Assembly (NCBI GenBank): GCA_947073545.1
Contig: CAMTMP010000015.1
Span: forward strand, 1-64,000
From: an uncultured bacterium
Lineage (GTDB): Bacteria > Bacillota > Clostridia > Lachnospirales > Lachnospiraceae
DNA length: 64,000 nucleotides
Reading direction: 5' to 3'
Part shown: positions 1-64,000 of the stretch, one piece after another
Numbering within the stretch: position 1 is the first letter of the stretch
How the letters are laid out: every line of letters begins with the position of its first letter
Translations under genes and position numbers: made by a program
The notes under the pieces: model-generated
What the model was told of the DNA's origin: nothing
Database searches by the model: none
Seen by the model: only the letters and a program-made list of their open reading frames with translations

Positions 1-143
1 AGTCCGAAATTTTCACAATACTGTTTACGCAACATTGGATTTATAAAGCTGAAATCGATATTCTCTTTCATCTTCCGCAAAAGATGATCAGCAGGAATGA
101 TTGCATCGTAAATCCCCTGATATGGTGATAAGGATAGTTTTAA
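1..143 (-). pseudogene. IS1182-type transposase, 5' region fragment
   Basis: Read on the minus strand, the first 143 bases give an open frame of about 47 residues running off the left edge. It contains L-S-P-Y-Q-G-I-Y-D-A-I-I-P, then A-D-H-L-L-R-K and I-D-F-S-F-I. This matches the usual N-terminal region of IS1182-family DDE transposases. No start codon lies in the retained part: the frame runs straight into the left end of the IS66 element, where a stop follows shortly. The gene therefore seems to have lost its start through the IS66 insertion. Family assignment rests on remembered motifs, and the rest of the protein lies outside the window. Confidence 0.6.
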
Positions 144-144
144 C

Positions 145-167
145 GTAAGCGCCAAATATTCCTGCGG
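145..167 (+). repeat. IS66 left terminal inverted repeat
   Basis: Starts GTAAGCGCCAAATATTCCTG and pairs with the complement of the right end, with mismatches at positions 5, 15, 17 and 18 of 23. It abuts the truncated IS1182-type frame. Confidence 0.85.
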
Positions 168-248
168 ATTTTCTAATCTCCTGAATCCCTCTATAATTGT
201 AAATGAAATATAGTTAAACTATTTCACTACAATTACGGAGGATAGGTT

Positions 249-659
249 ATGGCAGCTACACGCAAAGTCCGTGTTCCGATGGCGGAACAGATCAGGCTTA
301 TCAATGAATGCCGCCAAAGCGGCATGACAGATGCTGACTGGTGCCGTGAAAACGGTATCGCTGTGAGCGCTTTTTATAACTGGGTCAGCCGCTGCAGGAA
401 AACAGCAGCGGATCAGATTCCAGCACCGAATTATGGTCATTGTGAGATCCCGCGTTTAAAGCAGGACGTGGTTCCCATTGACATTGTTTCGGATCACCTT
501 CCGGAACAGCATACAGCATCGCAGATGCACCAAACGAACCCTGACAATTCACATACGATTGAAGTGTCCATGAATGATGTGATAATCCTAATCAGCAATG
601 ATGCTAATCCTGCTCTGCTCACCAGGATACTCCGCCTGATCCGGGAGACCTCATGTTAG
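249..659 (+). CDS. tnpA: IS66 accessory protein TnpA
   Basis: This 136-residue protein is the first gene of the element. Its N-terminal third (residues about 8-42) is a helix-turn-helix-like stretch of the kind used to contact transposon ends, including T-D-A-D-W-C and F-Y-N-W. The rest is low in recognisable motifs. A GGAGG ribosome binding site lies six bases before the ATG. The stop overlaps the tnpB start by 7 bases, as expected for translational coupling in IS66. In the family TnpA is required for transposition, but its exact role is not established. Confidence 0.85.
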   Translation: MAATRKVRVPMAEQIRLINECRQSGMTDADWCRENGIAVSAFYNWVSRCRKTAADQIPAPNYGHCEIPRLKQDVVPIDIVSDHLPEQHTASQMHQTNPDNSHTIEVSMNDVIILISNDANPALLTRILRLIRETSC

Positions 660-994
660 GTGATATCTCCGGCCTCGAAAAGATTTACATTGTCTGCGGC
701 TATACAGATATGCGCAAATCGATCGATGGGCTCTGTGCCATGATCGAAGACCAGCTTAAGATGGATCCGGCATCCAGTGCGCTCTTCCTGTTTTGTGGAA
801 GAAGACGGGACAGGATCAAAGCGCTGTTCCGTGAACCGGATGGCTTCGTTCTTATCTATAAGCGGCTTACTGTCCCTGGCGGCTATCAATGGCCAAGGAA
901 GCAGTCGGAAGTCCGGAATCTTTCCTGGCGGGAGTTTGACTGGCTGATGTCAGGGATTGATATTGACCAGCCCAAAGCACTTAAAGCAGAGTAA
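653..994 (+). CDS. tnpB: IS66 accessory protein TnpB (IS66 Orf2)
   Basis: This 113-residue protein has the family signature near the N terminus: Y-T-D-M-R-K-S-I-D-G-L, then F-L-F-C-G-R-R-R-D-R-I-K. A lysine/arginine-rich core and W-P-R-K follow. The length is normal for the family. It overlaps tnpA by 7 bases and is followed by a 142-base gap before tnpC in which I see no gene. TnpB is needed together with TnpA for IS66 movement, but its biochemical function is unknown. Confidence 0.9.
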   Translation: MLGDISGLEKIYIVCGYTDMRKSIDGLCAMIEDQLKMDPASSALFLFCGRRRDRIKALFREPDGFVLIYKRLTVPGGYQWPRKQSEVRNLSWREFDWLMSGIDIDQPKALKAE

Positions 995-1136
995 AAAAGC
1001 ATCTGGATCCCGGTAAAAATCCTGCACAGAAAAATGGCAGATTTCCTTATAAATTCAGCGTTTTTCAGCACTTGTTTTCCTTTAGGAATGGCTGTATTTC
1101 TGGTATAATAGAGGTATCAAATCTAAGGAGAGAACG

Positions 1137-2753
1137 ATGGCTTCCAGTGCAAAAGACCTTCAGCTGAGAGAACTGAAAGATGCGGTATCACAACTGAAAA
1201 CAATGGTATCCGAACAGACTGAACTGATCAAATCTCTCCGTCTTATCATTGATGAAAAGTCCAGCCATGAAAAGGTCCTTCAGGAGCAGGTGGATTACCT
1301 GACCAAAAAGCTTTTCGGTTCTTCCAGCGAAAGGAGACCCGATGACATTCCCGGCCAGCAGAATCTTTTTAATGAAGCAGAGGCGGAACAGGATCCATCC
1401 TTGCTGGAGGAAGAAACTGTGATCCGGGAACATACCCGCAAGAAAAAGGCAACCCATGAGGATCTTTTCAAAGGGCTGAAAGTTGAAAAAGCAGTCATCC
1501 CTCTTCCAGAAGAAGATCAGGCCTGCCCGGTCTGCGGTACGCAGATGGTTCTGATCGGCGAAGAGTATGTCCGCCGTGAGCTGGAATTCATCCCGGCCAT
1601 ATGCAAAGTGATCGAATACTACAGCCAGAGTTATGGATGTCCGTCTTGTAAGGATGGATTGGGAGACACGGAAAAACCTGTGATTGTAAAGTCCCAAGTT
1701 CCACAGGCTCTGGTAGGAAAAGGACCGGCGACCGCATCCACCGTTGCATGGACGATGTATCAGAAGTACGCCAATGGACTTCCCCTGTACCGTCAGGAGA
1801 AAGACTGGAAACAGTATGGCGCCCAGATCAGCAGGACGACACTTGCCAACTGGATCGTCTACTGCTCCAGGAATTACTTTCAGCCAATGTATGATTGCTT
1901 CCACCGGGAACTGCTGAAGCGCAGCTTTGCAATGGCAGATGAAACCAGGATCCAGGTACTTAAGGAAGAAGACCGCCGGGCGCAGACACAGTCATTCATG
2001 TGGCTGTTCCGGAGCGGTGAGGATGGTCTTCCTCCGATCATTCTGTATGGGTATTCCCCTACCAGAAGCGGGAATCATGCAAGGGAATTCCTGAACGGCT
2101 TCCACGGATATCTGGAAACAGATGGTTACCAGGGCTATAATGGCCTGCCGGATATCAAACGCTGTTCCTGCTGGGCGCACATACGTCGGTACTTTATCGA
2201 CGCCGTTCCCAAAGGGAAACAGTATGATTACAGCCAGCCGGCAGTACAGGGAGTCCAGTACTGTAACCGCCTGTTTGCCATAGAGGATTCCATTCACAAA
2301 AAATATCCCGGTGATTATGAAAAGCGTAAGCAGCTGCGTCTCGAGAAGGAAAAACCTGTTCTGGAGGCTTTCTGGTCGTGGCTTGAGCAGCAAAAGCCAG
2401 TCCGGAATACCCGCATGGATAAAGCGGTGAATTATGTCCTTAACCGGCGGGAAACAGCACAGACTTATCTGGAGGATGGCCGCTGCAGCTTCACAAACAA
2501 TCTCAGCGAGAACGCGATCCGTCCGTTTGCGGTCGGCCGGAAGAACTGGCTGTTCAGTGATTCTGTAGAAGGAGCCAATGCCAGCGCTGTAGTCTATACA
2601 ATGGTTGAGATGGCAAAGGCGCATGACCTGAATGTTTACGGATATCTGAAAATTCTGTTGGATCATCGTCCAACGAAAGAGATGACCGATGATCAGCTCG
2701 CAGAGCTTGCACCCTGGAGTGAAAAACTCCAATCTATCAAAAATCGCATGTGA
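1137..2753 (+). CDS. tnpC: IS66 DDE transposase TnpC
   Basis: A transposase of 538 residues, full length for the family. Residues about 8-62 are a leucine-rich coiled coil. Next comes a zinc-finger-like segment (C-P-V-C-G ... Y-G-C-P-S-C). The catalytic DDE domain then follows, with candidate acidic residues in M-A-D-E-T-R, L-E-T-D-G-Y-Q-G-Y and N-N-L-S-E-N-A-I-R-P. An AGGAGAG site sits just before the ATG. The frame is uninterrupted, so the element may be active. Confidence 0.95.
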   Translation: MASSAKDLQLRELKDAVSQLKTMVSEQTELIKSLRLIIDEKSSHEKVLQEQVDYLTKKLFGSSSERRPDDIPGQQNLFNEAEAEQDPSLLEEETVIREHTRKKKATHEDLFKGLKVEKAVIPLPEEDQACPVCGTQMVLIGEEYVRRELEFIPAICKVIEYYSQSYGCPSCKDGLGDTEKPVIVKSQVPQALVGKGPATASTVAWTMYQKYANGLPLYRQEKDWKQYGAQISRTTLANWIVYCSRNYFQPMYDCFHRELLKRSFAMADETRIQVLKEEDRRAQTQSFMWLFRSGEDGLPPIILYGYSPTRSGNHAREFLNGFHGYLETDGYQGYNGLPDIKRCSCWAHIRRYFIDAVPKGKQYDYSQPAVQGVQYCNRLFAIEDSIHKKYPGDYEKRKQLRLEKEKPVLEAFWSWLEQQKPVRNTRMDKAVNYVLNRRETAQTYLEDGRCSFTNNLSENAIRPFAVGRKNWLFSDSVEGANASAVVYTMVEMAKAHDLNVYGYLKILLDHRPTKEMTDDQLAELAPWSEKLQSIKNRM

Positions 2754-2805
2754 ATTATAGTGAATTACTCCAACTCGCAAAGGGCTGGGGTAATTTTATA
2801 TCTGA

Positions 2806-2828
2806 CCGCATTATTATTTGGCGGTTAC
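2806..2828 (-). repeat. IS66 right terminal inverted repeat
   Basis: The complement starts GTAACCGCCAAATAATAATG and matches the left end at 19 of 23 positions. The element ends at the GTTAC before TAACGTTG. Confidence 0.85.
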
Positions 2829-2900
2829 TAACGTTGAGCACATTTCCGTTTCTCTGCTGAGAAACTCCAATGCGCTCAACCGGGTCTATCCGACCCATAA

Positions 2901-2930
2901 ATAAAACAAGGAGACCTTGATTGGTCTCCC
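2901..2930 (-). terminator. Intrinsic terminator after prfB
   Basis: On the minus strand GGAGACC, a six-base loop and GGTCTCC form a perfect 7-pair stem just after the prfB stop, followed by TTGTTTTATTT. This is a good rho-independent terminator for the secA-TA-prfB unit. Confidence 0.85.
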
Positions 2931-2936
2931 TGTAAA

Positions 2937-4041
2937 CTAATTGTTAATCCACTTCAAATACGCATTGATAAACGGATCAATCGCCCCGTCCATCACCGCG
3001 TCCACATTGCCGGACTCCTCATTCGTCCGGTGATCCTTCACCATCGTGTATGGCTGCATGACATAGGACCGGATCTGGTTTCCCCAGCCAATTTCCTTTA
3101 CGTCGCCACGGATGTCCGACAGCTTCTCCGCATTTTCTTCCTGCTTCAGCATATAGAGCTTTGCCTTTAGCATCTGCATCGCCTTGTCCTTGTTCTGGAA
3201 CTGGCTGCGCTCGTTCTGACAGGTCACCACGATCCCTGTCGGGAAATGGGTGATACGGATGGCCGAAGAAGTCTTATTGATGTGCTGGCCGCCCGCGCCG
3301 CTGCTTCGGTAAGTGTCGATGCGGATATCCTCGTCCTTCACTTCCACATCTACATCCTCCTTGATATCCGGCATCACGTCAAGGGACACGAAGGAAGTCT
3401 GCCGCTTGCCCTGCGCGTTAAAAGGCGAAATGCGCACAAGCCTGTGCACGCCTTTTTCCGATTTCAGATAGCCGTAGGCATTCTCCCCGTTGATCTGGAA
3501 CGTCACAGACTTGATGCCCGCCTCGTCGCCGTCCAGATAGTCGATCATTTCCAGAGAATAGCCTTTTCGCTCCGCCCAGCGGGTATACATGCGGTAGAGC
3601 ATGCTGCACCAGTCACAGCTCTCCGTGCCGCCTGCCCCGGCATTTAATTTTAAAATCGCGTTGTTCTTGTCGTACTCGCCTGAAAGGAGGGTGCTGATCC
3701 TGATATTCTCAAAGCTTTCCTTAAAGGAGACAAGCTCCTCCTCGATATCGGGAATGATCGCCGGGTCGTTATCCTCATAGCCAAGCTCGATCAGTTCCAA
3801 AATGTCATTATACTGACTGGAGAGGCCGTCCATCGTCTCCACGACACTTTTAAGTCCCTTGGACTCCCGCATCTTCTGGTTGGATTTCTCCGGGTCATCC
3901 CAGAAGTCCGGCGCCTGCATCTCCATGTCAAGCTCTTCGATCCGCTTTACCTTATCTGCTAAGTTAAAGTGAATCCCTCACTTCCGCTAAGGGGCTTTCG
4001 TACGCAAGAAGCTCCGATTTCATATTATCTAATTCTACCAC
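2937..4041 (-). CDS. prfB: Peptide chain release factor 2, with +1 programmed frameshift
   Basis: RF2 releases finished proteins at UGA and UAA. The protein is made in two frames. A GTG start (preceded by AGAAGGTG) opens 25 codons ending ...R-D-S-L at CTT, followed by an in-frame TAA. Slipping +1 there continues as N-L-A-D-K-V-K-R-I-E-E-L-D and on through 342 residues, 367 in total, which is the normal RF2 length. The stop-codon recognition motif S-P-F and the catalytic G-G-Q are both present. In Firmicutes prfB often follows secA; here a toxin-antitoxin pair lies between them, and the toxin stop is 18 bases before this start. The oddity is the stop: frameshift sites almost always use TGA. 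Confidence 0.95.
3960..3978 (-). promoter_or_regulatory. prfB frameshift cassette (UAA variant)
   Basis: The minus strand reads GAGGGATTCACTTTAACTT. It has an SD-like GAGGG, then the slippery CTT followed by TAA in the zero frame and AAC in the +1 frame. Continuing in +1 restores a full RF2. The SD-like stretch lies about five bases from CTT, slightly further than in the classic AGGGGG-TAT-CTT-TGA arrangement. Confidence 0.85.
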
Positions 4042-4059
4042 TTAACTTCACCTTCTTTC

Positions 4060-4317
4060 TTAATATCTCTTGTAAACGTCTCCACGGTTGTCAATATTTT
4101 CGATATTTATCACTCTGATTTCTTCCTTTATAGAATAAATAATTCTTATATTACCCACCCGTATTCTATAAAAGTCATATCCTTTTAGCCGTTTTATATC
4201 TGTACCGTCCGGCAGCCTATAAATCGTCTTCATCAAGTTCTGCTGTGTCTTAGGTGTCTGTTTCCTCAGAAACTTTTCAGCAGCCTTTTCAAATCTGATA
4301 ACATACGGATCGCTCAT
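4060..4317 (-). CDS. RelE/ParE-superfamily toxin
   Basis: An 85-residue basic protein with the RelE/ParE fold pattern: an N-terminal F-E-K-A-A-E-K-F-L helix, then R-L-P-D-G-T-D-I-K-R-L-K-G, Y-R-I-R-V-G-N-I-R-I-I-Y and a closing V-I-N-I-E strand. Known relatives are ribosome-dependent mRNA interferases or gyrase inhibitors; I cannot tell which from sequence. Its ATG overlaps the stop of the upstream antitoxin gene by 4 bases, the normal arrangement for such modules. The gene ends 18 bases before prfB, so both are probably on one message. Confidence 0.9.
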   Translation of the reverse strand: MSDPYVIRFEKAAEKFLRKQTPKTQQNLMKTIYRLPDGTDIKRLKGYDFYRIRVGNIRIIYSIKEEIRVINIENIDNRGDVYKRY

Positions 4318-4532
4318 AGTACCACACCTAATTCATGTGCCAAATCCTCAAGCGTAACCGTCTCACCGTCATTCTCTCTCTCTGCCTGTGCAATCATTTG
4401 CAAATCCCATTCATCCGGCTCAATTTCTTCTCCCGCATACGCCTTCAAGGATTCCAGCATTTCTACTACGAAGTGCAATTTAATATCCGGTATGTCTGCT
4501 ATCAGCTGCAATACTCTTTCTCTATTACTCAC
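4314..4532 (-). CDS. Antitoxin of the RelE/ParE-type pair
   Basis: A small acidic protein of 72 residues starting at a GTG (a second GTG lies three codons upstream, but it sits on top of the GAAGG ribosome binding site). The N-terminal half (R-E-R-V-L-Q-L-I-A-D-I-P) suggests the short DNA-binding/dimerisation part seen with this toxin type. The C-terminal half is rich in D and E, contains D-E-W-D-L-Q-M-I-A-Q-A, and is the likely toxin-wrapping tail. Its placement immediately before and overlapping the toxin supports the call. Antitoxins usually also repress their own promoter. Confidence 0.8.
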   Translation of the reverse strand: MSNRERVLQLIADIPDIKLHFVVEMLESLKAYAGEEIEPDEWDLQMIAQAERENDGETVTLEDLAHELGVVL

Positions 4533-4588
4533 GATATACACCTTCTTTCCTTACGACTAGTGTATGATTGCTGAGTGTATTTCTATTC

Positions 4589-4613
4589 GCCAAAGTAAAA
4601 CCTGCTCTTTGGC
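4589..4613 (-). other. Stem-loop between secA and the toxin-antitoxin pair
   Basis: GCCAAAG and CTTTGGC are perfect 7-base arms around an 11-base loop, shortly after the secA stop. No T-run follows on the minus strand, so it is not a convincing terminator. It may be an mRNA processing or attenuation hairpin. Confidence 0.5.
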
Positions 4614-4633
4614 CGCCGCTTCTGCCCTGTCCG

Positions 4634-7198
4634 TCACTTCCGGCCGCAGCACTGCTTATACTTCCTGCCGCTTCCGCAAGGGCACGGATCGTTTGGATAA
4701 ACTTTCGCCTCCGCGCGCTTCACGGGACCTTTCTGCAGGGTATCGTCCTTGTTGGTGCCGGTCACCTTGGCCACCTGCTCTCTCTCCACCTTCTGCTCAA
4801 TGCGTACACGGAAGAGCAGACGCACGGTCTCCTCCTTGATGTTCTGCGTCATCTCGTCGAACATCTCATAACCGTTCAGCTTGTACTCCACCAGCGGATC
4901 TTTCTGTCCGTAAGCCTGTAAGCCGGCGCCCTGACGGAGCTGATCCATATCGTCAATGTGATCCATCCACTTTCTGTCTATCACCTTGAGCAGGATCACA
5001 CGCTCGATCTCACGGATCGCCTCCGGCTCCGGAAACTCCGCTTCCTTGCTCTCGTAGAGTTTGACCGCTTCCTCTTTCAACTGCTGTTTCAGGCTGTTTT
5101 TCTTAGGCTTTAGCACCCGCGACGCATCCACAGGTTTTATGGGCACCGTGGGAATCAGCAGGGTATTTAACTCATTGTAATCCCACTCCTCGAAATCGGA
5201 ATCGTCACCGATACAGATATCCACGCAATTTTCCACGATATCCGTGATCATCTTGTAGATCGCGTCTCTCATGCTCTCGCCGTCCAGAACGCGTCGCCTC
5301 TCCTCGTAGATGATCTCTCTCTGCTCGTTCATCACCTGATCGTACTCGAGCAGGCTCTTTCTGATACCGAAGTTATTATTCTCTATCTTCTTCTGGGCTG
5401 TCTCAATCGCTTTGGTGAGAGCGCTGTGTTCGATCTCCTGCCCCTCCGGGATTCCCAGCGCGTTAAACATGGTAATCATGCGGTCGGAACCAAACAGGCG
5501 CATCAGGTCGTCTTCCAGCGAAATAAAGAACTTGGATTCACCGGGATCTCCCTGACGGCCGCTTCGGCCTCTGAGCTGGTTGTCGATACGTCTGGACTCA
5601 TGCCGCTCAGTACCGATAATCATAAGCCCCCCCGCCGCTCTCGCCTCGTCGTCCAGCTTGATATCCGTACCACGGCCCGCCATATTGGTAGCAATGGTAA
5701 CCGCGCCGTGAATACCGGCGTCCGCCACGATCTCCGCCTCCAGCTCGTGGAACTTGGCGTTCAACACCTTATGCTCCAAACCGTTTCTCTTAAAGATGGC
5801 GGAAAGTTCCTCCGAGGCATCGATGTTGATCGTACCTACCAGCACCGGCTGTCCCTTGGCATGAGCCTCCTGCACCGCAAGAAGAATGGCCTTTAATTTT
5901 TCTTTTCTCGTTTTATAGACCGCGTCCTGTTGATCGATACGGGCCACAGGCTTGTTCGTGGGAATCGCCACCACGTCCATGCCGTAAATATCACGGAACT
6001 CTTTTTCCTCCGTGAGAGCCGTACCAGTCATACCCGCCTTTTTCTCGAATTTATTAAAAAAGTTCTGGAAGGTAATGTTGGCAAGCGTCTTGCTCTCCCG
6101 CTTCACCTTCACATGCTCTTTCGCCTCAATCGCCTGATGCAGGCCGTCGGAATAGCGTCTCCCCGGCATGATACGGCCGGTAAACTCATCCACGATCATA
6201 ACCTGATCTTCGCTCACCACATAATCCTGATCACGGAACATCAGATTGTGCGCCCGCAGCGCCAGTATAATATTATGCTGGATTTCCAGATTTTCCGGAT
6301 CGGCCAGATTCTCAATCTGGAAGAACCGCTCCACTTTGGAGACGCCCTGCGCGGTCAGATTCACCACCTTGTCCTTCTCGTTCACGATAAAGTCCCCGGT
6401 CTCCTCCTGCTCCACGCCCATGATCGCGTCCATTTTCGACAACTCTTCCATGTCCTCGCCTCTGGTGAGCTGTTTCGCCAGAATGTCACACGCCTCGTAA
6501 AGTTTCGTGGATTTGCCGCTCTGACCGGATATGATCAGCGGGGTTCTGGCCTCATCGATCAGCACCGAGTCCACCTCGTCGATGATGGCATAATGGAGAT
6601 CCCTGAGCACAAGCTGTTCCTTGTAGATAACCATGTTGTCACGCAGATAATCGAAACCCAGCTCGTTGTTGGTCACATAGGTAATGTCACAGTTATAAGC
6701 CTCCCTGCGTTCCTCGGGCTTCATGTCGTTTAACACACATCCCACTTTCAGGCCAAGAAATTCATGAACCTGTCCCATCCACTCCGCGTCACGCTTCGCC
6801 AGATAGTCGTTGACCGTAACCACATGTACGCCCCTCCCCTCCAGCGCATTCAGATAAGCCGGCAAAAGACAGGTCTGCGTCTTACCTTCACCGGTTCTCA
6901 TCTCCGCGATACGTCCCTGATGCAGGATAATGCCGCCAATCAACTGCACTCTGTAATGTTCCGTATTAAGCACTCTTCTGGCCGCCTCCCGGACAAGCGC
7001 ATAAGCCTCCGGCAAAAGATCGTCCAAAGTCTCACCCCCGGTCAGTCTTTTCTTAAATTCCTTCGTCTTATCACGCATCTGCTCGTCCGTCTGCTCCATC
7101 ATCGCTGGGCGCATACCCTCGATTTTGTCAACCAGCCCGTTAATGCGTTTGATCTCCCGTTCACTGTGCGTTCCGAATATTTTTTGTACCACGCTCAT
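4634..7198 (-). CDS. secA: Protein translocase ATPase SecA
   Basis: SecA drives secretory preproteins through SecYEG using ATP. The protein is about 854 residues from the ATG at M-S-V-V-Q-K-I-F-G, standard for Clostridia. An in-frame TTG 17 codons upstream is less likely. Visible motifs are Walker A (M-R-T-G-E-G-K-T), the DEAD-box equivalent ([14 protein letters not shown]), M-T-G-T-A, the helicase motif [10 protein letters not shown] and [11 protein letters not shown]. The C-terminal zinc tail is [14 protein letters not shown] promoter about 83 bases upstream fits sigma-A. The ribosome binding site directly before the ATG is weak; see the leader peptide entry. Confidence 0.97.
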
Positions 7199-7215
7199 AG
7201 TTTTCTCATTCTCAT
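7195..7215 (-). CDS. Possible six-codon leader coupled to secA
   Basis: Just upstream of secA, AAAGAGG is followed by ATG-AGA-ATG-AGA-AAA-CTA-TGA. The TGA overlaps the secA ATG (ATGA). The secA start itself has no strong binding site, so re-initiation from this tiny frame is plausible. This is inference from spacing only, and chance is a real alternative. Confidence 0.3.
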
Positions 7216-7280
7216 GTGCCTCTTTAACGGACACATGCCTTTCTCTCAAAAAATCCCCACAATACCAAACATTAAATTAT

Positions 7281-7309
7281 ATTCTACCAGATATAGGGGG
7301 CAAATTCAA
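7281..7309 (-). promoter_or_regulatory. Sigma-A type promoter of secA
   Basis: On the minus strand TTGAAT, a 17-base spacer and TAGAAT, with TGG directly before the -10. It lies upstream of secA and downstream of the buk terminator. Confidence 0.7.
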
Positions 7310-7337
7310 GCAAAACCCCTCGTATTCAGCCAATAAA

Positions 7338-7371
7338 CGGCGGAGGAGCCTGCTTTTTTGCCCCTCCGCCG
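7338..7371 (-). terminator. Terminator after buk
   Basis: CGGCGGAGG and CCTCCGCCG are perfect 9-base arms around a 16-base loop, between the buk stop and the secA promoter. On the minus strand it is followed by TTTATT. It separates the ptb-buk unit from secA. Confidence 0.75.
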
Positions 7372-7397
7372 CCTCATATTCCATGAGAATCCTTTTC

Positions 7398-8465
7398 TCA
7401 ATATATTTTCAGTTCTTCCTCGCCGCGCAGAATACGCAGTCCGCCCTGTACCAGAGCCATCAGCTCATCCTCGCCGGGGTATACGGTCATGGGAGCAATC
7501 CACGCCGCTTTCTCCTTAAGGCCCGCAACCACTGCCTTGTCATACGCGATACCGCCGGTCACGATGATCTGATCCACCTTACCCTGCAGTACACATGCCA
7601 TCGCACCGATATCTTTTGCCACCTGCGTGATGAAAGCCTCTCTGACTTCCTCGGCCTTCTTGTCGCCGTCCTGCACCATCTTTTCTACATCGCGCATGTC
7701 GTTGGTGCCGCAGTAAGCGTTGAAACCGCCGCCGCCCACAAATTTCTTGTAAACCTCTTTCTCCGTATATTTCCCGGAAAAGCACATTTTTATGAGTGCG
7801 CCGCTGGGTACCGCGCCCGCTCTCTCGGGAGAGAACGCGCCGTCGCCGTCAAGGGCGTTAAACACATCCACCACACACCCCTTCTTGTGCGCGCCCACGG
7901 ACACGCCGCCGCCCATGTGCACCACAACCAGATTCAGGGAATCATACGCCTTATCCTGCTCCTTCGCGTAACGCTTCGCCACCGCCTTCTGGTTCAGCGC
8001 ATGGAACACGCTCGTTCTTGGCAGCTCCGGCACGCCGGAATATCTGGAAACAGGCTCCAGCTCGTCAACCACCACCGGGTCAACGATATAAGAGGGAACG
8101 CCGATGGAATCCCCAATCTCTCTCGCAAGAATGCCACCCAGATTGGAAGCGTGAGGACCCTGCACACCGATCTTTAAGTCCTCCAACAGATCGTCGGTCA
8201 CCGCATAGGTGCCGCCCGGAATCGGCTTTAACATGCCGCCGCGTCCCACTACCATGTTCAAAGACTTGATATCAAAATCTTTCTCTTTCAACAGATCCTC
8301 GATGATCTTTCTGCGGAAATCCTTCTGATCCACAATTTTCTCATACTGTGCAATCTCTTCCGTAGAGTGTCTCAAAGTCTCCTCAAACAGGAGAGTTTCA
8401 TCCTCAAACACACCGATCTTTGTGGATGTAGAACCGGGATTGATAATTAAACTTTTCACTGCCAT
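7398..8465 (-). CDS. buk: Butyrate kinase
   Basis: Converts butyryl phosphate and ADP to butyrate and ATP, the last step of the kinase route to butyrate. The protein is about 355 residues from the ATG behind GGAGGG ([16 protein letters not shown]). Acetokinase-family ATPase motifs are visible: N-P-G-S-T-S-T-K near the N terminus, [19 protein letters not shown] and G-G-I-A-Y-D. The gene lies directly downstream of ptb, separated by two hairpins, so the two form one operon. The related branched-chain kinase cannot be excluded by sequence alone, but the ptb partner favours butyrate. Confidence 0.93.
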
Positions 8466-8530
8466 TTTGCTTTGCCCTCCATAATATGTCAAAATAATGC
8501 TTCTCGTGTCGTTCAGCCCACCCCATCTGC

Positions 8531-8571
8531 CGAGGCTGCGAAGCAGTCCTCGCGATCGAGCTTGCTCGATC
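8531..8571 (-). other. Double stem-loop between ptb and buk
   Basis: Two adjacent palindromes. CGAGGCTGCGAAGCAGTCCTCG forms a stem with an inner TGC/GCA pair, and GATCGAGCTTGCTCGATC forms a 7-8 pair stem that overlaps the last two bases of the ptb stop codon. No T-run follows, so this more likely tunes mRNA stability or translation between ptb and buk than terminates transcription. Confidence 0.6.
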
Positions 8572-9490
8572 AGTTCATTTTCGCCATCGCGCCTGCCATA
8601 ACCGCGCCGAGAGCGAGGGAATTTACTTTCGTCTCAAAATCATCGGAGCGGGATGTCAGGATAACCGGAGCCTTCGTGCCGGTCAGAATGTTGCCGTTCT
8701 TCACCTTTGCCGTATGTACCAGACATTTATAAACCAGATTGCCCGCGTGAATATCAGGGAAAAGCAGCACGTCCGCGTCGCCCACGATCTTTCTGCCTTC
8801 CGCGCCCTTATGCTTCGCCGCCTCGGGGTCAATGGCCAGATCCAGAGAAAGAGGACCGTCCACAACGCAGCCTGAGATTTTCCCTTCCTCGCACATCTTT
8901 GTCAGCTCTTCCGCCTCCACCGTGACAGGCATCTTGGGATTCACCACCTCGACCGCCGCAAGAGGCGCCACCTTCGGATTCGGGATACCGCAGGCATGAC
9001 ACACATCCACCGTATTCTCGATGATATGTACCTTTTCTTCCAGCGTGGGATATGTCATAAAAGCAACGTCCGTCAGGAACAGGAGATGGTCGATTCCCTC
9101 CACCTCGAACACGCACACATGGGAAAGAGCCTTCCCTGTTCTCAGGCCAACTTCTTTGTCCAGCACACTCTTTAAAAAGGACTTCGTGTCGATGAGACCT
9201 TTCATGTACATATCGGCTTTGCCCTCATGCACCAGACTGACTGCTTTTAAGGCTGCTTCATAGTCATCTTTCTCATCAATGATCTCAAAGCCGCTGATGT
9301 CAACCTTATCATCCTCCGCTACCTCTTTGATCTTGTCCGCGTCGCCCACAAGGATCGCCTCTGCGATGCCCCGCTCCTTCGCTGCGGCCACAGCCTCCAG
9401 CACCGCGCTGTCCTGAGCCACCGCTACCGCAACCTTCTTCATTTCGCACTCGGAAACCTTCGATAACAAATCCTCAAAACTCTTACTCAT
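8570..9490 (-). CDS. ptb: Phosphate butyryltransferase
   Basis: Transfers the butyryl group of butyryl-CoA to phosphate, giving butyryl phosphate for Buk. The 306-residue protein belongs to the phosphotransacetylase (PTA_PTB) family and has the normal Ptb length. It contains [27 protein letters not shown] and G-P-L-S-L-D-L-A-I. The closing part, [12 protein letters not shown], is also typical. The start is preceded by AGGAGTGG, and a strong promoter and a leader palindrome lie upstream. It is first gene of the ptb-buk pair. Confidence 0.93.
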
Positions 9491-9531
9491 TGTCCCTTTT
9501 CCACTCCTTTGTTATTATTATCTTTATTAGC

Positions 9532-9557
9532 ATTTGCGACTTCCTTCCCTCGCAAAT
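9532..9557 (-). promoter_or_regulatory. Inverted repeat in the ptb leader
   Basis: ATTTGCGA and TCGCAAAT are perfect 8-base arms around a 10-base spacer. The repeat lies between the predicted promoter and the ptb ribosome binding site. It could be an operator for a dimeric repressor or an mRNA hairpin. Confidence 0.6.
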
Positions 9558-9578
9558 CCCCTATCTCACAACGTCTAA

Positions 9579-9607
9579 ATTTTACCACGACTGCCCCAAA
9601 AAAGCAA
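9579..9607 (-). promoter_or_regulatory. Sigma-A type promoter of ptb-buk
   Basis: Minus strand TTGCTT, a 17-base spacer and TAAAAT with TGG just before it. It is placed upstream of the leader palindrome and ptb. Confidence 0.65.
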
Positions 9608-9703
9608 TTTCCTCCCGCTTTTTTATTCTCCCATTACGCTTGGAACGGAGCGCAAGCGCGGCGACGTTGAAATTATCTTCCGTCCGCGCGTCCGCCATTT
9701 ATC

Positions 9704-10882
9704 CTAATGATGGAACAGCCGTATCCCCGTAAAGCACATCGTCATCCCGTACTTATCGCACACCTCGATCACGTTATCGTCCCGCACAGATCCGCCGGGC
9801 TGCGCCACATACTGCACACCGCTTCTGTGGGCGCGCTCGATGTTGTCTCCGAAGGGGAAGAACGCATCCGACCCCAGAGCCACACCACTCATCTGATCCA
9901 GCCACGCCCGCTTCTTTTCCGTCGTAAAGATCTCAGGCTTCACCTTGAATATCTTCTGCCATGCGCCGTCCGCCAGCACGTCCATGTAGTCCTCCCCGAT
10001 ATAGAGGTCAATGGAATTATCCCTGTCCGCCCTGCCGATGCCGTCCACGAACTGTAAGTCTAACACGATAGGAGACTGTCTCAAGAACCAGTTGTCCGCC
10101 TTTGTGCCCGCCAGTCTCGTACAGTGGATTCTGGACTGCTGACCCGCACCAATGCCGATTGCCTGCCCGTCTTTCACATAGCATACAGAATTGGACTGCG
10201 TGTATTTCAGGGTGATCATGGCAATCGCCAGATCAATCTTCGCCTGCTTCGGCAGATTCTTTTCCTTCGTCACAATATTATCAAAGAACGCGTCGTCGAT
10301 TTTCAGCTCGTTCCTACCCTGCTCAAAGCTGATGCCGTACACCTGCTTCACCTCGGTTGGCGCGGGCACATAACTCTCGTCAATCTGGATCACATTGTAG
10401 GCACCCTTCTTTTTCGCTTTCAGAATCTCCAGCGCCTCCGGTTCATAGCCCGGCGCGATCACACCGTCCGAAACCTCCCGCTTGATCAGTCTGGCCGTGT
10501 CCGCGTCGCATACATCGGAGAGCGCGATAAAGTCGCCAAAAGAGCTCATTCTGTCCGCGCCTCTCGCTCTGGCATAGGCACAGGCAAGCGGAGAGAGCTC
10601 CCCCAAATCGTCCACCCAGTAAATCTTCGCTAAAGTCTCCTCTAAGGGAAGACCTACTGCCGCCCCCGCAGGCGACACATGCTTAAAAGAAGTGGCTGCC
10701 GGAAGTCCGGTGGCTTTCTTTAATTCGCTGACAAGCTGCCAGCCGTTAAAAGCATCCAAAAAGTTGATATATCCCGGTCTGCCGTTCAACACCTGAATCG
10801 GCAGTTCCCCGCCGTCCGCCATATAGATACGGGAAGGCTTCTGGTTCGGATTACAGCCATATTTTAATTCCAGTTCGTTCAT
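9704..10882 (-). CDS. AICAR transformylase (PurH C-terminal domain only)
   Basis: Catalyses formyl transfer from 10-formyl-tetrahydrofolate to AICAR, the ninth step of purine synthesis. The 392-residue protein corresponds only to the transformylase half of PurH. The catalytic K-H pair is in F-K-H-V-S-P-A-G. Family segments S-D-G-V-I-A-P-G-Y, Y-T-Q-S-N-S-V and G-I-G-A-G-Q-Q-S-R-I-H-C are present, as is D-A-F-F-P-F-G-D. There is no N-terminal MGS-like IMP cyclohydrolase domain. The missing cyclohydrolase activity is supplied by the PurO-like gene immediately upstream. AGGAG precedes the ATG. Confidence 0.93.
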   Translation of the reverse strand: MNELELKYGCNPNQKPSRIYMADGGELPIQVLNGRPGYINFLDAFNGWQLVSELKKATGLPAATSFKHVSPAGAAVGLPLEETLAKIYWVDDLGELSPLACAYARARGADRMSSFGDFIALSDVCDADTARLIKREVSDGVIAPGYEPEALEILKAKKKGAYNVIQIDESYVPAPTEVKQVYGISFEQGRNELKIDDAFFDNIVTKEKNLPKQAKIDLAIAMITLKYTQSNSVCYVKDGQAIGIGAGQQSRIHCTRLAGTKADNWFLRQSPIVLDLQFVDGIGRADRDNSIDLYIGEDYMDVLADGAWQKIFKVKPEIFTTEKKRAWLDQMSGVALGSDAFFPFGDNIERAHRSGVQYVAQPGGSVRDDNVIEVCDKYGMTMCFTGIRLFHH

Positions 10883-10960
10883 CGTCTCTGTGCTCTCCTA
10901 TCGTTTCTGTTTTTCTCTTGCTGGCGCTTTTCCGGTTTTCTCATATCCGTTTTCATCCGC

Positions 10961-11001
10961 TCTGTCATTCCCATGCAGCGCATATCCGGTACAATGACAG
11001 A
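10961..11001 (-). promoter_or_regulatory. Inverted repeat between the two purine genes
   Basis: TCTGTCATT and AATGACAGA are 9-base perfect arms separated by 23 bases, in the 131-base gap between the cyclohydrolase and transformylase genes. This could be an operator or a long hairpin. No known purine riboswitch core is visible here. Confidence 0.5.
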
Positions 11002-11013
11002 AACAGTTTGCCG

Positions 11014-11727
11014 CTACCGGTTCTTATTCACGATCCTTGTCTCGTATTTTCCCGTGGCAATCTCTATGTACCGTACAAACAGCGACACTTTATTATCCTC
11101 GTTCAGATTCTCCCAGACCATCTTCGTAAACTCGTCGATGCCGCCCTCGATCCCCACAAGTGCCGGTTCCCCCTCGAAACTTGGCAGCGGATTGCCGTCC
11201 CCCATATAGGTATGGATAAAATGCCCTTCTCCCGCCTTCGGATTCTCATACGCGAAGGTGTAGCGGTTACAGGAAGACGGATCGCCGTTATTGCTCTTTA
11301 AAATAGACATGGCGTAGTTGTAGCCGGCATTCTCCAGATGCATAATTCCCGAAATGCGCGGCGTGTAATTCGGCCCGTCAGGCTCAAATTCCCTTGTGCG
11401 CAGAGCCTGTTCAAAAGTCTGCTGCCTGTCCATCAGTTCATAGATCGTGTCCGTCTGGTCACCGTTTGTGACAATGGTTTTATTGCCGAGCACACGCACC
11501 GGCGCATAGATAATCAGACTCGGATCCTCCATCTTGGAAGGGTCAAATGCCTGTGTGCGGATCCCCGCTCCGTCCTCCACAAACACCCGGTTTCTGCTGT
11601 TGCCGCTGCGTCCCATGATAAAATATGCCGCCACCGCATAAGCGCCGTCAGCCGACTTGCCGATCACAATACCGCGCCCCGGATACGCGTTTCCCGAAAG
11701 CTCTTTCGCTAAACTTTTTTTCTCCAT
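11014..11727 (-). CDS. IMP cyclohydrolase, PurO-like
   Basis: Predicted to close FAICAR to IMP, the last purine step. The roughly 237-residue protein starts at M-E-K-K-S-L behind GGAGAGGAAG. It resembles the archaeal PurO fold: G-N-A-Y-P-G-R-G-I-V-I-G, Y-F-I-M-G-R-S-G-N-S-R-N-R, P-R-I-S-G-I-M and C-N-R-Y-T. It does not resemble the PurH N-terminal domain. Its position just before a transformylase-only gene and after guaB strongly supports the role. Together the pair replaces bifunctional PurH. Confidence 0.88.
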   Translation of the reverse strand: MEKKSLAKELSGNAYPGRGIVIGKSADGAYAVAAYFIMGRSGNSRNRVFVEDGAGIRTQAFDPSKMEDPSLIIYAPVRVLGNKTIVTNGDQTDTIYELMDRQQTFEQALRTREFEPDGPNYTPRISGIMHLENAGYNYAMSILKSNNGDPSSCNRYTFAYENPKAGEGHFIHTYMGDGNPLPSFEGEPALVGIEGGIDEFTKMVWENLNEDNKVSLFVRYIEIATGKYETRIVNKNR

Positions 11728-11774
11728 AAAGTATGTGCTTCCTCTCCTGTTGTTTATTTCTCTGCATCCGTACG

Positions 11775-11867
11775 GAGAATGCCGCTTTTCAGGCATTCTC
11801 TCATGTGAGATTTAGTACTTCTTAGCGAAGCAGCCTTTGCTGCTGAGTTTTAGAAGTACTTCTCACA
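11775..11867 (-). other. Tandem palindromes after guaB
   Basis: Two adjacent hairpins fill the gap between guaB and the cyclohydrolase gene. One has TGTGAGA plus AGTACTTCT pairing with AGAAGTACT plus TCTCACA, with an inner AGCAGC/GCTGCT stem. The second has GAGAATGCC pairing with GGCATTCTC, 9 base pairs. No T-run follows. They could be a REP/BIME-like repeat, a stability element or a small structured RNA. Confidence 0.65.
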
Positions 11868-11870
11868 TTG

Positions 11871-13443
<1,573 letters not shown>

Positions 13444-13462
13444 CTCCAACTACTTTATTCTG

Positions 13463-13963
13463 CTAATCTGTAAAAACTTTACGGGGTGCAATGCTCTGAA
13501 TCGCCTTAACCATCTCCGTGTTCGGCTCAAGAATAATCTTTGTGTCGCCGTTCCAGACCATCATATAACGGCGCTCCGGCTGCGCAGCGATGCCCGAGCT
13601 GTAATCAACCGTCTTCATCTGACGGTTTTTATAAGAATCCAATCTGTGGGAATTCAGGGGCGCAAAAATTTCCATCTGCTCGAGAGAATAACTGCCCGCC
13701 TTCTTTCTGCGGCTTTTCGCCAGCACCTTGTCGATGCTCAGTTCCCTGTCGAGATACAGGTACTCGTACTCGATCTCCGCATTCATATGCGCAAAGTAAG
13801 CGCAGCCGCCCAGCACGATCGCAATCAACATGCCCACCCCAAAAGGTGTCAGGAACCCGATCAGCGCGAAAACTACCGTCAGCATAATCAGCAGCATCTT
13901 TATAAAACGCATCAGCACGGACGGCTTTCTCGCTACCAGCAATTCCACATATGTTTCACTCAT
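13463..13963 (-). CDS. DUF6106-type membrane protein
   Basis: A 166-residue protein starting at M-S-E-T-Y-V-E-L-L-V behind GGAGGG. Residues about 20-60 contain two hydrophobic helices (M-L-L-I-M-L-T-V-V-F-A-L-I and G-M-L-I-A-I-V-L-G-G-C). A soluble C-terminal domain follows with E-Y-E-Y-L-Y-L-D-R-E-L, F-A-P-L-N-S-H-R-L and M-V-W-N-G-D-T-K-I-I-L-E-P. I recognise it as the conserved, uncharacterised Lachnospiraceae DUF6106 type, but give no function. A sigma-A promoter precedes it. Confidence 0.8.
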   Translation of the reverse strand: MSETYVELLVARKPSVLMRFIKMLLIMLTVVFALIGFLTPFGVGMLIAIVLGGCAYFAHMNAEIEYEYLYLDRELSIDKVLAKSRRKKAGSYSLEQMEIFAPLNSHRLDSYKNRQMKTVDYSSGIAAQPERRYMMVWNGDTKIILEPNTEMVKAIQSIAPRKVFTD

Positions 13964-14040
13964 ACAATACCCTCCATTGCTAACTTCCAAATCTTCTGCC
14001 GTTTGGCGGAACGCTACCGCCTGTCCCAAAATATAAAAAT

Positions 14041-14069
14041 ATCATATAACAAAACCCAAAAAGATTCAA
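14041..14069 (-). promoter_or_regulatory. Sigma-A type promoter of the DUF6106-type gene
   Basis: Minus strand TTGAAT, a 17-base spacer and TATGAT. It lies between the end of the long glycan gene train and the membrane protein gene. Confidence 0.65.
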
Positions 14070-14101
14070 GCGATAGATTGGTAAGTTTCATTTGTACCTA
14101 T

Positions 14102-15163
14102 TTAATTCCTGCTATCGTCAGGCAGGCTCATCACTTTCCCATACTCTTCCTTCTTATCCAGCATGAGTGCAAACCCACGGTCCAGCTCCTCCAGCGAAAA
14201 CCTGTGGGTAATCATCTGCCCGGGCGCAATCCGCCTCCCCTGCAGCCTGTCAAGCACATAATGCCAGTCGTCTTCTCGCGAATGGGTAAAAGACGAATTC
14301 CATGTCCCAAGCACGGTCAACTGACTGCGCAGGATCTTCCAGTAAACAGCTTTCGGCAGCGTCATATCAGAGGCAGGATTGCCCACCAGCATAATCCGTC
14401 CGCCAGGTCCGGTCAGCCGCACTGCCTGTTCCACCGTCTCATTTCTCCCGACACATTCAAAAAATACGTCCGCCCCTCTGCCATCCGTCCTCTGCGAAAG
14501 CCACGCCTCCGCATCCTGCGTCCTGCTGTCGCAAAAGGAAGTTTCCGGCAGACCCAGCTTAACTGCCATCTGCCTTTGAAACTCCTTATTCCCAATAACG
14601 AAGATATTTTGATGTCCCGCCTCCAGCAGAAACATCAGCAGGAAAAGGCCAATGGTTCCCAGACCGCAAACCACAATACACTCTCCGGAAACGGGATCGG
14701 TCTTTCGCATGGCATGAACCGCCACCGACATAGGCTCCAGCATCGCCGCCTCCTCAAAACCAACGCCTTCCGGCAGCGCAATCAGATTCTTTTCCGGCAC
14801 CGCCACATACTCTGCGAAACCGCCATTGCATCGGGAACCCAGATAACTGTATTGCCGGCACATTTCGTACTTCCCCTTTCGGCAGGGCAGACAGTCATAG
14901 CACGGAATCAGCGGAAACACCCCAACCCGTTCTCCCTGCCATTTCGCATCCACAGCCGCGCCCACAGCCGCCACTTGTCCGGCAAACTCATGCCCCGGTA
15001 TCAGGGGATAAGAATATGTTCCCGTGTAAAACACCCGGGGAATGTCAGATCCGCAAATCCCCGCCGCTTTCACGGCAAGCAGAACTTCTTTCTCTCCTAT
15101 TAAAGGTGTGTTTGTTTCCTCAAACCGCAGATCATTTATCCCATGCAGAACCCATGCCTTCAT
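14102..15163 (-). CDS. Zinc-dependent dehydrogenase, probable polyol-phosphate (TarJ-like) reductase
   Basis: Medium-chain zinc dehydrogenase of 353 residues. Catalytic zinc motifs are C-G-S-D and G-H-E-F-A-G. The structural zinc cysteines form C-x2-C-x2-C-x7-C (in C-Y-D-C-L-P-C). The NAD(P)-binding loop is G-L-G-T-I-G. It follows an IspD/TarI-type cytidylyltransferase by a short gap. In teichoic acid pathways a dehydrogenase of this family (TarJ) reduces D-ribulose-5-phosphate to ribitol-5-phosphate for TarI. I infer that role from the pairing, since sequence alone would also allow sorbitol or galactitol-phosphate dehydrogenase. It is the last gene of the 45-kb train. Confidence 0.8.
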   Translation of the reverse strand: MKAWVLHGINDLRFEETNTPLIGEKEVLLAVKAAGICGSDIPRVFYTGTYSYPLIPGHEFAGQVAAVGAAVDAKWQGERVGVFPLIPCYDCLPCRKGKYEMCRQYSYLGSRCNGGFAEYVAVPEKNLIALPEGVGFEEAAMLEPMSVAVHAMRKTDPVSGECIVVCGLGTIGLFLLMFLLEAGHQNIFVIGNKEFQRQMAVKLGLPETSFCDSRTQDAEAWLSQRTDGRGADVFFECVGRNETVEQAVRLTGPGGRIMLVGNPASDMTLPKAVYWKILRSQLTVLGTWNSSFTHSREDDWHYVLDRLQGRRIAPGQMITHRFSLEELDRGFALMLDKKEEYGKVMSLPDDSRN

Positions 15164-15217
15164 CCCACTCGCCCTTCCTTTCTATCAGGAACCTGTCGTC
15201 CAATGACGCCGGTTCTC

Positions 15218-15976
15218 TCATTCCTTAGCATTAGACGCGCAAACAATCTCCTGAAATCTCTCCAAATCCGCTTTCGTCGTAATCTTAAAGTTCCCCTCAT
15301 CCCCCGATATCATGGCGATGTCCATACCCGCCATGACTGCGGGTTCCGTGGATCCGTTGATCTTAAGGATCCGCTCCGGAAGAAGCGCCCTGTTCGCCTC
15401 ATAATATTTTCCCACTACAAACAATTCCGGCGCCTGGCCCGCGAAAATCTTACTGCGCTCTAAAAGGGACGTGATTCCCTCGCCGTCCTCACTGAAATAT
15501 ACCGTATCTTTCATAGGCAGAACCGGTAAGGCGCCGTCACGCCCTCCATTCACCGCACTGAGACAATCTGTAATCTGTCCCGGAGACAACAGCGGTCGGG
15601 CCGCGTCATGAATCAGCACATAATCGGAATCCACAGCATACTTTCTGATATCCTCAAGACCGTTCAAAATAGAAAGCTGTCTCGTCCTGCCCGGCTCGGA
15701 GAATCCCCGGAATTTGCCACATGTCCCGTTTTCTCCACCAGCTTTAACACGTTCTTCTTCCTTTCGGCCAGCACACAAATCAGCCATGCACCCCAAAATA
15801 TCCTCACGCCACATCTCATCCGCCACAACTTGCACCGCATCTATTCCCTTATAGGAGAGTACTGTCTCCAAGCAATAGGCAATAATCGGCCTATGATTCA
15901 CTTTTATGTACTGCTTCGGCGTCTCCGTTCCCATTCTTGTCCCAGTTCCGCCTGACAAAATAAGCGCTGCCACCAT
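15218..15976 (-). CDS. IspD/TarI-type cytidylyltransferase
   Basis: A 252-residue nucleotidyltransferase with the CTP-binding loop L-S-G-G-T-G-T-R-M-G and P-K-Q-Y near the N terminus. The middle holds H-D-A-A-R-P-L and D-T-V-Y, and the C-terminal signature is K-I-T-T-K-A-D-L. About 20 extra residues precede R-Q-L-S-I-L-N-G-L compared with the usual IspD core. The family makes CDP-methylerythritol (IspD) or CDP-ribitol (TarI). With a dehydrogenase next door and TagF-type transferases in the same train, I favour CDP-ribitol. GGAGGTGAAG precedes the ATG. Confidence 0.82.
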   Translation of the reverse strand: MVAALILSGGTGTRMGTETPKQYIKVNHRPIIAYCLETVLSYKGIDAVQVVADEMWREDILGCMADLCAGRKEEERVKAGGENGTCGKFRGFSEPGRTRQLSILNGLEDIRKYAVDSDYVLIHDAARPLLSPGQITDCLSAVNGGRDGALPVLPMKDTVYFSEDGEGITSLLERSKIFAGQAPELFVVGKYYEANRALLPERILKINGSTEPAVMAGMDIAMISGDEGNFKITTKADLERFQEIVCASNAKE

Positions 15977-16054
15977 ATCTTCACCTCCATTGCAGTCTAT
16001 GCCAAAACAGAAACGGCCATGTCAGAAAAACTTCCTGAAATGCCGCCCTTTTTA

Positions 16055-16714
16055 TCAAAATAAATTTCTGATATGCCGCAATGTGTCCCCGTAAGGCGCT
16101 TCCTTTCCGAAAAGGAGCGTCGTGCCAAGCACAAAACTCTTTACGCCTCTGGGTGCATACTGCCTGATCTTGTCTTCCCCGCAGGCGCCGTCCCAGCAGA
16201 TCTCAAAGTTTGCTTCATCCTTGATTGCCAAAAGTCTGGTAATCTTTTTCCCGACATAAGGCATATACATCTGCCCCGCGTTGCCCGGATTTACCGCCAT
16301 CACCAATACTTTCTTCACAATCACAAGCATCTCCATCACCGTCTCTATACTGGTTCCCGGATTGATGGCAATCCCCGGCACCATACCCGCGTTGATGATC
16401 TTTTGCAGTGTGGTGGAAGGGTGATATTCCGCCTCCGGGTGGATATAGACCGTATCGCCTTTTCGCAGATTCTCCAAAAAAATATGTATGTTGTTGTTCG
16501 GATGCTCTATCATCAGATGCACATCCAGCGGTTTTTTTGCCGCTGAAGCGATAAACCTCATGTCATTTAACGACATGGCAAAATTGGGGACGTAACGCCC
16601 GTCCATAATGTCGATATGAAAGGAGTCGATGCCGCCCTCCTCCAAATCATGCACTTCTTTTTCGAGATTGCCGTAGTTGGCACACATCATTGATGCTGTC
16701 AGTTCAAAATTCAT
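16055..16714 (-). CDS. Ribulose-phosphate 3-epimerase family protein
   Basis: A roughly 219-residue TIM-barrel protein starting M-N-F-E-L-T-A-S. It has the Rpe/AlsE signatures H-I-D-I-M-D-G-R-Y-V-P-N-F, P-L-D-V-H-L-M-I and V-N-P-G-N-A-G-Q, but the last catalytic segment reads W-D-G-A-C rather than V-D-G-G, closer to the AlsE side. Rpe interconverts ribulose-5-P and xylulose-5-P, and AlsE acts on allulose-6-P. In this train it could feed both the ribitol branch (ribulose-5-P) and the transketolase (xylulose-5-P). A housekeeping role is less likely because it is embedded in the glycan operon. Confidence 0.8.
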   Translation of the reverse strand: MNFELTASMMCANYGNLEKEVHDLEEGGIDSFHIDIMDGRYVPNFAMSLNDMRFIASAAKKPLDVHLMIEHPNNNIHIFLENLRKGDTVYIHPEAEYHPSTTLQKIINAGMVPGIAINPGTSIETVMEMLVIVKKVLVMAVNPGNAGQMYMPYVGKKITRLLAIKDEANFEICWDGACGEDKIRQYAPRGVKSFVLGTTLLFGKEAPYGDTLRHIRNLF

Positions 16715-16817
16715 AAATACTTCTACCTTTTCCTTTTTATCTGTCTGCCCAATTATATTTAAGACACACGCAGGGATGCATGTTCCTTGTTTGCGCAAAC
16801 TGTCCGGCTTGTGTCCG

Positions 16818-18116
16818 TTATATCTCATCTATCAGCCGTATGATATCCTTGAAAGACATCAATCCTGCGTCCACTTCCAGCGCCCTGTGGTTCTTAAGTA
16901 TCTCTTCCGCTGTGCTCTGCATCGCTGGAAATGCGCTCCGCGTCAGTTGATTCGCATAAATCACAATATTCACCCCAGCCGCCGCAAGCTCCTCCTCGGT
17001 AATGCTGTTAAAAGATGTAGGAACCACCACAATCGGTGTTTTCACATCCCTTTTCCTGAACAGTCTGCAAAATTCCAGAATCTCATCCGGCTCCTTCTTG
17101 CGCGAGTGAATCATAATGCCATCCGCTCCTGCCTCTGTATACGCAAAAGCCCTTGTCAGCGCATCTTCCATTCCGCGTTCCAGAATCAGGCTCTCTATCC
17201 TTGCTATAATCATAAATTCCGCTGTCCGAAGAGCCTTCTTGCCCGCCACGATCTTGGCGCAAAAGTTTTCTATACTGTCCTGTGTCTGCTGCACCTCTGT
17301 GCCAAACAGAGAATTCTTTTTTAGCCCTGTTTTATCCTCAATGATGACCGCCGATACGCCCATCCGTTCCAAAGTTCTTACATTATATACGAAATGCTCC
17401 ACCAGACCACCCGTATCACCGTCCAGAATAATCGGTTTCGTAGTTACATCCAGCACGTCATCTATCGTCCTTATCCTAGAAGACATGTCCACCAATTCGA
17501 TATCCGGTTTGCCTTTGGCTGTGGAATCACACAGCGAAGAAATCCACATCGCATCAAACTGATCCAATCTGCCATCCGCCTCCACCACCGTCTTCTCCGC
17601 GATCAATCCTGTCAATCCGGAATGTACCTCCAGCGCCTTTACGATGGGACGCATTGCAATCAACTGCCGCAGTCTTTTTCTGCGAAACTCCGGCATGGCC
17701 AGCTTCTCCTTCATCAGGTCGTCAACCCGTTTCACATTATCATTGTATGTATAGGCAAATTCAATCAACTCTCCGCCATATTTTTCAATATTTGTAAGCA
17801 CATTTTCACGGATGGCCTTTTCTGGTCCATTTGACCAATTATCACCGTGCACTACATAGTCCGGTTTCAGCTCTGCAAATACCTGATCGTACATCACATC
17901 CCGTTGGACCAGTACTTCCTTCACAAGCCCGGTCTTCCTGACAATCTCCATACGCTGTTCCAGCGATATAGTGGGAAACCGGTTAAAGCCGACCATGGCC
18001 CCATCAGTTAACACGCCTGCATAAACGTCGCCATACTCAGCCGCCCGTTTCAGAATATTTATGTGTCCCTCATGTATCGCATCCGTGCAAAAACACGCAT
18101 AAACCTTTTTCGCCAT
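16818..18116 (-). CDS. pepM: Phosphoenolpyruvate mutase fused to N-terminal cytidylyltransferase
   Basis: Two domains in a 432-residue protein. Residues 1-135 are a HxGH nucleotidyltransferase domain (H-E-G-H at 15-18, with ISL-type residues at S-L-E-Q-R). Residues about 145-432 are a PEP mutase: the metal-binding D-G-D-T-G-G at 232-237 and the diagnostic E-D-K-T-G-L-K-K-N-S at 260-269, plus I-I-A-R-I-E-S. PEP mutase makes phosphonopyruvate, the entry to nearly all natural phosphonates. The fused cytidylyltransferase suggests that a phosphonate is activated as a CMP derivative for transfer to a glycan. No phosphonopyruvate decarboxylase or aminotransferase is in the window. A weak binding site precedes the chosen ATG; a TTG seven codons upstream is an alternative. 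Confidence 0.92.
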   Translation of the reverse strand: MAKKVYACFCTDAIHEGHINILKRAAEYGDVYAGVLTDGAMVGFNRFPTISLEQRMEIVRKTGLVKEVLVQRDVMYDQVFAELKPDYVVHGDNWSNGPEKAIRENVLTNIEKYGGELIEFAYTYNDNVKRVDDLMKEKLAMPEFRRKRLRQLIAMRPIVKALEVHSGLTGLIAEKTVVEADGRLDQFDAMWISSLCDSTAKGKPDIELVDMSSRIRTIDDVLDVTTKPIILDGDTGGLVEHFVYNVRTLERMGVSAVIIEDKTGLKKNSLFGTEVQQTQDSIENFCAKIVAGKKALRTAEFMIIARIESLILERGMEDALTRAFAYTEAGADGIMIHSRKKEPDEILEFCRLFRKRDVKTPIVVVPTSFNSITEEELAAAGVNIVIYANQLTRSAFPAMQSTAEEILKNHRALEVDAGLMSFKDIIRLIDEI

Positions 18117-18159
18117 AATGATAGTCCCGCTTTCCAATTGCTCTTTGTTTCAGTTATGT

Positions 18160-18894
18160 TCACAACCCATTTCTGACCAGAAAGCAATTAAATACATAAT
18201 CGTTATTCCAGTATCCCCGTACACCTGATTGCAAAAACCGGATGCTCATATCATGCCGCTTGGCAAAATCCGAAAAGAAAGATTTTTCGTAGAAAAATTT
18301 AGGCAGCCCTTCATATCTCTCCTCGTAATCCTCAATGATTTGTTTTCTGTACGCGATAAAATCCTCTTTTTTGTCCGCATCATGAATATCCACAAGCCCA
18401 ATCGAATACTTTGTTTTCCGGTACATGAGCTCCAAAACCCTTTCCGCGTAATCATAGCTCTCAAAATAGGAGAATACACTATTTGAAAGAACCGCGTCAT
18501 ATTTCATCTCGGAAGAAATATTTACCGCCTCGTCACAAACCAGCTCTTTCGGATTGTGCAGCACTTTTCCCGCAATTTCTATTTCTGCGGATGAGTAGTC
18601 CACCCCTCCTATATCCACACCGTCCTGCTGAAACAAATACAGATTGGCCCCACTGCCACAGCCAACCTCAAACAGGCTTTTTATCGGTCTCCTCTGCTTT
18701 CTTGCATGAAATTCCAATTCATTTTTTATCTCTACATACTGGTCATAGAGCTGCTCATAGCCAAGTCCTTCTCCTACAACGTCAAATCCGGCTATACGTT
18801 TCAATTCCAAAAACACACGCTTTGGGTCTCCACAGTTTAACTCCGCTTCATTTGCACTCCGTTTTTCCCATATTTCATGCCATTTACTGTTCAT
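18160..18894 (-). CDS. Class I SAM-dependent methyltransferase
   Basis: A roughly 244-residue cytosolic protein with the SAM-binding motif F-E-V-G-C-G-S-G-A-N near residue 75 and the acidic loop G-V-D-Y-S. A following segment, Y-D-A-V-L-S-N-S-V-F-S-Y-F, is typical of motif IV. The start is uncertain: a longer frame begins 18 codons upstream, and both starts have weak binding sites. It lies between the polyol-phosphate transferase and PEP mutase genes. A glycan or phosphonate O-methylation is possible; the substrate cannot be read from sequence. Confidence 0.75.
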   Translation of the reverse strand: MNSKWHEIWEKRSANEAELNCGDPKRVFLELKRIAGFDVVGEGLGYEQLYDQYVEIKNELEFHARKQRRPIKSLFEVGCGSGANLYLFQQDGVDIGGVDYSSAEIEIAGKVLHNPKELVCDEAVNISSEMKYDAVLSNSVFSYFESYDYAERVLELMYRKTKYSIGLVDIHDADKKEDFIAYRKQIIEDYEERYEGLPKFFYEKSFFSDFAKRHDMSIRFLQSGVRGYWNNDYVFNCFLVRNGL

Positions 18895-18968
18895 ATCCAC
18901 TCGTTTCCCGCTTTTTATATTAATTGAAAGCGCTCCTGCTCTTTTCATCCACTATACTTTCTTTTTGG

Positions 18969-20513
18969 TCAACCGTTCATCACAAACTTCGCCAAGATTC
19001 TCTGGCAATTTTTGTCATCGCAATACTTATGCATCTTATTTCTTAGCCCTTGCCTCTTGTCCACCGTTTCGTCCCGCTCGTCCGACACGTCCTCTACAAA
19101 GCCGCACACATCCTCAAACGTAAATACTTCCTTACCCGGAAGCCACTCTCTGATATTTTCAAAGACAAATCCCCGGCTCTTCTCATATTCCGCAACATCC
19201 TCCAGCATAAATGCGATCGGCTTATCTAACAGCATAAAGTCCACCGCCGCCGAAGAATAGTCACTAATCAGCGCATCCGCCTGTCCCAGCAGCCGATTGA
19301 TGGGGATATCCTGTTCCACCAGATCCTCGTTTTCGATCAGATGAATATTGGTACACCCATCGCAAAACACCTCTCTCCTATCCTGAAAGGGATGCAATTT
19401 TACGACCAGAACAATATCCTTGTTTACCAGAAGAGTGTTCAGGCTATACAATTGTTTTCTGGTTTTCACAACCGGCAGGCCCGTTTCCGATTCCAATGTG
19501 TATTCGTTTAACTGTTCCAGTTTTCCTTCGGTAGACCTGAACGTAGGCAGCCAGAATATGTATTTCCCGGCCTCCGGTATGCGCAGCCTTTCCATATCCT
19601 GCCTTTCCGGTTGAAAAAGCCAGTCCTGCTTGGCATAACCGGTCACTAATATTTGATCCTTTCGCAATCCGTATATGTCTGCATGGATGTCCGCATACAA
19701 ATCACTGATAACCGTAGTATACTCATAGCGCTTCTCACAGCGCACAAAATTTACCCTTGTCTTAAAGCCGCAGCCATGCCATAGCTGCACCCTGATCTGA
19801 TCACTCCTGCAATTTCTGGCAAACCCATAGGCATCCGTAAAAAAGATATATTTTGCAAGGCATAAGGCACGATAATAAGCCTCCCTCTCTTCCTTTTTCT
19901 CAGAAACCGACCAGTCATAGGATAAAAATCCCACATTCTCTAGCGAAGCATAATAACTAAATTCTTCCGGATTTTTAACAAACCAGATCAATTCATATTT
20001 ATGATTTAGACCCTCTCGCAGAGCATATTCAAATAATGCCCGCGCATTGTCTGCAAAGTCCATTCCTTTTACATAAGACGATGCGTGGGGACCGCTTCGA
20101 AAAATAATTATATTTCTTAATGCCTCTCCTTCATACTTCTTACGATAATGCTCTTCATACTCAGTTTCTTGATTTGCAAAATAATAAACCGTAATATTCT
20201 GCAAGTCTTCTTTCAATACCTTACATACCATTTCAAAGGTTTCCTGTATGTAGTCACTCGTAATCAATATTGCTGTCTCTTCAAGGCAGACATTTATTAA
20301 ATATGATATATATACTATATTAATTTTCTTCCCGTGAAAAGTAATTTGCCCCAAATTTCTTTGATTTGCATCTACAATACATTCAATCCGATCAAGAACA
20401 TCATACTTCCGGCAAAGCTCCTCCAAATAGGACACTGATTTTTCCACACAGCAGATTTTCCTGCCTGCCAGAGCACTGATATTATGTTTTGTCAGTTTAC
20501 ACAGCGTCATCAC
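18969..20513 (-). CDS. TagB/TagF-type CDP-polyol phosphotransferase
   Basis: A 514-residue protein. Residues about 140-510 match the CDP-glycerol/CDP-ribitol phosphotransferase family: V-Q-L-W-H-G-C-G-F-K-T, V-T-G-Y-A-K-Q-D, W-L-P-T-F-R-S, V-V-K-L-H-P and L-I-S-D-Y-S-S-A-A-V-D. These enzymes build teichoic-acid-like polyol phosphate. The N terminus (about 17-105) looks like a degenerate copy of the Rossmann-like module of this locus that lost its glycine loop: K-I-C-C-V-E, C-I-V-D-A-N and A-I-L-I-T-S remain. The start (GTG or the adjacent ATG) overlaps the upstream stop. Ribitol is the likely donor given the TarI/TarJ-like genes downstream. Confidence 0.88.
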   Translation of the reverse strand: MMTLCKLTKHNISALAGRKICCVEKSVSYLEELCRKYDVLDRIECIVDANQRNLGQITFHGKKINIVYISYLINVCLEETAILITSDYIQETFEMVCKVLKEDLQNITVYYFANQETEYEEHYRKKYEGEALRNIIIFRSGPHASSYVKGMDFADNARALFEYALREGLNHKYELIWFVKNPEEFSYYASLENVGFLSYDWSVSEKKEEREAYYRALCLAKYIFFTDAYGFARNCRSDQIRVQLWHGCGFKTRVNFVRCEKRYEYTTVISDLYADIHADIYGLRKDQILVTGYAKQDWLFQPERQDMERLRIPEAGKYIFWLPTFRSTEGKLEQLNEYTLESETGLPVVKTRKQLYSLNTLLVNKDIVLVVKLHPFQDRREVFCDGCTNIHLIENEDLVEQDIPINRLLGQADALISDYSSAAVDFMLLDKPIAFMLEDVAEYEKSRGFVFENIREWLPGKEVFTFEDVCGFVEDVSDERDETVDKRQGLRNKMHKYCDDKNCQRILAKFVMNG

Positions 20514-21520
20514 AAACTATTTCCTTCCACTTTCATGCAAAAATCGTCTATTGACATCATGTTCGCTTTTCCTGCCTCGCTTAGCTTAACCCGCACCTCA
20601 TTGTAAGAATAAACCGTAATCACAATCGGTATCCCTTTGTGATTCCACTGAATAAAATCTTCATATTTCATAATTGGCACACCGTCATATAAATCTTCCT
20701 TGACATGTTGGTCTACAAAGCACTTAATCTTGCATTTGTTCTTTACTTTCTGATACAAGTACTTTCCGACAATTCCGGCTCCGTATATTATAATTTCTGA
20801 AAATGTTAGCGGTTGTATCAAATTAATCCTATCAATCTGCATCAGCAATTCGTATTTTGATACCATTGGCTTTAGCCTTTGGTTCTCATCCTTCAAATCA
20901 AAATATAAATTGCGGTATCGGATATTCATATCATAATTTTCATTAAAAAGCTGTTGGAGTTCCGCATTTTTATCAAATAAACTTCTTAACCCGTCTCTGC
21001 TGGATCCGTCATATATACAGTCAACTACGAAAAAGGGAAACTCTAAATTTTCGCAAAGCACCTCTTTACTGCTGACCACATATATGATTTCATTGTCTGG
21101 ATTGGATCTTTTGATTACTTTCTCAATCATACACGGATTATTCTGTATATAGCTCAATTCCTCATTATTTCTTACCGCCCGGATAAAACATGTTTTCTGT
21201 TTTATCATCTCCATGAACTTCCCAATCCGCTTTTCATATTTTTGATATATGGATTCATAATCCTCTTCAAAGCAGTTGGTCACTTCATGATTGTAATGGA
21301 AACCATGTATGGTATCCCAAAACTCTCCCGGCCTGTCATCCAGCATGACTAAATTTTTTCTATCCAAGAAATCTGTAAAATCATTTTCCATACAGGCAAG
21401 AACACCGGGGAAATTACTAAAATACCAGTCAAATGGGCCAGACCGGCTCCGAATCCCGTATTTTGACATAGAGGCCGCAGTTCCGCAAAACCAGCCTAAT
21501 GAAATAAAATTTTCGAACAT
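20510..21520 (-). CDS. DUF1796-type putative papain-like protein with C-terminal YGAG module
   Basis: A 336-residue protein starting M-F-E-N-F-I-S-L-G behind GAGGG. Residues 1-220 resemble DUF1796, a predicted papain-like fold: I-S-L-G-W-F-C places the candidate nucleophile at C12, with G-P-F-D-W and a histidine cluster G-F-H-Y-N-H. Residues about 240-336 are the Rossmann-like module with I-I-Y-G-A-G-I-V-G. It sits between a GT2 gene and the polyol transferase, overlapping the latter by 4 bases. DUF1796 members are common in polysaccharide loci, but none has a known substrate as far as I can recall. Peptidase activity is unproven. Confidence 0.7.
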   Translation of the reverse strand: MFENFISLGWFCGTAASMSKYGIRSRSGPFDWYFSNFPGVLACMENDFTDFLDRKNLVMLDDRPGEFWDTIHGFHYNHEVTNCFEEDYESIYQKYEKRIGKFMEMIKQKTCFIRAVRNNEELSYIQNNPCMIEKVIKRSNPDNEIIYVVSSKEVLCENLEFPFFVVDCIYDGSSRDGLRSLFDKNAELQQLFNENYDMNIRYRNLYFDLKDENQRLKPMVSKYELLMQIDRINLIQPLTFSEIIIYGAGIVGKYLYQKVKNKCKIKCFVDQHVKEDLYDGVPIMKYEDFIQWNHKGIPIVITVYSYNEVRVKLSEAGKANMMSIDDFCMKVEGNSL

Positions 21521-21531
21521 ATTATTTCCCT

Positions 21532-22755
21532 CTATTCTACGCTGGCAGGCACAGCTCCTTCTGCCTTTGCAAATTTCCAAAAAAATTCCGTCTGGTCAAA
21601 CCATAAAACTTTATTGTCTGCAACACCCGATTTTATCAGCTCTTCCCTCACTCCCTTTGCTTTCTGCGGATTCTTAATCGTAATCACAATATAGTCATAT
21701 GTATTGTCGTTCACTGCATCGGGAGATTCCACAACAAAGTTTTCGCAGCTTAATTTTTCATATGCCGCGTCGATACACGTTACATAACGTAAATCTTTGC
21801 GGCTCTGCAACTGTTTAAGATATTTCCGTCCCAACTCCCCCGCCCCATATAAGACAATCCGTGAATGTTCGGGAATTTGGTCAAGCCAATAAGGATCTAT
21901 CCATAAAAGATTTTTATTTTCGAACCCTAATAACGTATTGATCCCTTTATACAGCAATTCCGTAATATATATTTCCGACTGCCAGCGCATTTCTTTCGTA
22001 AAACGCTTATGCCCAAACAATCCCTGCATGTACTTATATACCGCATATACCTTTAAAAGATATTCAGCGCTCCCGGAATGTACGATAGAGTTTGCACGGA
22101 TTCTATAGTGATACAATGCCTTATGAAAGACGTAAACCGAATTGCATTCCAAAAGTGCCGTCAACAGGCACATTTTATCATCCGCCATAGTGATTTCATC
22201 CGGAACCATATATTGCGCATCACAGATCAATTCCCTTTTGAAAAGCTTATAGCATAAGCTTGCCTTTAATCCTGAAGATTTTTCTGCAAGATTGTATATT
22301 GCCTTATCTCTCAGCTTTTGCATATCCTCCCCTGCATATAGTCCTTGCGCTACCGTATCCATATGCATAGTCGTATAATTTCCCTCTAAGCAAAACCCAC
22401 ATGTTACCATATCAGCCTGATACTCCCCTGCCTTCTGGTACAATAGCTCGTACATATTCTCTTCGATCCAGTCATCGCTGTCCACAAACCCGATATACTG
22501 TCCACTGGCCACCCGAAGCCCCGCCTTTCTTGCCGAGGCAGGGCCGCCATTATCTTTATGCATTACCCGGATACGCTCGTCCTTTGCAGCATATGACTCC
22601 AAAATATCTAAGCATTCATCCGTCGAACCATCATCCACGCAGATGATTTCAGTTTCCTTCAACGACTGTCTGCGGATGCTGTCTATACACGCCGGTAAAT
22701 ATTGGGCAGTGTTATAAACCGGTATGATAATGGATACTTTACTTATATCGCTCAA
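21532..22755 (-). CDS. GT2-family glycosyltransferase with C-terminal YGAG module
   Basis: A 407-residue protein. Residues 1-230 are a GT-A domain: S-I-I-I-P-V-Y-N, V-D-D-G-S-T-D and the metal-binding F-V-D-S-D-D-W. Helical linkers follow. From about residue 299, V-L-Y-G-A-G-E-L-G-R-K-Y opens the Rossmann-like module shared across this locus, ending near N-K-V-L-W-F. No membrane segment is present. It is one of three GT2 genes here with the same architecture. Donor and acceptor cannot be predicted. Confidence 0.88.
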   Translation of the reverse strand: MSDISKVSIIIPVYNTAQYLPACIDSIRRQSLKETEIICVDDGSTDECLDILESYAAKDERIRVMHKDNGGPASARKAGLRVASGQYIGFVDSDDWIEENMYELLYQKAGEYQADMVTCGFCLEGNYTTMHMDTVAQGLYAGEDMQKLRDKAIYNLAEKSSGLKASLCYKLFKRELICDAQYMVPDEITMADDKMCLLTALLECNSVYVFHKALYHYRIRANSIVHSGSAEYLLKVYAVYKYMQGLFGHKRFTKEMRWQSEIYITELLYKGINTLLGFENKNLLWIDPYWLDQIPEHSRIVLYGAGELGRKYLKQLQSRKDLRYVTCIDAAYEKLSCENFVVESPDAVNDNTYDYIVITIKNPQKAKGVREELIKSGVADNKVLWFDQTEFFWKFAKAEGAVPASVE

Positions 22756-22820
22756 GGTTTTATCTCCTTAACTCAAACATCCAAACATGGTCATAAAAAG
22801 TATGCTTACCAACAAATTAC

Positions 22821-24890
22821 TTATTTCAGGCATAACTCTATAATATTTTTCGTTGTCTGTGGAATTAGATTATCTATGTCCATAGCCAACCCTTCGTTTA
22901 GTTTTTTCCTAATTACAGTAGCACTTATAATATGTCCGTTATTTTTTATTCTTGGAATTTCTAAGATATGAATCCCATGTTTCGGCAAAATTCTTTTCAT
23001 AGCTTCATTATATTCATTCGTAACCCCGTCTTCTGGTTCTTCACCGACAAACCTGCATGAAATATTCAGCTTCGGCGCAATCATCTCTGCAAAAAGTGTA
23101 ATATCATATTCTACATTATGAATAATATCATCGTCTTCAATCTTTAAAAAATACTCTGGAAATGTAGTTTGTGATAATATAAAGTTTCCGCTGGGAACAA
23201 CTGTTACATTTTTCATATCTCTGGTTCCCTCTACTACCATCGCAAATCGCTCTTTAAACGTAAATATAGATTTGTCTTCCTCCACAACAAATATAATCAA
23301 ATGATCAACTTTCGTAAGCGCCTGTTCAATGAGATATCTATGCCCACACGTAAACGGGTTGCAATTCATGACAATAGAACCGATTATTCCAGTATCTTCT
23401 TTATTAAAATCATGAAAATATCTCTCCAGATACCCCAGAGTTATAAACTCATCTTTCATCTCTACACGTTCTATATTATTTATGCTTTTCCGAACAATCG
23501 GCTCAAGTATCTTAAAAATTTCATCTGCATATATATTATTCAATTTGTGATTACTATGTAAAGGCCAGTCCAACATCCATGTTGCAGGCACATTATGTTT
23601 CTCACAAATGTCTACCAAATTAATACTGGGAATCCCTTCATATTTTCTATTTTCATTGTAAAGAACTATAATATCTCCTGTATTTAAACTTGTAGATACC
23701 ACTCTGTTAAGCTCTGTCATTTGGTCTGCCATGGCCCCATAATTAAGGCATTTTATTTTATACCCCTTCTCATTTAATTTTGCCTGCAGACAACTCTCCA
23801 CTGTATGTCCATCAGCCACTAAGTATCCCACTACAATACATGGCCCATAGAAATATATACACTTTTCAAATTCAGATGGCTGGTTTAATGTTCTCCGCTC
23901 TCCATTAGTTACCTTATATGTGTCTCTGTCCGAATCTTTCAATTTACTGATGCCATCTATATGTTCTTCCGCATACACATGACTAAATATCTCTTGCATA
24001 TATTCTTCACTATATAATTCTGCAAAAAAATCTTCTCTAAATTCTTCATGTAAAACACCCGCTTGCTTTTTTCCTATCTTCGAAAATTTATTCTCTATAT
24101 CCTTTTGCAATGTTTTCCAATAATCACTTTGGTTATCTTCAACATTCAAAGTAAATATATGAATACCTTTTGCCAAGACAGCCCCAAGGATGGCATTCCC
24201 CACAGCCTCATCAATTGCTTCGCCGATAGAATCAAACGTTTTCGCTTTACACCAATTAAATTCCTTGTTGAGTATATCGTGATATAAAGTTCCTGTTCCC
24301 CTTAACTCATCTTCGTCAGTGAACAGTACATAATCGACAATATCAAATATACCCATAACATCTTCTCTGTCTATGACAGACACTTGTAATCCGGCTTCCA
24401 AAAGATCATCGCGCCATGTTTGCATAAGTTCACGTTTCTTTGCAAACTCTTTACATGGACTTACCAACGCAAATTTCCTGTTTTTCTTCCAAAACTCTTC
24501 CGCATATTTATTTGCTTTTAATCGCTCAAAACCGTTTATGGAAATGAGATCGTCCCATCTAGAATAGTCCCCCAAAAGCTTCTGATTAGCATCTATGACT
24601 GGCAACGCATTAATCTTATCATTATCCTTAAAAATCTGTTTCGCTCGCATATATTCACCTGGACTGACACTGGTAAATTTCTTATTTATCATCACAAAGT
24701 CTTTTCCTTCATCATGTGCCCTGTGAATATCCCCCATACTAATAATGCCATATAAATTTCCATTCTTTTTACAATATACAACATTAGATGGGCGCTCCAT
24801 GAGTATAGAACTAAGCTGAACAAAGTTCATCTCATCAGTCTCGTCTGTCAGATTTAAGCATGTAAGTTTTTCGCTGCTTGTATATATCAT
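22821..24890 (-). CDS. Large CitC-like adenylyltransferase with N-terminal CBS-like and SGNH-like regions
   Basis: A 689-residue multidomain protein. Residues about 1-125 look like a CBS pair (Y-G-I-I-S-M-G-D-I and N-A-L-P-V-I-D). The middle has a flavodoxin/Rossmann-like stretch. Around 330-470 comes a degenerate SGNH-like domain: Y-G-P-C-I-V-V-G in place of the serine block and D-W-P-L-H-S-N as the final block. Residues about 500-689 match the nucleotidyltransferase of citrate lyase ligase (CitC): N-P-F-T-C-G-H-R-Y-L, V-V-E-E-D and I-S-A-T-V-I-R. No citrate lyase genes are present. Activation of an acid for a glycan substituent is my inference. It overlaps the upstream GT2 stop by 4 bases. 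Confidence 0.75.
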   Translation of the reverse strand: MIYTSSEKLTCLNLTDETDEMNFVQLSSILMERPSNVVYCKKNGNLYGIISMGDIHRAHDEGKDFVMINKKFTSVSPGEYMRAKQIFKDNDKINALPVIDANQKLLGDYSRWDDLISINGFERLKANKYAEEFWKKNRKFALVSPCKEFAKKRELMQTWRDDLLEAGLQVSVIDREDVMGIFDIVDYVLFTDEDELRGTGTLYHDILNKEFNWCKAKTFDSIGEAIDEAVGNAILGAVLAKGIHIFTLNVEDNQSDYWKTLQKDIENKFSKIGKKQAGVLHEEFREDFFAELYSEEYMQEIFSHVYAEEHIDGISKLKDSDRDTYKVTNGERRTLNQPSEFEKCIYFYGPCIVVGYLVADGHTVESCLQAKLNEKGYKIKCLNYGAMADQMTELNRVVSTSLNTGDIIVLYNENRKYEGIPSINLVDICEKHNVPATWMLDWPLHSNHKLNNIYADEIFKILEPIVRKSINNIERVEMKDEFITLGYLERYFHDFNKEDTGIIGSIVMNCNPFTCGHRYLIEQALTKVDHLIIFVVEEDKSIFTFKERFAMVVEGTRDMKNVTVVPSGNFILSQTTFPEYFLKIEDDDIIHNVEYDITLFAEMIAPKLNISCRFVGEEPEDGVTNEYNEAMKRILPKHGIHILEIPRIKNNGHIISATVIRKKLNEGLAMDIDNLIPQTTKNIIELCLK

Positions 24891-26134
24891 TTGCTTTCTC
24901 CTTTAAATACCGTTTCCGCTATGCCCATCATATACATAAACCCTTGTCTTTGTAACTGTTCCTTAATTTCATGATAGTACTTAGGGGTTGTTCCCACAAT
25001 CACGAGACACTGCTCCTTTATATCAAAATACTCCTCCAGTGTCCTGACTGGATTCCCCCATATGGTTTTCCTGTTCCCCTCCATAGAAGTCACTGCAATC
25101 CCATACAAAGGAATATCGTAATAGTCTAAAATCTCCACAACACTTCTTGCAATATCTCCTGCTCCATATAATATAACGTATGGATACCGTGCAATCTCTT
25201 CTAACTGCTTTTCGCTAAGTTCCAGAACCTTCCCAGACTTGATGCACAATTCGGAAAAAGTCCTGTAAATCTTTAAATACGCGGGCTTATCCTCCAATAG
25301 TTGAAGCTCCTGTTCTCTTCGGTTCCATCTGCGATAAACGCTAATATACTCTCTACAAATCTTTCGTATGTATTCTTCGATGACTGCACCGGTTCTCTGG
25401 TCAAATTCTTCCCGCAGATACCACTTCATCAGTTCACAGATACAGATCATATAACTTCCAATATGTTTCTGCGTAATCCCAGTCCGCATCGTAGACTGCG
25501 CGCGAACTCTGTATATATACAATTTCTCATTTAGGCTGTATACTTTATGGGCCTTCACATAACATTGGAAGCTGAACAAAATATCTTCATAAATAATCCC
25601 ATTATAAAAAGTAATCTGATTATGAGCCAAAAAATCGCGTCTGTACAATTTTGACCAAGGCGCTATGATGATACTTTCTTTACAGACTGCCTCCGCCCAA
25701 AACTCCCTGCCATCATATATCCCGTCGGTTATCTGATATCTGTCCTGCTTGACATCCGTTCCACTGCTGTTCATCACCTGTTTATAATCAAAACATACCA
25801 AATCACTGCCTTGGCTGACTGCCATGCATTTTTCCAATAAATCCTGACAGATCATGTCATCCGCATCTACAAATAGGACAAACTCTCCTTTTGCATGTTC
25901 CATGCCTACATTTCTCGCATACGACTGTCCTTCATTTTTATCATTTGTAAATATTTTAATACGGAAATCTTTTTTTGCATATTTTTCTAAAATTATAGGT
26001 GAGCCGTCTGTAGAGCAGTCGTCTATGCATAATATCTCAAAATCTGTATATGTCTGATTCAATATGCTTTCCAGACATTCCGCCAGATAGTCCTGCACAT
26101 TATATACTGGTATAATTACAGATACCTTGTTCAC
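24887..26134 (-). CDS. GT2-family glycosyltransferase with C-terminal YGAG module
   Basis: About 415 residues from a GTG placed right after AGGAGGGCAGAAA; a longer frame would cover this binding site. The GT-A domain shows S-V-I-I-P-V-Y-N, I-D-D-C-S-T-D-G-S and the D-x-D equivalent F-V-D-A-D-D. The C-terminal module from about residue 318 reads V-I-L-Y-G-A-G-D-I-A-R-S and ends near the stop. Sugar specificity is not visible. Same architecture as two other GT2 proteins of the train. Confidence 0.88.
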   Translation of the reverse strand: MNKVSVIIPVYNVQDYLAECLESILNQTYTDFEILCIDDCSTDGSPIILEKYAKKDFRIKIFTNDKNEGQSYARNVGMEHAKGEFVLFVDADDMICQDLLEKCMAVSQGSDLVCFDYKQVMNSSGTDVKQDRYQITDGIYDGREFWAEAVCKESIIIAPWSKLYRRDFLAHNQITFYNGIIYEDILFSFQCYVKAHKVYSLNEKLYIYRVRAQSTMRTGITQKHIGSYMICICELMKWYLREEFDQRTGAVIEEYIRKICREYISVYRRWNRREQELQLLEDKPAYLKIYRTFSELCIKSGKVLELSEKQLEEIARYPYVILYGAGDIARSVVEILDYYDIPLYGIAVTSMEGNRKTIWGNPVRTLEEYFDIKEQCLVIVGTTPKYYHEIKEQLQRQGFMYMMGIAETVFKGESK

Positions 26135-26153
26135 TTTCTGCCCTCCTGTCACC

Positions 26154-27641
26154 CTAAAAAACTGGCGTCATCCACAAAATCCTGTCATCTGAAATTCCAC
26201 GCGCAGATAAATTCATGCGAATAGCCTGTGCCGTCTTTTCTTCCATCACTGCAATGAGAATTACATCATATTCAGTCTGCGCAATAGCATCAATACCCTT
26301 TACCCCGCCCTCCATATCCTCATATTTTTCTGCCGCCACGTCTACCCATGCAGCTAAATTCCATTCCTTTTTTTCCTTGATGTAATGATAATAGTTTTTG
26401 CCAATATCTCCCGCCCCGTACAAAATTACCTTCTTGCCACTTTCTATTAATCCATCCGGGAAACGATAATAATAATTTCTATCTTCCAACCTGTCCGCGT
26501 ACTGTCCAGTCTCCCAAGAACCCCTCTCAACATTGGGCAGTTCTGACGCTAATACCTCATCAAACAACTCCTCTATCCGTGAAATATAGGTATCCAGGTC
26601 AAAGCGCCGGATAGACTCTTCACATTTCTCTGCAAATGCTTCCTTTGAAGTTCCCAAGATTTCTACTATATTATCTACTGCTTCTTCATTCGTTCTGAAT
26701 AGTTTCCCACAACTCTCTCCATTAGAAAGTATACGGGCACCTCCCACCTCGGTAGATACAAAGGGAACATGCAGAGCCACACTTTCCAGCAGACTCATGG
26801 GAAATCCTTCCGATTTTGATGTCATGCAACACACGTCCGCCTGCTTTATAACCGGAAACGGATTCTCCACATAACCTAAGAAATGTACCCATTCCTGAAG
26901 ACCATATTCCGCAGCTTTATCCCTTACCTCTGTTTCCAGTTCTCCCTTTCCAAGGAAATATAAATGAGTGTTCTTTTCTTTTCTAAAGATCTGCCGGAAA
27001 ATATCTACCATCCTCAAAGGATTTTTATTTTCATCAAATCTGCCCACAAATATCACTGCTGGATTTCTTAATCTGATCCCTGTCGGTTCATTTGCTTTTT
27101 CTCTTATTTTTTTAACATTTACCGAATTATAGACTTCTACAATCTTATCTGCTTGGTTCGGAAACAATTCCCGTATAGATCTTGTCGTCACATCACTTAT
27201 AGAAATTATTTTTTGCACCTTATCAAAAGCTCTGCTTTGTAATACGCGATACCGCTCTACCCCATTTTCAGCCAAATCAAAAACTGCTCCATGTATCCAT
27301 GCAATGTTCCGCGTGCCACTTGGCAACAGGAAAGAAGGGAGTTGATAGTTGAAAGAAACATACAGATCATAATCCGATGGGATATAGCGCATGATTATTT
27401 CATCTGGTGCATTATATATGTTATACACCTTCTTCCGGTACTCCTTATCCCCTTCCCAAGTGATAGAATCATACACTTTTATATGAGAATCGACTGGCTC
27501 TTTCTTTATGTTTGCATTGTAAATTTCAATAATCCCAATTTTATATTTCTGCGGATTTAGATGATTAACAATCGTTGTCAGCAACGCCTCTGCACCTCCG
27601 CCAAAGGAATGGGACCAGATAATGAATAATACCTTTTTCAT
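26154..27641 (-). CDS. GT4-family glycosyltransferase with C-terminal YGAG module
   Basis: A 495-residue GT-B enzyme. The N terminus has a W-S-H-S-F-G-G-G-A-E-A-L loop. The C-terminal half of the GT-B fold shows V-I-F-V-G-R-F-D-E-N-K-N and the retaining GT4 motif S-E-G-F-P-M-S-L-L-E. Residues about 402-495 are the shared Rossmann-like module (V-I-L-Y-G-A-G-D-I-G-K-N-Y). It lies between the sulfatase-like gene and a GT2 gene with a 20-base gap. GT4 enzymes use nucleotide-activated sugars and retain configuration; the exact donor is unknown. Confidence 0.88.
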   Translation of the reverse strand: MKKVLFIIWSHSFGGGAEALLTTIVNHLNPQKYKIGIIEIYNANIKKEPVDSHIKVYDSITWEGDKEYRKKVYNIYNAPDEIIMRYIPSDYDLYVSFNYQLPSFLLPSGTRNIAWIHGAVFDLAENGVERYRVLQSRAFDKVQKIISISDVTTRSIRELFPNQADKIVEVYNSVNVKKIREKANEPTGIRLRNPAVIFVGRFDENKNPLRMVDIFRQIFRKEKNTHLYFLGKGELETEVRDKAAEYGLQEWVHFLGYVENPFPVIKQADVCCMTSKSEGFPMSLLESVALHVPFVSTEVGGARILSNGESCGKLFRTNEEAVDNIVEILGTSKEAFAEKCEESIRRFDLDTYISRIEELFDEVLASELPNVERGSWETGQYADRLEDRNYYYRFPDGLIESGKKVILYGAGDIGKNYYHYIKEKKEWNLAAWVDVAAEKYEDMEGGVKGIDAIAQTEYDVILIAVMEEKTAQAIRMNLSARGISDDRILWMTPVF

Positions 27642-27671
27642 ATTTTTGCACTTCTCCCAGATTTAACATCT

Positions 27672-29438
27672 CTACGGATTCAAATCATCCAAACCGCATA
27701 CTGTAACATATGGCTTAATCTGATCAAGCAATTCCTTCTTTAATGAAACATTCTGTACCGACTCATCATCAATCGAGAATAGTTCCGTTTGACCATTGGA
27801 AAATATACCCAATTTGTATTTACCTTCAAAAACAAAAGCTTCAAATGCCAATAAACCCTGCTCATATCCTCGCTTAGCGTAAAGATACTTAAAATCAGGG
27901 TTATATATTTCCGATCTCTGCAGTTTTACCAATTTTCCGTATTTTCGTTCAAACTTTTTCTTTTCCAGCAGGCTGATAATTATCGTATTCAATTCCATCA
28001 GAGAAATATCTTCTTTTTCCACACCTGCTTCCATTTCTGGAGATTTGATCATAAGCGGAATCCTCACCAGATCCTGATGATAGGTAAAAAATATTGGCTT
28101 TATCTCTTCCAGCTTTTCCTGTTGATTCACAATGATATTGCCATGATCTGCAAAAATAACCATACGGCATTTCACTCTCTGTAAAATTGGTATGATCGCA
28201 TCGTCCAAATATTTTAGCATAGCATGATGCTGCATCTCATAGTCAGTCCGCATTTTCCCACCGTTGCGCTGCATATAATCAAAAAGGATATTTGTACCCT
28301 CCGCTATAATTGGCGCTTTTACATATGGATTGGGATAGGAATAATGGCTCTCAAAAAGAATATGGAGATAATATAACCCATTCTGCTCCTCGTATGTACC
28401 CAAGATAAAATCCCAAACTTTTTCGGAAGCAGTCTGATAAGACTCTATTCTATTGATTTTCTCACTCTCAACATACTTTACAAAATCCGTATTAAAGGTT
28501 ATGTTCCGCTCTTGGCTATATGCTTTCTGAATAAAACGGCATTCATTGTCATTGACACTGTTATTTTCATAATACCTCGTACGCATATCTGCATTTTCAC
28601 TATAAGCAGGAACAAGGCTTTCATACGTAGATGTAGATACCGAATAGGCATTTTCATAGCGATAAAATTGCTTTGAAAACGCTTCTAATACCGGCATTTC
28701 CTCTTCCGAGATATCCTTATTCCGTAATCCGTCAAAACATAGCATCAGAACATTTTCTTCTGAGATATGCTCTGCCATTTCACATTCCAAATTATAAATA
28801 TCCTGCAGATCATCCGCTAAATTTTGATATTCCGGCTTCGGAAACTTCTGATGCAGTTCTTTTGTATATGAAATTGCCAGATAAAAATCTTTGATTATGA
28901 TCAGGTAGCCAATTAGTTGAAAATATATGTCCTCCTGATTCTCTCTCTCCTCTGCTAACCGAAGCTGCAGTCCGTTGATCTTTCGATATCTGCTGCAAGG
29001 ATGTAAAATGGCATAGTATTCCTCATTCAAATGAATCCCTTGATTTTCAATATACTCATATATATCCAAATAGCTGACATCCGGATAATTTCGTTTTATG
29101 TTCTCTTTAATTTCTTCCCGGAACTTATATGAAGAGATAACAATGCCATCTATTTTATTACCGCTAATCTCTGTTTTATGGATTACTTGAAAGCCTGATG
29201 CCTCTTTGTATTCATCTGCCCGTTCATCAATGATATACTTGACGGATTTTAACTCATTCATAAAATCCGTCATCAGCATTTTCGTATGGTAGCCATAACA
29301 CCATAATGCTGGCCTCTGACAAGAAGAAATATATTTGTCGAGAGCCTCCTTCACCAAATAATTGACATTGACAGCCTTATTCAGTCCCGTAAAACCATAT
29401 TTTGATAATAGATGTTCATACTTTTCTTCAATCAACAT
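27672..29438 (-). CDS. Alkaline-phosphatase/sulfatase-superfamily protein with N-terminal module
   Basis: A 588-residue protein. Residues about 40-135 resemble the locus module in a degenerate form (A-L-W-C-Y-G-Y-H-T-K-M, K-Y-I-I-D-E-R). Residues about 225-560 match the sulfatase/phosphoglycerol-transferase fold: L-C-F-D-G-L-R metal loop, a candidate nucleophile in S-V-S-T-S-T-Y, F-A-D-H-G-N and R-I-P-L-M-I-K-S-P. There is no signal peptide or membrane helix, unlike LtaS or EptA types, so it should act in the cytosol. Phospho-substituent transfer or trimming is a possible role. Confidence 0.72.
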   Translation of the reverse strand: MLIEEKYEHLLSKYGFTGLNKAVNVNYLVKEALDKYISSCQRPALWCYGYHTKMLMTDFMNELKSVKYIIDERADEYKEASGFQVIHKTEISGNKIDGIVISSYKFREEIKENIKRNYPDVSYLDIYEYIENQGIHLNEEYYAILHPCSRYRKINGLQLRLAEERENQEDIYFQLIGYLIIIKDFYLAISYTKELHQKFPKPEYQNLADDLQDIYNLECEMAEHISEENVLMLCFDGLRNKDISEEEMPVLEAFSKQFYRYENAYSVSTSTYESLVPAYSENADMRTRYYENNSVNDNECRFIQKAYSQERNITFNTDFVKYVESEKINRIESYQTASEKVWDFILGTYEEQNGLYYLHILFESHYSYPNPYVKAPIIAEGTNILFDYMQRNGGKMRTDYEMQHHAMLKYLDDAIIPILQRVKCRMVIFADHGNIIVNQQEKLEEIKPIFFTYHQDLVRIPLMIKSPEMEAGVEKEDISLMELNTIIISLLEKKKFERKYGKLVKLQRSEIYNPDFKYLYAKRGYEQGLLAFEAFVFEGKYKLGIFSNGQTELFSIDDESVQNVSLKKELLDQIKPYVTVCGLDDLNP

Positions 29439-29454
29439 GATATTTACCCTTCCG

Positions 29455-30624
29455 CTAGAAATAAATATAGGCAGGCGGCAGCCATTTTATTTTACTGTTT
29501 GGAATACCCTCTTCCTTTAGATCTCTTCCGATTTCCTCCGCTAATGTTTCTTTCTCCACTGCAATCAGAAGTACATCGTAGTCCAGATTTTTTATATCTT
29601 CTAGCCCTGTTATTTCCGCATAATCAAATTGAATCTCCTGATATTTTCGATCTACCCACGCAAGCAGATTGCATTGCGTATACTTTCTGATCTGTATGTA
29701 GTAGTCCTGTCCGACAAGGCCAGCCCCATAAAGAATCACCCTGCTTCCAAACAGCGTCTCTATTTTTCCGATCTTATAAAAGGGAATCCTACAAGTAGCT
29801 TCTGCCTCTTCCTGCAAGCCGCCGTATATCTGTAATGTCAGAAAAACATGTAACGCCTTTTCCATTTCTTTCATACAGCCATACTCTGTAAAAACTTTCC
29901 TCAGAAAATTATATGCTACTGCCCGTTCTGCTGCCTTATGGGTTCCATTTCCTCTATGACTTAGCGAGTCCCCTATCACTCGATAATGATAGAAAGCTTT
30001 TTTGTTTAACACGACTTTCGTACTCGACAAGATACATAAACAAATAACGGCCAAATCCTCTCCTATTTTCAAATAATCTGGTATTTTAGAAAAAGCATCA
30101 CAAATTAGCTCCCAGCGGAATAATTTTGACCAGACACTATACGTCATAGCCTCATATTCCTTGCATGTCTCCCGCAAAACAAACTTTTTGATAAAATCCG
30201 TCTGTTTTCCAGTCACCTCATAGATGCCCTCCGCAAATTTAAGGTGTGGCCGTAACTGCCTGTCATTATCCTCAAAATATCCAAAATGTACAAAGTCCGC
30301 ATTTGTCTCTTCCATTTCTTTTAAAAGTTCTTCATACATTTTAGGCTGTATATAATCATCGCCATCTACAAAACCAACATATTCCCCTTTCGCATGTCGT
30401 AATCCTTCTTTCCTTGCATGGCTCGGTCCGTAATTATTTGTATGTATGACCTGAATACGCTTGTCCTTCCCCGCATATTCATCGCATATCTTTCCCGAAT
30501 CATCTGTAGAGCCATCATCAACGACTATGATTTGTAGATTATTATAAGTCTGATTCCTTATACTCTTCAGGCACTCACCAATATAATCCTCATTATTATA
30601 GACCGGTACAATTACACTGATCAT
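29455..30624 (-). CDS. GT2-family glycosyltransferase with C-terminal YGAG module
   Basis: A 389-residue protein. The GT-A domain has S-V-I-V-P-V-Y-N at the N terminus, V-D-D-G-S-T-D-D-S and F-V-D-G-D-D-Y. From about residue 295 the shared module reads V-I-L-Y-G-A-G-L-V-G-Q-D-Y and ends near the C terminus with I-K-W-L. The architecture equals the GT2 genes at 21.5 kb and 24.9 kb, suggesting duplication within the locus. No transmembrane segment is visible. Confidence 0.88.
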   Translation of the reverse strand: MISVIVPVYNNEDYIGECLKSIRNQTYNNLQIIVVDDGSTDDSGKICDEYAGKDKRIQVIHTNNYGPSHARKEGLRHAKGEYVGFVDGDDYIQPKMYEELLKEMEETNADFVHFGYFEDNDRQLRPHLKFAEGIYEVTGKQTDFIKKFVLRETCKEYEAMTYSVWSKLFRWELICDAFSKIPDYLKIGEDLAVICLCILSSTKVVLNKKAFYHYRVIGDSLSHRGNGTHKAAERAVAYNFLRKVFTEYGCMKEMEKALHVFLTLQIYGGLQEEAEATCRIPFYKIGKIETLFGSRVILYGAGLVGQDYYIQIRKYTQCNLLAWVDRKYQEIQFDYAEITGLEDIKNLDYDVLLIAVEKETLAEEIGRDLKEEGIPNSKIKWLPPAYIYF

Positions 30625-30638
30625 AAAACTTCCTCAAA

Positions 30639-31121
30639 TTATAATTCCTGAATAATGTCTTCCAATGATAAAATAGGACACTGTAATTTTTCTTCCAGCA
30701 TAACCCTGATCTCATCAAAGAATGTAATTGCGGTAACTATAACCGCATCTACTTCTTCCAAATCTTCCTCCGGCCTGCAGATTTCCGTATCAAAATAAAC
30801 AGGATCCGCTTTCTGATCCACTGCATACTTCACTTCGATCCCATTATCCCGCAGTTCATCCAATAATCTCTCACCTGCATAGCTCAGTCCGTAAACGGCA
30901 ACCGTCTTATATCCCTTCTCCCCTAAATACGCTGCCACAGATTTGCCTTCCTGTTTCGTCCTCATCCAATCGCACATCATGATAAAAAGCGCAAGATGCT
31001 TGTCAGCTAATTGCTTCTGTCTTGCTCTCTCCTTATCCACTTTCCCTTTTGCAAAAAAAGCACCGCCAGCCACCCCCAATGCTGTACCCATCACCGTGCC
31101 CATCACTGTCTTCTTGCTCAT
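30639..31121 (-). CDS. Stand-alone membrane-anchored YG module protein
   Basis: A 160-residue protein. Residues about 5-25 form a glycine-zipper-like hydrophobic helix (M-G-T-A-L-G-V-A-G-G-A-F-F-A). A short basic and helical linker follows. Residues about 70-160 are the Rossmann-like module found on the neighbouring enzymes, here with V-A-V-Y-G-L-S-Y-A-G and V-D-A-V-I-V-T-A. It has no catalytic partner domain. It may anchor or regulate the enzymes that carry the same module, but this is inference; the protein family itself is unknown to me. Confidence 0.7.
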   Translation of the reverse strand: MSKKTVMGTVMGTALGVAGGAFFAKGKVDKERARQKQLADKHLALFIMMCDWMRTKQEGKSVAAYLGEKGYKTVAVYGLSYAGERLLDELRDNGIEVKYAVDQKADPVYFDTEICRPEEDLEEVDAVIVTAITFFDEIRVMLEEKLQCPILSLEDIIQEL

Positions 31122-31134
31122 ATCATTTTCCTCC

Positions 31135-32319
31135 CTAACTAAAAGTTTGTATTATTTTATTGTAAACAGTTATCATTTTTTCATAAATCTGTTCCGGACC
31201 CAACCGTTCAATAGAAACGGCCGCCCGCTCTTCCATCTTCACCTTTTGCTCCTGCGTCATCTCCATAAGATATGCTACTGCCTTGAGCAAAGCCTTCGGT
31301 GAATCCCGTTTTACCAAAAGTCCATTATCCTTATTCGTGATCAATTGTTCAAAACTGGCCCCATAGGTAGCAATTACAATTTTTTTCATGGACATTGCTT
31401 CTATGCAGGAATTGGATAAATTTTCAGTTCTTGACAACAATACACAGGCATATGCATTGGCAATCACAGGAAAAAGCTGTTCCTGTTTCAAACTGCCCAA
31501 ATAGAGAATCTTTCCATCATATTTCTTGGTTAATCTGTTTAAAATTCCACGCGCTTGTAGGCAGCTCCCGTTTGCACTGGTTATTCCGGCATCAATACCT
31601 GCATATACCAAATACAAATCCGGATATCGTGCCATCAATTCATCAGTCGCTTCAATTCCTATATGAGTGCCTTTCAGCGTGGAAAGTGCACTGTTAAATA
31701 ATAAATACTTTTTTCCTGCCAGTTTTTCCCGATAAACAGACTCGTCAAAATCCACGGTTCTGTCCCGATACGGAGATTCCAAAACCGCTACCAGGCATCG
31801 TGCTCTTTTAGACACAATTTCCGCACAATATCTGCTTGGCGCGAAAGCATAATCCGCATGTCTGACGGCATACAATTCCATCCTGTCAAATAAAGTTTTT
31901 TCCTGCATCGCTTTATCCAAATCGAATTTATATTGTTCCGCATGCCTGAGCACTGCGTTATCAGATGAAATCCGCACAATATAGGGTAATTTATAGCTTC
32001 TGAATAGCCCTATAGCATGCAGGCTCGCAGTCTGCACAATATCTACTTTATTCTGTCGGATTACCTCGTCCAGTGCCCTTTTTAGTCTCCAACTATTACG
32101 CACCGTCCGAAACCATATATTCTGCTGCCGGTCTTCCTGCACTCTGATTACATGAATCTGATCATAATAATCAAACTCCCCATTTTCATGAGACAGGGTA
32201 ATCACCGTAACCTGATGGCCATGCTGCCTCATAATCCTGGCCATATTGTCCACATAAGTGCTAAGTCCACCAGATATCTTCTCTGTGACAAACTCAACCG
32301 TCATATATACGATATGCAT
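31135..32319 (-). CDS. GT4-family glycosyltransferase
   Basis: A 394-residue GT-B enzyme without the appended module. The N-terminal glycine loop is K-I-S-G-G-L-S-T-Y-V-D, followed by H-G-H-Q-V-T-V-I. The C-terminal half has L-F-N-S-A-L-S-T-L-K-G-T, L-L-S-R-T-E-N-L-S-N-S-C-I-E-A-M (the GT4 E-x7-E region) and N-G-L-L-V. This is a retaining sugar transferase using a nucleotide sugar. It lies between the asparagine-synthase-type gene and the stand-alone module gene with gaps of about 15 bases. Confidence 0.88.
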   Translation of the reverse strand: MHIVYMTVEFVTEKISGGLSTYVDNMARIMRQHGHQVTVITLSHENGEFDYYDQIHVIRVQEDRQQNIWFRTVRNSWRLKRALDEVIRQNKVDIVQTASLHAIGLFRSYKLPYIVRISSDNAVLRHAEQYKFDLDKAMQEKTLFDRMELYAVRHADYAFAPSRYCAEIVSKRARCLVAVLESPYRDRTVDFDESVYREKLAGKKYLLFNSALSTLKGTHIGIEATDELMARYPDLYLVYAGIDAGITSANGSCLQARGILNRLTKKYDGKILYLGSLKQEQLFPVIANAYACVLLSRTENLSNSCIEAMSMKKIVIATYGASFEQLITNKDNGLLVKRDSPKALLKAVAYLMEMTQEQKVKMEERAAVSIERLGPEQIYEKMITVYNKIIQTFS

Positions 32320-32334
32320 TGTACGCTTTCCTCT

Positions 32335-34035
32335 CTAAACCTTCCATAGTTTCCCCAGAAGCTCCTCCTGCGCAGACATTCTTCTTCTGAAATAATTTGT
32401 CGGCATTGCAAAACCTTGTTTTGTGCGATATAGTATTTCCTTATCAATATCCGGTTCATACGCCTTTTTTAGTAGTCCCTTTGCCTCTCCGGCAGGACAT
32501 CTATCCTCCTGAGATAGGGAAAACGCAAATTCCACTATCCTTCGATCCAGAAATGGGACTCTGGATTCCAATGACACAGCCATGCTGACTCGATCGACCT
32601 TTGTCAAAATATCACCCGGAAGATATGTCTTCAAATCCAAATACTGCATTCTGGTGACTGCTGGTAATTCTTTTTTGTAATATCTTCTAAAATGCCACAG
32701 TTTATCATAATCTTTAGGAATCCCTAATCGTTCTCTCAACATACGGTCACTTTCAGACAGCGCTGGTGCCATATAACTGTTATACAGATTTAAGCCATCG
32801 AGAAATTTCCAATCATATTTTCTATCTTTTCTCAACCTGCAATACAATTTTGAAATGAGCACATTATCATAACCGTTTTTTTGCTCCTTTTCTTCCAAAA
32901 TACTATATCTGGCATATCCCCCAAATACCTCATCACTGCCATCCCCTGTCAGTACGACTACCACTTTTTCCCGTGCTTTTTTAGAAACCAAATAAGTCGG
33001 GAAAGCAGAGGTATCTGCAAACGGTTCATCATACCATTCTTTTAGGCTATCAAAATTTACATGAAAAATATCCCTGTCAAATATTTTTTCATTCCGCCTT
33101 ATCTGATACCGGTCAGCCAGCCTTCTCGCAAAATCCAGTTCATTATAAGGAGCCTCATTAAATCCAACAGAAAAACTTTCAATCTGCGGGTTAATTTTAT
33201 TGCTCTCATAAGTAATAATGCTGGAATCAACACCGCCGCTTAAAAATACTCCTACAGGAACATCTGCTGCCATCTGCTCTTTGACAGACTGCTTGATCAA
33301 TTCTCTTGCTTCACAAATTAAATCTTCCTGCTTTCTCTGTGCCCCTCTAGTTCCATTTATCTCCAATTTCCAGTAAGCGCCATTTTTAACAACTTTTTGG
33401 GAATAAACGTCAAACACTAACCGATGTGCTGGTAACAATTTGTATGTATTCTTATACATAGTCTTTGGTTCTGGAATGTAAATATAGTTCAGATAATCAT
33501 AAATCGCCGTATTATCAATCTGCAGGGAAATATCACTGCACATACTGACAATACCTTTCAATTCAGAAGAAAATCCAAAATCTTTGCCATCATAGTAATA
33601 ATAAAGGGGCTTAATTCCCAGCCGGTCCCTATACAGCCTTACCGTTCCACTCCGGCCTTCTCTTTTATCATAAATAGCGATTGCAAACATACCATCAATT
33701 TTTGTTACAAATCTTTCCCCATACTCCAGATAAGCATTTAATATTACTTCCGTATCTGAAGTAGAGGAAAACTCGTATCCCTTCTTTTCCAGTTGCCGAC
33801 GTAATTTCTGATACCCATAAATCTCCCCATTAAATACAATACCCACCTGATTGTCTTTGCTAAACATAGGCTGCATTGCATTTTCTGATAAATCAATGAC
33901 CGCCAGCCTAGTAAATGCCAGACAGAAATCCTCCAATTTCACCACTTTAGTCCCATCTGGACCTCTGTGTTTCATAGACTCAATTCCTTTTATATAATTC
34001 CATCTTTGATTATTTCCGCCTATAATACCGCACAT
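32335..34035 (-). CDS. Asparagine-synthase (glutamine-hydrolysing) type amidotransferase
   Basis: A 566-residue protein starting M-C-G-I-I-G-G, so C2 can serve as the class II glutaminase nucleophile after Met removal. The N-terminal Ntn domain shows R-G-P-D-G and F-N-G-E-I-Y-G. The synthetase half has the PP-loop S-G-G-V-D-S-S and G-D-G-S-D-E-V-F-G-G-Y. In polysaccharide loci such proteins usually amidate a sugar carboxylate, as WbpS-type enzymes do, rather than make free asparagine. That role is inferred from location. A strictly biosynthetic AsnB cannot be ruled out. Confidence 0.85.
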   Translation of the reverse strand: MCGIIGGNNQRWNYIKGIESMKHRGPDGTKVVKLEDFCLAFTRLAVIDLSENAMQPMFSKDNQVGIVFNGEIYGYQKLRRQLEKKGYEFSSTSDTEVILNAYLEYGERFVTKIDGMFAIAIYDKREGRSGTVRLYRDRLGIKPLYYYYDGKDFGFSSELKGIVSMCSDISLQIDNTAIYDYLNYIYIPEPKTMYKNTYKLLPAHRLVFDVYSQKVVKNGAYWKLEINGTRGAQRKQEDLICEARELIKQSVKEQMAADVPVGVFLSGGVDSSIITYESNKINPQIESFSVGFNEAPYNELDFARRLADRYQIRRNEKIFDRDIFHVNFDSLKEWYDEPFADTSAFPTYLVSKKAREKVVVVLTGDGSDEVFGGYARYSILEEKEQKNGYDNVLISKLYCRLRKDRKYDWKFLDGLNLYNSYMAPALSESDRMLRERLGIPKDYDKLWHFRRYYKKELPAVTRMQYLDLKTYLPGDILTKVDRVSMAVSLESRVPFLDRRIVEFAFSLSQEDRCPAGEAKGLLKKAYEPDIDKEILYRTKQGFAMPTNYFRRRMSAQEELLGKLWKV

Positions 34036-34046
34036 CTGCCATTCTC

Positions 34047-34880
34047 CTACTTAGCTCTCTTTACAAATAGATACTGATTGCAACCCCCATACTTTCTTCC
34101 TGGAGCCATTAATTTCTTCAATTCCAATCCCCTGTTCAAGTAAAAAGTAATAATCTTCTCAGGGGCAACATATTCAAATGGATATCCGCCAACCCAGTCA
34201 ATTAAATCCGTATACTCATTCATGCCCCGCTCAGTCTTCAGGTTCTTCGATTCACTGCTCTTTAAAATCATACCAGTACGTTTATATCCGTACAAATATA
34301 GGCTGGAGAAAACCAGTAGAATCCGTTTCTTCCTCTCAGAAACTTGATTATATACCTTTTTCACCTTTTTCCAAATCTTGCTTTCTATCCCCTGATCATT
34401 GTAAATACTAATAAAAAGAATTCCGTTCTCTTTAACACATTTTCCCGCCTGCTCTAATGCAAGCATCATATTTCCTGTATGATGAAGCACACCCCAAGAA
34501 TAAACAATATCATAGGAATTGTAGAAGTTCTTCATATATGCCCTGTCAAGGACATTTCCCCTTTCAATCGTCCAAGTCCATGAATGGGGCATGGTTTCCC
34601 TCATACTGATTCTCTTTGTGCACTCCACACTCTGTTCATCATAATCAATAGAATATACCTTCTCGGCGCCCATCTCTCGCGCTGCAAGGCTGAAAAGGCC
34701 GCTCCCTGATCCAATATCAAGAAATGTCTTTCCCTGTAAATCATCTAAGCCAAGCCAGTCCTGCAAGGATTTTTGGGCAAGCACTATCTCTTTTTCCTTA
34801 ACCCCACCCCCTTCAAACTCAAGCCAATTTTCCCCAAATCCAAATCTAATTTCTGAATTGCAGTTCTCCTTTTTATCCAT
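34047..34880 (-). CDS. Class I SAM-dependent methyltransferase
   Basis: A 277-residue protein with SAM motif I L-D-I-G-S-G-S-G-L-F (about residue 54), the acidic end of strand 2 in Y-S-I-D-Y-D, and motif IV Y-D-I-V-Y-S-W-G-V-L-H-H. Its start overlaps the end of the beta-propeller gene by 8 bases, so the two are coupled. The C-terminal third, with W-V-G-G-Y-P-F-E-Y-V, resembles methyltransferases found in polysaccharide and flagellin-modification clusters. Substrate unknown. Confidence 0.82.
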   Translation of the reverse strand: MDKKENCNSEIRFGFGENWLEFEGGGVKEKEIVLAQKSLQDWLGLDDLQGKTFLDIGSGSGLFSLAAREMGAEKVYSIDYDEQSVECTKRISMRETMPHSWTWTIERGNVLDRAYMKNFYNSYDIVYSWGVLHHTGNMMLALEQAGKCVKENGILFISIYNDQGIESKIWKKVKKVYNQVSERKKRILLVFSSLYLYGYKRTGMILKSSESKNLKTERGMNEYTDLIDWVGGYPFEYVAPEKIITFYLNRGLELKKLMAPGRKYGGCNQYLFVKRAK

Positions 34881-36084
34881 TGTTTAGCTCCCTCCATATC
34901 CGTTGTCCGATACTTTCTCCTGATTCCTCTTTGGAAATATGTTTGTTCTGTCCATATTTCAGGCAATCATACAGCGAAAAATAGTCACCCGTTTCACTAT
35001 GCGGATATTCTTTATGTAATTTGTCAATAATCAATTTCTCATAGTTTATAATCCGCTCTTTATCAATTAACAGTTCTTCCCCCTGCACTTCTCCCGACTG
35101 CGGATCATACATCAAAAGCATATTGCCGCTGCTGGGAAGAAACCATATTTTCCCATTTATCATTTCTACTGACCAAAAATTACTGGTAAGCATTGAGGTC
35201 TTTTTATAGTCATAAAAAAGAAAATCTTCCGGAAGCGCAAAGGCTTTTTCGATTCTTTTTTCCGCTCTGTTTAATTTCATTATGGCTTCAATACCCCATC
35301 CCAAAACAAATACATCATCGCCATAACACACACATCTGGCATATGGTGGCATTTGATATTCCTGTCCCTTATTCACAAGCTCCTCATCTACAATACGATA
35401 TACTGATATTTCATTCTCTTCCATTGACCACTCGTAGATTTCTGTGGAGCCTACAACATAGAGCCATATTTTTTTCCCATTGTCCCCTATTACAACTCCA
35501 TTTGAAACAGGTGTTTTCCACTCTATAAAGTTACCTTGTTCAACATCAATTTGCAACAAAAGCTTCAAATCACTCGTCTGCACAAAAGAAAAATTATGAT
35601 ATGTCTGTTCCAGCTTCCAAACAAGATTGGGGTAGTTTTTTATTTTTTCACTTATATTATCATCTTTCTGTATCTGATGGCTCTCCAAATCCAATACATA
35701 TACTCCGAGAGCCGTATCTGCCTGGAAAATCCACACTTTTTTATCCAACACTATGATTTTAGCCACACTGAAGTTAATATCCCTTTTATCCGCATACTCC
35801 TGATTAAAAGATATTTTTTCCGCCTTATTTAATTGTGTATTATAAATCCCTATAAAGTTATCGTACCCTGGGAAAAAAAACAGTTCTTTGTTGTTCTTAA
35901 CCACAAAATCACCAAACAATATCCTCTGTTGTGTCTGACACTCCAAAAAGGCATCCAAATGCTGAATGGAACGGGTCTGCAGATCCAATCGAAAAAGAGA
36001 GTTAAAATCAATATTAAAAAAATAAACCCCACCATCGATTTCATAAACATTTTTTGCACTCAAATGCATTTGTCCGCCATCCAT
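34873..36084 (-). CDS. Predicted beta-propeller protein, function unknown
   Basis: A 403-residue protein of repeating units about 45-60 residues long with recurring pattern (V-Y-F-F-N, E-L-F-F-F-P, V-W-I-F-Q, I-W-L-Y-V, V-F-V-L-G, I-W-F-L-P). Each unit is followed by a loop and a short L-x-L or Y-D-P-Q-S-G turn, typical of kelch-like or PQQ-like propellers. There is no signal peptide. The last 70 residues are helical and charged. It overlaps the following methyltransferase by 8 bases. I recognise no family; a scaffold or sugar-binding role is only a guess. Confidence 0.6.
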   Translation of the reverse strand: MDGGQMHLSAKNVYEIDGGVYFFNIDFNSLFRLDLQTRSIQHLDAFLECQTQQRILFGDFVVKNNKELFFFPGYDNFIGIYNTQLNKAEKISFNQEYADKRDINFSVAKIIVLDKKVWIFQADTALGVYVLDLESHQIQKDDNISEKIKNYPNLVWKLEQTYHNFSFVQTSDLKLLLQIDVEQGNFIEWKTPVSNGVVIGDNGKKIWLYVVGSTEIYEWSMEENEISVYRIVDEELVNKGQEYQMPPYARCVCYGDDVFVLGWGIEAIMKLNRAEKRIEKAFALPEDFLFYDYKKTSMLTSNFWSVEMINGKIWFLPSSGNMLLMYDPQSGEVQGEELLIDKERIINYEKLIIDKLHKEYPHSETGDYFSLYDCLKYGQNKHISKEESGESIGQRIWRELNNG

Positions 36085-36129
36085 GCCATATCTCCCCCCA
36101 TAACCGCCTATGTAAATACTATAAAAGAT

Positions 36130-37005
36130 TTATCCATTATTTTGTATATATGATTGTATTGCCGCATCCATGGGCGTAAATTTGTATCCTGTTTTTTCTC
36201 TGAATTTACGGTTATCCAGGCTTACATCCATAGGTCTTTTCTCTTGAAAGCCAAATGCTGCTGCTTCGCACTCTTCAATCCTATATTCGCCCGCACCCGA
36301 TAATTCAAAAAACTTTTCCGCCAATTCTTTTCTACTGTATGAAACATCCCCGGATATATTAAACAATCCACACAATCCCATATTAGCTACCAAACGACTG
36401 GCCTGATAAATATCCTCTATGCAGACAAAAGACATTCTATTGCCTTTTATACATTTGGCGGCTTCATGCTTCTTTTGTAATTGCTCCCATTGCCAAAACA
36501 CATTCTGATCAACTCTTTCAGTATGCACCACTTTAGAGATTCTAAAGATACACACTGTCGTCTCAAATTCCAATATGTATTTCTCCATTTCAGCTTTCAT
36601 ACAACCATATTGATTAATAGGATTCGTAGCGTCCTGTTCTGTATAGTACCCCCTTGCCCCGTCAAAGACATACTCCGAAGAAAAATAAATTACCTTTATA
36701 TTTTGCCTCGTAAAATATTGTATCAACTCTTTTGTTTTAACTATATTAATCTGATATGCGGCTTCTCGTTCCTGCAGGCATTGGTCAATCTGTGCCATAG
36801 CAATGCAGATTATTGCAAGCACAGGTTTGTCTAATCTCCCTTGCAAAACACTGTCTATATCGTCGTGTAATATGTCGAAGTAAATCAGTTCATCGTTCCT
36901 ATTCCTTTTATGCCCTGTCCCTATTACATCCAAACCGTCCTCTTTCATCCGTTTATACAGATAACTCCCTATGCTGCCATTGGCCCCTATTATCAAATAC
37001 TGCAT
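36130..37005 (-). CDS. RmlD-type NAD-dependent sugar reductase/epimerase
   Basis: About 291 residues from M-Q-Y-L-I-I-G behind AGGAGG; an in-frame start 10 codons upstream covers that site and is rejected. The extended short-chain dehydrogenase fold shows the G-A-N-G-S-I-G nucleotide loop, a serine in F-S-S-E-Y-V-F-D-G and the catalytic Y-x3-K in Y-G-C-M-K. The F-D-G plus Y-G-x2-K pattern is that of RmlD (dTDP-4-keto-rhamnose reductase) relatives. A 4-keto or 6-position epimerisation of an NDP-sugar, possibly the heptose, is conceivable. No RmlABC set is here. Confidence 0.8.
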   Translation of the reverse strand: MQYLIIGANGSIGSYLYKRMKEDGLDVIGTGHKRNRNDELIYFDILHDDIDSVLQGRLDKPVLAIICIAMAQIDQCLQEREAAYQINIVKTKELIQYFTRQNIKVIYFSSEYVFDGARGYYTEQDATNPINQYGCMKAEMEKYILEFETTVCIFRISKVVHTERVDQNVFWQWEQLQKKHEAAKCIKGNRMSFVCIEDIYQASRLVANMGLCGLFNISGDVSYSRKELAEKFFELSGAGEYRIEECEAAAFGFQEKRPMDVSLDNRKFREKTGYKFTPMDAAIQSYIQNNG

Positions 37006-37006
37006 A

Positions 37007-38101
37007 TCAACCTCCTGCTTTGTCATATACTGCATAACAGACTGTCTCGTCCAATCTATCCGTATAATTTCTAATATATAACTTATATTCTGGACACAAT
37101 TTATGGATTAATAATGGTATTTCCCATAAATCTTCCAGCTTATGATAAATACAGATTGCTAATTTGGGTTTATACTTCTGTATCATTCCCTGCCCCCCAA
37201 TCAGCGCCGCCTGTTCGCTTCCCTCAATATCCATTTTAATAAATGTCACTTCGTCATTTAGCGCAATCACTGAATCCAGCTTCCTTACCTCTATTTCACA
37301 ATTGCCATCTTCCGCGATCTCAGACGTTGTACCTTTTCCTTCCCTAAAACGTAATACTTCATCACTGCTCCAATTTCCATACGGGCAGATTCTTATCCTA
37401 TCATCATCTGCGTACTTGCTTTCCATGATCCTGCAATTATTTATTTCCGGTTCAAAAGCATATATTTTTTTAAAAGCATCCTGGGTATGATCTTTAAAGA
37501 CCTCAATTGTATCTCCTGTATATGCCCCGCAGTCCACAAATATTTCCTCTGCCGACAATGCAAATGACTCTATACAATCATTTGCTCCTTTCACAGGAAA
37601 ATACTGACAGTTTCCCTGTGTTCTTGACAGTATTTCTACATTTCCTGTTTCATATATCTCAAAAATTGATTTGTAAATATATTTTGATAAATCATCCTGA
37701 AGCATATCATATACCTGATGTATATTCTCTCTGTTTTGGGCAAAAATTCCAGAATCAACATCATCAATCAATAGTTCAGCAAAGAAATAGATGTTTTGAA
37801 CTGGTATCCCGCTCTCCATCAGCCTTCGTGACATGTTATTAATGGCATAAGTCGTTATGATAAATGCACATTCCCTTTTATCTTCATCTGTAATCTGGCT
37901 GACTGAATATACCGGTTTACCACAATACGTCGATGTATTTCCGCCATCATCAATAAAGCCGAGCACCTGATCGGTAAGACTAAATAATTCCAGATTGCTG
38001 ATCGCTGCCTTTCCTCTCCTGCCAGCTCCATATAAAAAAATATTTCTTTCCTTAACGGATATCAACAAACTGTATAATCGTTCAAATCTTTCTTTCTTCA
38101 T
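37007..38101 (-). CDS. FkbM-family methyltransferase with N-terminal YGAG module
   Basis: A 364-residue protein. Residues about 18-115 are the locus module (I-F-L-Y-G-A-G-R-R-G-K-A, then G-F-I-D-D-G and A-F-I-I-T-T-Y). Residues about 185-345 match FkbM-type methyltransferases: F-V-D-C-G-A-Y-T-G-D-T, I-Y-A-F-E-P-E, R-K-L-D-S-V-I and I-K-M-D-I-E-G-S-E. These enzymes often O-methylate sugars in polysaccharide loci. The module is N-terminal here while most glycosyltransferases carry it C-terminally. The gene ends one base before the next start. Confidence 0.88.
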   Translation of the reverse strand: MKKERFERLYSLLISVKERNIFLYGAGRRGKAAISNLELFSLTDQVLGFIDDGGNTSTYCGKPVYSVSQITDEDKRECAFIITTYAINNMSRRLMESGIPVQNIYFFAELLIDDVDSGIFAQNRENIHQVYDMLQDDLSKYIYKSIFEIYETGNVEILSRTQGNCQYFPVKGANDCIESFALSAEEIFVDCGAYTGDTIEVFKDHTQDAFKKIYAFEPEINNCRIMESKYADDDRIRICPYGNWSSDEVLRFREGKGTTSEIAEDGNCEIEVRKLDSVIALNDEVTFIKMDIEGSEQAALIGGQGMIQKYKPKLAICIYHKLEDLWEIPLLIHKLCPEYKLYIRNYTDRLDETVCYAVYDKAGG

Positions 38102-38118
38102 TTATTCACTCCTAAACT

Positions 38119-40170
38119 TTATGATATGCTACACCAAATGTTATCAGCATCAATACCATGATGCCGTAATTCCACATAGATTTCTTTACCATAAATATCA
38201 GACGTTACCAGAATATTGTAGTCCCGGTAGTTCTCATACAGCTCCTCTGGTGAAATCACTTTCTTACCTGCGAATATATATTCCTGTTCCTGCGCCTTTT
38301 TATCACAAAAAACTATTTTCCCACACATCTGGGAATCCATCTTTTCCATCATTCTTACTGTTCTGTTCCCAGTACCATACACTATGACCTTGTCACATTT
38401 TCTAATATATCTTCTCATTGCATCCATATCATTATTAAGACACTGTTTCTCTCTTTTAGTACAGCCACTCCGGATATATCGCAATGTGGTGTCTGGAACG
38501 ATTCTGGCAATCTGCTCCCATTCCTCTTTTTCCATCAGTCTTCTAACCATAGATGCACTTATAATCTGATTTTCCCCCCCCTCCATATTTTTTGTTTCCC
38601 TTCTCGGAATTTCAATCAATTCTATACCATATTCAGGCAATAATGATTGCATTTGCTCATTGTACTGCCTTGTAATTTTGTCAAACGGCTCTTCTCCTAC
38701 AAATCTTCTCGTAATTCCTAGTCGAGGCGCTATATACTGTGCAAAAATCCATATATCCATGGTCGCATCGATGATTGCATCCGATTCATTTTCTTTCTCA
38801 AAATAACTTTTAAAAGTGCCCTGTGATATCATAAATTTTCCACTCGGTGCCACAACTATATTCTTTATATCCTTAAGCCCTTCCTGCACCATCGTCATTC
38901 TGTCTCTAAATGTAAAATAAGAGCGGTCTTCTTCAACCACAAAAATATATAAAAAATCCACAGCTGCACTGGCTGTCTCCACCAAATATCTATGCCCCAG
39001 CGTAAACGGATTTGCATTCATGACAATTGCACCTATCTGCGGCTCTTTATCTTTGTCCATCTTCACTGGAATACTTTCCAGGTATTCTGCAATTCCTTGT
39101 TCTTCATCATACTGTAAAACCCGTTGTTTTCCATGTAAAAGTACTCTGTCTCTTTTATCTCTGGCTCTGCCTTCCCCAAGTATAATTTTATTAAACAAGG
39201 TCTCGGCAATTAATTCATTTCCCTTCTTTGTAGTATGTATGGGAATATCTGTATATAACCATAACTCCCCCTGATAATCGTCATATACCTGTTTCAAATC
39301 CAGTTCATACTGTATAAATAAATCATCCAGAAAAATCACCAAATCATCTTCAAAAATATCATAATTCAGAACTTTATATAAACTGTCGTCCATGGTTCTT
39401 GTTTGCAATATTTTAACAATTTCATATTCGTATCCCCGATTTGAAAGCATATTTGACAAAATAAAAGCAAGTTCTTCATCCTCAAAGTGAATCCAGCCGA
39501 CAACCAAACATGGGCCTACTAAATATATTTTTCTCTTTCCGCGTCCTATCCTTTCCCGCGTCTCCTTCTTGGAAAGGTTCTTCAACACCTCCGCAGTACT
39601 TTTATCAGTGATTTTGGTTATATTTTTTTCAAGTAAATCTCTTCCGTCCTCCATTGCAAGCCATGTATCACTTAACACATATTGAAATTTCTCATGTTGA
39701 TTAATTTCATGTAACAATGGAATTTTAATCCGAAATACGTTAATTCCTTTCTTCCGTAAGAGCTCATATAATTCTGTATATTTCGTATTAAGAATGTCCT
39801 TTTCTATTAAAGGATTCTTTTCATAGAACAAATGGCTTTCCTTGTTCCTGACTGGCTTTTCTGCCAGAACATAATGGTAAACATACTTGCTTTTCCGGAA
39901 GATTCGTTCTGCTTCCTGCTGCGAAAAGCAAGTAAATTCAGCTGTATAAATATTGGCACATCGTATAAAAAACTCAAGTTCCTCTTCCACTCGGAACATC
40001 GCTATATCACGATAAAAAATACACGTTAAAAATTCTTCTCCCTGGTATACCATGTAGACAAATTCTGTCTTATCCACTGCATTATACTGACTAAAAAATC
40101 TCACTAATCCTTTTAGCGATAAGTCAGAAACATCAATATGTATTGTCTTTTTCTCTACAGCCTTTACCAT
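38119..40170 (-). CDS. Second large CitC-like adenylyltransferase, with C-terminal YG module
   Basis: A 683-residue relative of the protein at 22.8-24.9 kb. The N-terminal 200 residues are not recognised (possibly CBS-like). Next is the degenerate SGNH-like domain: V-G-P-C-L-V-V-G and Y-T-D-I-P-I-H-T-T-K-K-G. From about residue 390 the CitC nucleotidyltransferase shows N-A-N-P-F-T-L-G-H-R-Y-L, V-V-E-E-D-R-S, F-V-G-E-E-P and I-S-A-S-M-V-R-R. The last 105 residues are the shared module with V-I-V-Y-G-T-G. CitC itself acetylates citrate lyase using ATP; no such partner is encoded here. Activation of a carboxylic acid for glycan acylation is the inferred role. Confidence 0.75.
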   Translation of the reverse strand: MVKAVEKKTIHIDVSDLSLKGLVRFFSQYNAVDKTEFVYMVYQGEEFLTCIFYRDIAMFRVEEELEFFIRCANIYTAEFTCFSQQEAERIFRKSKYVYHYVLAEKPVRNKESHLFYEKNPLIEKDILNTKYTELYELLRKKGINVFRIKIPLLHEINQHEKFQYVLSDTWLAMEDGRDLLEKNITKITDKSTAEVLKNLSKKETRERIGRGKRKIYLVGPCLVVGWIHFEDEELAFILSNMLSNRGYEYEIVKILQTRTMDDSLYKVLNYDIFEDDLVIFLDDLFIQYELDLKQVYDDYQGELWLYTDIPIHTTKKGNELIAETLFNKIILGEGRARDKRDRVLLHGKQRVLQYDEEQGIAEYLESIPVKMDKDKEPQIGAIVMNANPFTLGHRYLVETASAAVDFLYIFVVEEDRSYFTFRDRMTMVQEGLKDIKNIVVAPSGKFMISQGTFKSYFEKENESDAIIDATMDIWIFAQYIAPRLGITRRFVGEEPFDKITRQYNEQMQSLLPEYGIELIEIPRRETKNMEGGENQIISASMVRRLMEKEEWEQIARIVPDTTLRYIRSGCTKREKQCLNNDMDAMRRYIRKCDKVIVYGTGNRTVRMMEKMDSQMCGKIVFCDKKAQEQEYIFAGKKVISPEELYENYRDYNILVTSDIYGKEIYVELRHHGIDADNIWCSIS

Positions 40171-40178
40171 TTCTCCTT

Positions 40179-41120
40179 CTATTCCTCTTCTCTGAAGTTA
40201 CGATTCCAACAATCACAGCCCCTGCATAACGGTATGTCATTCCTGCTGCCATGCAGATGCATTTGCCTGTATTTCCTTATTTTTTCACCGTTCCATATTT
40301 CTTTGATCGTATTTTTGTTTACATCACCAATCTGTTGATCCAGTTCCGTATCAATACAACATAATCCAACTCTGCCTTCTGCACTGATCACAGCTGTGGA
40401 AAATAGAGATACACAGGGTTCATCAATCCAATGTTCACGTACAGCTGTATTATTATTCCACAATGCCGTCGTATGCTGTGGCATAACCTGCGCAAGATCC
40501 CCATCACCCAGATGTGCACTCCAAAACTTTAACCACTCATCAATTTCACCATGTGTCTCTGCTAAATCAATCATTCTGACCCTTATCTGTGTCTGCGGCC
40601 TGACCCTGTCACGAATTTTTATAGCATTAAGGGCATTTTCCATAACAGTCTCATAGTGAAGTCCATGGCGGACTATCTGAAAGGTTTCCTTTTGTATAGA
40701 ATCAATTGACATGCGCAGATCATCCAGACCAGCTTTCAATAAGTTTTCACACCTGCTTTCATTCAATAATGATGCGTTTGTGCTTAGCATTACCTTCTTT
40801 ATGCCTGTTTCCTTGAGTTTGCTTATTCTGTCTTCCAAATTTCTATCCAATAAAGGCTCACCCATCCATTGAATCGTTACTCCTTCGATCCAATCTGTGT
40901 AATCCTTCAGTTCATCGACAATCTTATCAAATAATGCATCACCCATGACCGATATGTGCTCGTTTTTACTAATTGCTTTCGTGCACATAGGACATTGGGC
41001 GTTACATCTATCCGTGGTTTCAACTTCCACATATTTAGGAAATTTTTCACATTCCTCCAGCTTTTGCATAAAAATCCTTTGCGCTAATTTTATCTGCACA
41101 TGATCCTGATCGTTATACAT
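40179..41120 (-). CDS. Radical SAM protein with SPASM-like C-terminal cluster
   Basis: A 313-residue protein. The radical SAM motif C-N-A-Q-C-P-M-C places cysteines at 39, 43 and 46 in the classic CxxxCxxC. G-E-P-L-L follows as the SAM-binding GGE-like loop. The C-terminal part has C-C-I-D-T and C-R-G-C-D-C-W, consistent with an additional SPASM-type Fe-S cluster. The start overlaps the cupin gene by 8 bases. Such enzymes in sugar loci perform dehydrogenation, epimerisation or C-C chemistry; the reaction here cannot be named. Confidence 0.85.
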   Translation of the reverse strand: MYNDQDHVQIKLAQRIFMQKLEECEKFPKYVEVETTDRCNAQCPMCTKAISKNEHISVMGDALFDKIVDELKDYTDWIEGVTIQWMGEPLLDRNLEDRISKLKETGIKKVMLSTNASLLNESRCENLLKAGLDDLRMSIDSIQKETFQIVRHGLHYETVMENALNAIKIRDRVRPQTQIRVRMIDLAETHGEIDEWLKFWSAHLGDGDLAQVMPQHTTALWNNNTAVREHWIDEPCVSLFSTAVISAEGRVGLCCIDTELDQQIGDVNKNTIKEIWNGEKIRKYRQMHLHGSRNDIPLCRGCDCWNRNFREEE

Positions 41121-41637
41121 TATTTTCCTCCCATTGCCTGATTGCCTGACTCACTCTTTCTTTATATCCCTTTATTTCTTCTTCAGACGCATCTCTTGGT
41201 GCCCACACAGGATAAGTCACCATATCTACTGTAAACTTGCCCTCACGCATCTCATAAAATATAACCTGCTCCGAAACAGGAACCACCGCATGATAGATAC
41301 CTTTCTCGACTCTGCAAAGTCTCAAGCCATCCACCGAAGCCTTCATCATATCCCGAATACTCCCATCTTCTTCAAACAATATGATCCATGCCTCTCCATA
41401 TAATATAATTTTGGTTTCAGCACAATGATCATGCTTGTCTGGTGGATAATAAAAACCTTTTTCATTGACAAAGATCATTTCCTGTACATTACTGTTTTCT
41501 GAATCATGTAAGCAATACCGATACTTCTTCAAATCATTCTGTCTGGCTTTCTGGAGCAGTTCACCCAAAAATGTGCTATCTGCTTTTACAATCTCATCTT
41601 TCATAAACTCGTGATATTTCTGTGTATTTTGGCTCAT
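41113..41637 (-). CDS. WbuC-type cupin-fold protein
   Basis: About 174 residues from M-S-Q-N-T-Q behind GGGAGG. The N-terminal helix contains F-L-G-E-L-L-Q-K-A-R and R-Y-C-L-H-D. A single cupin barrel follows: E-M-I-F-V, P-D-K-H-D-H-C-A-E-T (metal-binding histidines and glutamate), then I-Y-H-A-V-V-P. WbuC proteins are scattered in O-antigen loci and have no established reaction. The gene lies between a methyltransferase and a radical SAM gene with overlap, pointing to a linked modification step. Confidence 0.8.
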   Translation of the reverse strand: MSQNTQKYHEFMKDEIVKADSTFLGELLQKARQNDLKKYRYCLHDSENSNVQEMIFVNEKGFYYPPDKHDHCAETKIILYGEAWIILFEEDGSIRDMMKASVDGLRLCRVEKGIYHAVVPVSEQVIFYEMREGKFTVDMVTYPVWAPRDASEEEIKGYKERVSQAIRQWEENNV

Positions 41638-41652
41638 TTTTCCTCCCGGCAT

Positions 41653-42315
41653 CTACTCAAAAAAGATAAAGCTATAATCACCTGTATAACCCCACTGTTG
41701 ATATAGCCATTCCCATTCATCCACTGCAAAATAACTCGCACAGGTGATCTGCCAATATAGCATGTTAACCTCTTCCTCATCATTTCTAAATGATTCCACC
41801 ATAATATAACTATGACCCTTGCTGACACGCTCAATTTCCTGAACCGCCTTTTTCAGGTCATAGATTTTCAGATTATGTAAGGTGGTTAAACTAATGACTA
41901 AATCAAATTGTTTATCCTCAAAGGGAAGACTCTGCGCCTCACCATACTGCAATCTGTCCCGTATCTCCTCCTTAGCATGCTCCAGTGCATATTTAGAAAT
42001 ATCAATCCCATACACCTCAAGACCAGGAACTACCTGTGTTAATTCAAATAATAAATGTGCCATCCCGCATCCTACATCCAGCACTTTTTGCCCGGCTTCC
42101 AAATGATAATAATCTGCTATTTTCTGTGCTACCGGCCGCCATCTGCCATCATATCGATATCCGCCATAACCATATTTCCTTTCACCATCCCAGTAATCAT
42201 ATCCATACTGTTTTGCAACCTTAGCACATTCTGCTTTGCTGGCCTCATTTACTCTTCCGATATAATCTCTTTTGGTTGCCTTATGTATTTCTGATACTAA
42301 ATCAATATACGCCAT
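41653..42315 (-). CDS. Class I SAM-dependent methyltransferase
   Basis: A 220-residue protein with a Y-G-Y-D-Y-W-D-G-E-R-K-Y-G-Y-G-G-Y-R lead segment of unusual tyrosine and glycine content. SAM motif I is L-D-V-G-C-G-M-A-H (about residue 79), then V-Y-G-I-D-I-S-K, and D-L-V-I-S-L-T-T-L-H-N for motif IV. It starts 4 bases after the transketolase C-terminal subunit gene and precedes the cupin gene. Substrate unknown. Confidence 0.85.
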   Translation of the reverse strand: MAYIDLVSEIHKATKRDYIGRVNEASKAECAKVAKQYGYDYWDGERKYGYGGYRYDGRWRPVAQKIADYYHLEAGQKVLDVGCGMAHLLFELTQVVPGLEVYGIDISKYALEHAKEEIRDRLQYGEAQSLPFEDKQFDLVISLTTLHNLKIYDLKKAVQEIERVSKGHSYIMVESFRNDEEEVNMLYWQITCASYFAVDEWEWLYQQWGYTGDYSFIFFE

Positions 42316-42319
42316 TGCT

Positions 42320-43237
42320 TTAACCTCCCATTATGTTATGGATAGAATTATATAAATCTGCATGCCCAATTCCATTCAGGTCTCTAACCTGATCATAGGT
42401 TCCATAACCTTGTGTAAACCCTTGTAGTCCCATTCTTATAAACTTTACCGGCCTTCCATATTCTGCTATCACTTCGGCCACAGCACTTCCCAACCCGCCA
42501 ATCACACTATGATCTTCTATCGTAACGATCTTTCCCGTCTCTTCAATCGCTTTGATAATGATGTTTCTATCCAACGGCTTGATTGTATGCATGTTGATCA
42601 CCCGGACATTAACATGTTCTCCTTCCATCTGCCTGGCTACATCCATGACATCTTTTAAAATAGTCCCCATACTTATGACTGTCACATCTGCTCCTTCTCT
42701 GAGTGTAACTGCCTCCCCAATCCGGAACTCATACTCTTCCTGATAAATCTCAGGTTCCTTATTAGTGCCAAGCCTGATATACACCGGGCCAACATGCTCA
42801 TATGCTGCCAAGGTAGCTTTTTTTACCTCCATTGGACTTGCCGGAGTAATAATCTGCAGATTAGGCAAAACTCGGAGTACTCCCAAATCTTCCGTTGTGT
42901 GATGTGTAGGCCCCAGTTTACTATAAGACATACCAGCCCCTGTTCCGATCAGTTTAACATTTTGGTTCTGCAGACAGACATCATTTTTTATAAATTCCAA
43001 GGCACGAAATGAAAGAAATGCCCCTATTGTATATGCAAACGGGATTTTCCCTTGATTTGCCATCCCCGCTGCTGCCGCAACCATATTTGATTCAGAAATC
43101 CCCAGATTCAAAAACTGTTCTGGAAAATCCTGGCGAAATCTGTCATATACAATAATCCCATTGTCAGCTAACAATGCAAAAACCCGCCTGTCTTTTTCTG
43201 CCAAATCATGCAATGTATTCAGATATGCTGTTCTCAT
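42320..43237 (-). CDS. Transketolase, C-terminal subunit
   Basis: A 305-residue protein equal to the pyrimidine-binding and C-terminal domains of transketolase: F-L-N-L-G-I-S-E-S-N-M-V-A-A-A-A-G (the catalytic glutamate region), G-P-T-H-H-T-T-E-D, Y-I-R-L-G and I-E-D-H-S-V-I-G-G-L-G. It follows the N-terminal subunit by 10 bases, so the enzyme is split in two genes as in many archaea and some Firmicutes. With TPP it should transfer two-carbon units, such as xylulose-5-P plus ribose-5-P to sedoheptulose-7-P. In this locus that product would feed GmhA. Confidence 0.9.
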   Translation of the reverse strand: MRTAYLNTLHDLAEKDRRVFALLADNGIIVYDRFRQDFPEQFLNLGISESNMVAAAAGMANQGKIPFAYTIGAFLSFRALEFIKNDVCLQNQNVKLIGTGAGMSYSKLGPTHHTTEDLGVLRVLPNLQIITPASPMEVKKATLAAYEHVGPVYIRLGTNKEPEIYQEEYEFRIGEAVTLREGADVTVISMGTILKDVMDVARQMEGEHVNVRVINMHTIKPLDRNIIIKAIEETGKIVTIEDHSVIGGLGSAVAEVIAEYGRPVKFIRMGLQGFTQGYGTYDQVRDLNGIGHADLYNSIHNIMGG

Positions 43238-43247
43238 TTTTATCCTC

Positions 43248-44069
43248 TCAAACTAAATCCTTTTCTTCCAGACCCAATTCCTGCATTAATATTGGCAATT
43301 CCTTCTCATTTGGCATTCTGGAGTGCCAAATTGCAGAATTTTCCATGAAGGATACCCCTTTACCCTTAATTGTATGTGCGATGACGAGTACAGGTTTATC
43401 TTTTTCCCTTACAAGCAAGGCTTTTCTGATTTCTTCATAATTATGCCCATCAACTTCTACAACTTTCCAACCAAAGGTCCCCCATTTTTCACCAAAGGGG
43501 TGCATCCCGACTATATCTTCTAGATTTCCCATACCCTGAAGCTTATTGTAATCTACAATTGCTGTCAAATTATCCAGCTTTAACGCCGGAGCTGACAATG
43601 CAGCCTCCCATACCGATCCTTCCTGACACTCACCATCCCCCAATACAACATAAGTATGGTTGGACTTTCCATCTGCCTTATTAGCATAAGATATTCCAAT
43701 CGCAAATGACAATCCATGTCCCAGAGCCCCCGTTGATGCTTCCACACCAGGTATCTCACGAATCTTCGGATGTCCTCCGAATTTAGAACCTGGAGTCTCG
43801 ATGTGCCATAATTCCTCTTCTGGAAAAAAGCCTGCTCTTGCCAGTGCAGCATAAAGCGCATAACACGCATGCCCTTTGCTAAGTATAAAATAATCTCTCC
43901 CATCCCAATCAGGATTCTGGGCGTCATATCTCATCACATTGTCAAAATATAAGACACTGATGATATCTGTCGCGGAGTATGCACCTCCCAAATGGCCATT
44001 CCCTGCAAAATGTGCCATTTTATATATCATTTTCCTAATATCTTTTGCTGCTTCCTGTATTGTCTCCAT
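43248..44069 (-). CDS. Transketolase, N-terminal (TPP-binding) subunit
   Basis: A 273-residue protein with the TPP-binding pattern G-D-G-E-C-Q-E-G ... V-D-Y-N. Transketolase-specific segments G-H-L-G-G-A-Y-S-A, S-K-G-H-A-C-Y-A and G-A-L-G-H-G-L are present, as is I-K-G-K-G-V-S-F-M. It pairs with the downstream C-terminal subunit gene. The sequence groups with transketolase rather than with TPP-dependent decarboxylases, so it is not the missing phosphonopyruvate decarboxylase. It is preceded by two radical SAM genes. Confidence 0.92.
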   Translation of the reverse strand: METIQEAAKDIRKMIYKMAHFAGNGHLGGAYSATDIISVLYFDNVMRYDAQNPDWDGRDYFILSKGHACYALYAALARAGFFPEEELWHIETPGSKFGGHPKIREIPGVEASTGALGHGLSFAIGISYANKADGKSNHTYVVLGDGECQEGSVWEAALSAPALKLDNLTAIVDYNKLQGMGNLEDIVGMHPFGEKWGTFGWKVVEVDGHNYEEIRKALLVREKDKPVLVIAHTIKGKGVSFMENSAIWHSRMPNEKELPILMQELGLEEKDLV

Positions 44070-44077
44070 AAAACTCC

Positions 44078-45148
44078 TTAAATGAAATTAACATGATTTA
44101 AATCCATATTAACAAACGACCCGATCAGCTCATTACGGCTGTCATACACACAGTTATGCGTACACACTTTAGTTGCATCGAAGCAGTTAAATTTCTGCGT
44201 CACCTCTTCAGAATACCACCCCTCTTTAAAAGAAGTCTTTGATAAATCACACACCATTCCCTTACTCATATAAGCCGTATCCTGGCACATATACACTTTG
44301 GAATTTGCAGCGATAACACACTCAAACTCTTTCCGATAGCATCTGCTGTAAGGTCTCTCAAATGCTACTGTAGAATTCAATTCGTTTGTATATAAGTTAA
44401 TAATCTGGAACTTGTCATCTGCAAGATCTTCCTGCACCCTTGTAAGTTCTTCCGTCACATAATCCTTAAAATCCTTATGATCTTCCTTCGTTGTTGTAGT
44501 AATCAACGGAGAATACTTAACATTGTTAACTCCCAGTTTTTTCATCAGTTCTGCCATTTCCCTGACTTCATGGTAATTATCTTTCCCTACCACAACATTA
44601 ATTCCAAATACACATTTATCATCTTTCATCTTTGAAAAACGTTCTATATTTTCACACAACGCGTCAAAGGAATGCCTTTTTATTCCTCGAATTTCACAAT
44701 ACCTTTCATCATTTAAGGATTCTACCGATATCCTCACCCACTTTGCCTTGGCCAGAAGCTCTGCCTTTCTGCCAGTCAGCATACTTCCATTTGTAATGGC
44801 AGATAAATCTATTCCTGCTTCTAAAATCTTTTCCATGGCTTCTTCTATGTAAGTGTATAAAAGAGGCTCTCCTCCACCGGTAAAAGTAATAGCTTTTACT
44901 CCCATATCTGCCATATCTGAAATGATTTCCATCATTCTGTCATGCGGAATCTCATCATTTGGATTATATTCATCAAGATCCACATAGGAATGTCTGTAAT
45001 GACAATAATTACAATTATGATTGCATTTGTTTGTTGGCTTCATCCTAATATAAACAGGATTACATCTCTCCCCTTTCATAAGCTTCTGTAATAACTCATG
45101 ATGATAAAAAATCTTTAACTCGCTGTATGGCGTACTGTTTCTTCCCAT
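44078..45148 (-). CDS. Radical SAM protein
   Basis: A 356-residue protein. Cysteines at 42, 46 and 49 form the Fe-S motif in K-C-N-H-N-C-N-Y-C-H, followed by F-T-G-G-G-E-P-L. Later cysteines (C-Y-R-K-E-F-E-C, M-C-Q-D-T, F-N-C-F-D and V-C-T-H-N-C-V) could bind an auxiliary cluster of SPASM/twitch type. The C terminus ends in N-H-V-N-F-I, nearly the same tail as the neighbouring radical SAM protein, indicating paralogy. The reaction is unknown; a sugar or polyol-phosphate modification is likely from context. Confidence 0.85.
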   Translation of the reverse strand: MGRNSTPYSELKIFYHHELLQKLMKGERCNPVYIRMKPTNKCNHNCNYCHYRHSYVDLDEYNPNDEIPHDRMMEIISDMADMGVKAITFTGGGEPLLYTYIEEAMEKILEAGIDLSAITNGSMLTGRKAELLAKAKWVRISVESLNDERYCEIRGIKRHSFDALCENIERFSKMKDDKCVFGINVVVGKDNYHEVREMAELMKKLGVNNVKYSPLITTTTKEDHKDFKDYVTEELTRVQEDLADDKFQIINLYTNELNSTVAFERPYSRCYRKEFECVIAANSKVYMCQDTAYMSKGMVCDLSKTSFKEGWYSEEVTQKFNCFDATKVCTHNCVYDSRNELIGSFVNMDLNHVNFI

Positions 45149-45174
45149 AATACCCTCCTGAAATTTTTACAATG

Positions 45175-46236
45175 TTAAATAAAATTCACATGATCGCCTG
45201 GATTTTTTAAATTGTCCAAATACTTATTCATTTCATCCAATCGGCAATTGGCTCCACAGGCATCTCCCAGTTTCATCTTTGTAAAACACTCTACTATTTC
45301 TTTCCTGTGCTCACCTTCCCATATCTGGCAAAAACTCTCCTCATACAAGTTCCCATATTTAAACTCTTCTTTTCCCATAAACCTGATGCATGGCCACAAA
45401 TTACCCTTCGCATCTACATATACCATAAATGGTAATGCCCAACACTGCCTATATGGCCGTGTATTTTGCAAATTTTTCATTGCATGCGTCCTGAAATAAA
45501 TCTTAAATTCTTCCGATTCCAGATCCTGTATTTCTTTCTCTAAAGCTAACATTTCATGGTAATCTACTTCCAATAAATTATGACTTTGAGGATGATGTGT
45601 ATAGGGCTTTATAGTAAAATAATCTACCCCTATTTCTTTAAGCCTTTTTCCCATTTCAATAATTTCATCTTTATTATCTGGCAGCAGCAATAACTGAACT
45701 CCCAAAGTCGTCTTTAAATTCTGGTCTTTTTTAACCCGAACCGCCTCTTCCATATGCAGCAACACCTTTGGTAAATCCCCACTCTTCCCCCTCTGAATCT
45801 TTTCATAAGTAGACTCCCTGATGCCCGCCACACTAAAACGCATCCAAGTCAAAGACTTTAAACAATCCTTTGACACCTCTGGCGTCAACAGGACTCCATT
45901 TGTAGACATCGCTGCATCAATACCACATTCTTTTGTAGCATTAATAATATATGGCGCATCCTTATGCAGTAAAGGCTCTCCCTCTCCCGCATATACAACG
46001 CTCTTCGTCCCCTTAACTGCCAGTTCCCTGAGGTTATTGACGAGCAAATCCGTATCCAGAAAATTTGCCTTATATCCCATATAATCTACAGAACAAAATA
46101 TACATCTGTGATTACATGCATTTGTAAGCCCTAATTCCAGCTCAATTGGGTATATATTCTCTCCGGATAACCATCTTGCCACCGTCTCTGGGTGATATAA
46201 TAATTTGTGTGTGTCAATTCTGATATTATCTGCCAT
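45175..46236 (-). CDS. Radical SAM protein, paralogue of its downstream neighbour
   Basis: About 353 residues from M-A-D-N-I-R behind GAGGAA; a start six codons earlier has poor spacing. The Fe-S motif is C-N-H-R-C-I-F-C at 41-48 and the SAM loop is A-G-E-G-E-P-L. C-terminal cysteines (R-Q-C-W-A, W-P-C-I-R-F, D-A-C-G-A-N-C) suggest a SPASM-type cluster. The tail D-H-V-N-F-I matches the adjacent paralogue. The two probably arose by duplication and act on related intermediates, but the substrate is not visible. Confidence 0.85.
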   Translation of the reverse strand: MADNIRIDTHKLLYHPETVARWLSGENIYPIELELGLTNACNHRCIFCSVDYMGYKANFLDTDLLVNNLRELAVKGTKSVVYAGEGEPLLHKDAPYIINATKECGIDAAMSTNGVLLTPEVSKDCLKSLTWMRFSVAGIRESTYEKIQRGKSGDLPKVLLHMEEAVRVKKDQNLKTTLGVQLLLLPDNKDEIIEMGKRLKEIGVDYFTIKPYTHHPQSHNLLEVDYHEMLALEKEIQDLESEEFKIYFRTHAMKNLQNTRPYRQCWALPFMVYVDAKGNLWPCIRFMGKEEFKYGNLYEESFCQIWEGEHRKEIVECFTKMKLGDACGANCRLDEMNKYLDNLKNPGDHVNFI

Positions 46237-46288
46237 TTTTCTATTATTCCTCATACCTTTTTAATATTAATTACACATTTTATCGTTT

Positions 46289-47794
46289 CTATGTTAGTTC
46301 AATAACATTCTGCAAAAATTCAATTAGCTCTTCTACAAATTCCCTATTTGATAGGGAGCCCTTGCCCTTCTTTGATTCATAAACTATGTCCTCAACAAAA
46401 TTCATCTCCAGAGCCTTGGCGACACAAGGATAAACATATTCATTTGTTTTTGTAAACCAGCTTTTTCTAACTTCCTCCATCTCACTTTCATCATAAGAAA
46501 TATCGATATTCAGTTTTTCTGCTACCTGACTTGCTAAAAAACAAGCCAGATTCCAATTTATATGAATACTGTCATAGAAAATCAATTCCTTCTTGTAATT
46601 CCGCAAGATATAATCCGCAACGTGAAAAGAAGATTTGCGATCCAGAACCTTGACTCTCTTTACCGCTTTATTAAAATTATCAACGATCTCTTCTTTAGTC
46701 CAATAATTCCCCCCAGACACTTTTGCATAAATTTCATCATGACTATATCCCTCCTCTAGCATTTTTGCCACTTCTTTATCCCGATACCCGCCTCCTATCG
46801 CCTTATAATATTTCTCAAAATTAATGTATGCTTCATCCGGTACAGTCGGTGTATCCATTTGCATGAACTGTCCATTAAAAAAGTAAAAAGGATATTTCAA
46901 TTTGATTGCATTATGATATTCTTTATCTACCAGTCTCCCATGCCCTATTTCTGACCCACTATCCATAAATGCATCTCTATACAGCACCGCATCACATAAT
47001 TTCCCGTATAACTTCTGCCTTCTCCGGTCTGCATAACTACTTTTCATCCAGACAGAATCTTCAAGATACAATACCGTGTATTCTTGCCAGAAGTAACGGT
47101 TTAAAGACACAATTATCCGTATTATATTTTCCTGACAATTCCCCATAGATACAAAAAGCTTATTTTGAAATTCCAACGGGAAGCCAAAATCCTTCTCTGA
47201 TGAATAACCTAGGTTCATTAACTTTTCTGCCATTTCAACCTGCGCATCACTGCAAATTACAATAAAAATATCTTCATACCCTCTCAACTCTTCCGGTCTT
47301 ACCACCGGCAGTCCACAAAACTCTCCTTCCTCACTCCAATTAGAAATAAAACCTCTTATATGTAGAGTATCCTCATATCTTTGATAAAAACTTTTGCCGT
47401 TTTCTCCTGCTCCAAAAATCCATATGTCTTTTTCTTTAATTTTATTTTGATTCATCTTCCTTTTATCATACTCTAAACGATAATATAAGGAATCCATATA
47501 ATCTTCTTCAAAATAAAGACTTTTTTTATAAAATATATAGTCCCAGCGTGCCCTGTTACACTCATCCTGTTCCGTGCATAAGACAATATAATATTGTGAA
47601 ATTATCTCTTCTGCCTTTTCACTTCCATACATCACAACTTCAGGAAGCGATTCTTTTTTTCGGTATTCCTTAAAACCTTCTTTTAAAATGATATATCCAA
47701 TTTCAAACTTCTTTTTAAACAGAAAATAAAATTGTTCACATTCTTTCCAATATCCCAATAGCGCTACTTTTCGTTTTAATTCTGTGCACATCAT
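46289..47794 (-). CDS. WcbI-like protein with tandem Rossmann-like modules
   Basis: A 501-residue protein. Residues 8-100 are a degenerate module (K-V-A-L-L-G-Y-W), 121-205 a canonical one (I-W-I-F-G-A-G-E-N-G-K-S). From about 210 the C-terminal domain resembles WcbI, a putative polysaccharide acetyltransferase or esterase of SGNH-like fold. The nucleophile-like block is S-M-G-N-C-Q at 216-221 and the last block F-Y-D-S-I-H-I-N. WcbI is known from capsule loci, with CoA binding reported for the family as far as I recall. It overlaps the preceding SGNH gene by 4 bases. Confidence 0.75.
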   Translation of the reverse strand: MMCTELKRKVALLGYWKECEQFYFLFKKKFEIGYIILKEGFKEYRKKESLPEVVMYGSEKAEEIISQYYIVLCTEQDECNRARWDYIFYKKSLYFEEDYMDSLYYRLEYDKRKMNQNKIKEKDIWIFGAGENGKSFYQRYEDTLHIRGFISNWSEEGEFCGLPVVRPEELRGYEDIFIVICSDAQVEMAEKLMNLGYSSEKDFGFPLEFQNKLFVSMGNCQENIIRIIVSLNRYFWQEYTVLYLEDSVWMKSSYADRRRQKLYGKLCDAVLYRDAFMDSGSEIGHGRLVDKEYHNAIKLKYPFYFFNGQFMQMDTPTVPDEAYINFEKYYKAIGGGYRDKEVAKMLEEGYSHDEIYAKVSGGNYWTKEEIVDNFNKAVKRVKVLDRKSSFHVADYILRNYKKELIFYDSIHINWNLACFLASQVAEKLNIDISYDESEMEEVRKSWFTKTNEYVYPCVAKALEMNFVEDIVYESKKGKGSLSNREFVEELIEFLQNVIELT

Positions 47795-49608
47795 AAACCG
47801 GCAATCCCCTTCTCATCTATTACATGCAAAATCCGATCCGCTATTATCTCATTTCCTTTTTCAAACAAATGACACGAGTCCATATACACATCGGGCCTGT
47901 CATCAAAAATTCCTGTAAGATTATAGATATATGTATAATCTTCTTCTATCTTCCGGTTTTCAATCATTTCTCTAAAGAGCCTGAAAGGTTCCGCACAGTT
48001 CTCCACCCAAAATACGGAGGATGATAACACCCACTCATCTATTCCTTTTCTATTAAGCATATTGTATCTTGTTGGCTGTGCAAATGCCATAAACGCTATA
48101 TCTTTTGTCTGAGACACAGCATACATACACTTCACTTTTGACAACCAGTTCTCAAAATAATTTTCCCCCGTATCAACTCCTATATTAACTGCCGAAATAT
48201 CCATATCATTTCCCACATGCCCGGTGCCTTCCTCATGAATATTTCGAACAATAAGATCAAACATCTGCTTCAAATAGGGAATTGCAAAGGGATGTCCGGG
48301 ATCCTCACATAAATCATTAAACCCGTCATAAACAATTATCAGATTCGGATTTAGTGGTAAAATATCTCTTTCCAGCTTAATCAACTCTTGTGTTGACGTA
48401 TAACCACATGTGCCTCCGTTGTACACCGTCACTGCATCATTCGGCCACTTCTCATATAAAATCCTGGCCCAGTTACGCTTATCATAAATATCATCTGTAG
48501 TGCTTCCCCCAAGAACAGCTATTTTAAAGTCTCCCGGCTTTTCTTCTCCATATATAGCTATCCCCGGATATCTGCTATTCTCTTTATAGGTATATCCTAA
48601 ATTGATGTCCAACATACTTTCCAAAATATAATTACAAAAACTCAGCTGAGGCATGATGTTAAAGTCAATATTTTTTTTCAAGCCCAAATCATGCATTTTA
48701 TTAATTTTTACTTTATCATTTTCCAGAATAATAAAATAATCATCCTCATATAATAAATCTTCAATAAGTTTAACGGAGTATTCTGTGTGCTCCTTCTTAT
48801 CTGTCTCATCATATACAAAACCATGAAAATTAAAATCCAACAATTGAATACATTTTGCTGTCTTCAAATTTCTCTCCGTCTGTTCACCATAAAAATATAT
48901 CTTCTTAGTGCCAAAGAAAACTTTCATATTATAAATATACTGCACAATAATCGGAAGATTTTCATCTGAGGAATAAACATATTTCAAATACTTACCAATC
49001 GTTTCTTCATAAAAGAATCTGCGCTGTCTATATTGCTTCCGTTGCAATAATATATCCATTTCTTTATATTTTGCTGAAGCCTCAATAACAGAAGTATCTT
49101 CCGACAGCTTAGACAAAATGTCTATACCGTAAACTGGCAGCCCTGCCTTGGAACTCCCGTCACTGCATTTTGTTGTATCAGAGTCTATAAAGCAATGTAA
49201 TCCTTCCCCCATTCCCCTCCGGGTTAACTGTTCATGCACTTCCAATCCATATTTACCTGCACCAAAGATAACCATACGCTCTTTGTTTACCATTGGATTC
49301 AAAACCGTAGCTGTCTGGCATATATCATACAATCCCTCTTCATATTCTTTTGCGCTAAAAACCACTGCCTCTTCTATGTCTAGCGCCCCTATATCTACGA
49401 TTGGTTTATGAAACGCTTCCTTTCCAATATATGCCGACTCATCAGTCGCAAAGCCGTCCACATATATTTCCATGATCAGGAAACGGCAAAACAACGACAA
49501 CGCTCCCTCCTTTTGTTCTCTGTCTTCCTTAAACCAAATATACTTTTTTAGGCTGCTATATACCAAAGGATTCGTAATGAATAACTGCTCAGGTTCTTTC
49601 ATTCTCAT
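47791..49608 (-). CDS. SGNH-hydrolase-type protein with two N-terminal Rossmann-like modules
   Basis: A 605-residue protein starting behind GAGGAG. A canonical module begins at about 111 (M-V-I-F-G-A-G-K-Y-G), a degenerate one at about 235 (K-I-Y-F-Y-G-E-Q-T-E). From about 362 an SGNH/GDSL-type domain follows: V-L-G-G-S-T-T as block I, Y-N-G-G-T-C-G-Y, Y-D-G-F-N-D-L as the N block and Y-M-D-S-C-H-L-F as the Asp-His block. Such domains are acyl-esterases or acyltransferases. There is no signal peptide, so it likely acts on a cytosolic glycan precursor. Confidence 0.78.
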   Translation of the reverse strand: MRMKEPEQLFITNPLVYSSLKKYIWFKEDREQKEGALSLFCRFLIMEIYVDGFATDESAYIGKEAFHKPIVDIGALDIEEAVVFSAKEYEEGLYDICQTATVLNPMVNKERMVIFGAGKYGLEVHEQLTRRGMGEGLHCFIDSDTTKCSDGSSKAGLPVYGIDILSKLSEDTSVIEASAKYKEMDILLQRKQYRQRRFFYEETIGKYLKYVYSSDENLPIIVQYIYNMKVFFGTKKIYFYGEQTERNLKTAKCIQLLDFNFHGFVYDETDKKEHTEYSVKLIEDLLYEDDYFIILENDKVKINKMHDLGLKKNIDFNIMPQLSFCNYILESMLDINLGYTYKENSRYPGIAIYGEEKPGDFKIAVLGGSTTDDIYDKRNWARILYEKWPNDAVTVYNGGTCGYTSTQELIKLERDILPLNPNLIIVYDGFNDLCEDPGHPFAIPYLKQMFDLIVRNIHEEGTGHVGNDMDISAVNIGVDTGENYFENWLSKVKCMYAVSQTKDIAFMAFAQPTRYNMLNRKGIDEWVLSSSVFWVENCAEPFRLFREMIENRKIEEDYTYIYNLTGIFDDRPDVYMDSCHLFEKGNEIIADRILHVIDEKGIAGL

Positions 49609-49623
49609 ATGTTCTCCTCAAGA

Positions 49624-49956
49624 TTAGAAGTTATAAATATATGCCGGTAATTTTTCCTCTCCATGCTCTTTGGAGTGCTGTACATAATCTTCCCCTGCAT
49701 CCTGTGATTTCAACTTCAATGCAGAAACCAAAACAACTTTCATACACTCCAGCATCACCGGATCTTCATTCCACATTTGGTTCAGTTCTTCTTCTAATTC
49801 CGGGAGCGTTTCAAATCCATATTCCCTGATATAGGGCAACTCATCCCTCTTAATAAAGTAACTCTCCTTTGCATCATCCATTTGCGTATAATAATTATGC
49901 CGATAACTACACGCAAGATGATACAATGTTTGTTTTTCCCGTTTGCACTTATCCAT
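49624..49956 (-). CDS. Small conserved-looking protein of unknown function
   Basis: A 110-residue acidic, mostly helical protein with no membrane segment. Visible pieces are Y-H-L-A-C-S-Y-R-H-N-Y-Y, L-P-Y-I-R-E-Y-G-F-E-T-L-P-E-L and P-A-Y-I-Y-N-F at the end. It sits 10 bases after the carbamoyltransferase gene and 15 before the SGNH gene, and shares their codon style, so it is probably translated. I recognise no family. A partner of the carbamoyltransferase is one idea from position only. Confidence 0.6.
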   Translation of the reverse strand: MDKCKREKQTLYHLACSYRHNYYTQMDDAKESYFIKRDELPYIREYGFETLPELEEELNQMWNEDPVMLECMKVVLVSALKLKSQDAGEDYVQHSKEHGEEKLPAYIYNF

Positions 49957-49966
49957 ATACGCTCCT

Positions 49967-51808
49967 TTAATCTAGTACATAAAGTTTACGCCAATCCTCT
50001 GTTTCATGCCATTCAGGCTGCTCATTCTTGTATAAGATATAATTCTCTAATACAAGTACATCCATATCCGTACGCATAAAACACTCATACGCATTCCGGG
50101 GTGTACACACAATCGGCTCCCCCCTTACATTAAACGAAGTATTGACTATCACACTATATCCTGTCAAATTTTTAAATTCTGTTAAAACTTTATAATAATA
50201 TGGATTGGTTTCTTCACTTACTGTCTGAATCCGCGCACTATAATCAACATGTGTAACCGCTGGTATATCTGAGCGCTTCTTCTTAACAATCTCCAACATA
50301 TTATTATTATATTTTTTTAAATCATCCTGTACTGTTGCTGCCTGCCTGCGCTCCTTACATACATCTTCCACGATCAGCATATAAGGGCTTTCATCTGCCA
50401 ACTCAAAATATTCTGCAACATCTTCCTTTAAAACAGACGGAGCAAATGGTCTAAATGACTCTCTATATTTAATTTTCTTATTTAGCTTCACCTGCATTTG
50501 TTCTGAACGGGCATCCGCAATAATACTCCTGTTTCCAAGCGCCCTCGGTCCAAACTCCATCCTCCCCTGAAACAGGCCGATAACTCTTTCGGCTGCTAAT
50601 TCCTCAGCTATTTTTTTATATAAAATACTTTCATCCAGCCTATGATATATATATTGATTATCCTTTAAATATTTTTCTATTTCGTCTGAGGAATAACGCG
50701 GGCCAAGATAACTCCCCTTTTGGGAATCATTTTCCTTTATTTCTCTCGAAATACCCGCATACTGATAAGAAGCATACAAAGCAGCGCCAAGACTGCCGCC
50801 TGCATCTCCAGCCGCTGGCTGAATCCACATATTTTTGAAAATATTACTATTCTTGATTTTACCGTTTGCCACACAATTTAACGCTACGCCGCCGGCAAGA
50901 ACCAAATTCTCTATATCCGCTCCATACGCCATTTTTGCATGCTGTATCATTTTTAATATAATGTCTTCCACTACTTTCTGAGCAGATGCAGCAATATCCA
51001 TTTCGCGTTTAGTAATCTCTGTCTCTGGCAGCCTTCGCGCTCCGCCAAAAAGCTGCTCAAATTTATGATTTGTCATTGCACGGCCATACTGATAATCAAA
51101 ATACTCTAAATTTAACTGAAAAGATCCGTCCTCCTTTATATCTAACAACTCATTTCTAATAATGTCTTCATACACAGGCTCCCCATATGGCGCCAGTCCC
51201 ATAAATTTGTAATCACCTGAATTTACTTTAAATCCACAGAAATAAGTAAATGCACTGTATAACAAGCCAAGTGAATGCGGAAACCGTAATTCCTCTTTCA
51301 ATACCAGTTTACTTCCACTCCCTACGCCAATCGTAGTTGTGGCCCATTCTCCTACACCATCCAACGTAACCACCACCGCCTTTTCAAACGGAGACGGATA
51401 AAAGGCTGAAGCCGCATGGGAAACATGATGCTCACACACCAAAAACTTCCTTTTCGGATTTTTCCCCAGTATTCCTTCCAAGGATTTATGTATCCATAAT
51501 TTATCAGAAAACATGGAATCAAAACTGCGTTCGATAATGTCCCGGGAATCATCACCTGCTGTAATAATATTTTTGATATAACGGTCTAATGTATACAACG
51601 GATTATCATAAAATACGACTATGTCTATATCTGCCGCTTTCATTTTTGCTTCCTGCAAACAATATTGAACCGCGTTAGCCGGCATCCGCAAATCATGTTT
51701 TATCCTGGTGAATCGTTCCTCCTGCGCTGCGGCAATTATTTCTCCGTTCACTATAAGACTCGCGCCAGAATCATGATATAATGCAGATATTCCCAAAACA
51801 TTCATCAT
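49967..51808 (-). CDS. NodU/TobZ-family carbamoyltransferase
   Basis: A 613-residue protein. The N-terminal Kae1-like domain shows Y-H-D-S-G-A-S, A-A-A-Q-E-E-R-F-T-R and the metal-binding H-x3-H (in C-E-H-H-V-S-H-A-A-S-A-F). G-G-V-A-L-N-C follows. The C-terminal YrdC-like part has F-G-P-R-A-L-G-N-R-S-I, D-Y-S-A-R-I-Q-T-V and T-S-F-N-V-R-G-E-P-I-V. Family members make carbamoyl-adenylate from carbamoyl phosphate and transfer the carbamoyl group to a sugar hydroxyl. Here it should decorate a glycan sugar. Two consecutive ATG codons start the gene behind GAGGAA. Confidence 0.92.
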   Translation of the reverse strand: MMNVLGISALYHDSGASLIVNGEIIAAAQEERFTRIKHDLRMPANAVQYCLQEAKMKAADIDIVVFYDNPLYTLDRYIKNIITAGDDSRDIIERSFDSMFSDKLWIHKSLEGILGKNPKRKFLVCEHHVSHAASAFYPSPFEKAVVVTLDGVGEWATTTIGVGSGSKLVLKEELRFPHSLGLLYSAFTYFCGFKVNSGDYKFMGLAPYGEPVYEDIIRNELLDIKEDGSFQLNLEYFDYQYGRAMTNHKFEQLFGGARRLPETEITKREMDIAASAQKVVEDIILKMIQHAKMAYGADIENLVLAGGVALNCVANGKIKNSNIFKNMWIQPAAGDAGGSLGAALYASYQYAGISREIKENDSQKGSYLGPRYSSDEIEKYLKDNQYIYHRLDESILYKKIAEELAAERVIGLFQGRMEFGPRALGNRSIIADARSEQMQVKLNKKIKYRESFRPFAPSVLKEDVAEYFELADESPYMLIVEDVCKERRQAATVQDDLKKYNNNMLEIVKKKRSDIPAVTHVDYSARIQTVSEETNPYYYKVLTEFKNLTGYSVIVNTSFNVRGEPIVCTPRNAYECFMRTDMDVLVLENYILYKNEQPEWHETEDWRKLYVLD

Positions 51809-51830
51809 CTATTCCTCTTTTCCATTTGTT

Positions 51831-53363
51831 CTATATATTCAACAATGTACTGGCAAATTTCAACGCATTCACCATTTCCACTGACTCCCTGTTTCCAACT
51901 ATATTGGCGCCAAGCGCCCCACCAATATTCCCCATAAATGTCCCAATTTCCATCGGTGCACCTGCCGCTGCAAATATACCTGCCAAAGAAAAAAATGCAT
52001 CTCCTGCACCTATTGTATCTTTTACTGACAAAGTAAATGCCGGACATTTTTCTATCTCTTCATCATCAATCTGCCACGCTCCACGGGCGCCCCTTGTCAA
52101 CCAGCCATTTCCGTTCAAGTGCCGTCTAAGTTCTTTCAACTTCACCTCTTCACTATCCACATATGATGGAAATGCCAGATTCAGCTCATTCTGATCCGCA
52201 GTAAAAATATCTGCCCTGCTATATTTCGTGATTATATTCATCCCTTTATTAGATGAATTCGTCTGACAATTAAGTATCAAATATTTTGCTCTCTTCTGTA
52301 CGATTTCCATGACTTCCTCATCAACCAGCCCGTGTCCAAAATCACACAGAAAAACTGCATCATATTCATCAATCATCTCATTTAATTTTTCTATAAATTT
52401 TCTTTTTACTTCTTTCTCATATCCTGGCTTTTCCGGAATATTATTAATGGCAAATATTTTACGGTATTCATCACGTTTTTCATTTCTTGTAAGATATCTC
52501 TGCTTAATAATCGTAGGAACTTTTTTACTGTAAACTAACCTGAGATTAATTTTATCTGCATATTCATCAAACATACCTAAACGAATATTTTCTTCGTCTC
52601 CAATAATAGATAACAAGGTTACATCCGACGTAAAAGTTGATAAGTGCCGCGCTACAGCCACCGAGCCGCCAAAATACTCCTCCGTGTTACTCAACCTTGC
52701 TGAATACCCCATATCTTTGGACATCATTCCCTGTACATTGCAATATGTATATTTGTCAATAATGACATCTCCTATTACCAGAACCTTCAGATGACCAGCT
52801 TTTTCCGCATAATTTTTGATATCCTCCATGGAACACTTTTGCTTAAAATTTTCCATATAGTTTCTGACATCCTCTGGCAGCCCTGACATTGCAGTATTTA
52901 TTAATTTCGTTGAACTAAATACCTGTCCTGTCGTAAACTCTATTTTCCCTCCATGCTTTTCTACCAATTCCTGTTCTTCTGCTATTTTCCCCGTAATATC
53001 ATCCTTTGCGTTTCTATACTCTTCTCCTTTTACATAGATATCCGGTTCAACCACCTGTACAATATCGTTCACCGTATATTCTTCTGACAACATAACATAA
53101 TCAATGCACTCCATTGCCGCAAGAAATTTCAGGCGCAGTTCGTCACTAAAATACGGCCTTCCAGGCCCTTTTCTGACATATTTTTCCGACGTCACAGACA
53201 CAACTAAGATATCTCCCATGGTTTTAGCCTGTTCAAAATGGATAATATGACCCGGATGTACAAGATCAAACACTCCATGGCACAAAACCACAGTTTTATT
53301 ATCCTGTTTCAATTTATTCTTTATTTCCTTTTCATACTCCACTTTTGTAATTATTTTTCCCAT
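51831..53363 (-). CDS. Heptose-1-phosphate nucleotidyltransferase/heptose-7-phosphate kinase fusion, reversed HldE order
   Basis: A 510-residue bifunctional protein. Residues about 20-150 are the HldC-type nucleotidyltransferase (C-H-G-V-F-D-L-V-H-P-G-H, K-G-P-G-R-P). Residues about 190-510 are a PfkB-type sugar kinase (V-I-G-D-V-I-I-D, E-E-Y-F-G-G-S-V-A-V-A, D-T-I-G-A-G-D-A-F-F). In E. coli HldE the kinase comes first; here the order is swapped. With GmhA and GmhB in the same train it should phosphorylate heptose-7-P at C1 and later form ADP-heptose. Confidence 0.88.
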   Translation of the reverse strand: MGKIITKVEYEKEIKNKLKQDNKTVVLCHGVFDLVHPGHIIHFEQAKTMGDILVVSVTSEKYVRKGPGRPYFSDELRLKFLAAMECIDYVMLSEEYTVNDIVQVVEPDIYVKGEEYRNAKDDITGKIAEEQELVEKHGGKIEFTTGQVFSSTKLINTAMSGLPEDVRNYMENFKQKCSMEDIKNYAEKAGHLKVLVIGDVIIDKYTYCNVQGMMSKDMGYSARLSNTEEYFGGSVAVARHLSTFTSDVTLLSIIGDEENIRLGMFDEYADKINLRLVYSKKVPTIIKQRYLTRNEKRDEYRKIFAINNIPEKPGYEKEVKRKFIEKLNEMIDEYDAVFLCDFGHGLVDEEVMEIVQKRAKYLILNCQTNSSNKGMNIITKYSRADIFTADQNELNLAFPSYVDSEEVKLKELRRHLNGNGWLTRGARGAWQIDDEEIEKCPAFTLSVKDTIGAGDAFFSLAGIFAAAGAPMEIGTFMGNIGGALGANIVGNRESVEMVNALKFASTLLNI

Positions 53364-53402
53364 ATCAGACCATCCCGAAATATCTCTGTTGTTATTTTCT
53401 CA

Positions 53403-54734
53403 CTAATCCCGAAGCAAAACATCTGCCACATCTAAAAGATACAAGTTGTTTTTCAGGTAACTCCAGCTTATTTTGCTTTCATTAATCGTATAGCCTTTCA
53501 TACCATATTTTTTGCGTTCTTTTGCATATTCATGGCTTTTATACCAACTTTCTATTATGATTCGATATTTTCTCATGCATTCAGTTTCTTCTGGTGATTC
53601 CTTCCATACCCCATCTAAACGCAAATTCATTTCCTTTACCGCTTCATAGATTTCCTCTTCCGTATTGTCAATCAACAATACTTTCTTTTCTTTAAAATTT
53701 GAATAGTATACATGACATTCATTTACGATATCCAGCACTTCATAAAGATTGAGACACCGTCCCTCCTCTTCTGACCAGAACTTTTTGGGCATATACATAT
53801 TCTGCTCCATAAATACACATGATTCCCAGCCTGTAGTCATCCCAACTGCATTAACAATGATACAAGGTCTTCCAAAATATCCTGGCAAAACCCATAACCC
53901 GGAATTGGAGGCAACCATAAACTTACACTTCTGTATCAAATAAAAATCCATTAGTTCATCGTAATATTGATTCGCGTAATCTATAACTCCCGGAATGGTA
54001 CACTCATTGCTCTCAAACTTTCCCATCCTGACAGACTTGATTCCTTCTTGCTGCAAATAGAAACATGCCTGTTGAAAGGAATTGATATCACAGTTAGAAA
54101 TTGATGTCTCTCTGGCATAATCCTCACCATAGTTAGCTTGTTTCTCCTTTTCCTCCCGGGCATGTATACAAACAAACTCCCCTTCTATGTGAAGTGCAGC
54201 AAATTTTTTTTCCGCCTCAACAATCAAGTCAGAAGACAACTCTATAATCGGAGTTCCTATTTTTGTTACTATGTATCCTGCTTCCCTAAACTTATACCTG
54301 TTGAAAGAATTTAAGTTTACCTCTCCCTTATGATTTCTCAAGACATAAATCCAAAAGTCAATATTACTGTCATCGATAATATACACATATTGGCGAATTA
54401 ATTCTAAAGCTCTGTCATTAAATACGCCCCCCTTATAAGTATCCGGAAAAAGAGGCAACACTACATGCAACTCCAGACTTCTTAACTTATTTTCATAAAG
54501 ATCATATACCATCCGCATAAGCCGAGGCATACTTTCTCCCACAGCTTCCATTCCAATGCCATATAGATTGATCTTGGTATATTCGGACTTTATAGATTGC
54601 CACTTCTTTTCATAAAATCCATCTGAAATCAACCGCCTTTTATACTGATGTAACTTTTCTTCATATGGATTTTGTCTCTCAACTTCGTGACATATATCTT
54701 GTTTTTTTAAAAAAATGTCCTTTATTTTCTTCAA
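53403..54734 (-). CDS. TIGR04372-type putative glycosyltransferase
   Basis: A 443-residue protein. Typical segments of this GT-B-like family are F-V-C-I-H-A-R-E, a R-M-G-K-F-E region (after G-I-K-S-V), V-I-D-Y-A-N, D-F-Y-L-I-Q-K-C-K-F-M-V-A-S-N-S-G and Y-F-G-R-P-C-I-I-V-N. The stretch with a S-N-S-G loop followed by G-R-P resembles the nucleotide-binding half of fucosyltransferase- or heptosyltransferase-like folds. The N-terminal 30 residues are charged. Family members occur with carbamoyltransferases and unusual-sugar genes. Activity is predicted only. Confidence 0.75.
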   Translation of the reverse strand: MKKIKDIFLKKQDICHEVERQNPYEEKLHQYKRRLISDGFYEKKWQSIKSEYTKINLYGIGMEAVGESMPRLMRMVYDLYENKLRSLELHVVLPLFPDTYKGGVFNDRALELIRQYVYIIDDSNIDFWIYVLRNHKGEVNLNSFNRYKFREAGYIVTKIGTPIIELSSDLIVEAEKKFAALHIEGEFVCIHAREEKEKQANYGEDYARETSISNCDINSFQQACFYLQQEGIKSVRMGKFESNECTIPGVIDYANQYYDELMDFYLIQKCKFMVASNSGLWVLPGYFGRPCIIVNAVGMTTGWESCVFMEQNMYMPKKFWSEEEGRCLNLYEVLDIVNECHVYYSNFKEKKVLLIDNTEEEIYEAVKEMNLRLDGVWKESPEETECMRKYRIIIESWYKSHEYAKERKKYGMKGYTINESKISWSYLKNNLYLLDVADVLLRD

Positions 54735-54753
54735 CCTGCATTAAGCTCCTTTA

Positions 54754-56193
54754 TCAAAAATAGATGCCGCAGTGCCTTCTGGTCTGTTTCCTATATTCCT
54801 TCAATTCTTCTTCCGTAATGTCAAGTATCCTACAGGCCCGCGCTCTTTTCTCTGGTGTAGAGAAATTAATCCGGTCCCATTCATATGCGCGCAAAACAGC
54901 CAATTCATTGGGCGTAAATTCTTCAGTTGTAATATTTCCTTTTCCAAATCCGAAATTAATATCATCCTCAAAAAAAGTAAAATTTTCCGGAAGAGCATGC
55001 ATCTTTTCTGCCAGTTCTAATAATTCTGTCTTTGGTAACACTGTTGCAATATGAATATCTATCATATCAAGATCCAACTCTTCCGCTACTCTTAGGGACT
55101 CTCTTATTTCCTCCCATGTTTCTCCTGGAAATCCTATTATAAAATTGGCCCGCATTAATATATCCAATTCTCTGCAGATGGAAACAATTTCCGGAATAAT
55201 TTCCAATCTAAGAGGTTTGTGTATAATTTTATGTAAAACACGTTCGCTGCCTGATTCAATAGAAATACCAAAACTCCTAAGCCCTGCTCTTTTCATTAAC
55301 TCTAAGATATCCCGATCCAAATGCCATGCCGCTACCGTTCCAATCTGTACTTCAATGTGATATTCACGTCTGATAATCTCATTAAAGATGTACTTCGCAC
55401 GTTCCTTATCTGCCAGCAAACAATCATCAAGGAAAATAATTGTTTCTACATTTTTTTCCCGTACAAAATAATCTATTTCATCCAATACGTCATCTGCCGG
55501 ACGATATGCCACTTTTCTTCCACTGATAGTCCGTGTTGCACAAAACAGACAATTATAAGGGCATCCATACGAAGAAATAATGTTGGCGCTTCTACCTTTT
55601 GCTTCAGCCGTGTGATTAGATGCCGATGTACGGTCTGCATCCAGATAACGGTCTACATCCACCAGAGAATAATCAGGTTTAACCATCTTAGAAACATCCG
55701 AGATATAGCGTCTCATTGGATTAATCACATCTTTTTCATCCACTCTATAGGCTATACCTTCAAATTGTGCTATCGCATCGCACTCTCTTTTTTCAATCAG
55801 TGCCAAAAAGCAATCGAGTCTTTCTTCGGCATGACCCATCATAGCAATATCTACATTTTTATCTTTAATAACTTGCTCCGGACAAACAGTTGGATAAACC
55901 CCACCCATAATAACCGGAACCGCAGGAAAAACTTCCTTGGATATTTTGGCAATTTCATGATATGTCCTAAAATATTCAACCGATAAAGCCGTAATTAAAA
56001 CAACATCCGGATTATTTTCTACTATTTTAGCTCTCACTTCCGCTTCGCTATACTGATTTACATTTGCATCTATCACAGATAATTCAAATTTATCCTTTAA
56101 TACCGCCGTAATAACCGGCACTGCCGTTGTCATTCCTCTCCATGGTCTTTTCCCAAACCATGCGTAATTAGCTACAATTAACACTACTTTCAT
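54754..56193 (-). CDS. B12-binding-domain radical SAM protein
   Basis: About 479 residues. The N terminus is a cobalamin-binding-like Rossmann domain (D-V-V-L-I-T-A-L-S, M-G-G-V-Y-P-T-V-C-P-E), though the classical D-x-H-x2-G loop is not evident. The radical SAM core has C-P-Y-N-C-L-F-C at about 211-218 and I-E-S-G-S-E-R. Relatives of the BchE/P-methylase type act on unactivated carbons or on phosphinates and phosphonates. Because a PEP mutase is in the same operon, a C- or P-methylation of a phosphonate intermediate is one hypothesis. An upstream GTG is an alternative start. Confidence 0.82.
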   Translation of the reverse strand: MKVVLIVANYAWFGKRPWRGMTTAVPVITAVLKDKFELSVIDANVNQYSEAEVRAKIVENNPDVVLITALSVEYFRTYHEIAKISKEVFPAVPVIMGGVYPTVCPEQVIKDKNVDIAMMGHAEERLDCFLALIEKRECDAIAQFEGIAYRVDEKDVINPMRRYISDVSKMVKPDYSLVDVDRYLDADRTSASNHTAEAKGRSANIISSYGCPYNCLFCATRTISGRKVAYRPADDVLDEIDYFVREKNVETIIFLDDCLLADKERAKYIFNEIIRREYHIEVQIGTVAAWHLDRDILELMKRAGLRSFGISIESGSERVLHKIIHKPLRLEIIPEIVSICRELDILMRANFIIGFPGETWEEIRESLRVAEELDLDMIDIHIATVLPKTELLELAEKMHALPENFTFFEDDINFGFGKGNITTEEFTPNELAVLRAYEWDRINFSTPEKRARACRILDITEEELKEYRKQTRRHCGIYF

Positions 56194-56252
56194 CTTTTCC
56201 AAACACACCTACAAAGGTGCGACCTCCTTACTTCATTATTTATGCATTGCTT

Positions 56253-56424
56253 TTAAGGTATAATTCTCTTTACCTCCTTCAAAATTCCTACTTCTCTTCT
56301 GGTTTCCCTGTCCAACCACGCATAGCAAACAATCTCTTGTTTCGCATTCAACACTGGAATCGGATCTGCTTCAATATTCTTTAAAAATTTTTAACGTCTC
56401 TGCTTTTGTTCCCAGTTTATTCAT
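56253..56424 (-). pseudogene. Frameshifted short coding remnant
   Basis: A minus-strand ATG opens M-N-K-L-G-T-K-A-E-T-L-K, then hits TGA after 17 codons. Shifting frame at the AAAAATTTTT run restores a coherent stretch: N-I-E-A-D-P-I-P-V-L, E-I-V-C-Y-A-W-L-D and L-K-E-V-K-R-I-I-P before TAA. The total length is 3n+1, consistent with one inserted base in the A-run. G-T-K-A-E-T-L recalls the start of PEP/pyruvate-binding proteins in some glycan loci, so it may be the stub of such a gene; this is uncertain. Confidence 0.5.
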
Positions 56425-56441
56425 GACATCTTACAATCCTT

Positions 56442-57842
56442 CTAATTCAACACTTCGATATTTTGTATCATTACCGGCTTTCCCGTCTGCTGGTATAACT
56501 GCACAACACTGCTCCTGTCTCCGTAATAGGCATCGCTTATCGCAATCGCCCTGTCTAAATCCGGTGTGTCATCGTAAATACCCCATGCTTCCTCAATGTA
56601 CCGATCTCTGATTTCCCTGTATCTCTCCAGCAGTTCAGGGCGCATGGATTTCATAGTATTTTCAAGAAGCGGATGGGGCCGCCACAGAAGCGCTATCTCT
56701 TCCTGATTGTCGCTGAATATCCGTAACGTATTCTCTACTTTTTCCATCCATTTCTCACTGTCATGTAAAAATGTGCTGATGCTTATGTTATAGAAGATTA
56801 CCTTCTTAAGTTCCCCATTCGGCTTCCCTATCACCCGCATCCAGTCTTTAGGTATATTTGACTCACCTTTTACGGTATTCACTACCTTATCAATTTTCGG
56901 AGAACCCAAACCCAGTATTTTGTTCTCCAGTTCCAATCTTGAAACAGGAAGATTCGCCTGCTTTGCCTCCTGCAAATACTCCTCGATGTAAATTAGGCGC
57001 ATAGCCTCAGACTGTACAACTACCTTGTCAGCATAAATCGTTCCCGGCAAAAAGCAGAAGTGCTTCATGGAATCAATTTTTCTCTGCCTTTCCAAGTCAT
57101 CAAACTTTATCTCTTCTAATATAAAATAAGGTATATATACCAAAAAATCTGTATGCTGTTTCAAATTTTTCGCATAATACCTTGGATGCACACTTGTCAC
57201 ATGATTCCAATTATCATATGGATTATGAATAAAAATCATATCCGGCTTTCTCTCCTCAAGCCGATAAGTCTGCCAATCTGTAATTTCTATATTCTGAGGA
57301 TATTCATTCGCTTCGTAATGCATTATACCAAAAGAATGATCATCATTCAAATCAAAATAGGGAATCGGCACACAGTATACGTCACAATCCGGATCTTCCT
57401 TTGCCGCTAAATACACACTTTCCAGCGAATCCCACATAGCCGCCTTGTATGGAAAAAAAACAATTTCTTTTCGAACCGGTATATCATATTTAACACTGTT
57501 TTCCACACGCAGCAATTGTTTTTTTAATAATTTGTACACTTTATTGGACTCGCAAGTGACATTCGTCTTTCCTGTGGACGCCTCCTCCACATTGGGAGTC
57601 ATACTTTCAAATACACGAAAAAGAGTCTCGCAGTATTCTTCTACATGCGAAACTGTAACACATTCTTCTCCCTCAGTCTCTTCGATGGCGTTTCCCAGCT
57701 CTACGGCAAACTCCTGACATTCTGCCAGCATCGTCTGTACGGACGGCATGTTATGTTTTTCGAGAGCTTCCCTGATTTCGCCATGCGCCTGCTGCAAACC
57801 GTCTATGAAATTCAGTATTTCCCGCTTCCTTGCTTGTCTCAT
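56442..57842 (-). CDS. CDP-glycerol glycerophosphotransferase-like protein
   Basis: About 466 residues from the ATG behind AGGGAAG; a TTG 16 codons upstream is possible. The first 130 residues are helical (N-F-I-D-G-L-Q-Q-A-H-G-E-I, E-E-Y-C-E-T-L). The rest has a GT-B-like layout: F-F-P-Y-K-A-A-M-W-D-S-L, I-F-I-H-N-P-Y-D, V-Y-I-P-Y-F-I, L-G-L-G-S-P-K, L-W-R-P-H-P-L and I-S-D-A-Y-Y-G-D-R-S-S-V. The last block parallels the TagF-type D-Y-S-S region. Lachnospiraceae proteins of this form are usually labelled glycerophosphotransferases. The true donor is unknown. Confidence 0.7.
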   Translation of the reverse strand: MRQARKREILNFIDGLQQAHGEIREALEKHNMPSVQTMLAECQEFAVELGNAIEETEGEECVTVSHVEEYCETLFRVFESMTPNVEEASTGKTNVTCESNKVYKLLKKQLLRVENSVKYDIPVRKEIVFFPYKAAMWDSLESVYLAAKEDPDCDVYCVPIPYFDLNDDHSFGIMHYEANEYPQNIEITDWQTYRLEERKPDMIFIHNPYDNWNHVTSVHPRYYAKNLKQHTDFLVYIPYFILEEIKFDDLERQRKIDSMKHFCFLPGTIYADKVVVQSEAMRLIYIEEYLQEAKQANLPVSRLELENKILGLGSPKIDKVVNTVKGESNIPKDWMRVIGKPNGELKKVIFYNISISTFLHDSEKWMEKVENTLRIFSDNQEEIALLWRPHPLLENTMKSMRPELLERYREIRDRYIEEAWGIYDDTPDLDRAIAISDAYYGDRSSVVQLYQQTGKPVMIQNIEVLN

Positions 57843-57959
57843 ACGTTTCTCAGCTTCCCTGCATATATGACATACTAAACGTTCACCCAATCCGATGTAA
57901 TATATTTCGGCAACATTTACAAAAACATTAGGGTTTCCACTTTATATAGTTTCGAAAGG

Positions 57960-58523
57960 CTAGTGTACTGTATCATTTTTGGGCCTGTCATCCAATATCT
58001 CCGCAAATTCTCTCAGATTTTCCAATTTATAATCCGGCTCTACATTCTGTTCCAGCCTCTGCGAACCATAGCCGCTCTCCAAAAGTGCCGTTTTTATCCC
58101 CATCGCCTTTCCTGTCAAAATATCGCCCGCTCTGTCTCCCACTATAAACGACCCTGTCAAGTCAATGGGAAAATCCCGGCACGCTTCTTCGAGCAGTCCT
58201 GTCTGCGGCTTCCTGCAATTACACTTCATCGCATACTTTTTGACTGTCCCTCCCGGATGATGCGGGCAGTAATACACCGCGTCCACCCCTGTTTCCCGCA
58301 TTAGTCTCCGGTTCATTTTCCACAGCTCTTCTTCCGAAAACAGCCCTCTCGCAATGCCACTTTGATTCGTAATAACGATCGCGTAATATCCTTTCTTGTG
58401 AATTTTGTCTACACAATCTTTCGCATACGGAAATATTTTTAACCGTTCTGCTTCGCAGACATAGCTCTCTTCCACCGCGAGCACACCGTCCCTGTCCAAA
58501 AAAACCGCCGGCTTTGTACTCAA
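57960..58523 (-). CDS. gmhB: D-glycero-D-manno-heptose-1,7-bisphosphate 7-phosphatase
   Basis: A 187-residue HAD-superfamily phosphatase of normal GmhB length. Nucleophile block F-L-D-R-D-G-V-L, then I-T-N-Q-S-G-I-A-R-G, and the zinc-binding insert C-P-H-H-P-G-G ... C-N-C-R-K-P that marks GmhB. The final block is V-G-D-R-A-G-D-I. It removes the 7-phosphate from heptose bisphosphate, leaving heptose-1-phosphate for nucleotidyl activation. Its ATG overlaps the gmhA stop by 4 bases, so both are coupled. Confidence 0.93.
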   Translation of the reverse strand: MSTKPAVFLDRDGVLAVEESYVCEAERLKIFPYAKDCVDKIHKKGYYAIVITNQSGIARGLFSEEELWKMNRRLMRETGVDAVYYCPHHPGGTVKKYAMKCNCRKPQTGLLEEACRDFPIDLTGSFIVGDRAGDILTGKAMGIKTALLESGYGSQRLEQNVEPDYKLENLREFAEILDDRPKNDTVH

Positions 58524-59098
58524 AGCTTCACCCCGTCTCTTTCCATGATCAGATCCACGATCTGCTGCAGCACAAGATTGTGAATGGATTCCACGATTCC
58601 GTACTTTTCACTTGGCACATACACATTAACCGTTCCCATCCCTTTCGCCTGGTTGTCCGGGCGAAATCCTGTAAAAGTGATAACCTCCGCCTCTCTGCTT
58701 CCGGCAGTCTCTATCGCATTACAGATGTTCTTCGAATTTCCCGAACTGCTGATGGCAACCAGAAGATCTCCCGGACTTAACAGAAACTCAAGCGGCCTCG
58801 AAAAAATAGATTCGTAGCCATAATCGTTTCCCATACAGGTTGTGACCGCGTTATCATAAAGGCTGTAAGTCTTCATGCCGCCGTTTTTCATAAAATCAGC
58901 AGTCATGTGGCTGGCAATGGCGGAACTTCCTCCGTTTCCAATAAAAAAGACCGAGGAGCCGTTCTTTTTATGTTCCGTAAATTTTTCTAACAATAGCATA
59001 ATTCCTTCACTGTAGTCCACACATTTTTTTTCGTCCCCGACCCAAACTTCGGTTTCCCGAATCTTTTCTATGAGTTCTTCCATATATTGATCTTTCAT
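58520..59098 (-). CDS. gmhA: Phosphoheptose isomerase
   Basis: A 192-residue SIS-domain protein that converts sedoheptulose-7-phosphate to D-glycero-D-manno-heptose-7-phosphate. Signature G-N-G-G-S-S-A-I-A-S-H at about residues 49-59, A-I-S-S-S-G-N-S-K-N as the phosphate-binding loop, and the C-terminal E-S-I-H-N-L-V-L-Q. It is the first gene of the long minus-strand train, with AGGAG before the ATG and a promoter upstream. The usual partners, GmhB and the kinase/nucleotidyltransferase, are in the same train. Confidence 0.93.
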   Translation of the reverse strand: MKDQYMEELIEKIRETEVWVGDEKKCVDYSEGIMLLLEKFTEHKKNGSSVFFIGNGGSSAIASHMTADFMKNGGMKTYSLYDNAVTTCMGNDYGYESIFSRPLEFLLSPGDLLVAISSSGNSKNICNAIETAGSREAEVITFTGFRPDNQAKGMGTVNVYVPSEKYGIVESIHNLVLQQIVDLIMERDGVKL

Positions 59099-59124
59099 CG
59101 TTATGCTCCTCTTATTCTGTTCAC

Positions 59125-59153
59125 ATTATATAATAAGATATATATACTATAAA
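59125..59153 (-). promoter_or_regulatory. Probable promoter of the glycan gene train
   Basis: Minus strand TTTATA, a 17-base spacer and TATAAT, about 30 bases before the gmhA ATG. The -10 is consensus and the -35 is weak. The surrounding bases are very AT-rich, so the exact hexamers are uncertain. Confidence 0.5.
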
Positions 59154-59228
59154 CATCCAATCCTTCCCAATTTAAATCCTGCGCAAATGATTCTCGCTGT
59201 AAAAACAGCGGTTCCTCCGGTTTTTTGC

Positions 59229-60923
59229 CTACCCAATCAACACTTCCTTCCCCTCAAACGCAAACCCGTACTTCCTGATCCGTTCATCGGGAATCCCCTT
59301 CGCCATAAGCGTCTGCGCATACTGCTTCTCCTCGATCTGCAAAAGCGCCGCCTGCACGGTATCCTGCAGGGTTTTCTCTTCGTCAGGGTCATGCACTTTA
59401 AATTCCAGTATGATGGCATCGTCCTTTTCGCCAAGGGGCTCCAGCATCACATCATACCTTCCAAACCCGCTCTCCCGGTTGGACGTAACCGCATACCTGT
59501 CCGCCAAATCCACCATAAGTCCGAGGACAAATCCATGGTAAAACCGCTCCGGTTCCGCATATTCGGAAGGTCTGTTTCCGGCATCAAAGAAACTGAACGT
59601 CGCAAGCGCCACCTTATTCATATAGTGATTCATCGCTTTTCTGTCCCCCGCCAGCAATGCCTGAATGAATGCGTTATAATTCGATGCGCTGCCCGAAAAC
59701 CACCCCCTGACCATATTTTTAAACATGATCTCCACTTCGTGGTTTGTCAGCGCCAGTTCATATTTGGGTTCAACTATAAAATCATCTTCCTCATACTTTT
59801 CATAATCCAGTATTTTCAGATATCCGCTCGCCACAAGCAGGCTCCAGATCGCATATTCGTTATTTTCCAACTGGTTATACACAATCTGCTCGTCTATCGG
59901 CACGATCAGATGCTCCCCCTGTATGAGCTTCTCGAAGGACTCCTTCACGTCCCTGCCGCCCTCCCGGATCAGCTTTCCCACAAGGCTGTTGGAGCTGGTG
60001 TTCGCCCAGTAGGCGGTCGATTTTCCTTTATCCAGCAGATTCAGCACAGACCAGGGATTGTAAATATCTTTCGATTCCCCGAAGATAAACCCGTCGTACC
60101 ACCACTTGACCTTCTGCTTTTCCCCGCCCATCCCATATTCCTCCAGAGCCGCAAACACTTCCTCCTCCGTAAAGCCAAAGGCCGTTTCGTATTTGCATGA
60201 TGTGGTGGTGACCACTTCAAGATTGTTCAGATCCGAAAAGATGGACTCTTTGCTGACTCTGGTAATTCCTGTCATAATCGCCCTTTCCAGCCACGGGTTT
60301 GTCTTAAAAGTGGAATTGAACATGCTTCTCGTAAAACCCACAAGTTCTTCCCAGTAGCCATGGACATAGGCTTCCTGCATGGGCGTGTCGTATTCGTCCA
60401 GCAGAATGATCACCCTCTTTCCATAATAAGCAGATAAATATTTAGAAAGATAGTGAATCGCCAGCGACGCAGCCACGTCATCCATATCTACGGATATGCT
60501 CCTGAAAAATACCCGGTCGCCTTCCGCCATCGTGTCACTTTCCAGTAAAAACGCACAGTTCGTATAAAGCTCTGTCAATAGCTGACATATTTTTCTGCGG
60601 GTATTCTGATAATTGGTCTCCTTGATATTGGCAAAAGACAGGCTGATCATCGGATAAGTGCCCTGCAAGGCGCGGTACTTCTCCTCCTGCCAAATGGAAA
60701 GCCCTTCAAACAGTTCTCCCCGTCCCGCGTATCTCACGGAGAAAAACTGCTCCGTCATACTTATATTCAGAGTTTTCCCGAAGCGGCGCGGTCTGGTGAT
60801 CAGTGTCACTTCATCCCCGCTTTCCCACCACTCCTTAATAAACTGCGTCTTGTCCACATAAAAATACTGATTTTCAATGATCTTTCCAAAATCCTGAATC
60901 CCGATCCCTACCGTTCTTGCCAT
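59229..60923 (-). CDS. AAA-ATPase-like/PD-(D/E)XK nuclease family protein
   Basis: About 564 residues from M-A-R-T-V-G-I-G behind GGAGGG. N-terminal AAA_ASR-type part: F-Y-V-D-K-T-Q-F-I, the Walker A-like R-P-R-R-F-G-K-T, S-L-S-F-A-N and L-L-D-E-Y-D-T-P-M. The C-terminal 150 residues resemble a PD-(D/E)XK_9 domain with Y-D-V-M-L-E-P and I-L-E-F-K-V-H. Such proteins are found in many copies in Lachnospiraceae and Bacteroides genomes and have no proven role. It has its own consensus promoter and is separate from the glycan train. Confidence 0.88.
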   Translation of the reverse strand: MARTVGIGIQDFGKIIENQYFYVDKTQFIKEWWESGDEVTLITRPRRFGKTLNISMTEQFFSVRYAGRGELFEGLSIWQEEKYRALQGTYPMISLSFANIKETNYQNTRRKICQLLTELYTNCAFLLESDTMAEGDRVFFRSISVDMDDVAASLAIHYLSKYLSAYYGKRVIILLDEYDTPMQEAYVHGYWEELVGFTRSMFNSTFKTNPWLERAIMTGITRVSKESIFSDLNNLEVVTTTSCKYETAFGFTEEEVFAALEEYGMGGEKQKVKWWYDGFIFGESKDIYNPWSVLNLLDKGKSTAYWANTSSNSLVGKLIREGGRDVKESFEKLIQGEHLIVPIDEQIVYNQLENNEYAIWSLLVASGYLKILDYEKYEEDDFIVEPKYELALTNHEVEIMFKNMVRGWFSGSASNYNAFIQALLAGDRKAMNHYMNKVALATFSFFDAGNRPSEYAEPERFYHGFVLGLMVDLADRYAVTSNRESGFGRYDVMLEPLGEKDDAIILEFKVHDPDEEKTLQDTVQAALLQIEEKQYAQTLMAKGIPDERIRKYGFAFEGKEVLIG

Positions 60924-60954
60924 AACACCCTCCAAGCGTCCAATTTACATCGCC

Positions 60955-60983
60955 ATTATATCAATCTTCCAAAAACACGTCAA
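60955..60983 (-). promoter_or_regulatory. Promoter of the AAA-ATPase gene
   Basis: Minus strand TTGACG, a 17-base spacer and TATAAT, close to the sigma-A consensus and about 30 bases before the start. Confidence 0.8.
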
Positions 60984-61047
60984 TCTTTTAATGAATATTC
61001 ACACTTTTTGTTTATAAAAATTTTACACAAACTAAAGTTTTCCCTCA

Positions 61048-61076
61048 TTGACATCTATTTCCGAAATATTTATCAT
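61048..61076 (+). promoter_or_regulatory. Promoter of the plus-strand membrane-anchored gene
   Basis: Plus strand TTGACA, a 17-base spacer and TATCAT. It is divergent from the AAA-ATPase promoter within one 288-base intergenic region. Confidence 0.7.
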
Positions 61077-61211
61077 TATAACATAGATGCAGGAAATTCT
61101 CACTCCCACAGATCATTTATTTCTGCCAAATGTAACAGTTCAGCCTTCGGCTTCTCTGTCACATAAGATTAAAATACGGAAGACTCCTCCCGGCAAAGAA
61201 AGGATTACTGT

Positions 61212-62045
61212 ATGTCGTCACAAAATTCAGTTATTGAAGAGATCAGGGAACAGCAAAAAAAGGCTTTTGCGACCATGTCTCCGAAAGAAAAGCTCGCCTA
61301 TTTCTGGGATTACTATAAGATACACACAATCGCGGCAATTGCCGTAATAGCTTTTGTCATCGCCTTTATCAACTCCTACCGCTCCAACAAACCCATCGTT
61401 TTCTATGCAGTTATGCTGAATGCGAAGGCCATGGCGGACAATGCCGCTTCCGCCTCTGCGTGGAACGAAGGATTCATGGAATTCGCAGGCATCGACCCGG
61501 AGGCTTATCAGGTGAATATCGACACGTCCGTATCCTTATCTGTTGGCGGAGGCGACCAGTACGAAGTCGCCAACCGGCAGAAAATGATGGCTATGATGCA
61601 CGCGGGCGATATCCACGCGATCGTGGCGGACACGGAAACTTTTGAAGGTTATGCCCGCCTTGAATACTTCTATGATCTGAACGCCGCTTTTAGCGAAGAG
61701 GAACTGGCTCCCTATGCCGATCTGCTCTACTACACGGACGGCGCTGCATTTGATGAGGAGACCGGCGACACACTGGAAGAAATGGAGGCCGCACAGGAAG
61801 CCATATACAATAAAGTCATCGACCACGGCGATCCCGCTTCTATGGAAAAACCTGTGGCTGTGGGCATCCGCATCCCGCAGACAGGAAACAAGCTGGGGGA
61901 TTCCGGCTACTACGATTATATTTTTGAGAGCGATTACACCTTTCAGGGGTATCCGTCCGAAATCGTAATTGGGATTCCGCTGTCAATGGAGAACCCGAAG
62001 ATTACATTGCAGTTTTTAAACTATCTGTTTGAGGGTAATGTCTGA
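61212..62045 (+). CDS. Membrane-anchored hypothetical protein
   Basis: A 277-residue protein, the only non-IS plus-strand gene I support. Residues 1-36 are polar and charged, residues about 37-56 form one hydrophobic helix (I-A-A-I-A-V-I-A-F-V-I-A-F), and the remaining 220 residues are an acidic soluble domain, probably extracellular. It contains A-G-D-I-H-A-I-V-A-D and D-A-A-F-S-E-E-E-L-like repeats of loops, with I-G-I-P-L-S near the end. The pattern recalls solute-binding-like folds but I cannot assign a family. AAAGGA precedes the ATG. Confidence 0.8.
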   Translation: MSSQNSVIEEIREQQKKAFATMSPKEKLAYFWDYYKIHTIAAIAVIAFVIAFINSYRSNKPIVFYAVMLNAKAMADNAASASAWNEGFMEFAGIDPEAYQVNIDTSVSLSVGGGDQYEVANRQKMMAMMHAGDIHAIVADTETFEGYARLEYFYDLNAAFSEEELAPYADLLYYTDGAAFDEETGDTLEEMEAAQEAIYNKVIDHGDPASMEKPVAVGIRIPQTGNKLGDSGYYDYIFESDYTFQGYPSEIVIGIPLSMENPKITLQFLNYLFEGNV

Positions 62046-62102
62046 GAGTATATCTGATATCCGTTCTGTCATTCGACGGCCATACTGATTACAAACAATT
62101 CA

Positions 62103-62131
62103 CGCCGGAGCCTATCATATCTGCTCCGGCG
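62103..62131. terminator. Bidirectional stem-loop between convergent genes
   Basis: CGCCGGAGC and GCTCCGGCG are perfect 9-base arms around an 11-base loop, placed between the plus-strand gene and gatB which converge here. The T-runs on both sides are short, so efficiency is uncertain. Confidence 0.65.
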
Positions 62132-62206
62132 CATTTCACCTAGCTGGTATATTCACACTTTGCAATGCCATGACCTTTGTCACGTCTCAAGAAAATGACA
62201 TATCCA

Positions 62207-63646
62207 TCAGTTTTGTAACAACTCCCGCAGCATCTCGTTCACCGCCCCGGGATCTGCCTTCCCCTTCATTGCCTTCATTGTCTGCCCTACCAGAAAACCG
62301 ATCGCTTTTTCTTTTCCGCTCCGATAATCCTCCACGGACCGGGGGTTCGCCGCAATCACTTCCTCTATAGTCTTTTTCAAGGCGCCCTCGTCGTTGACGG
62401 TCTTTAATCCCTTCTCCTCCACATACTGTTCAGGATCAACATTTTCCACAAACATGACCTCAAAAACTTCTTTTGCCACCGAGCTGTTGATCTTCTTCGT
62501 ATCGGCAAGCGCAATCAGTTTCGCCATATTTTCGGGCGAAAAGCACAGGTCGGAAGCATCCACCTCGCGCTCCTTCATCAGACGCAGCGTCTCGCCCATA
62601 ATCCAGTTGGAAACTTTTTTGGGCTGCGCCCCCAGCGCCACCGTCGCTTCGAACAGATCCGCCAGCGGCTTCTCCCCTGTAATAATCTCGATATCATAGT
62701 CGGGAATATCAAATTCCTCCCGGTAACGCGCCATTTTTTCCGTGCGAAACTCCGGCTGTCTTGCACGGATCTCCTCCAGCATCTTTTCGTTTACGCTGAC
62801 CGGCGTCAGATCGGGATCTGGGAAATAGCGGTAATCCTGCGCATCTTCCTTGCTTCGCATGGCGTAGGACTCACACTTGGCATCGTCCCATCTTCTTGTT
62901 TCCTGCACGACACTTTCCCCCGCTTCGATCAGGTCGATCTGCCGCGCCGTCTCCCCCTCGATCGCCCTTGTAATGGCCTTAAAGCTGTTCAGGTTCTTCA
63001 TCTCCGTCCGGGTGCCGAAATGCTCCGCTCCCACCTCCCTGACAGAAAGGTTCACGTCCGCGCGCATGGAACCTTCCTGCAGTTTACAGTCGGACGCGCC
63101 CAAATACTGAATCAACAGCCGCAGCTTTTCCAGATAAGCAATGACTTCCACCGCGCTTCGCATGTCCGGCTCGGACACGATCTCAATCAGCGGCACGCCG
63201 GAGCGATTGTAATCCACCAGACTGCATTCCTCCCACTCGTCATGGATCAGCTTGCCCGCATCCTCCTCCATGTGGATCTCGTGGATGCCCACAATCTTTT
63301 TGCCGCCCTGTTCCGTTTCGATCTCCACGCCGCCGTTTCGGCAGATAGGAAGATAAAGCTGGGAAATCTGGTAATTCTGCGGATTGTCCGGGTAGAAATA
63401 GTTTTTTCTGTCAAACTTTGCATAACGGGTGATATCGCAGTTTGTCGCAAGCCCCACGGCTATGGCATACTCCAGAACCTGTTTGTTAAGAACCGGCAGA
63501 GAGCCGGGCATTCCCGTGCAGACCGGGCAGGTCTGGGTGTTCGGCGCCGCCCCAAAAGCGGTGGAACAGCCGCAGAATATCTTTGTTTTCGTGGAAAGTT
63601 CCACATGGACTTCCAAGCCGATTACGGTTTCATACTGTTTGCTCAT
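62207..63646 (-). CDS. gatB: Asp-tRNA(Asn)/Glu-tRNA(Gln) amidotransferase subunit B
   Basis: GatB activates the mischarged tRNA and receives ammonia from GatA to form Gln-tRNA(Gln) or Asn-tRNA(Asn). The 479-residue length is standard. The N terminus holds G-L-E-V-H-V-E-L, zinc cysteines in C-G-C-S-T and C-P-V-C-T-G-M-P-G, then N-Y-F-Y-P-D-N-P and D-Y-N-R-S-G-V-P-L. The C-terminal YqeY-like tail domain ends N-E-M-L-R-E-L-L. Its ATG overlaps the gatA stop by 4 bases. Confidence 0.97.
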
Positions 63647-64000
63647 GCCTTCTCACCTCCCTGCCCTTCGCCAGCAAATGACACTTGTGTTATTTCTTCC
63701 TTCCGTCTGATATCCGACATCTTACCGGATGCCGCGCCGTCTCTTCTCACCTGCTCGTAAGTATATGCGGCTCTGATTAGCTTTTTCTCCTGAAAGCAGT
63801 CCCCGATCAGCTGCAGACCGATCGGCAGGCCCTTGCTGTCCCGCCCGCAGGGAACGCTGATGCCCGGCAGTCCCGCCAGATTCACGGCAATCGTATAAAT
63901 ATCGCCCAGATACATCCGGAGCGGATCTGCCAGACTCTCCCCCAGCTTCGGCGCGGTAGTGGGCGCTACCGGGCCAAGAATCAGGTCGTATTTTGCAAAA
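63643..64000 (-). CDS. gatA: Amidotransferase subunit A, C-terminal part
   Basis: The frame enters from the right edge of the window and gives about 118 residues: [30 protein letters not shown] and [10 protein letters not shown], the conserved end of the GatA amidase. The N-terminal part with the catalytic Ser-Ser-Lys triad lies beyond the window. The last 30 residues are charged. It overlaps gatB as in the usual gatCAB order. Confidence 0.95.

Follow-up and report, generated by a model that had tools for sequence, protein, structure and literature searches.

The window, by which we mean the whole 64,000-nucleotide stretch of Lachnospiraceae DNA analysed here, contains from 16.0 to 56.2 kb a minus-strand gene run with 32 consecutive gaps of at most 65 nt. 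Pfam matches along the run include GT2, GT4, a CDP-glycerol transferase-type protein, an FkbM methyltransferase and an RmlD-type protein, and further a PEP mutase with cytidylyltransferase, radical SAM proteins and WcbI; those of a sulfatase-like protein and of the GDSL/SGNH proteins are weak. We read the run as a surface-glycan locus; the closest relative found among public sequences is a Lachnospiraceae MAG (L083), whose stand-alone module protein is 86% identical to that of the window. Of the 25 genes that span the TagF-like to the SGNH protein, 11 carry a module of about 85 residues, as delimited by an iterated profile; family-to-profile comparison and a predicted model support a twelfth, degenerate copy at the TagF-like N terminus. 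A sequence-only reading had proposed a module recurring on unrelated enzymes of this locus, a claim that leave-one-out detection against shuffled proteins confirmed and that proved, at eleven copies and a degenerate twelfth, to be an understatement.

All copies are on the minus strand. Modules are found at the C terminus of the DUF1796 protein (gene 20510-21580, module 20537-20815, 63 bits; also in 5 of the 5 homologues found), of three GT2 proteins (gene 21532-22755, module 21586-21879, 55 bits, with a PglD_N match at E 0.0013, under the Pfam cut-off; gene 24887-26152, module 24905-25195, 61 bits, a subtype in which V replaces the strand-2 Asp; and gene 29455-30624, module 29467-29760, 53 bits), of the GT4 (gene 26154-27641, module 26157-26450, 58 bits, for which an AlphaFold model is available) and of the second CitC-like protein (gene 38119-40170, module 38122-38409, 64 bits, with a C2185-like_N match at E 8e-4, under the cut-off). 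The FkbM methyltransferase has its copy at the N terminus (gene 37007-38101, module 37769-38062, 50 bits; 29 of 29 among the homologues listed), as does, in divergent form, the sulfatase-like protein (gene 27672-29438, module 29052-29333, 42 bits; 3 of the 3 homologues found), in which a copy had been suspected. Internal modules lie in the WcbI-type protein (gene 46289-47794, module 47168-47446, 71 bits; 10 of the 11 homologues found) and in the SGNH protein (gene 47791-49608, module 48994-49296, 45 bits; 1 of the 3 homologues found), so that the N-terminal, C-terminal and internal placement described earlier holds for the window copies. A stand-alone module protein of 160 residues (30639-31121; module in the alignments 30651-30923), absent from the list of the sequence-only reading, was recovered by the iterated profile.

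For the first profile, nine modules were excised and aligned, and each was left out in turn. All copies that had been listed as clear (DUF1796, three GT2, GT4, second CitC-like, FkbM, WcbI and SGNH) were found when held out, each in its own protein, at 16.6-61.4 bits, the SGNH copy being the weakest, against at most 9.3 bits for shuffles (3400 shuffled proteins). Iteration of the profile on 389 ORFs gave 197 domains, carried by 194 proteins; the window accounts for 11, and there the sulfatase-like N terminus and the stand-alone protein are the additions. The best decoy reached 11.5 bits, and none of 6948 reversed or shuffled sequences reached 20. Chance or compositional similarity is rejected by these two tests. 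Also rejected is a remnant of a catalytic dehydrogenase: the module is too short, and the RmlD-type enzyme of the same run shows no match (3.2 bits with the first profile, non-carrier by the iterated one). The catalytic domain of short-chain dehydrogenases/epimerases has a full length of about 250 residues, and the module, with about 85, falls outside that family. Further copies considered in WcbI (residues 1-105), in the SGNH protein (1-104 and about 225-330) and in CitC1 (1-262) were unsupported when tested.

The N terminus of the TagF-type protein (gene 18969-20513, module 20175-20465) keeps the strand-2 Asp and has lost the glycine loop, and on its own gives an insignificant match to the module profile. 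Nevertheless, two of its six homologues score 21-25 bits against that profile, a family-to-profile comparison returns a probability of 93.8, the predicted fold has a pLDDT of 87.4, and structural neighbours also support membership. On these grounds it is a degenerate member of the module family, as had been suggested; although loop-less, it is still kept in seven relatives.

The model of the module (pLDDT 96) is a small Rossmann domain, with the alternating strand-helix fold, the glycine-rich loop and the acidic end of strand 2 of that superfamily, the loop being lost in the TagF-type copy, as described above. The nearest folds are 2g6t, an uncharacterised clostridial protein, the WbaP accessory domain, 3nkl and Rex. 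When 100 modules were compared with Pfam (E <=0.01), 23 families were matched, the commonest being PglD_N (PF17836; 25 of 100, best 3.8e-6), which bears out the likeness to PglD N-terminal domains noted earlier; C2185-like_N (PF22674) was matched by 14 (best 1.6e-8) and Methyltransf_14, the C-methyltransferase C-terminal domain, by 5, and CoA_binding_3 (PF13727) was absent among the 23. Within the window the family cut-offs are not reached: for PglD_N (cut-off 23.4), 3 of 11 carriers match (E <=1) at 15.6-19.7 bits, the GT4 module alone giving 21.2 bits, and for C2185-like_N (cut-off 27) the second CitC-like protein gives 20.1 bits; some copies elsewhere may pass either cut-off. TIGR03570, where listed for window carriers, scores 11.6-19.3 bits against a cut-off of 160.8. 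The window carriers have Pfam partners other than the PglD/NeuD acyltransferase beta-helix, and no match to the Rex N-terminal DNA-binding domain at E <=1.

The range of enzymes carrying the module is wide. A Pfam partner census of 185 of the 194 carriers (93 and 81 from loci and 11 from the window, the other nine being cut by contig or fetch ends) gave, among the families listed (25 of 40 per census), GT2, GT4, GT8, GT11, GT-D, WbsX, RgpF, CDP-glycerol transferases, FkbM, TylF and other methyltransferases, cytidylyltransferases, and TIM-barrel, radical SAM/SPASM, ATP-grasp, sulfatase and DUF1796 proteins. By BLAST (ORFs of at least 200 residues, 100 loci and the window), 110 families contain a carrier, and still 110 after removal of near-identical proteins; as the clustering is single-linkage, true families may in places be divided or merged. 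Eighty of the 110 have two or more members, 35 consisting of carriers throughout and 45 in part, and some module-less members of the 45 are cut or broken ORFs. Over all sets, duplicates included, 805 modules were found in 799 of 1737 ORFs, the module density of 20 loci being biased because these were chosen for holding matches; the non-redundant set has 776 modules in 770 of 1683 proteins, of which 367 are N-terminal, 268 C-terminal, 17 internal and 124 in proteins shorter than 185 residues. Four pairs of loci hold the same DNA twice (L068/L114, L073/L119, L074/L132 and L121/L122), and are included in the figures on residue conservation, on the residues of short proteins, on the linker pattern, on TM-like segments and on the stricter hydropathy cut-off, and in the first module and BLAST-family counts.

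A tree was built from 182 modules, the other 15 of the 197, which score below 30 bits, being dropped; 156 rows have enzyme-family labels. On this tree, enzyme-family labels require 61 changes, where shuffled labels need 119 on average (never fewer than 112 in 200 shuffles; minimum possible 31), and position labels 35 against 75.8, whereas locus labels (148 against a mean of 149.2) and genome labels (132 against 131.3) are no better than shuffled ones. As the labels follow enzyme family and not locus, most modules were inherited with their enzyme. This does not bear out the shuffling within a single operon that had been proposed, and a recent spread within the operon is likewise rejected, the modules being unclustered by locus or genome. 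Most fusions are old, although some swaps and losses are clear. Nine of the 11 window modules score best with a module elsewhere, the exceptions being GT4 and FkbM. The modules of the GT4 (26.2 kb) and of the GT2 at 29.5 kb are 42% identical, on catalytic parts of different Pfam families, and this pair is a real swap. The second CitC-like module shares 44.6% identity with the module of a different protein, of 345 residues, and homologues matching its CitC-like part are without the module. A GT4 relative in locus L154, 47.8% identical, ends at residue 365 without a module; its surroundings were inspected, and it adjoins relatives of the sulfatase-like and GT2 genes. Among 16 of 197 pairs of a carrier and a module-less relative, some are contig ends (L132), other module-less relatives may be broken ORFs, and the pair of L070 (916 aa) and L119 looks like a gene fusion rather than module gain. 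L083 has most genes of the stretch in common; comparison of pairs at >55% identity within 20 kb found, at the corresponding places, no counterpart of the following: the second CitC-like gene, two GT2 genes (21.5 and 24.9 kb) and the methyltransferase gene (34.0 kb).

Nor is the module confined to this operon. In its own genome the nine-copy profile (E <=0.001) gives 27 matches on 4 of 94 contigs (9 in the window, on C15, and 10, 7 and 1 on C4, C7 and C10), and the iterated profile 46 in the parts examined. Thirty-one of 36 other genomes of the genus match at 1e-5, 28 of them with three or more matches; 5 of 24 genomes from other families of the order have one match each. A search for the same module in other Lachnospiraceae loci, as the sequence-only reading had suggested, thus found it: family-wide, matches at 1e-7 occur in 102 of 200 genomes, and 42 of the 200, counting the own genome, contain at least three. 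Outside the family, a sample of the phylum gave 9 genomes of 295 with three or more matches; many single matches there, in ORFs of about 209-261 aa, are probably Rex. Copy numbers in the family-wide and phylum searches, made with a large profile and scoring at most 17-25 candidates in each genome, are lower bounds. The module thus also occurs outside the family, but is much denser within it.

The stand-alone protein consists of a Gly-rich hydrophobic N-terminal segment (about residues 1-25), a linker and the module (residues 72-149). Eighty loci, the best 80 of 100, were chosen by this protein only (one near-copies another). In 71 of them three or more other ORFs are carriers, the median share being 41% of the other ORFs; nine have fewer than three other carriers, two of these having none. 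The stand-alone gene is thus a marker of module-rich loci. Several of the nine carrier-poor loci are short contigs. An N-terminal 19-residue stretch with mean hydropathy of at least 1.6 occurs in 75 of 92 stand-alone-type proteins; the window protein peaks at 1.56, and a stricter cut-off of 1.9 is passed by 37 of 130 short carriers. Among short proteins, the stand-alone ones included, the Asp is present in 99%, but the second loop position is Gly in only 17%, and 5 of 11 aligned stand-alone proteins have Ser there. A linker motif common to stand-alone and other carriers gained no support from a hand-made pattern, itself a poor one, which matched 7 of the 503 modules with more than 25 residues upstream, just 2 of them stand-alone.

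Conservation points to a probable ligand site. By weight over 771 modules, glycine occupies the three loop positions in 96%, 87% and 60% and aspartate the strand-2 position in 77%, the first two glycines and the aspartate being among the four strongest positions; a ligand site that has been retained would account for this better than a purely structural role. In a PglD-type enzyme, contacts to the UDP ribose come from a loop Ser and an Asp (PMC8040287), and by analogy the loop and Asp positions of the module would equate with these contacts. For WbaP, a uridine-nucleotide response was measured, and its authors proposed feedback control for initiating transferases and dehydratases (PMC10942596). 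We therefore consider most likely, with about an even chance of being right, that the module would serve as a nucleotide or nucleotide-sugar sensing regulatory domain of surface-glycan enzymes. Its glycine loop and strand-2 aspartate would bind a nucleotide or nucleotide sugar that the pathway's enzymes have in common, and binding would alter how active the attached enzyme is or what it associates with; since the module sits on glycosyltransferases, methyltransferases and other unrelated enzymes of one locus, one metabolite could throttle the whole pathway, and the stand-alone protein would carry the same sensor alone. The data establish the homology of the modules, their fold, conservation and distribution and their linkage to glycan loci; ligand binding, suggested by fold and motif, is inferred, as are the identity of the ligand and any effect on the enzyme. 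Against it, 23% of copies by weight are without Asp at position 30, and at the second-Asp, uracil-contacting position 58% have Asn or Ser. Furthermore, among six proteins compared with L083 (module dN 0.06-0.27, rest 0.09-0.29, dS saturated or >1), module dN lies above that of the rest in three, the GT4, the GT2 at 29.5 kb and FkbM. Nor does the fold name the ligand, as the ligands of the fold neighbours differ.

The loop-less TagF-type copy, kept in its relatives, also speaks against sensing and fits a structural role, as would be expected of the next most probable explanation, which we hold only tentatively: a docking code in which modules pair and a membrane-held stand-alone protein gathers the soluble enzymes into a membrane complex. 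The stand-alone gene amid carriers and the hydrophobic N-terminal stretch agree with this, as does the dimer interface that the WbaP accessory domain forms (PMC10942596). An anchor would be needed by the 657 of 669 long carriers without a TM-like segment (12 have one), but this is weak evidence, because non-carriers of the same loci rarely have such segments either (760 of 799 without, 39 with). Modules of one locus show none of the mutual likeness that a locus-specific code might predict, conservation is among the highest at the ligand loop, and the modest hydropathy of the window protein, the minority of short carriers passing the stricter cut-off and the carrier-poor stand-alone loci all weigh against docking. 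It is unlikely, in our view, that the module instead holds a nucleotide sugar or acceptor for its own enzyme, as the PglD N-terminal domain does for UDP-sugar: the PglD_N and Methyltransf_14 matches and the largely shared inheritance of module and enzyme family would suit this, but the carriers differ greatly in chemistry, the L154 GT4 relative and members of 45 of the 80 non-redundant carrier families lack a detected module (some being cut or broken ORFs), and the stand-alone copy has no enzyme to serve. Less probable still is the sensing of NAD(H) levels, as in Rex, since the fold neighbours include UDP-sugar and uridine nucleotide domains and the carriers are glycan enzymes, although the data do not separate the two ligands. 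One might also speculate, with little expectation of being right, on a pathway-wide code in which dozens of unrelated cytosolic enzymes would pair, gated by nucleotide, with the membrane-held stand-alone module and assemble there at the right ligand level.

If the module does sense a nucleotide, a single ligand would govern much of the enzyme set of glycan loci in a major gut family, and feedback control of the WbaP type would extend to whole pathways. The module also marks glycan loci and helps with many proteins whose annotation is poor: once module and catalytic part are told apart, annotations resting on weak NAD-binding or acetyltransferase-like matches would be corrected. With the stand-alone protein being one small domain, the question is directly testable.

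Several known systems resemble the module in part. The 2g6t structure, recorded as an HI1244 homologue, comes from an uncharacterised Clostridium acetobutylicum protein, presumably CAC2185, the source of Pfam C2185-like_N; the window match to that family lies under its cut-off. Rex shares the fold of its NADH-binding domain but is a DNA-binding redox regulator, and the window carriers are without a DNA-binding match. The N-terminal domain of PglD, NeuD and VioB (PF17836, TIGR03570) is similar in sequence (VioB, E 3.4e-6), and is typically followed by a left-handed helix acyltransferase, whereas the window module sits on many other enzymes. An example of that arrangement is Pcryo_0637, and the PglD-type N-terminal domain binds UDP (both PMC8040287). 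WbaP (8t53) and 3nkl, a UDP-quinovosamine 4-dehydrogenase domain, have folds close to the module, yet their family PF13727 was unmatched by the 100 modules; the accessory domain is described, in the WbaP study (PMC10942596), for large PGTs and PglF-like dehydratases. Searches of one open-access library showed no description of such a set of modules. The fold and its regulatory use are known in kind, and it is the breadth of enzymes and the stand-alone form that are new, as far as that library tells.

Compared with L083, the locus of the Lachnospiraceae MAG that is the nearest public relative found, the locus in the window is a mosaic: in place of some of the window's genes, L083 has four ORFs (16142-19816) that have no window match and do not carry the module. 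The glycan locus in the window also encodes two citrate lyase ligase-type (PF08218) proteins, the first of which (22821-24890) also gives a CBS match; the module is found in the second only (38119-40170), and L083 has no counterpart of this second gene above 55% identity at the corresponding place.

A protein of 916 residues (L070:11155-13905) has as its equivalent, in a different genome, a pair of neighbouring genes (L119:1278-4070), a difference that we read as a gene fusion or a gene split. In the window, a transketolase-like pair is split into two genes (42320-44069), with radical SAM genes alongside. With its listed TTG start, the DUF1796 gene (20510-21580) overlaps the GT2 gene (21532-22755) by 49 nt (21532-21580); its true start is probably an ATG 20 codons downstream of that TTG. 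Among the genomes surveyed, the reading frames of some copies of the module contain an internal stop (matches in G022, G033, G167, G171, G224 and G230), which suggests decayed carriers or assembly errors.

Two records, L095 and L121, are titled Muribaculaceae and Bacteroides yet contain this otherwise Lachnospiraceae-type locus. Since L121 is nearly identical to L122, which comes from a Lachnospiraceae MAG, it was probably mis-binned.

The window further encodes a fusion protein that joins a PEP mutase and a cytidylyltransferase-like domain (16818-18137); its gene is adjoined by a ribulose-phosphate 3-epimerase-type gene. This arrangement raises the possibility that the glycan is decorated with phosphonate.
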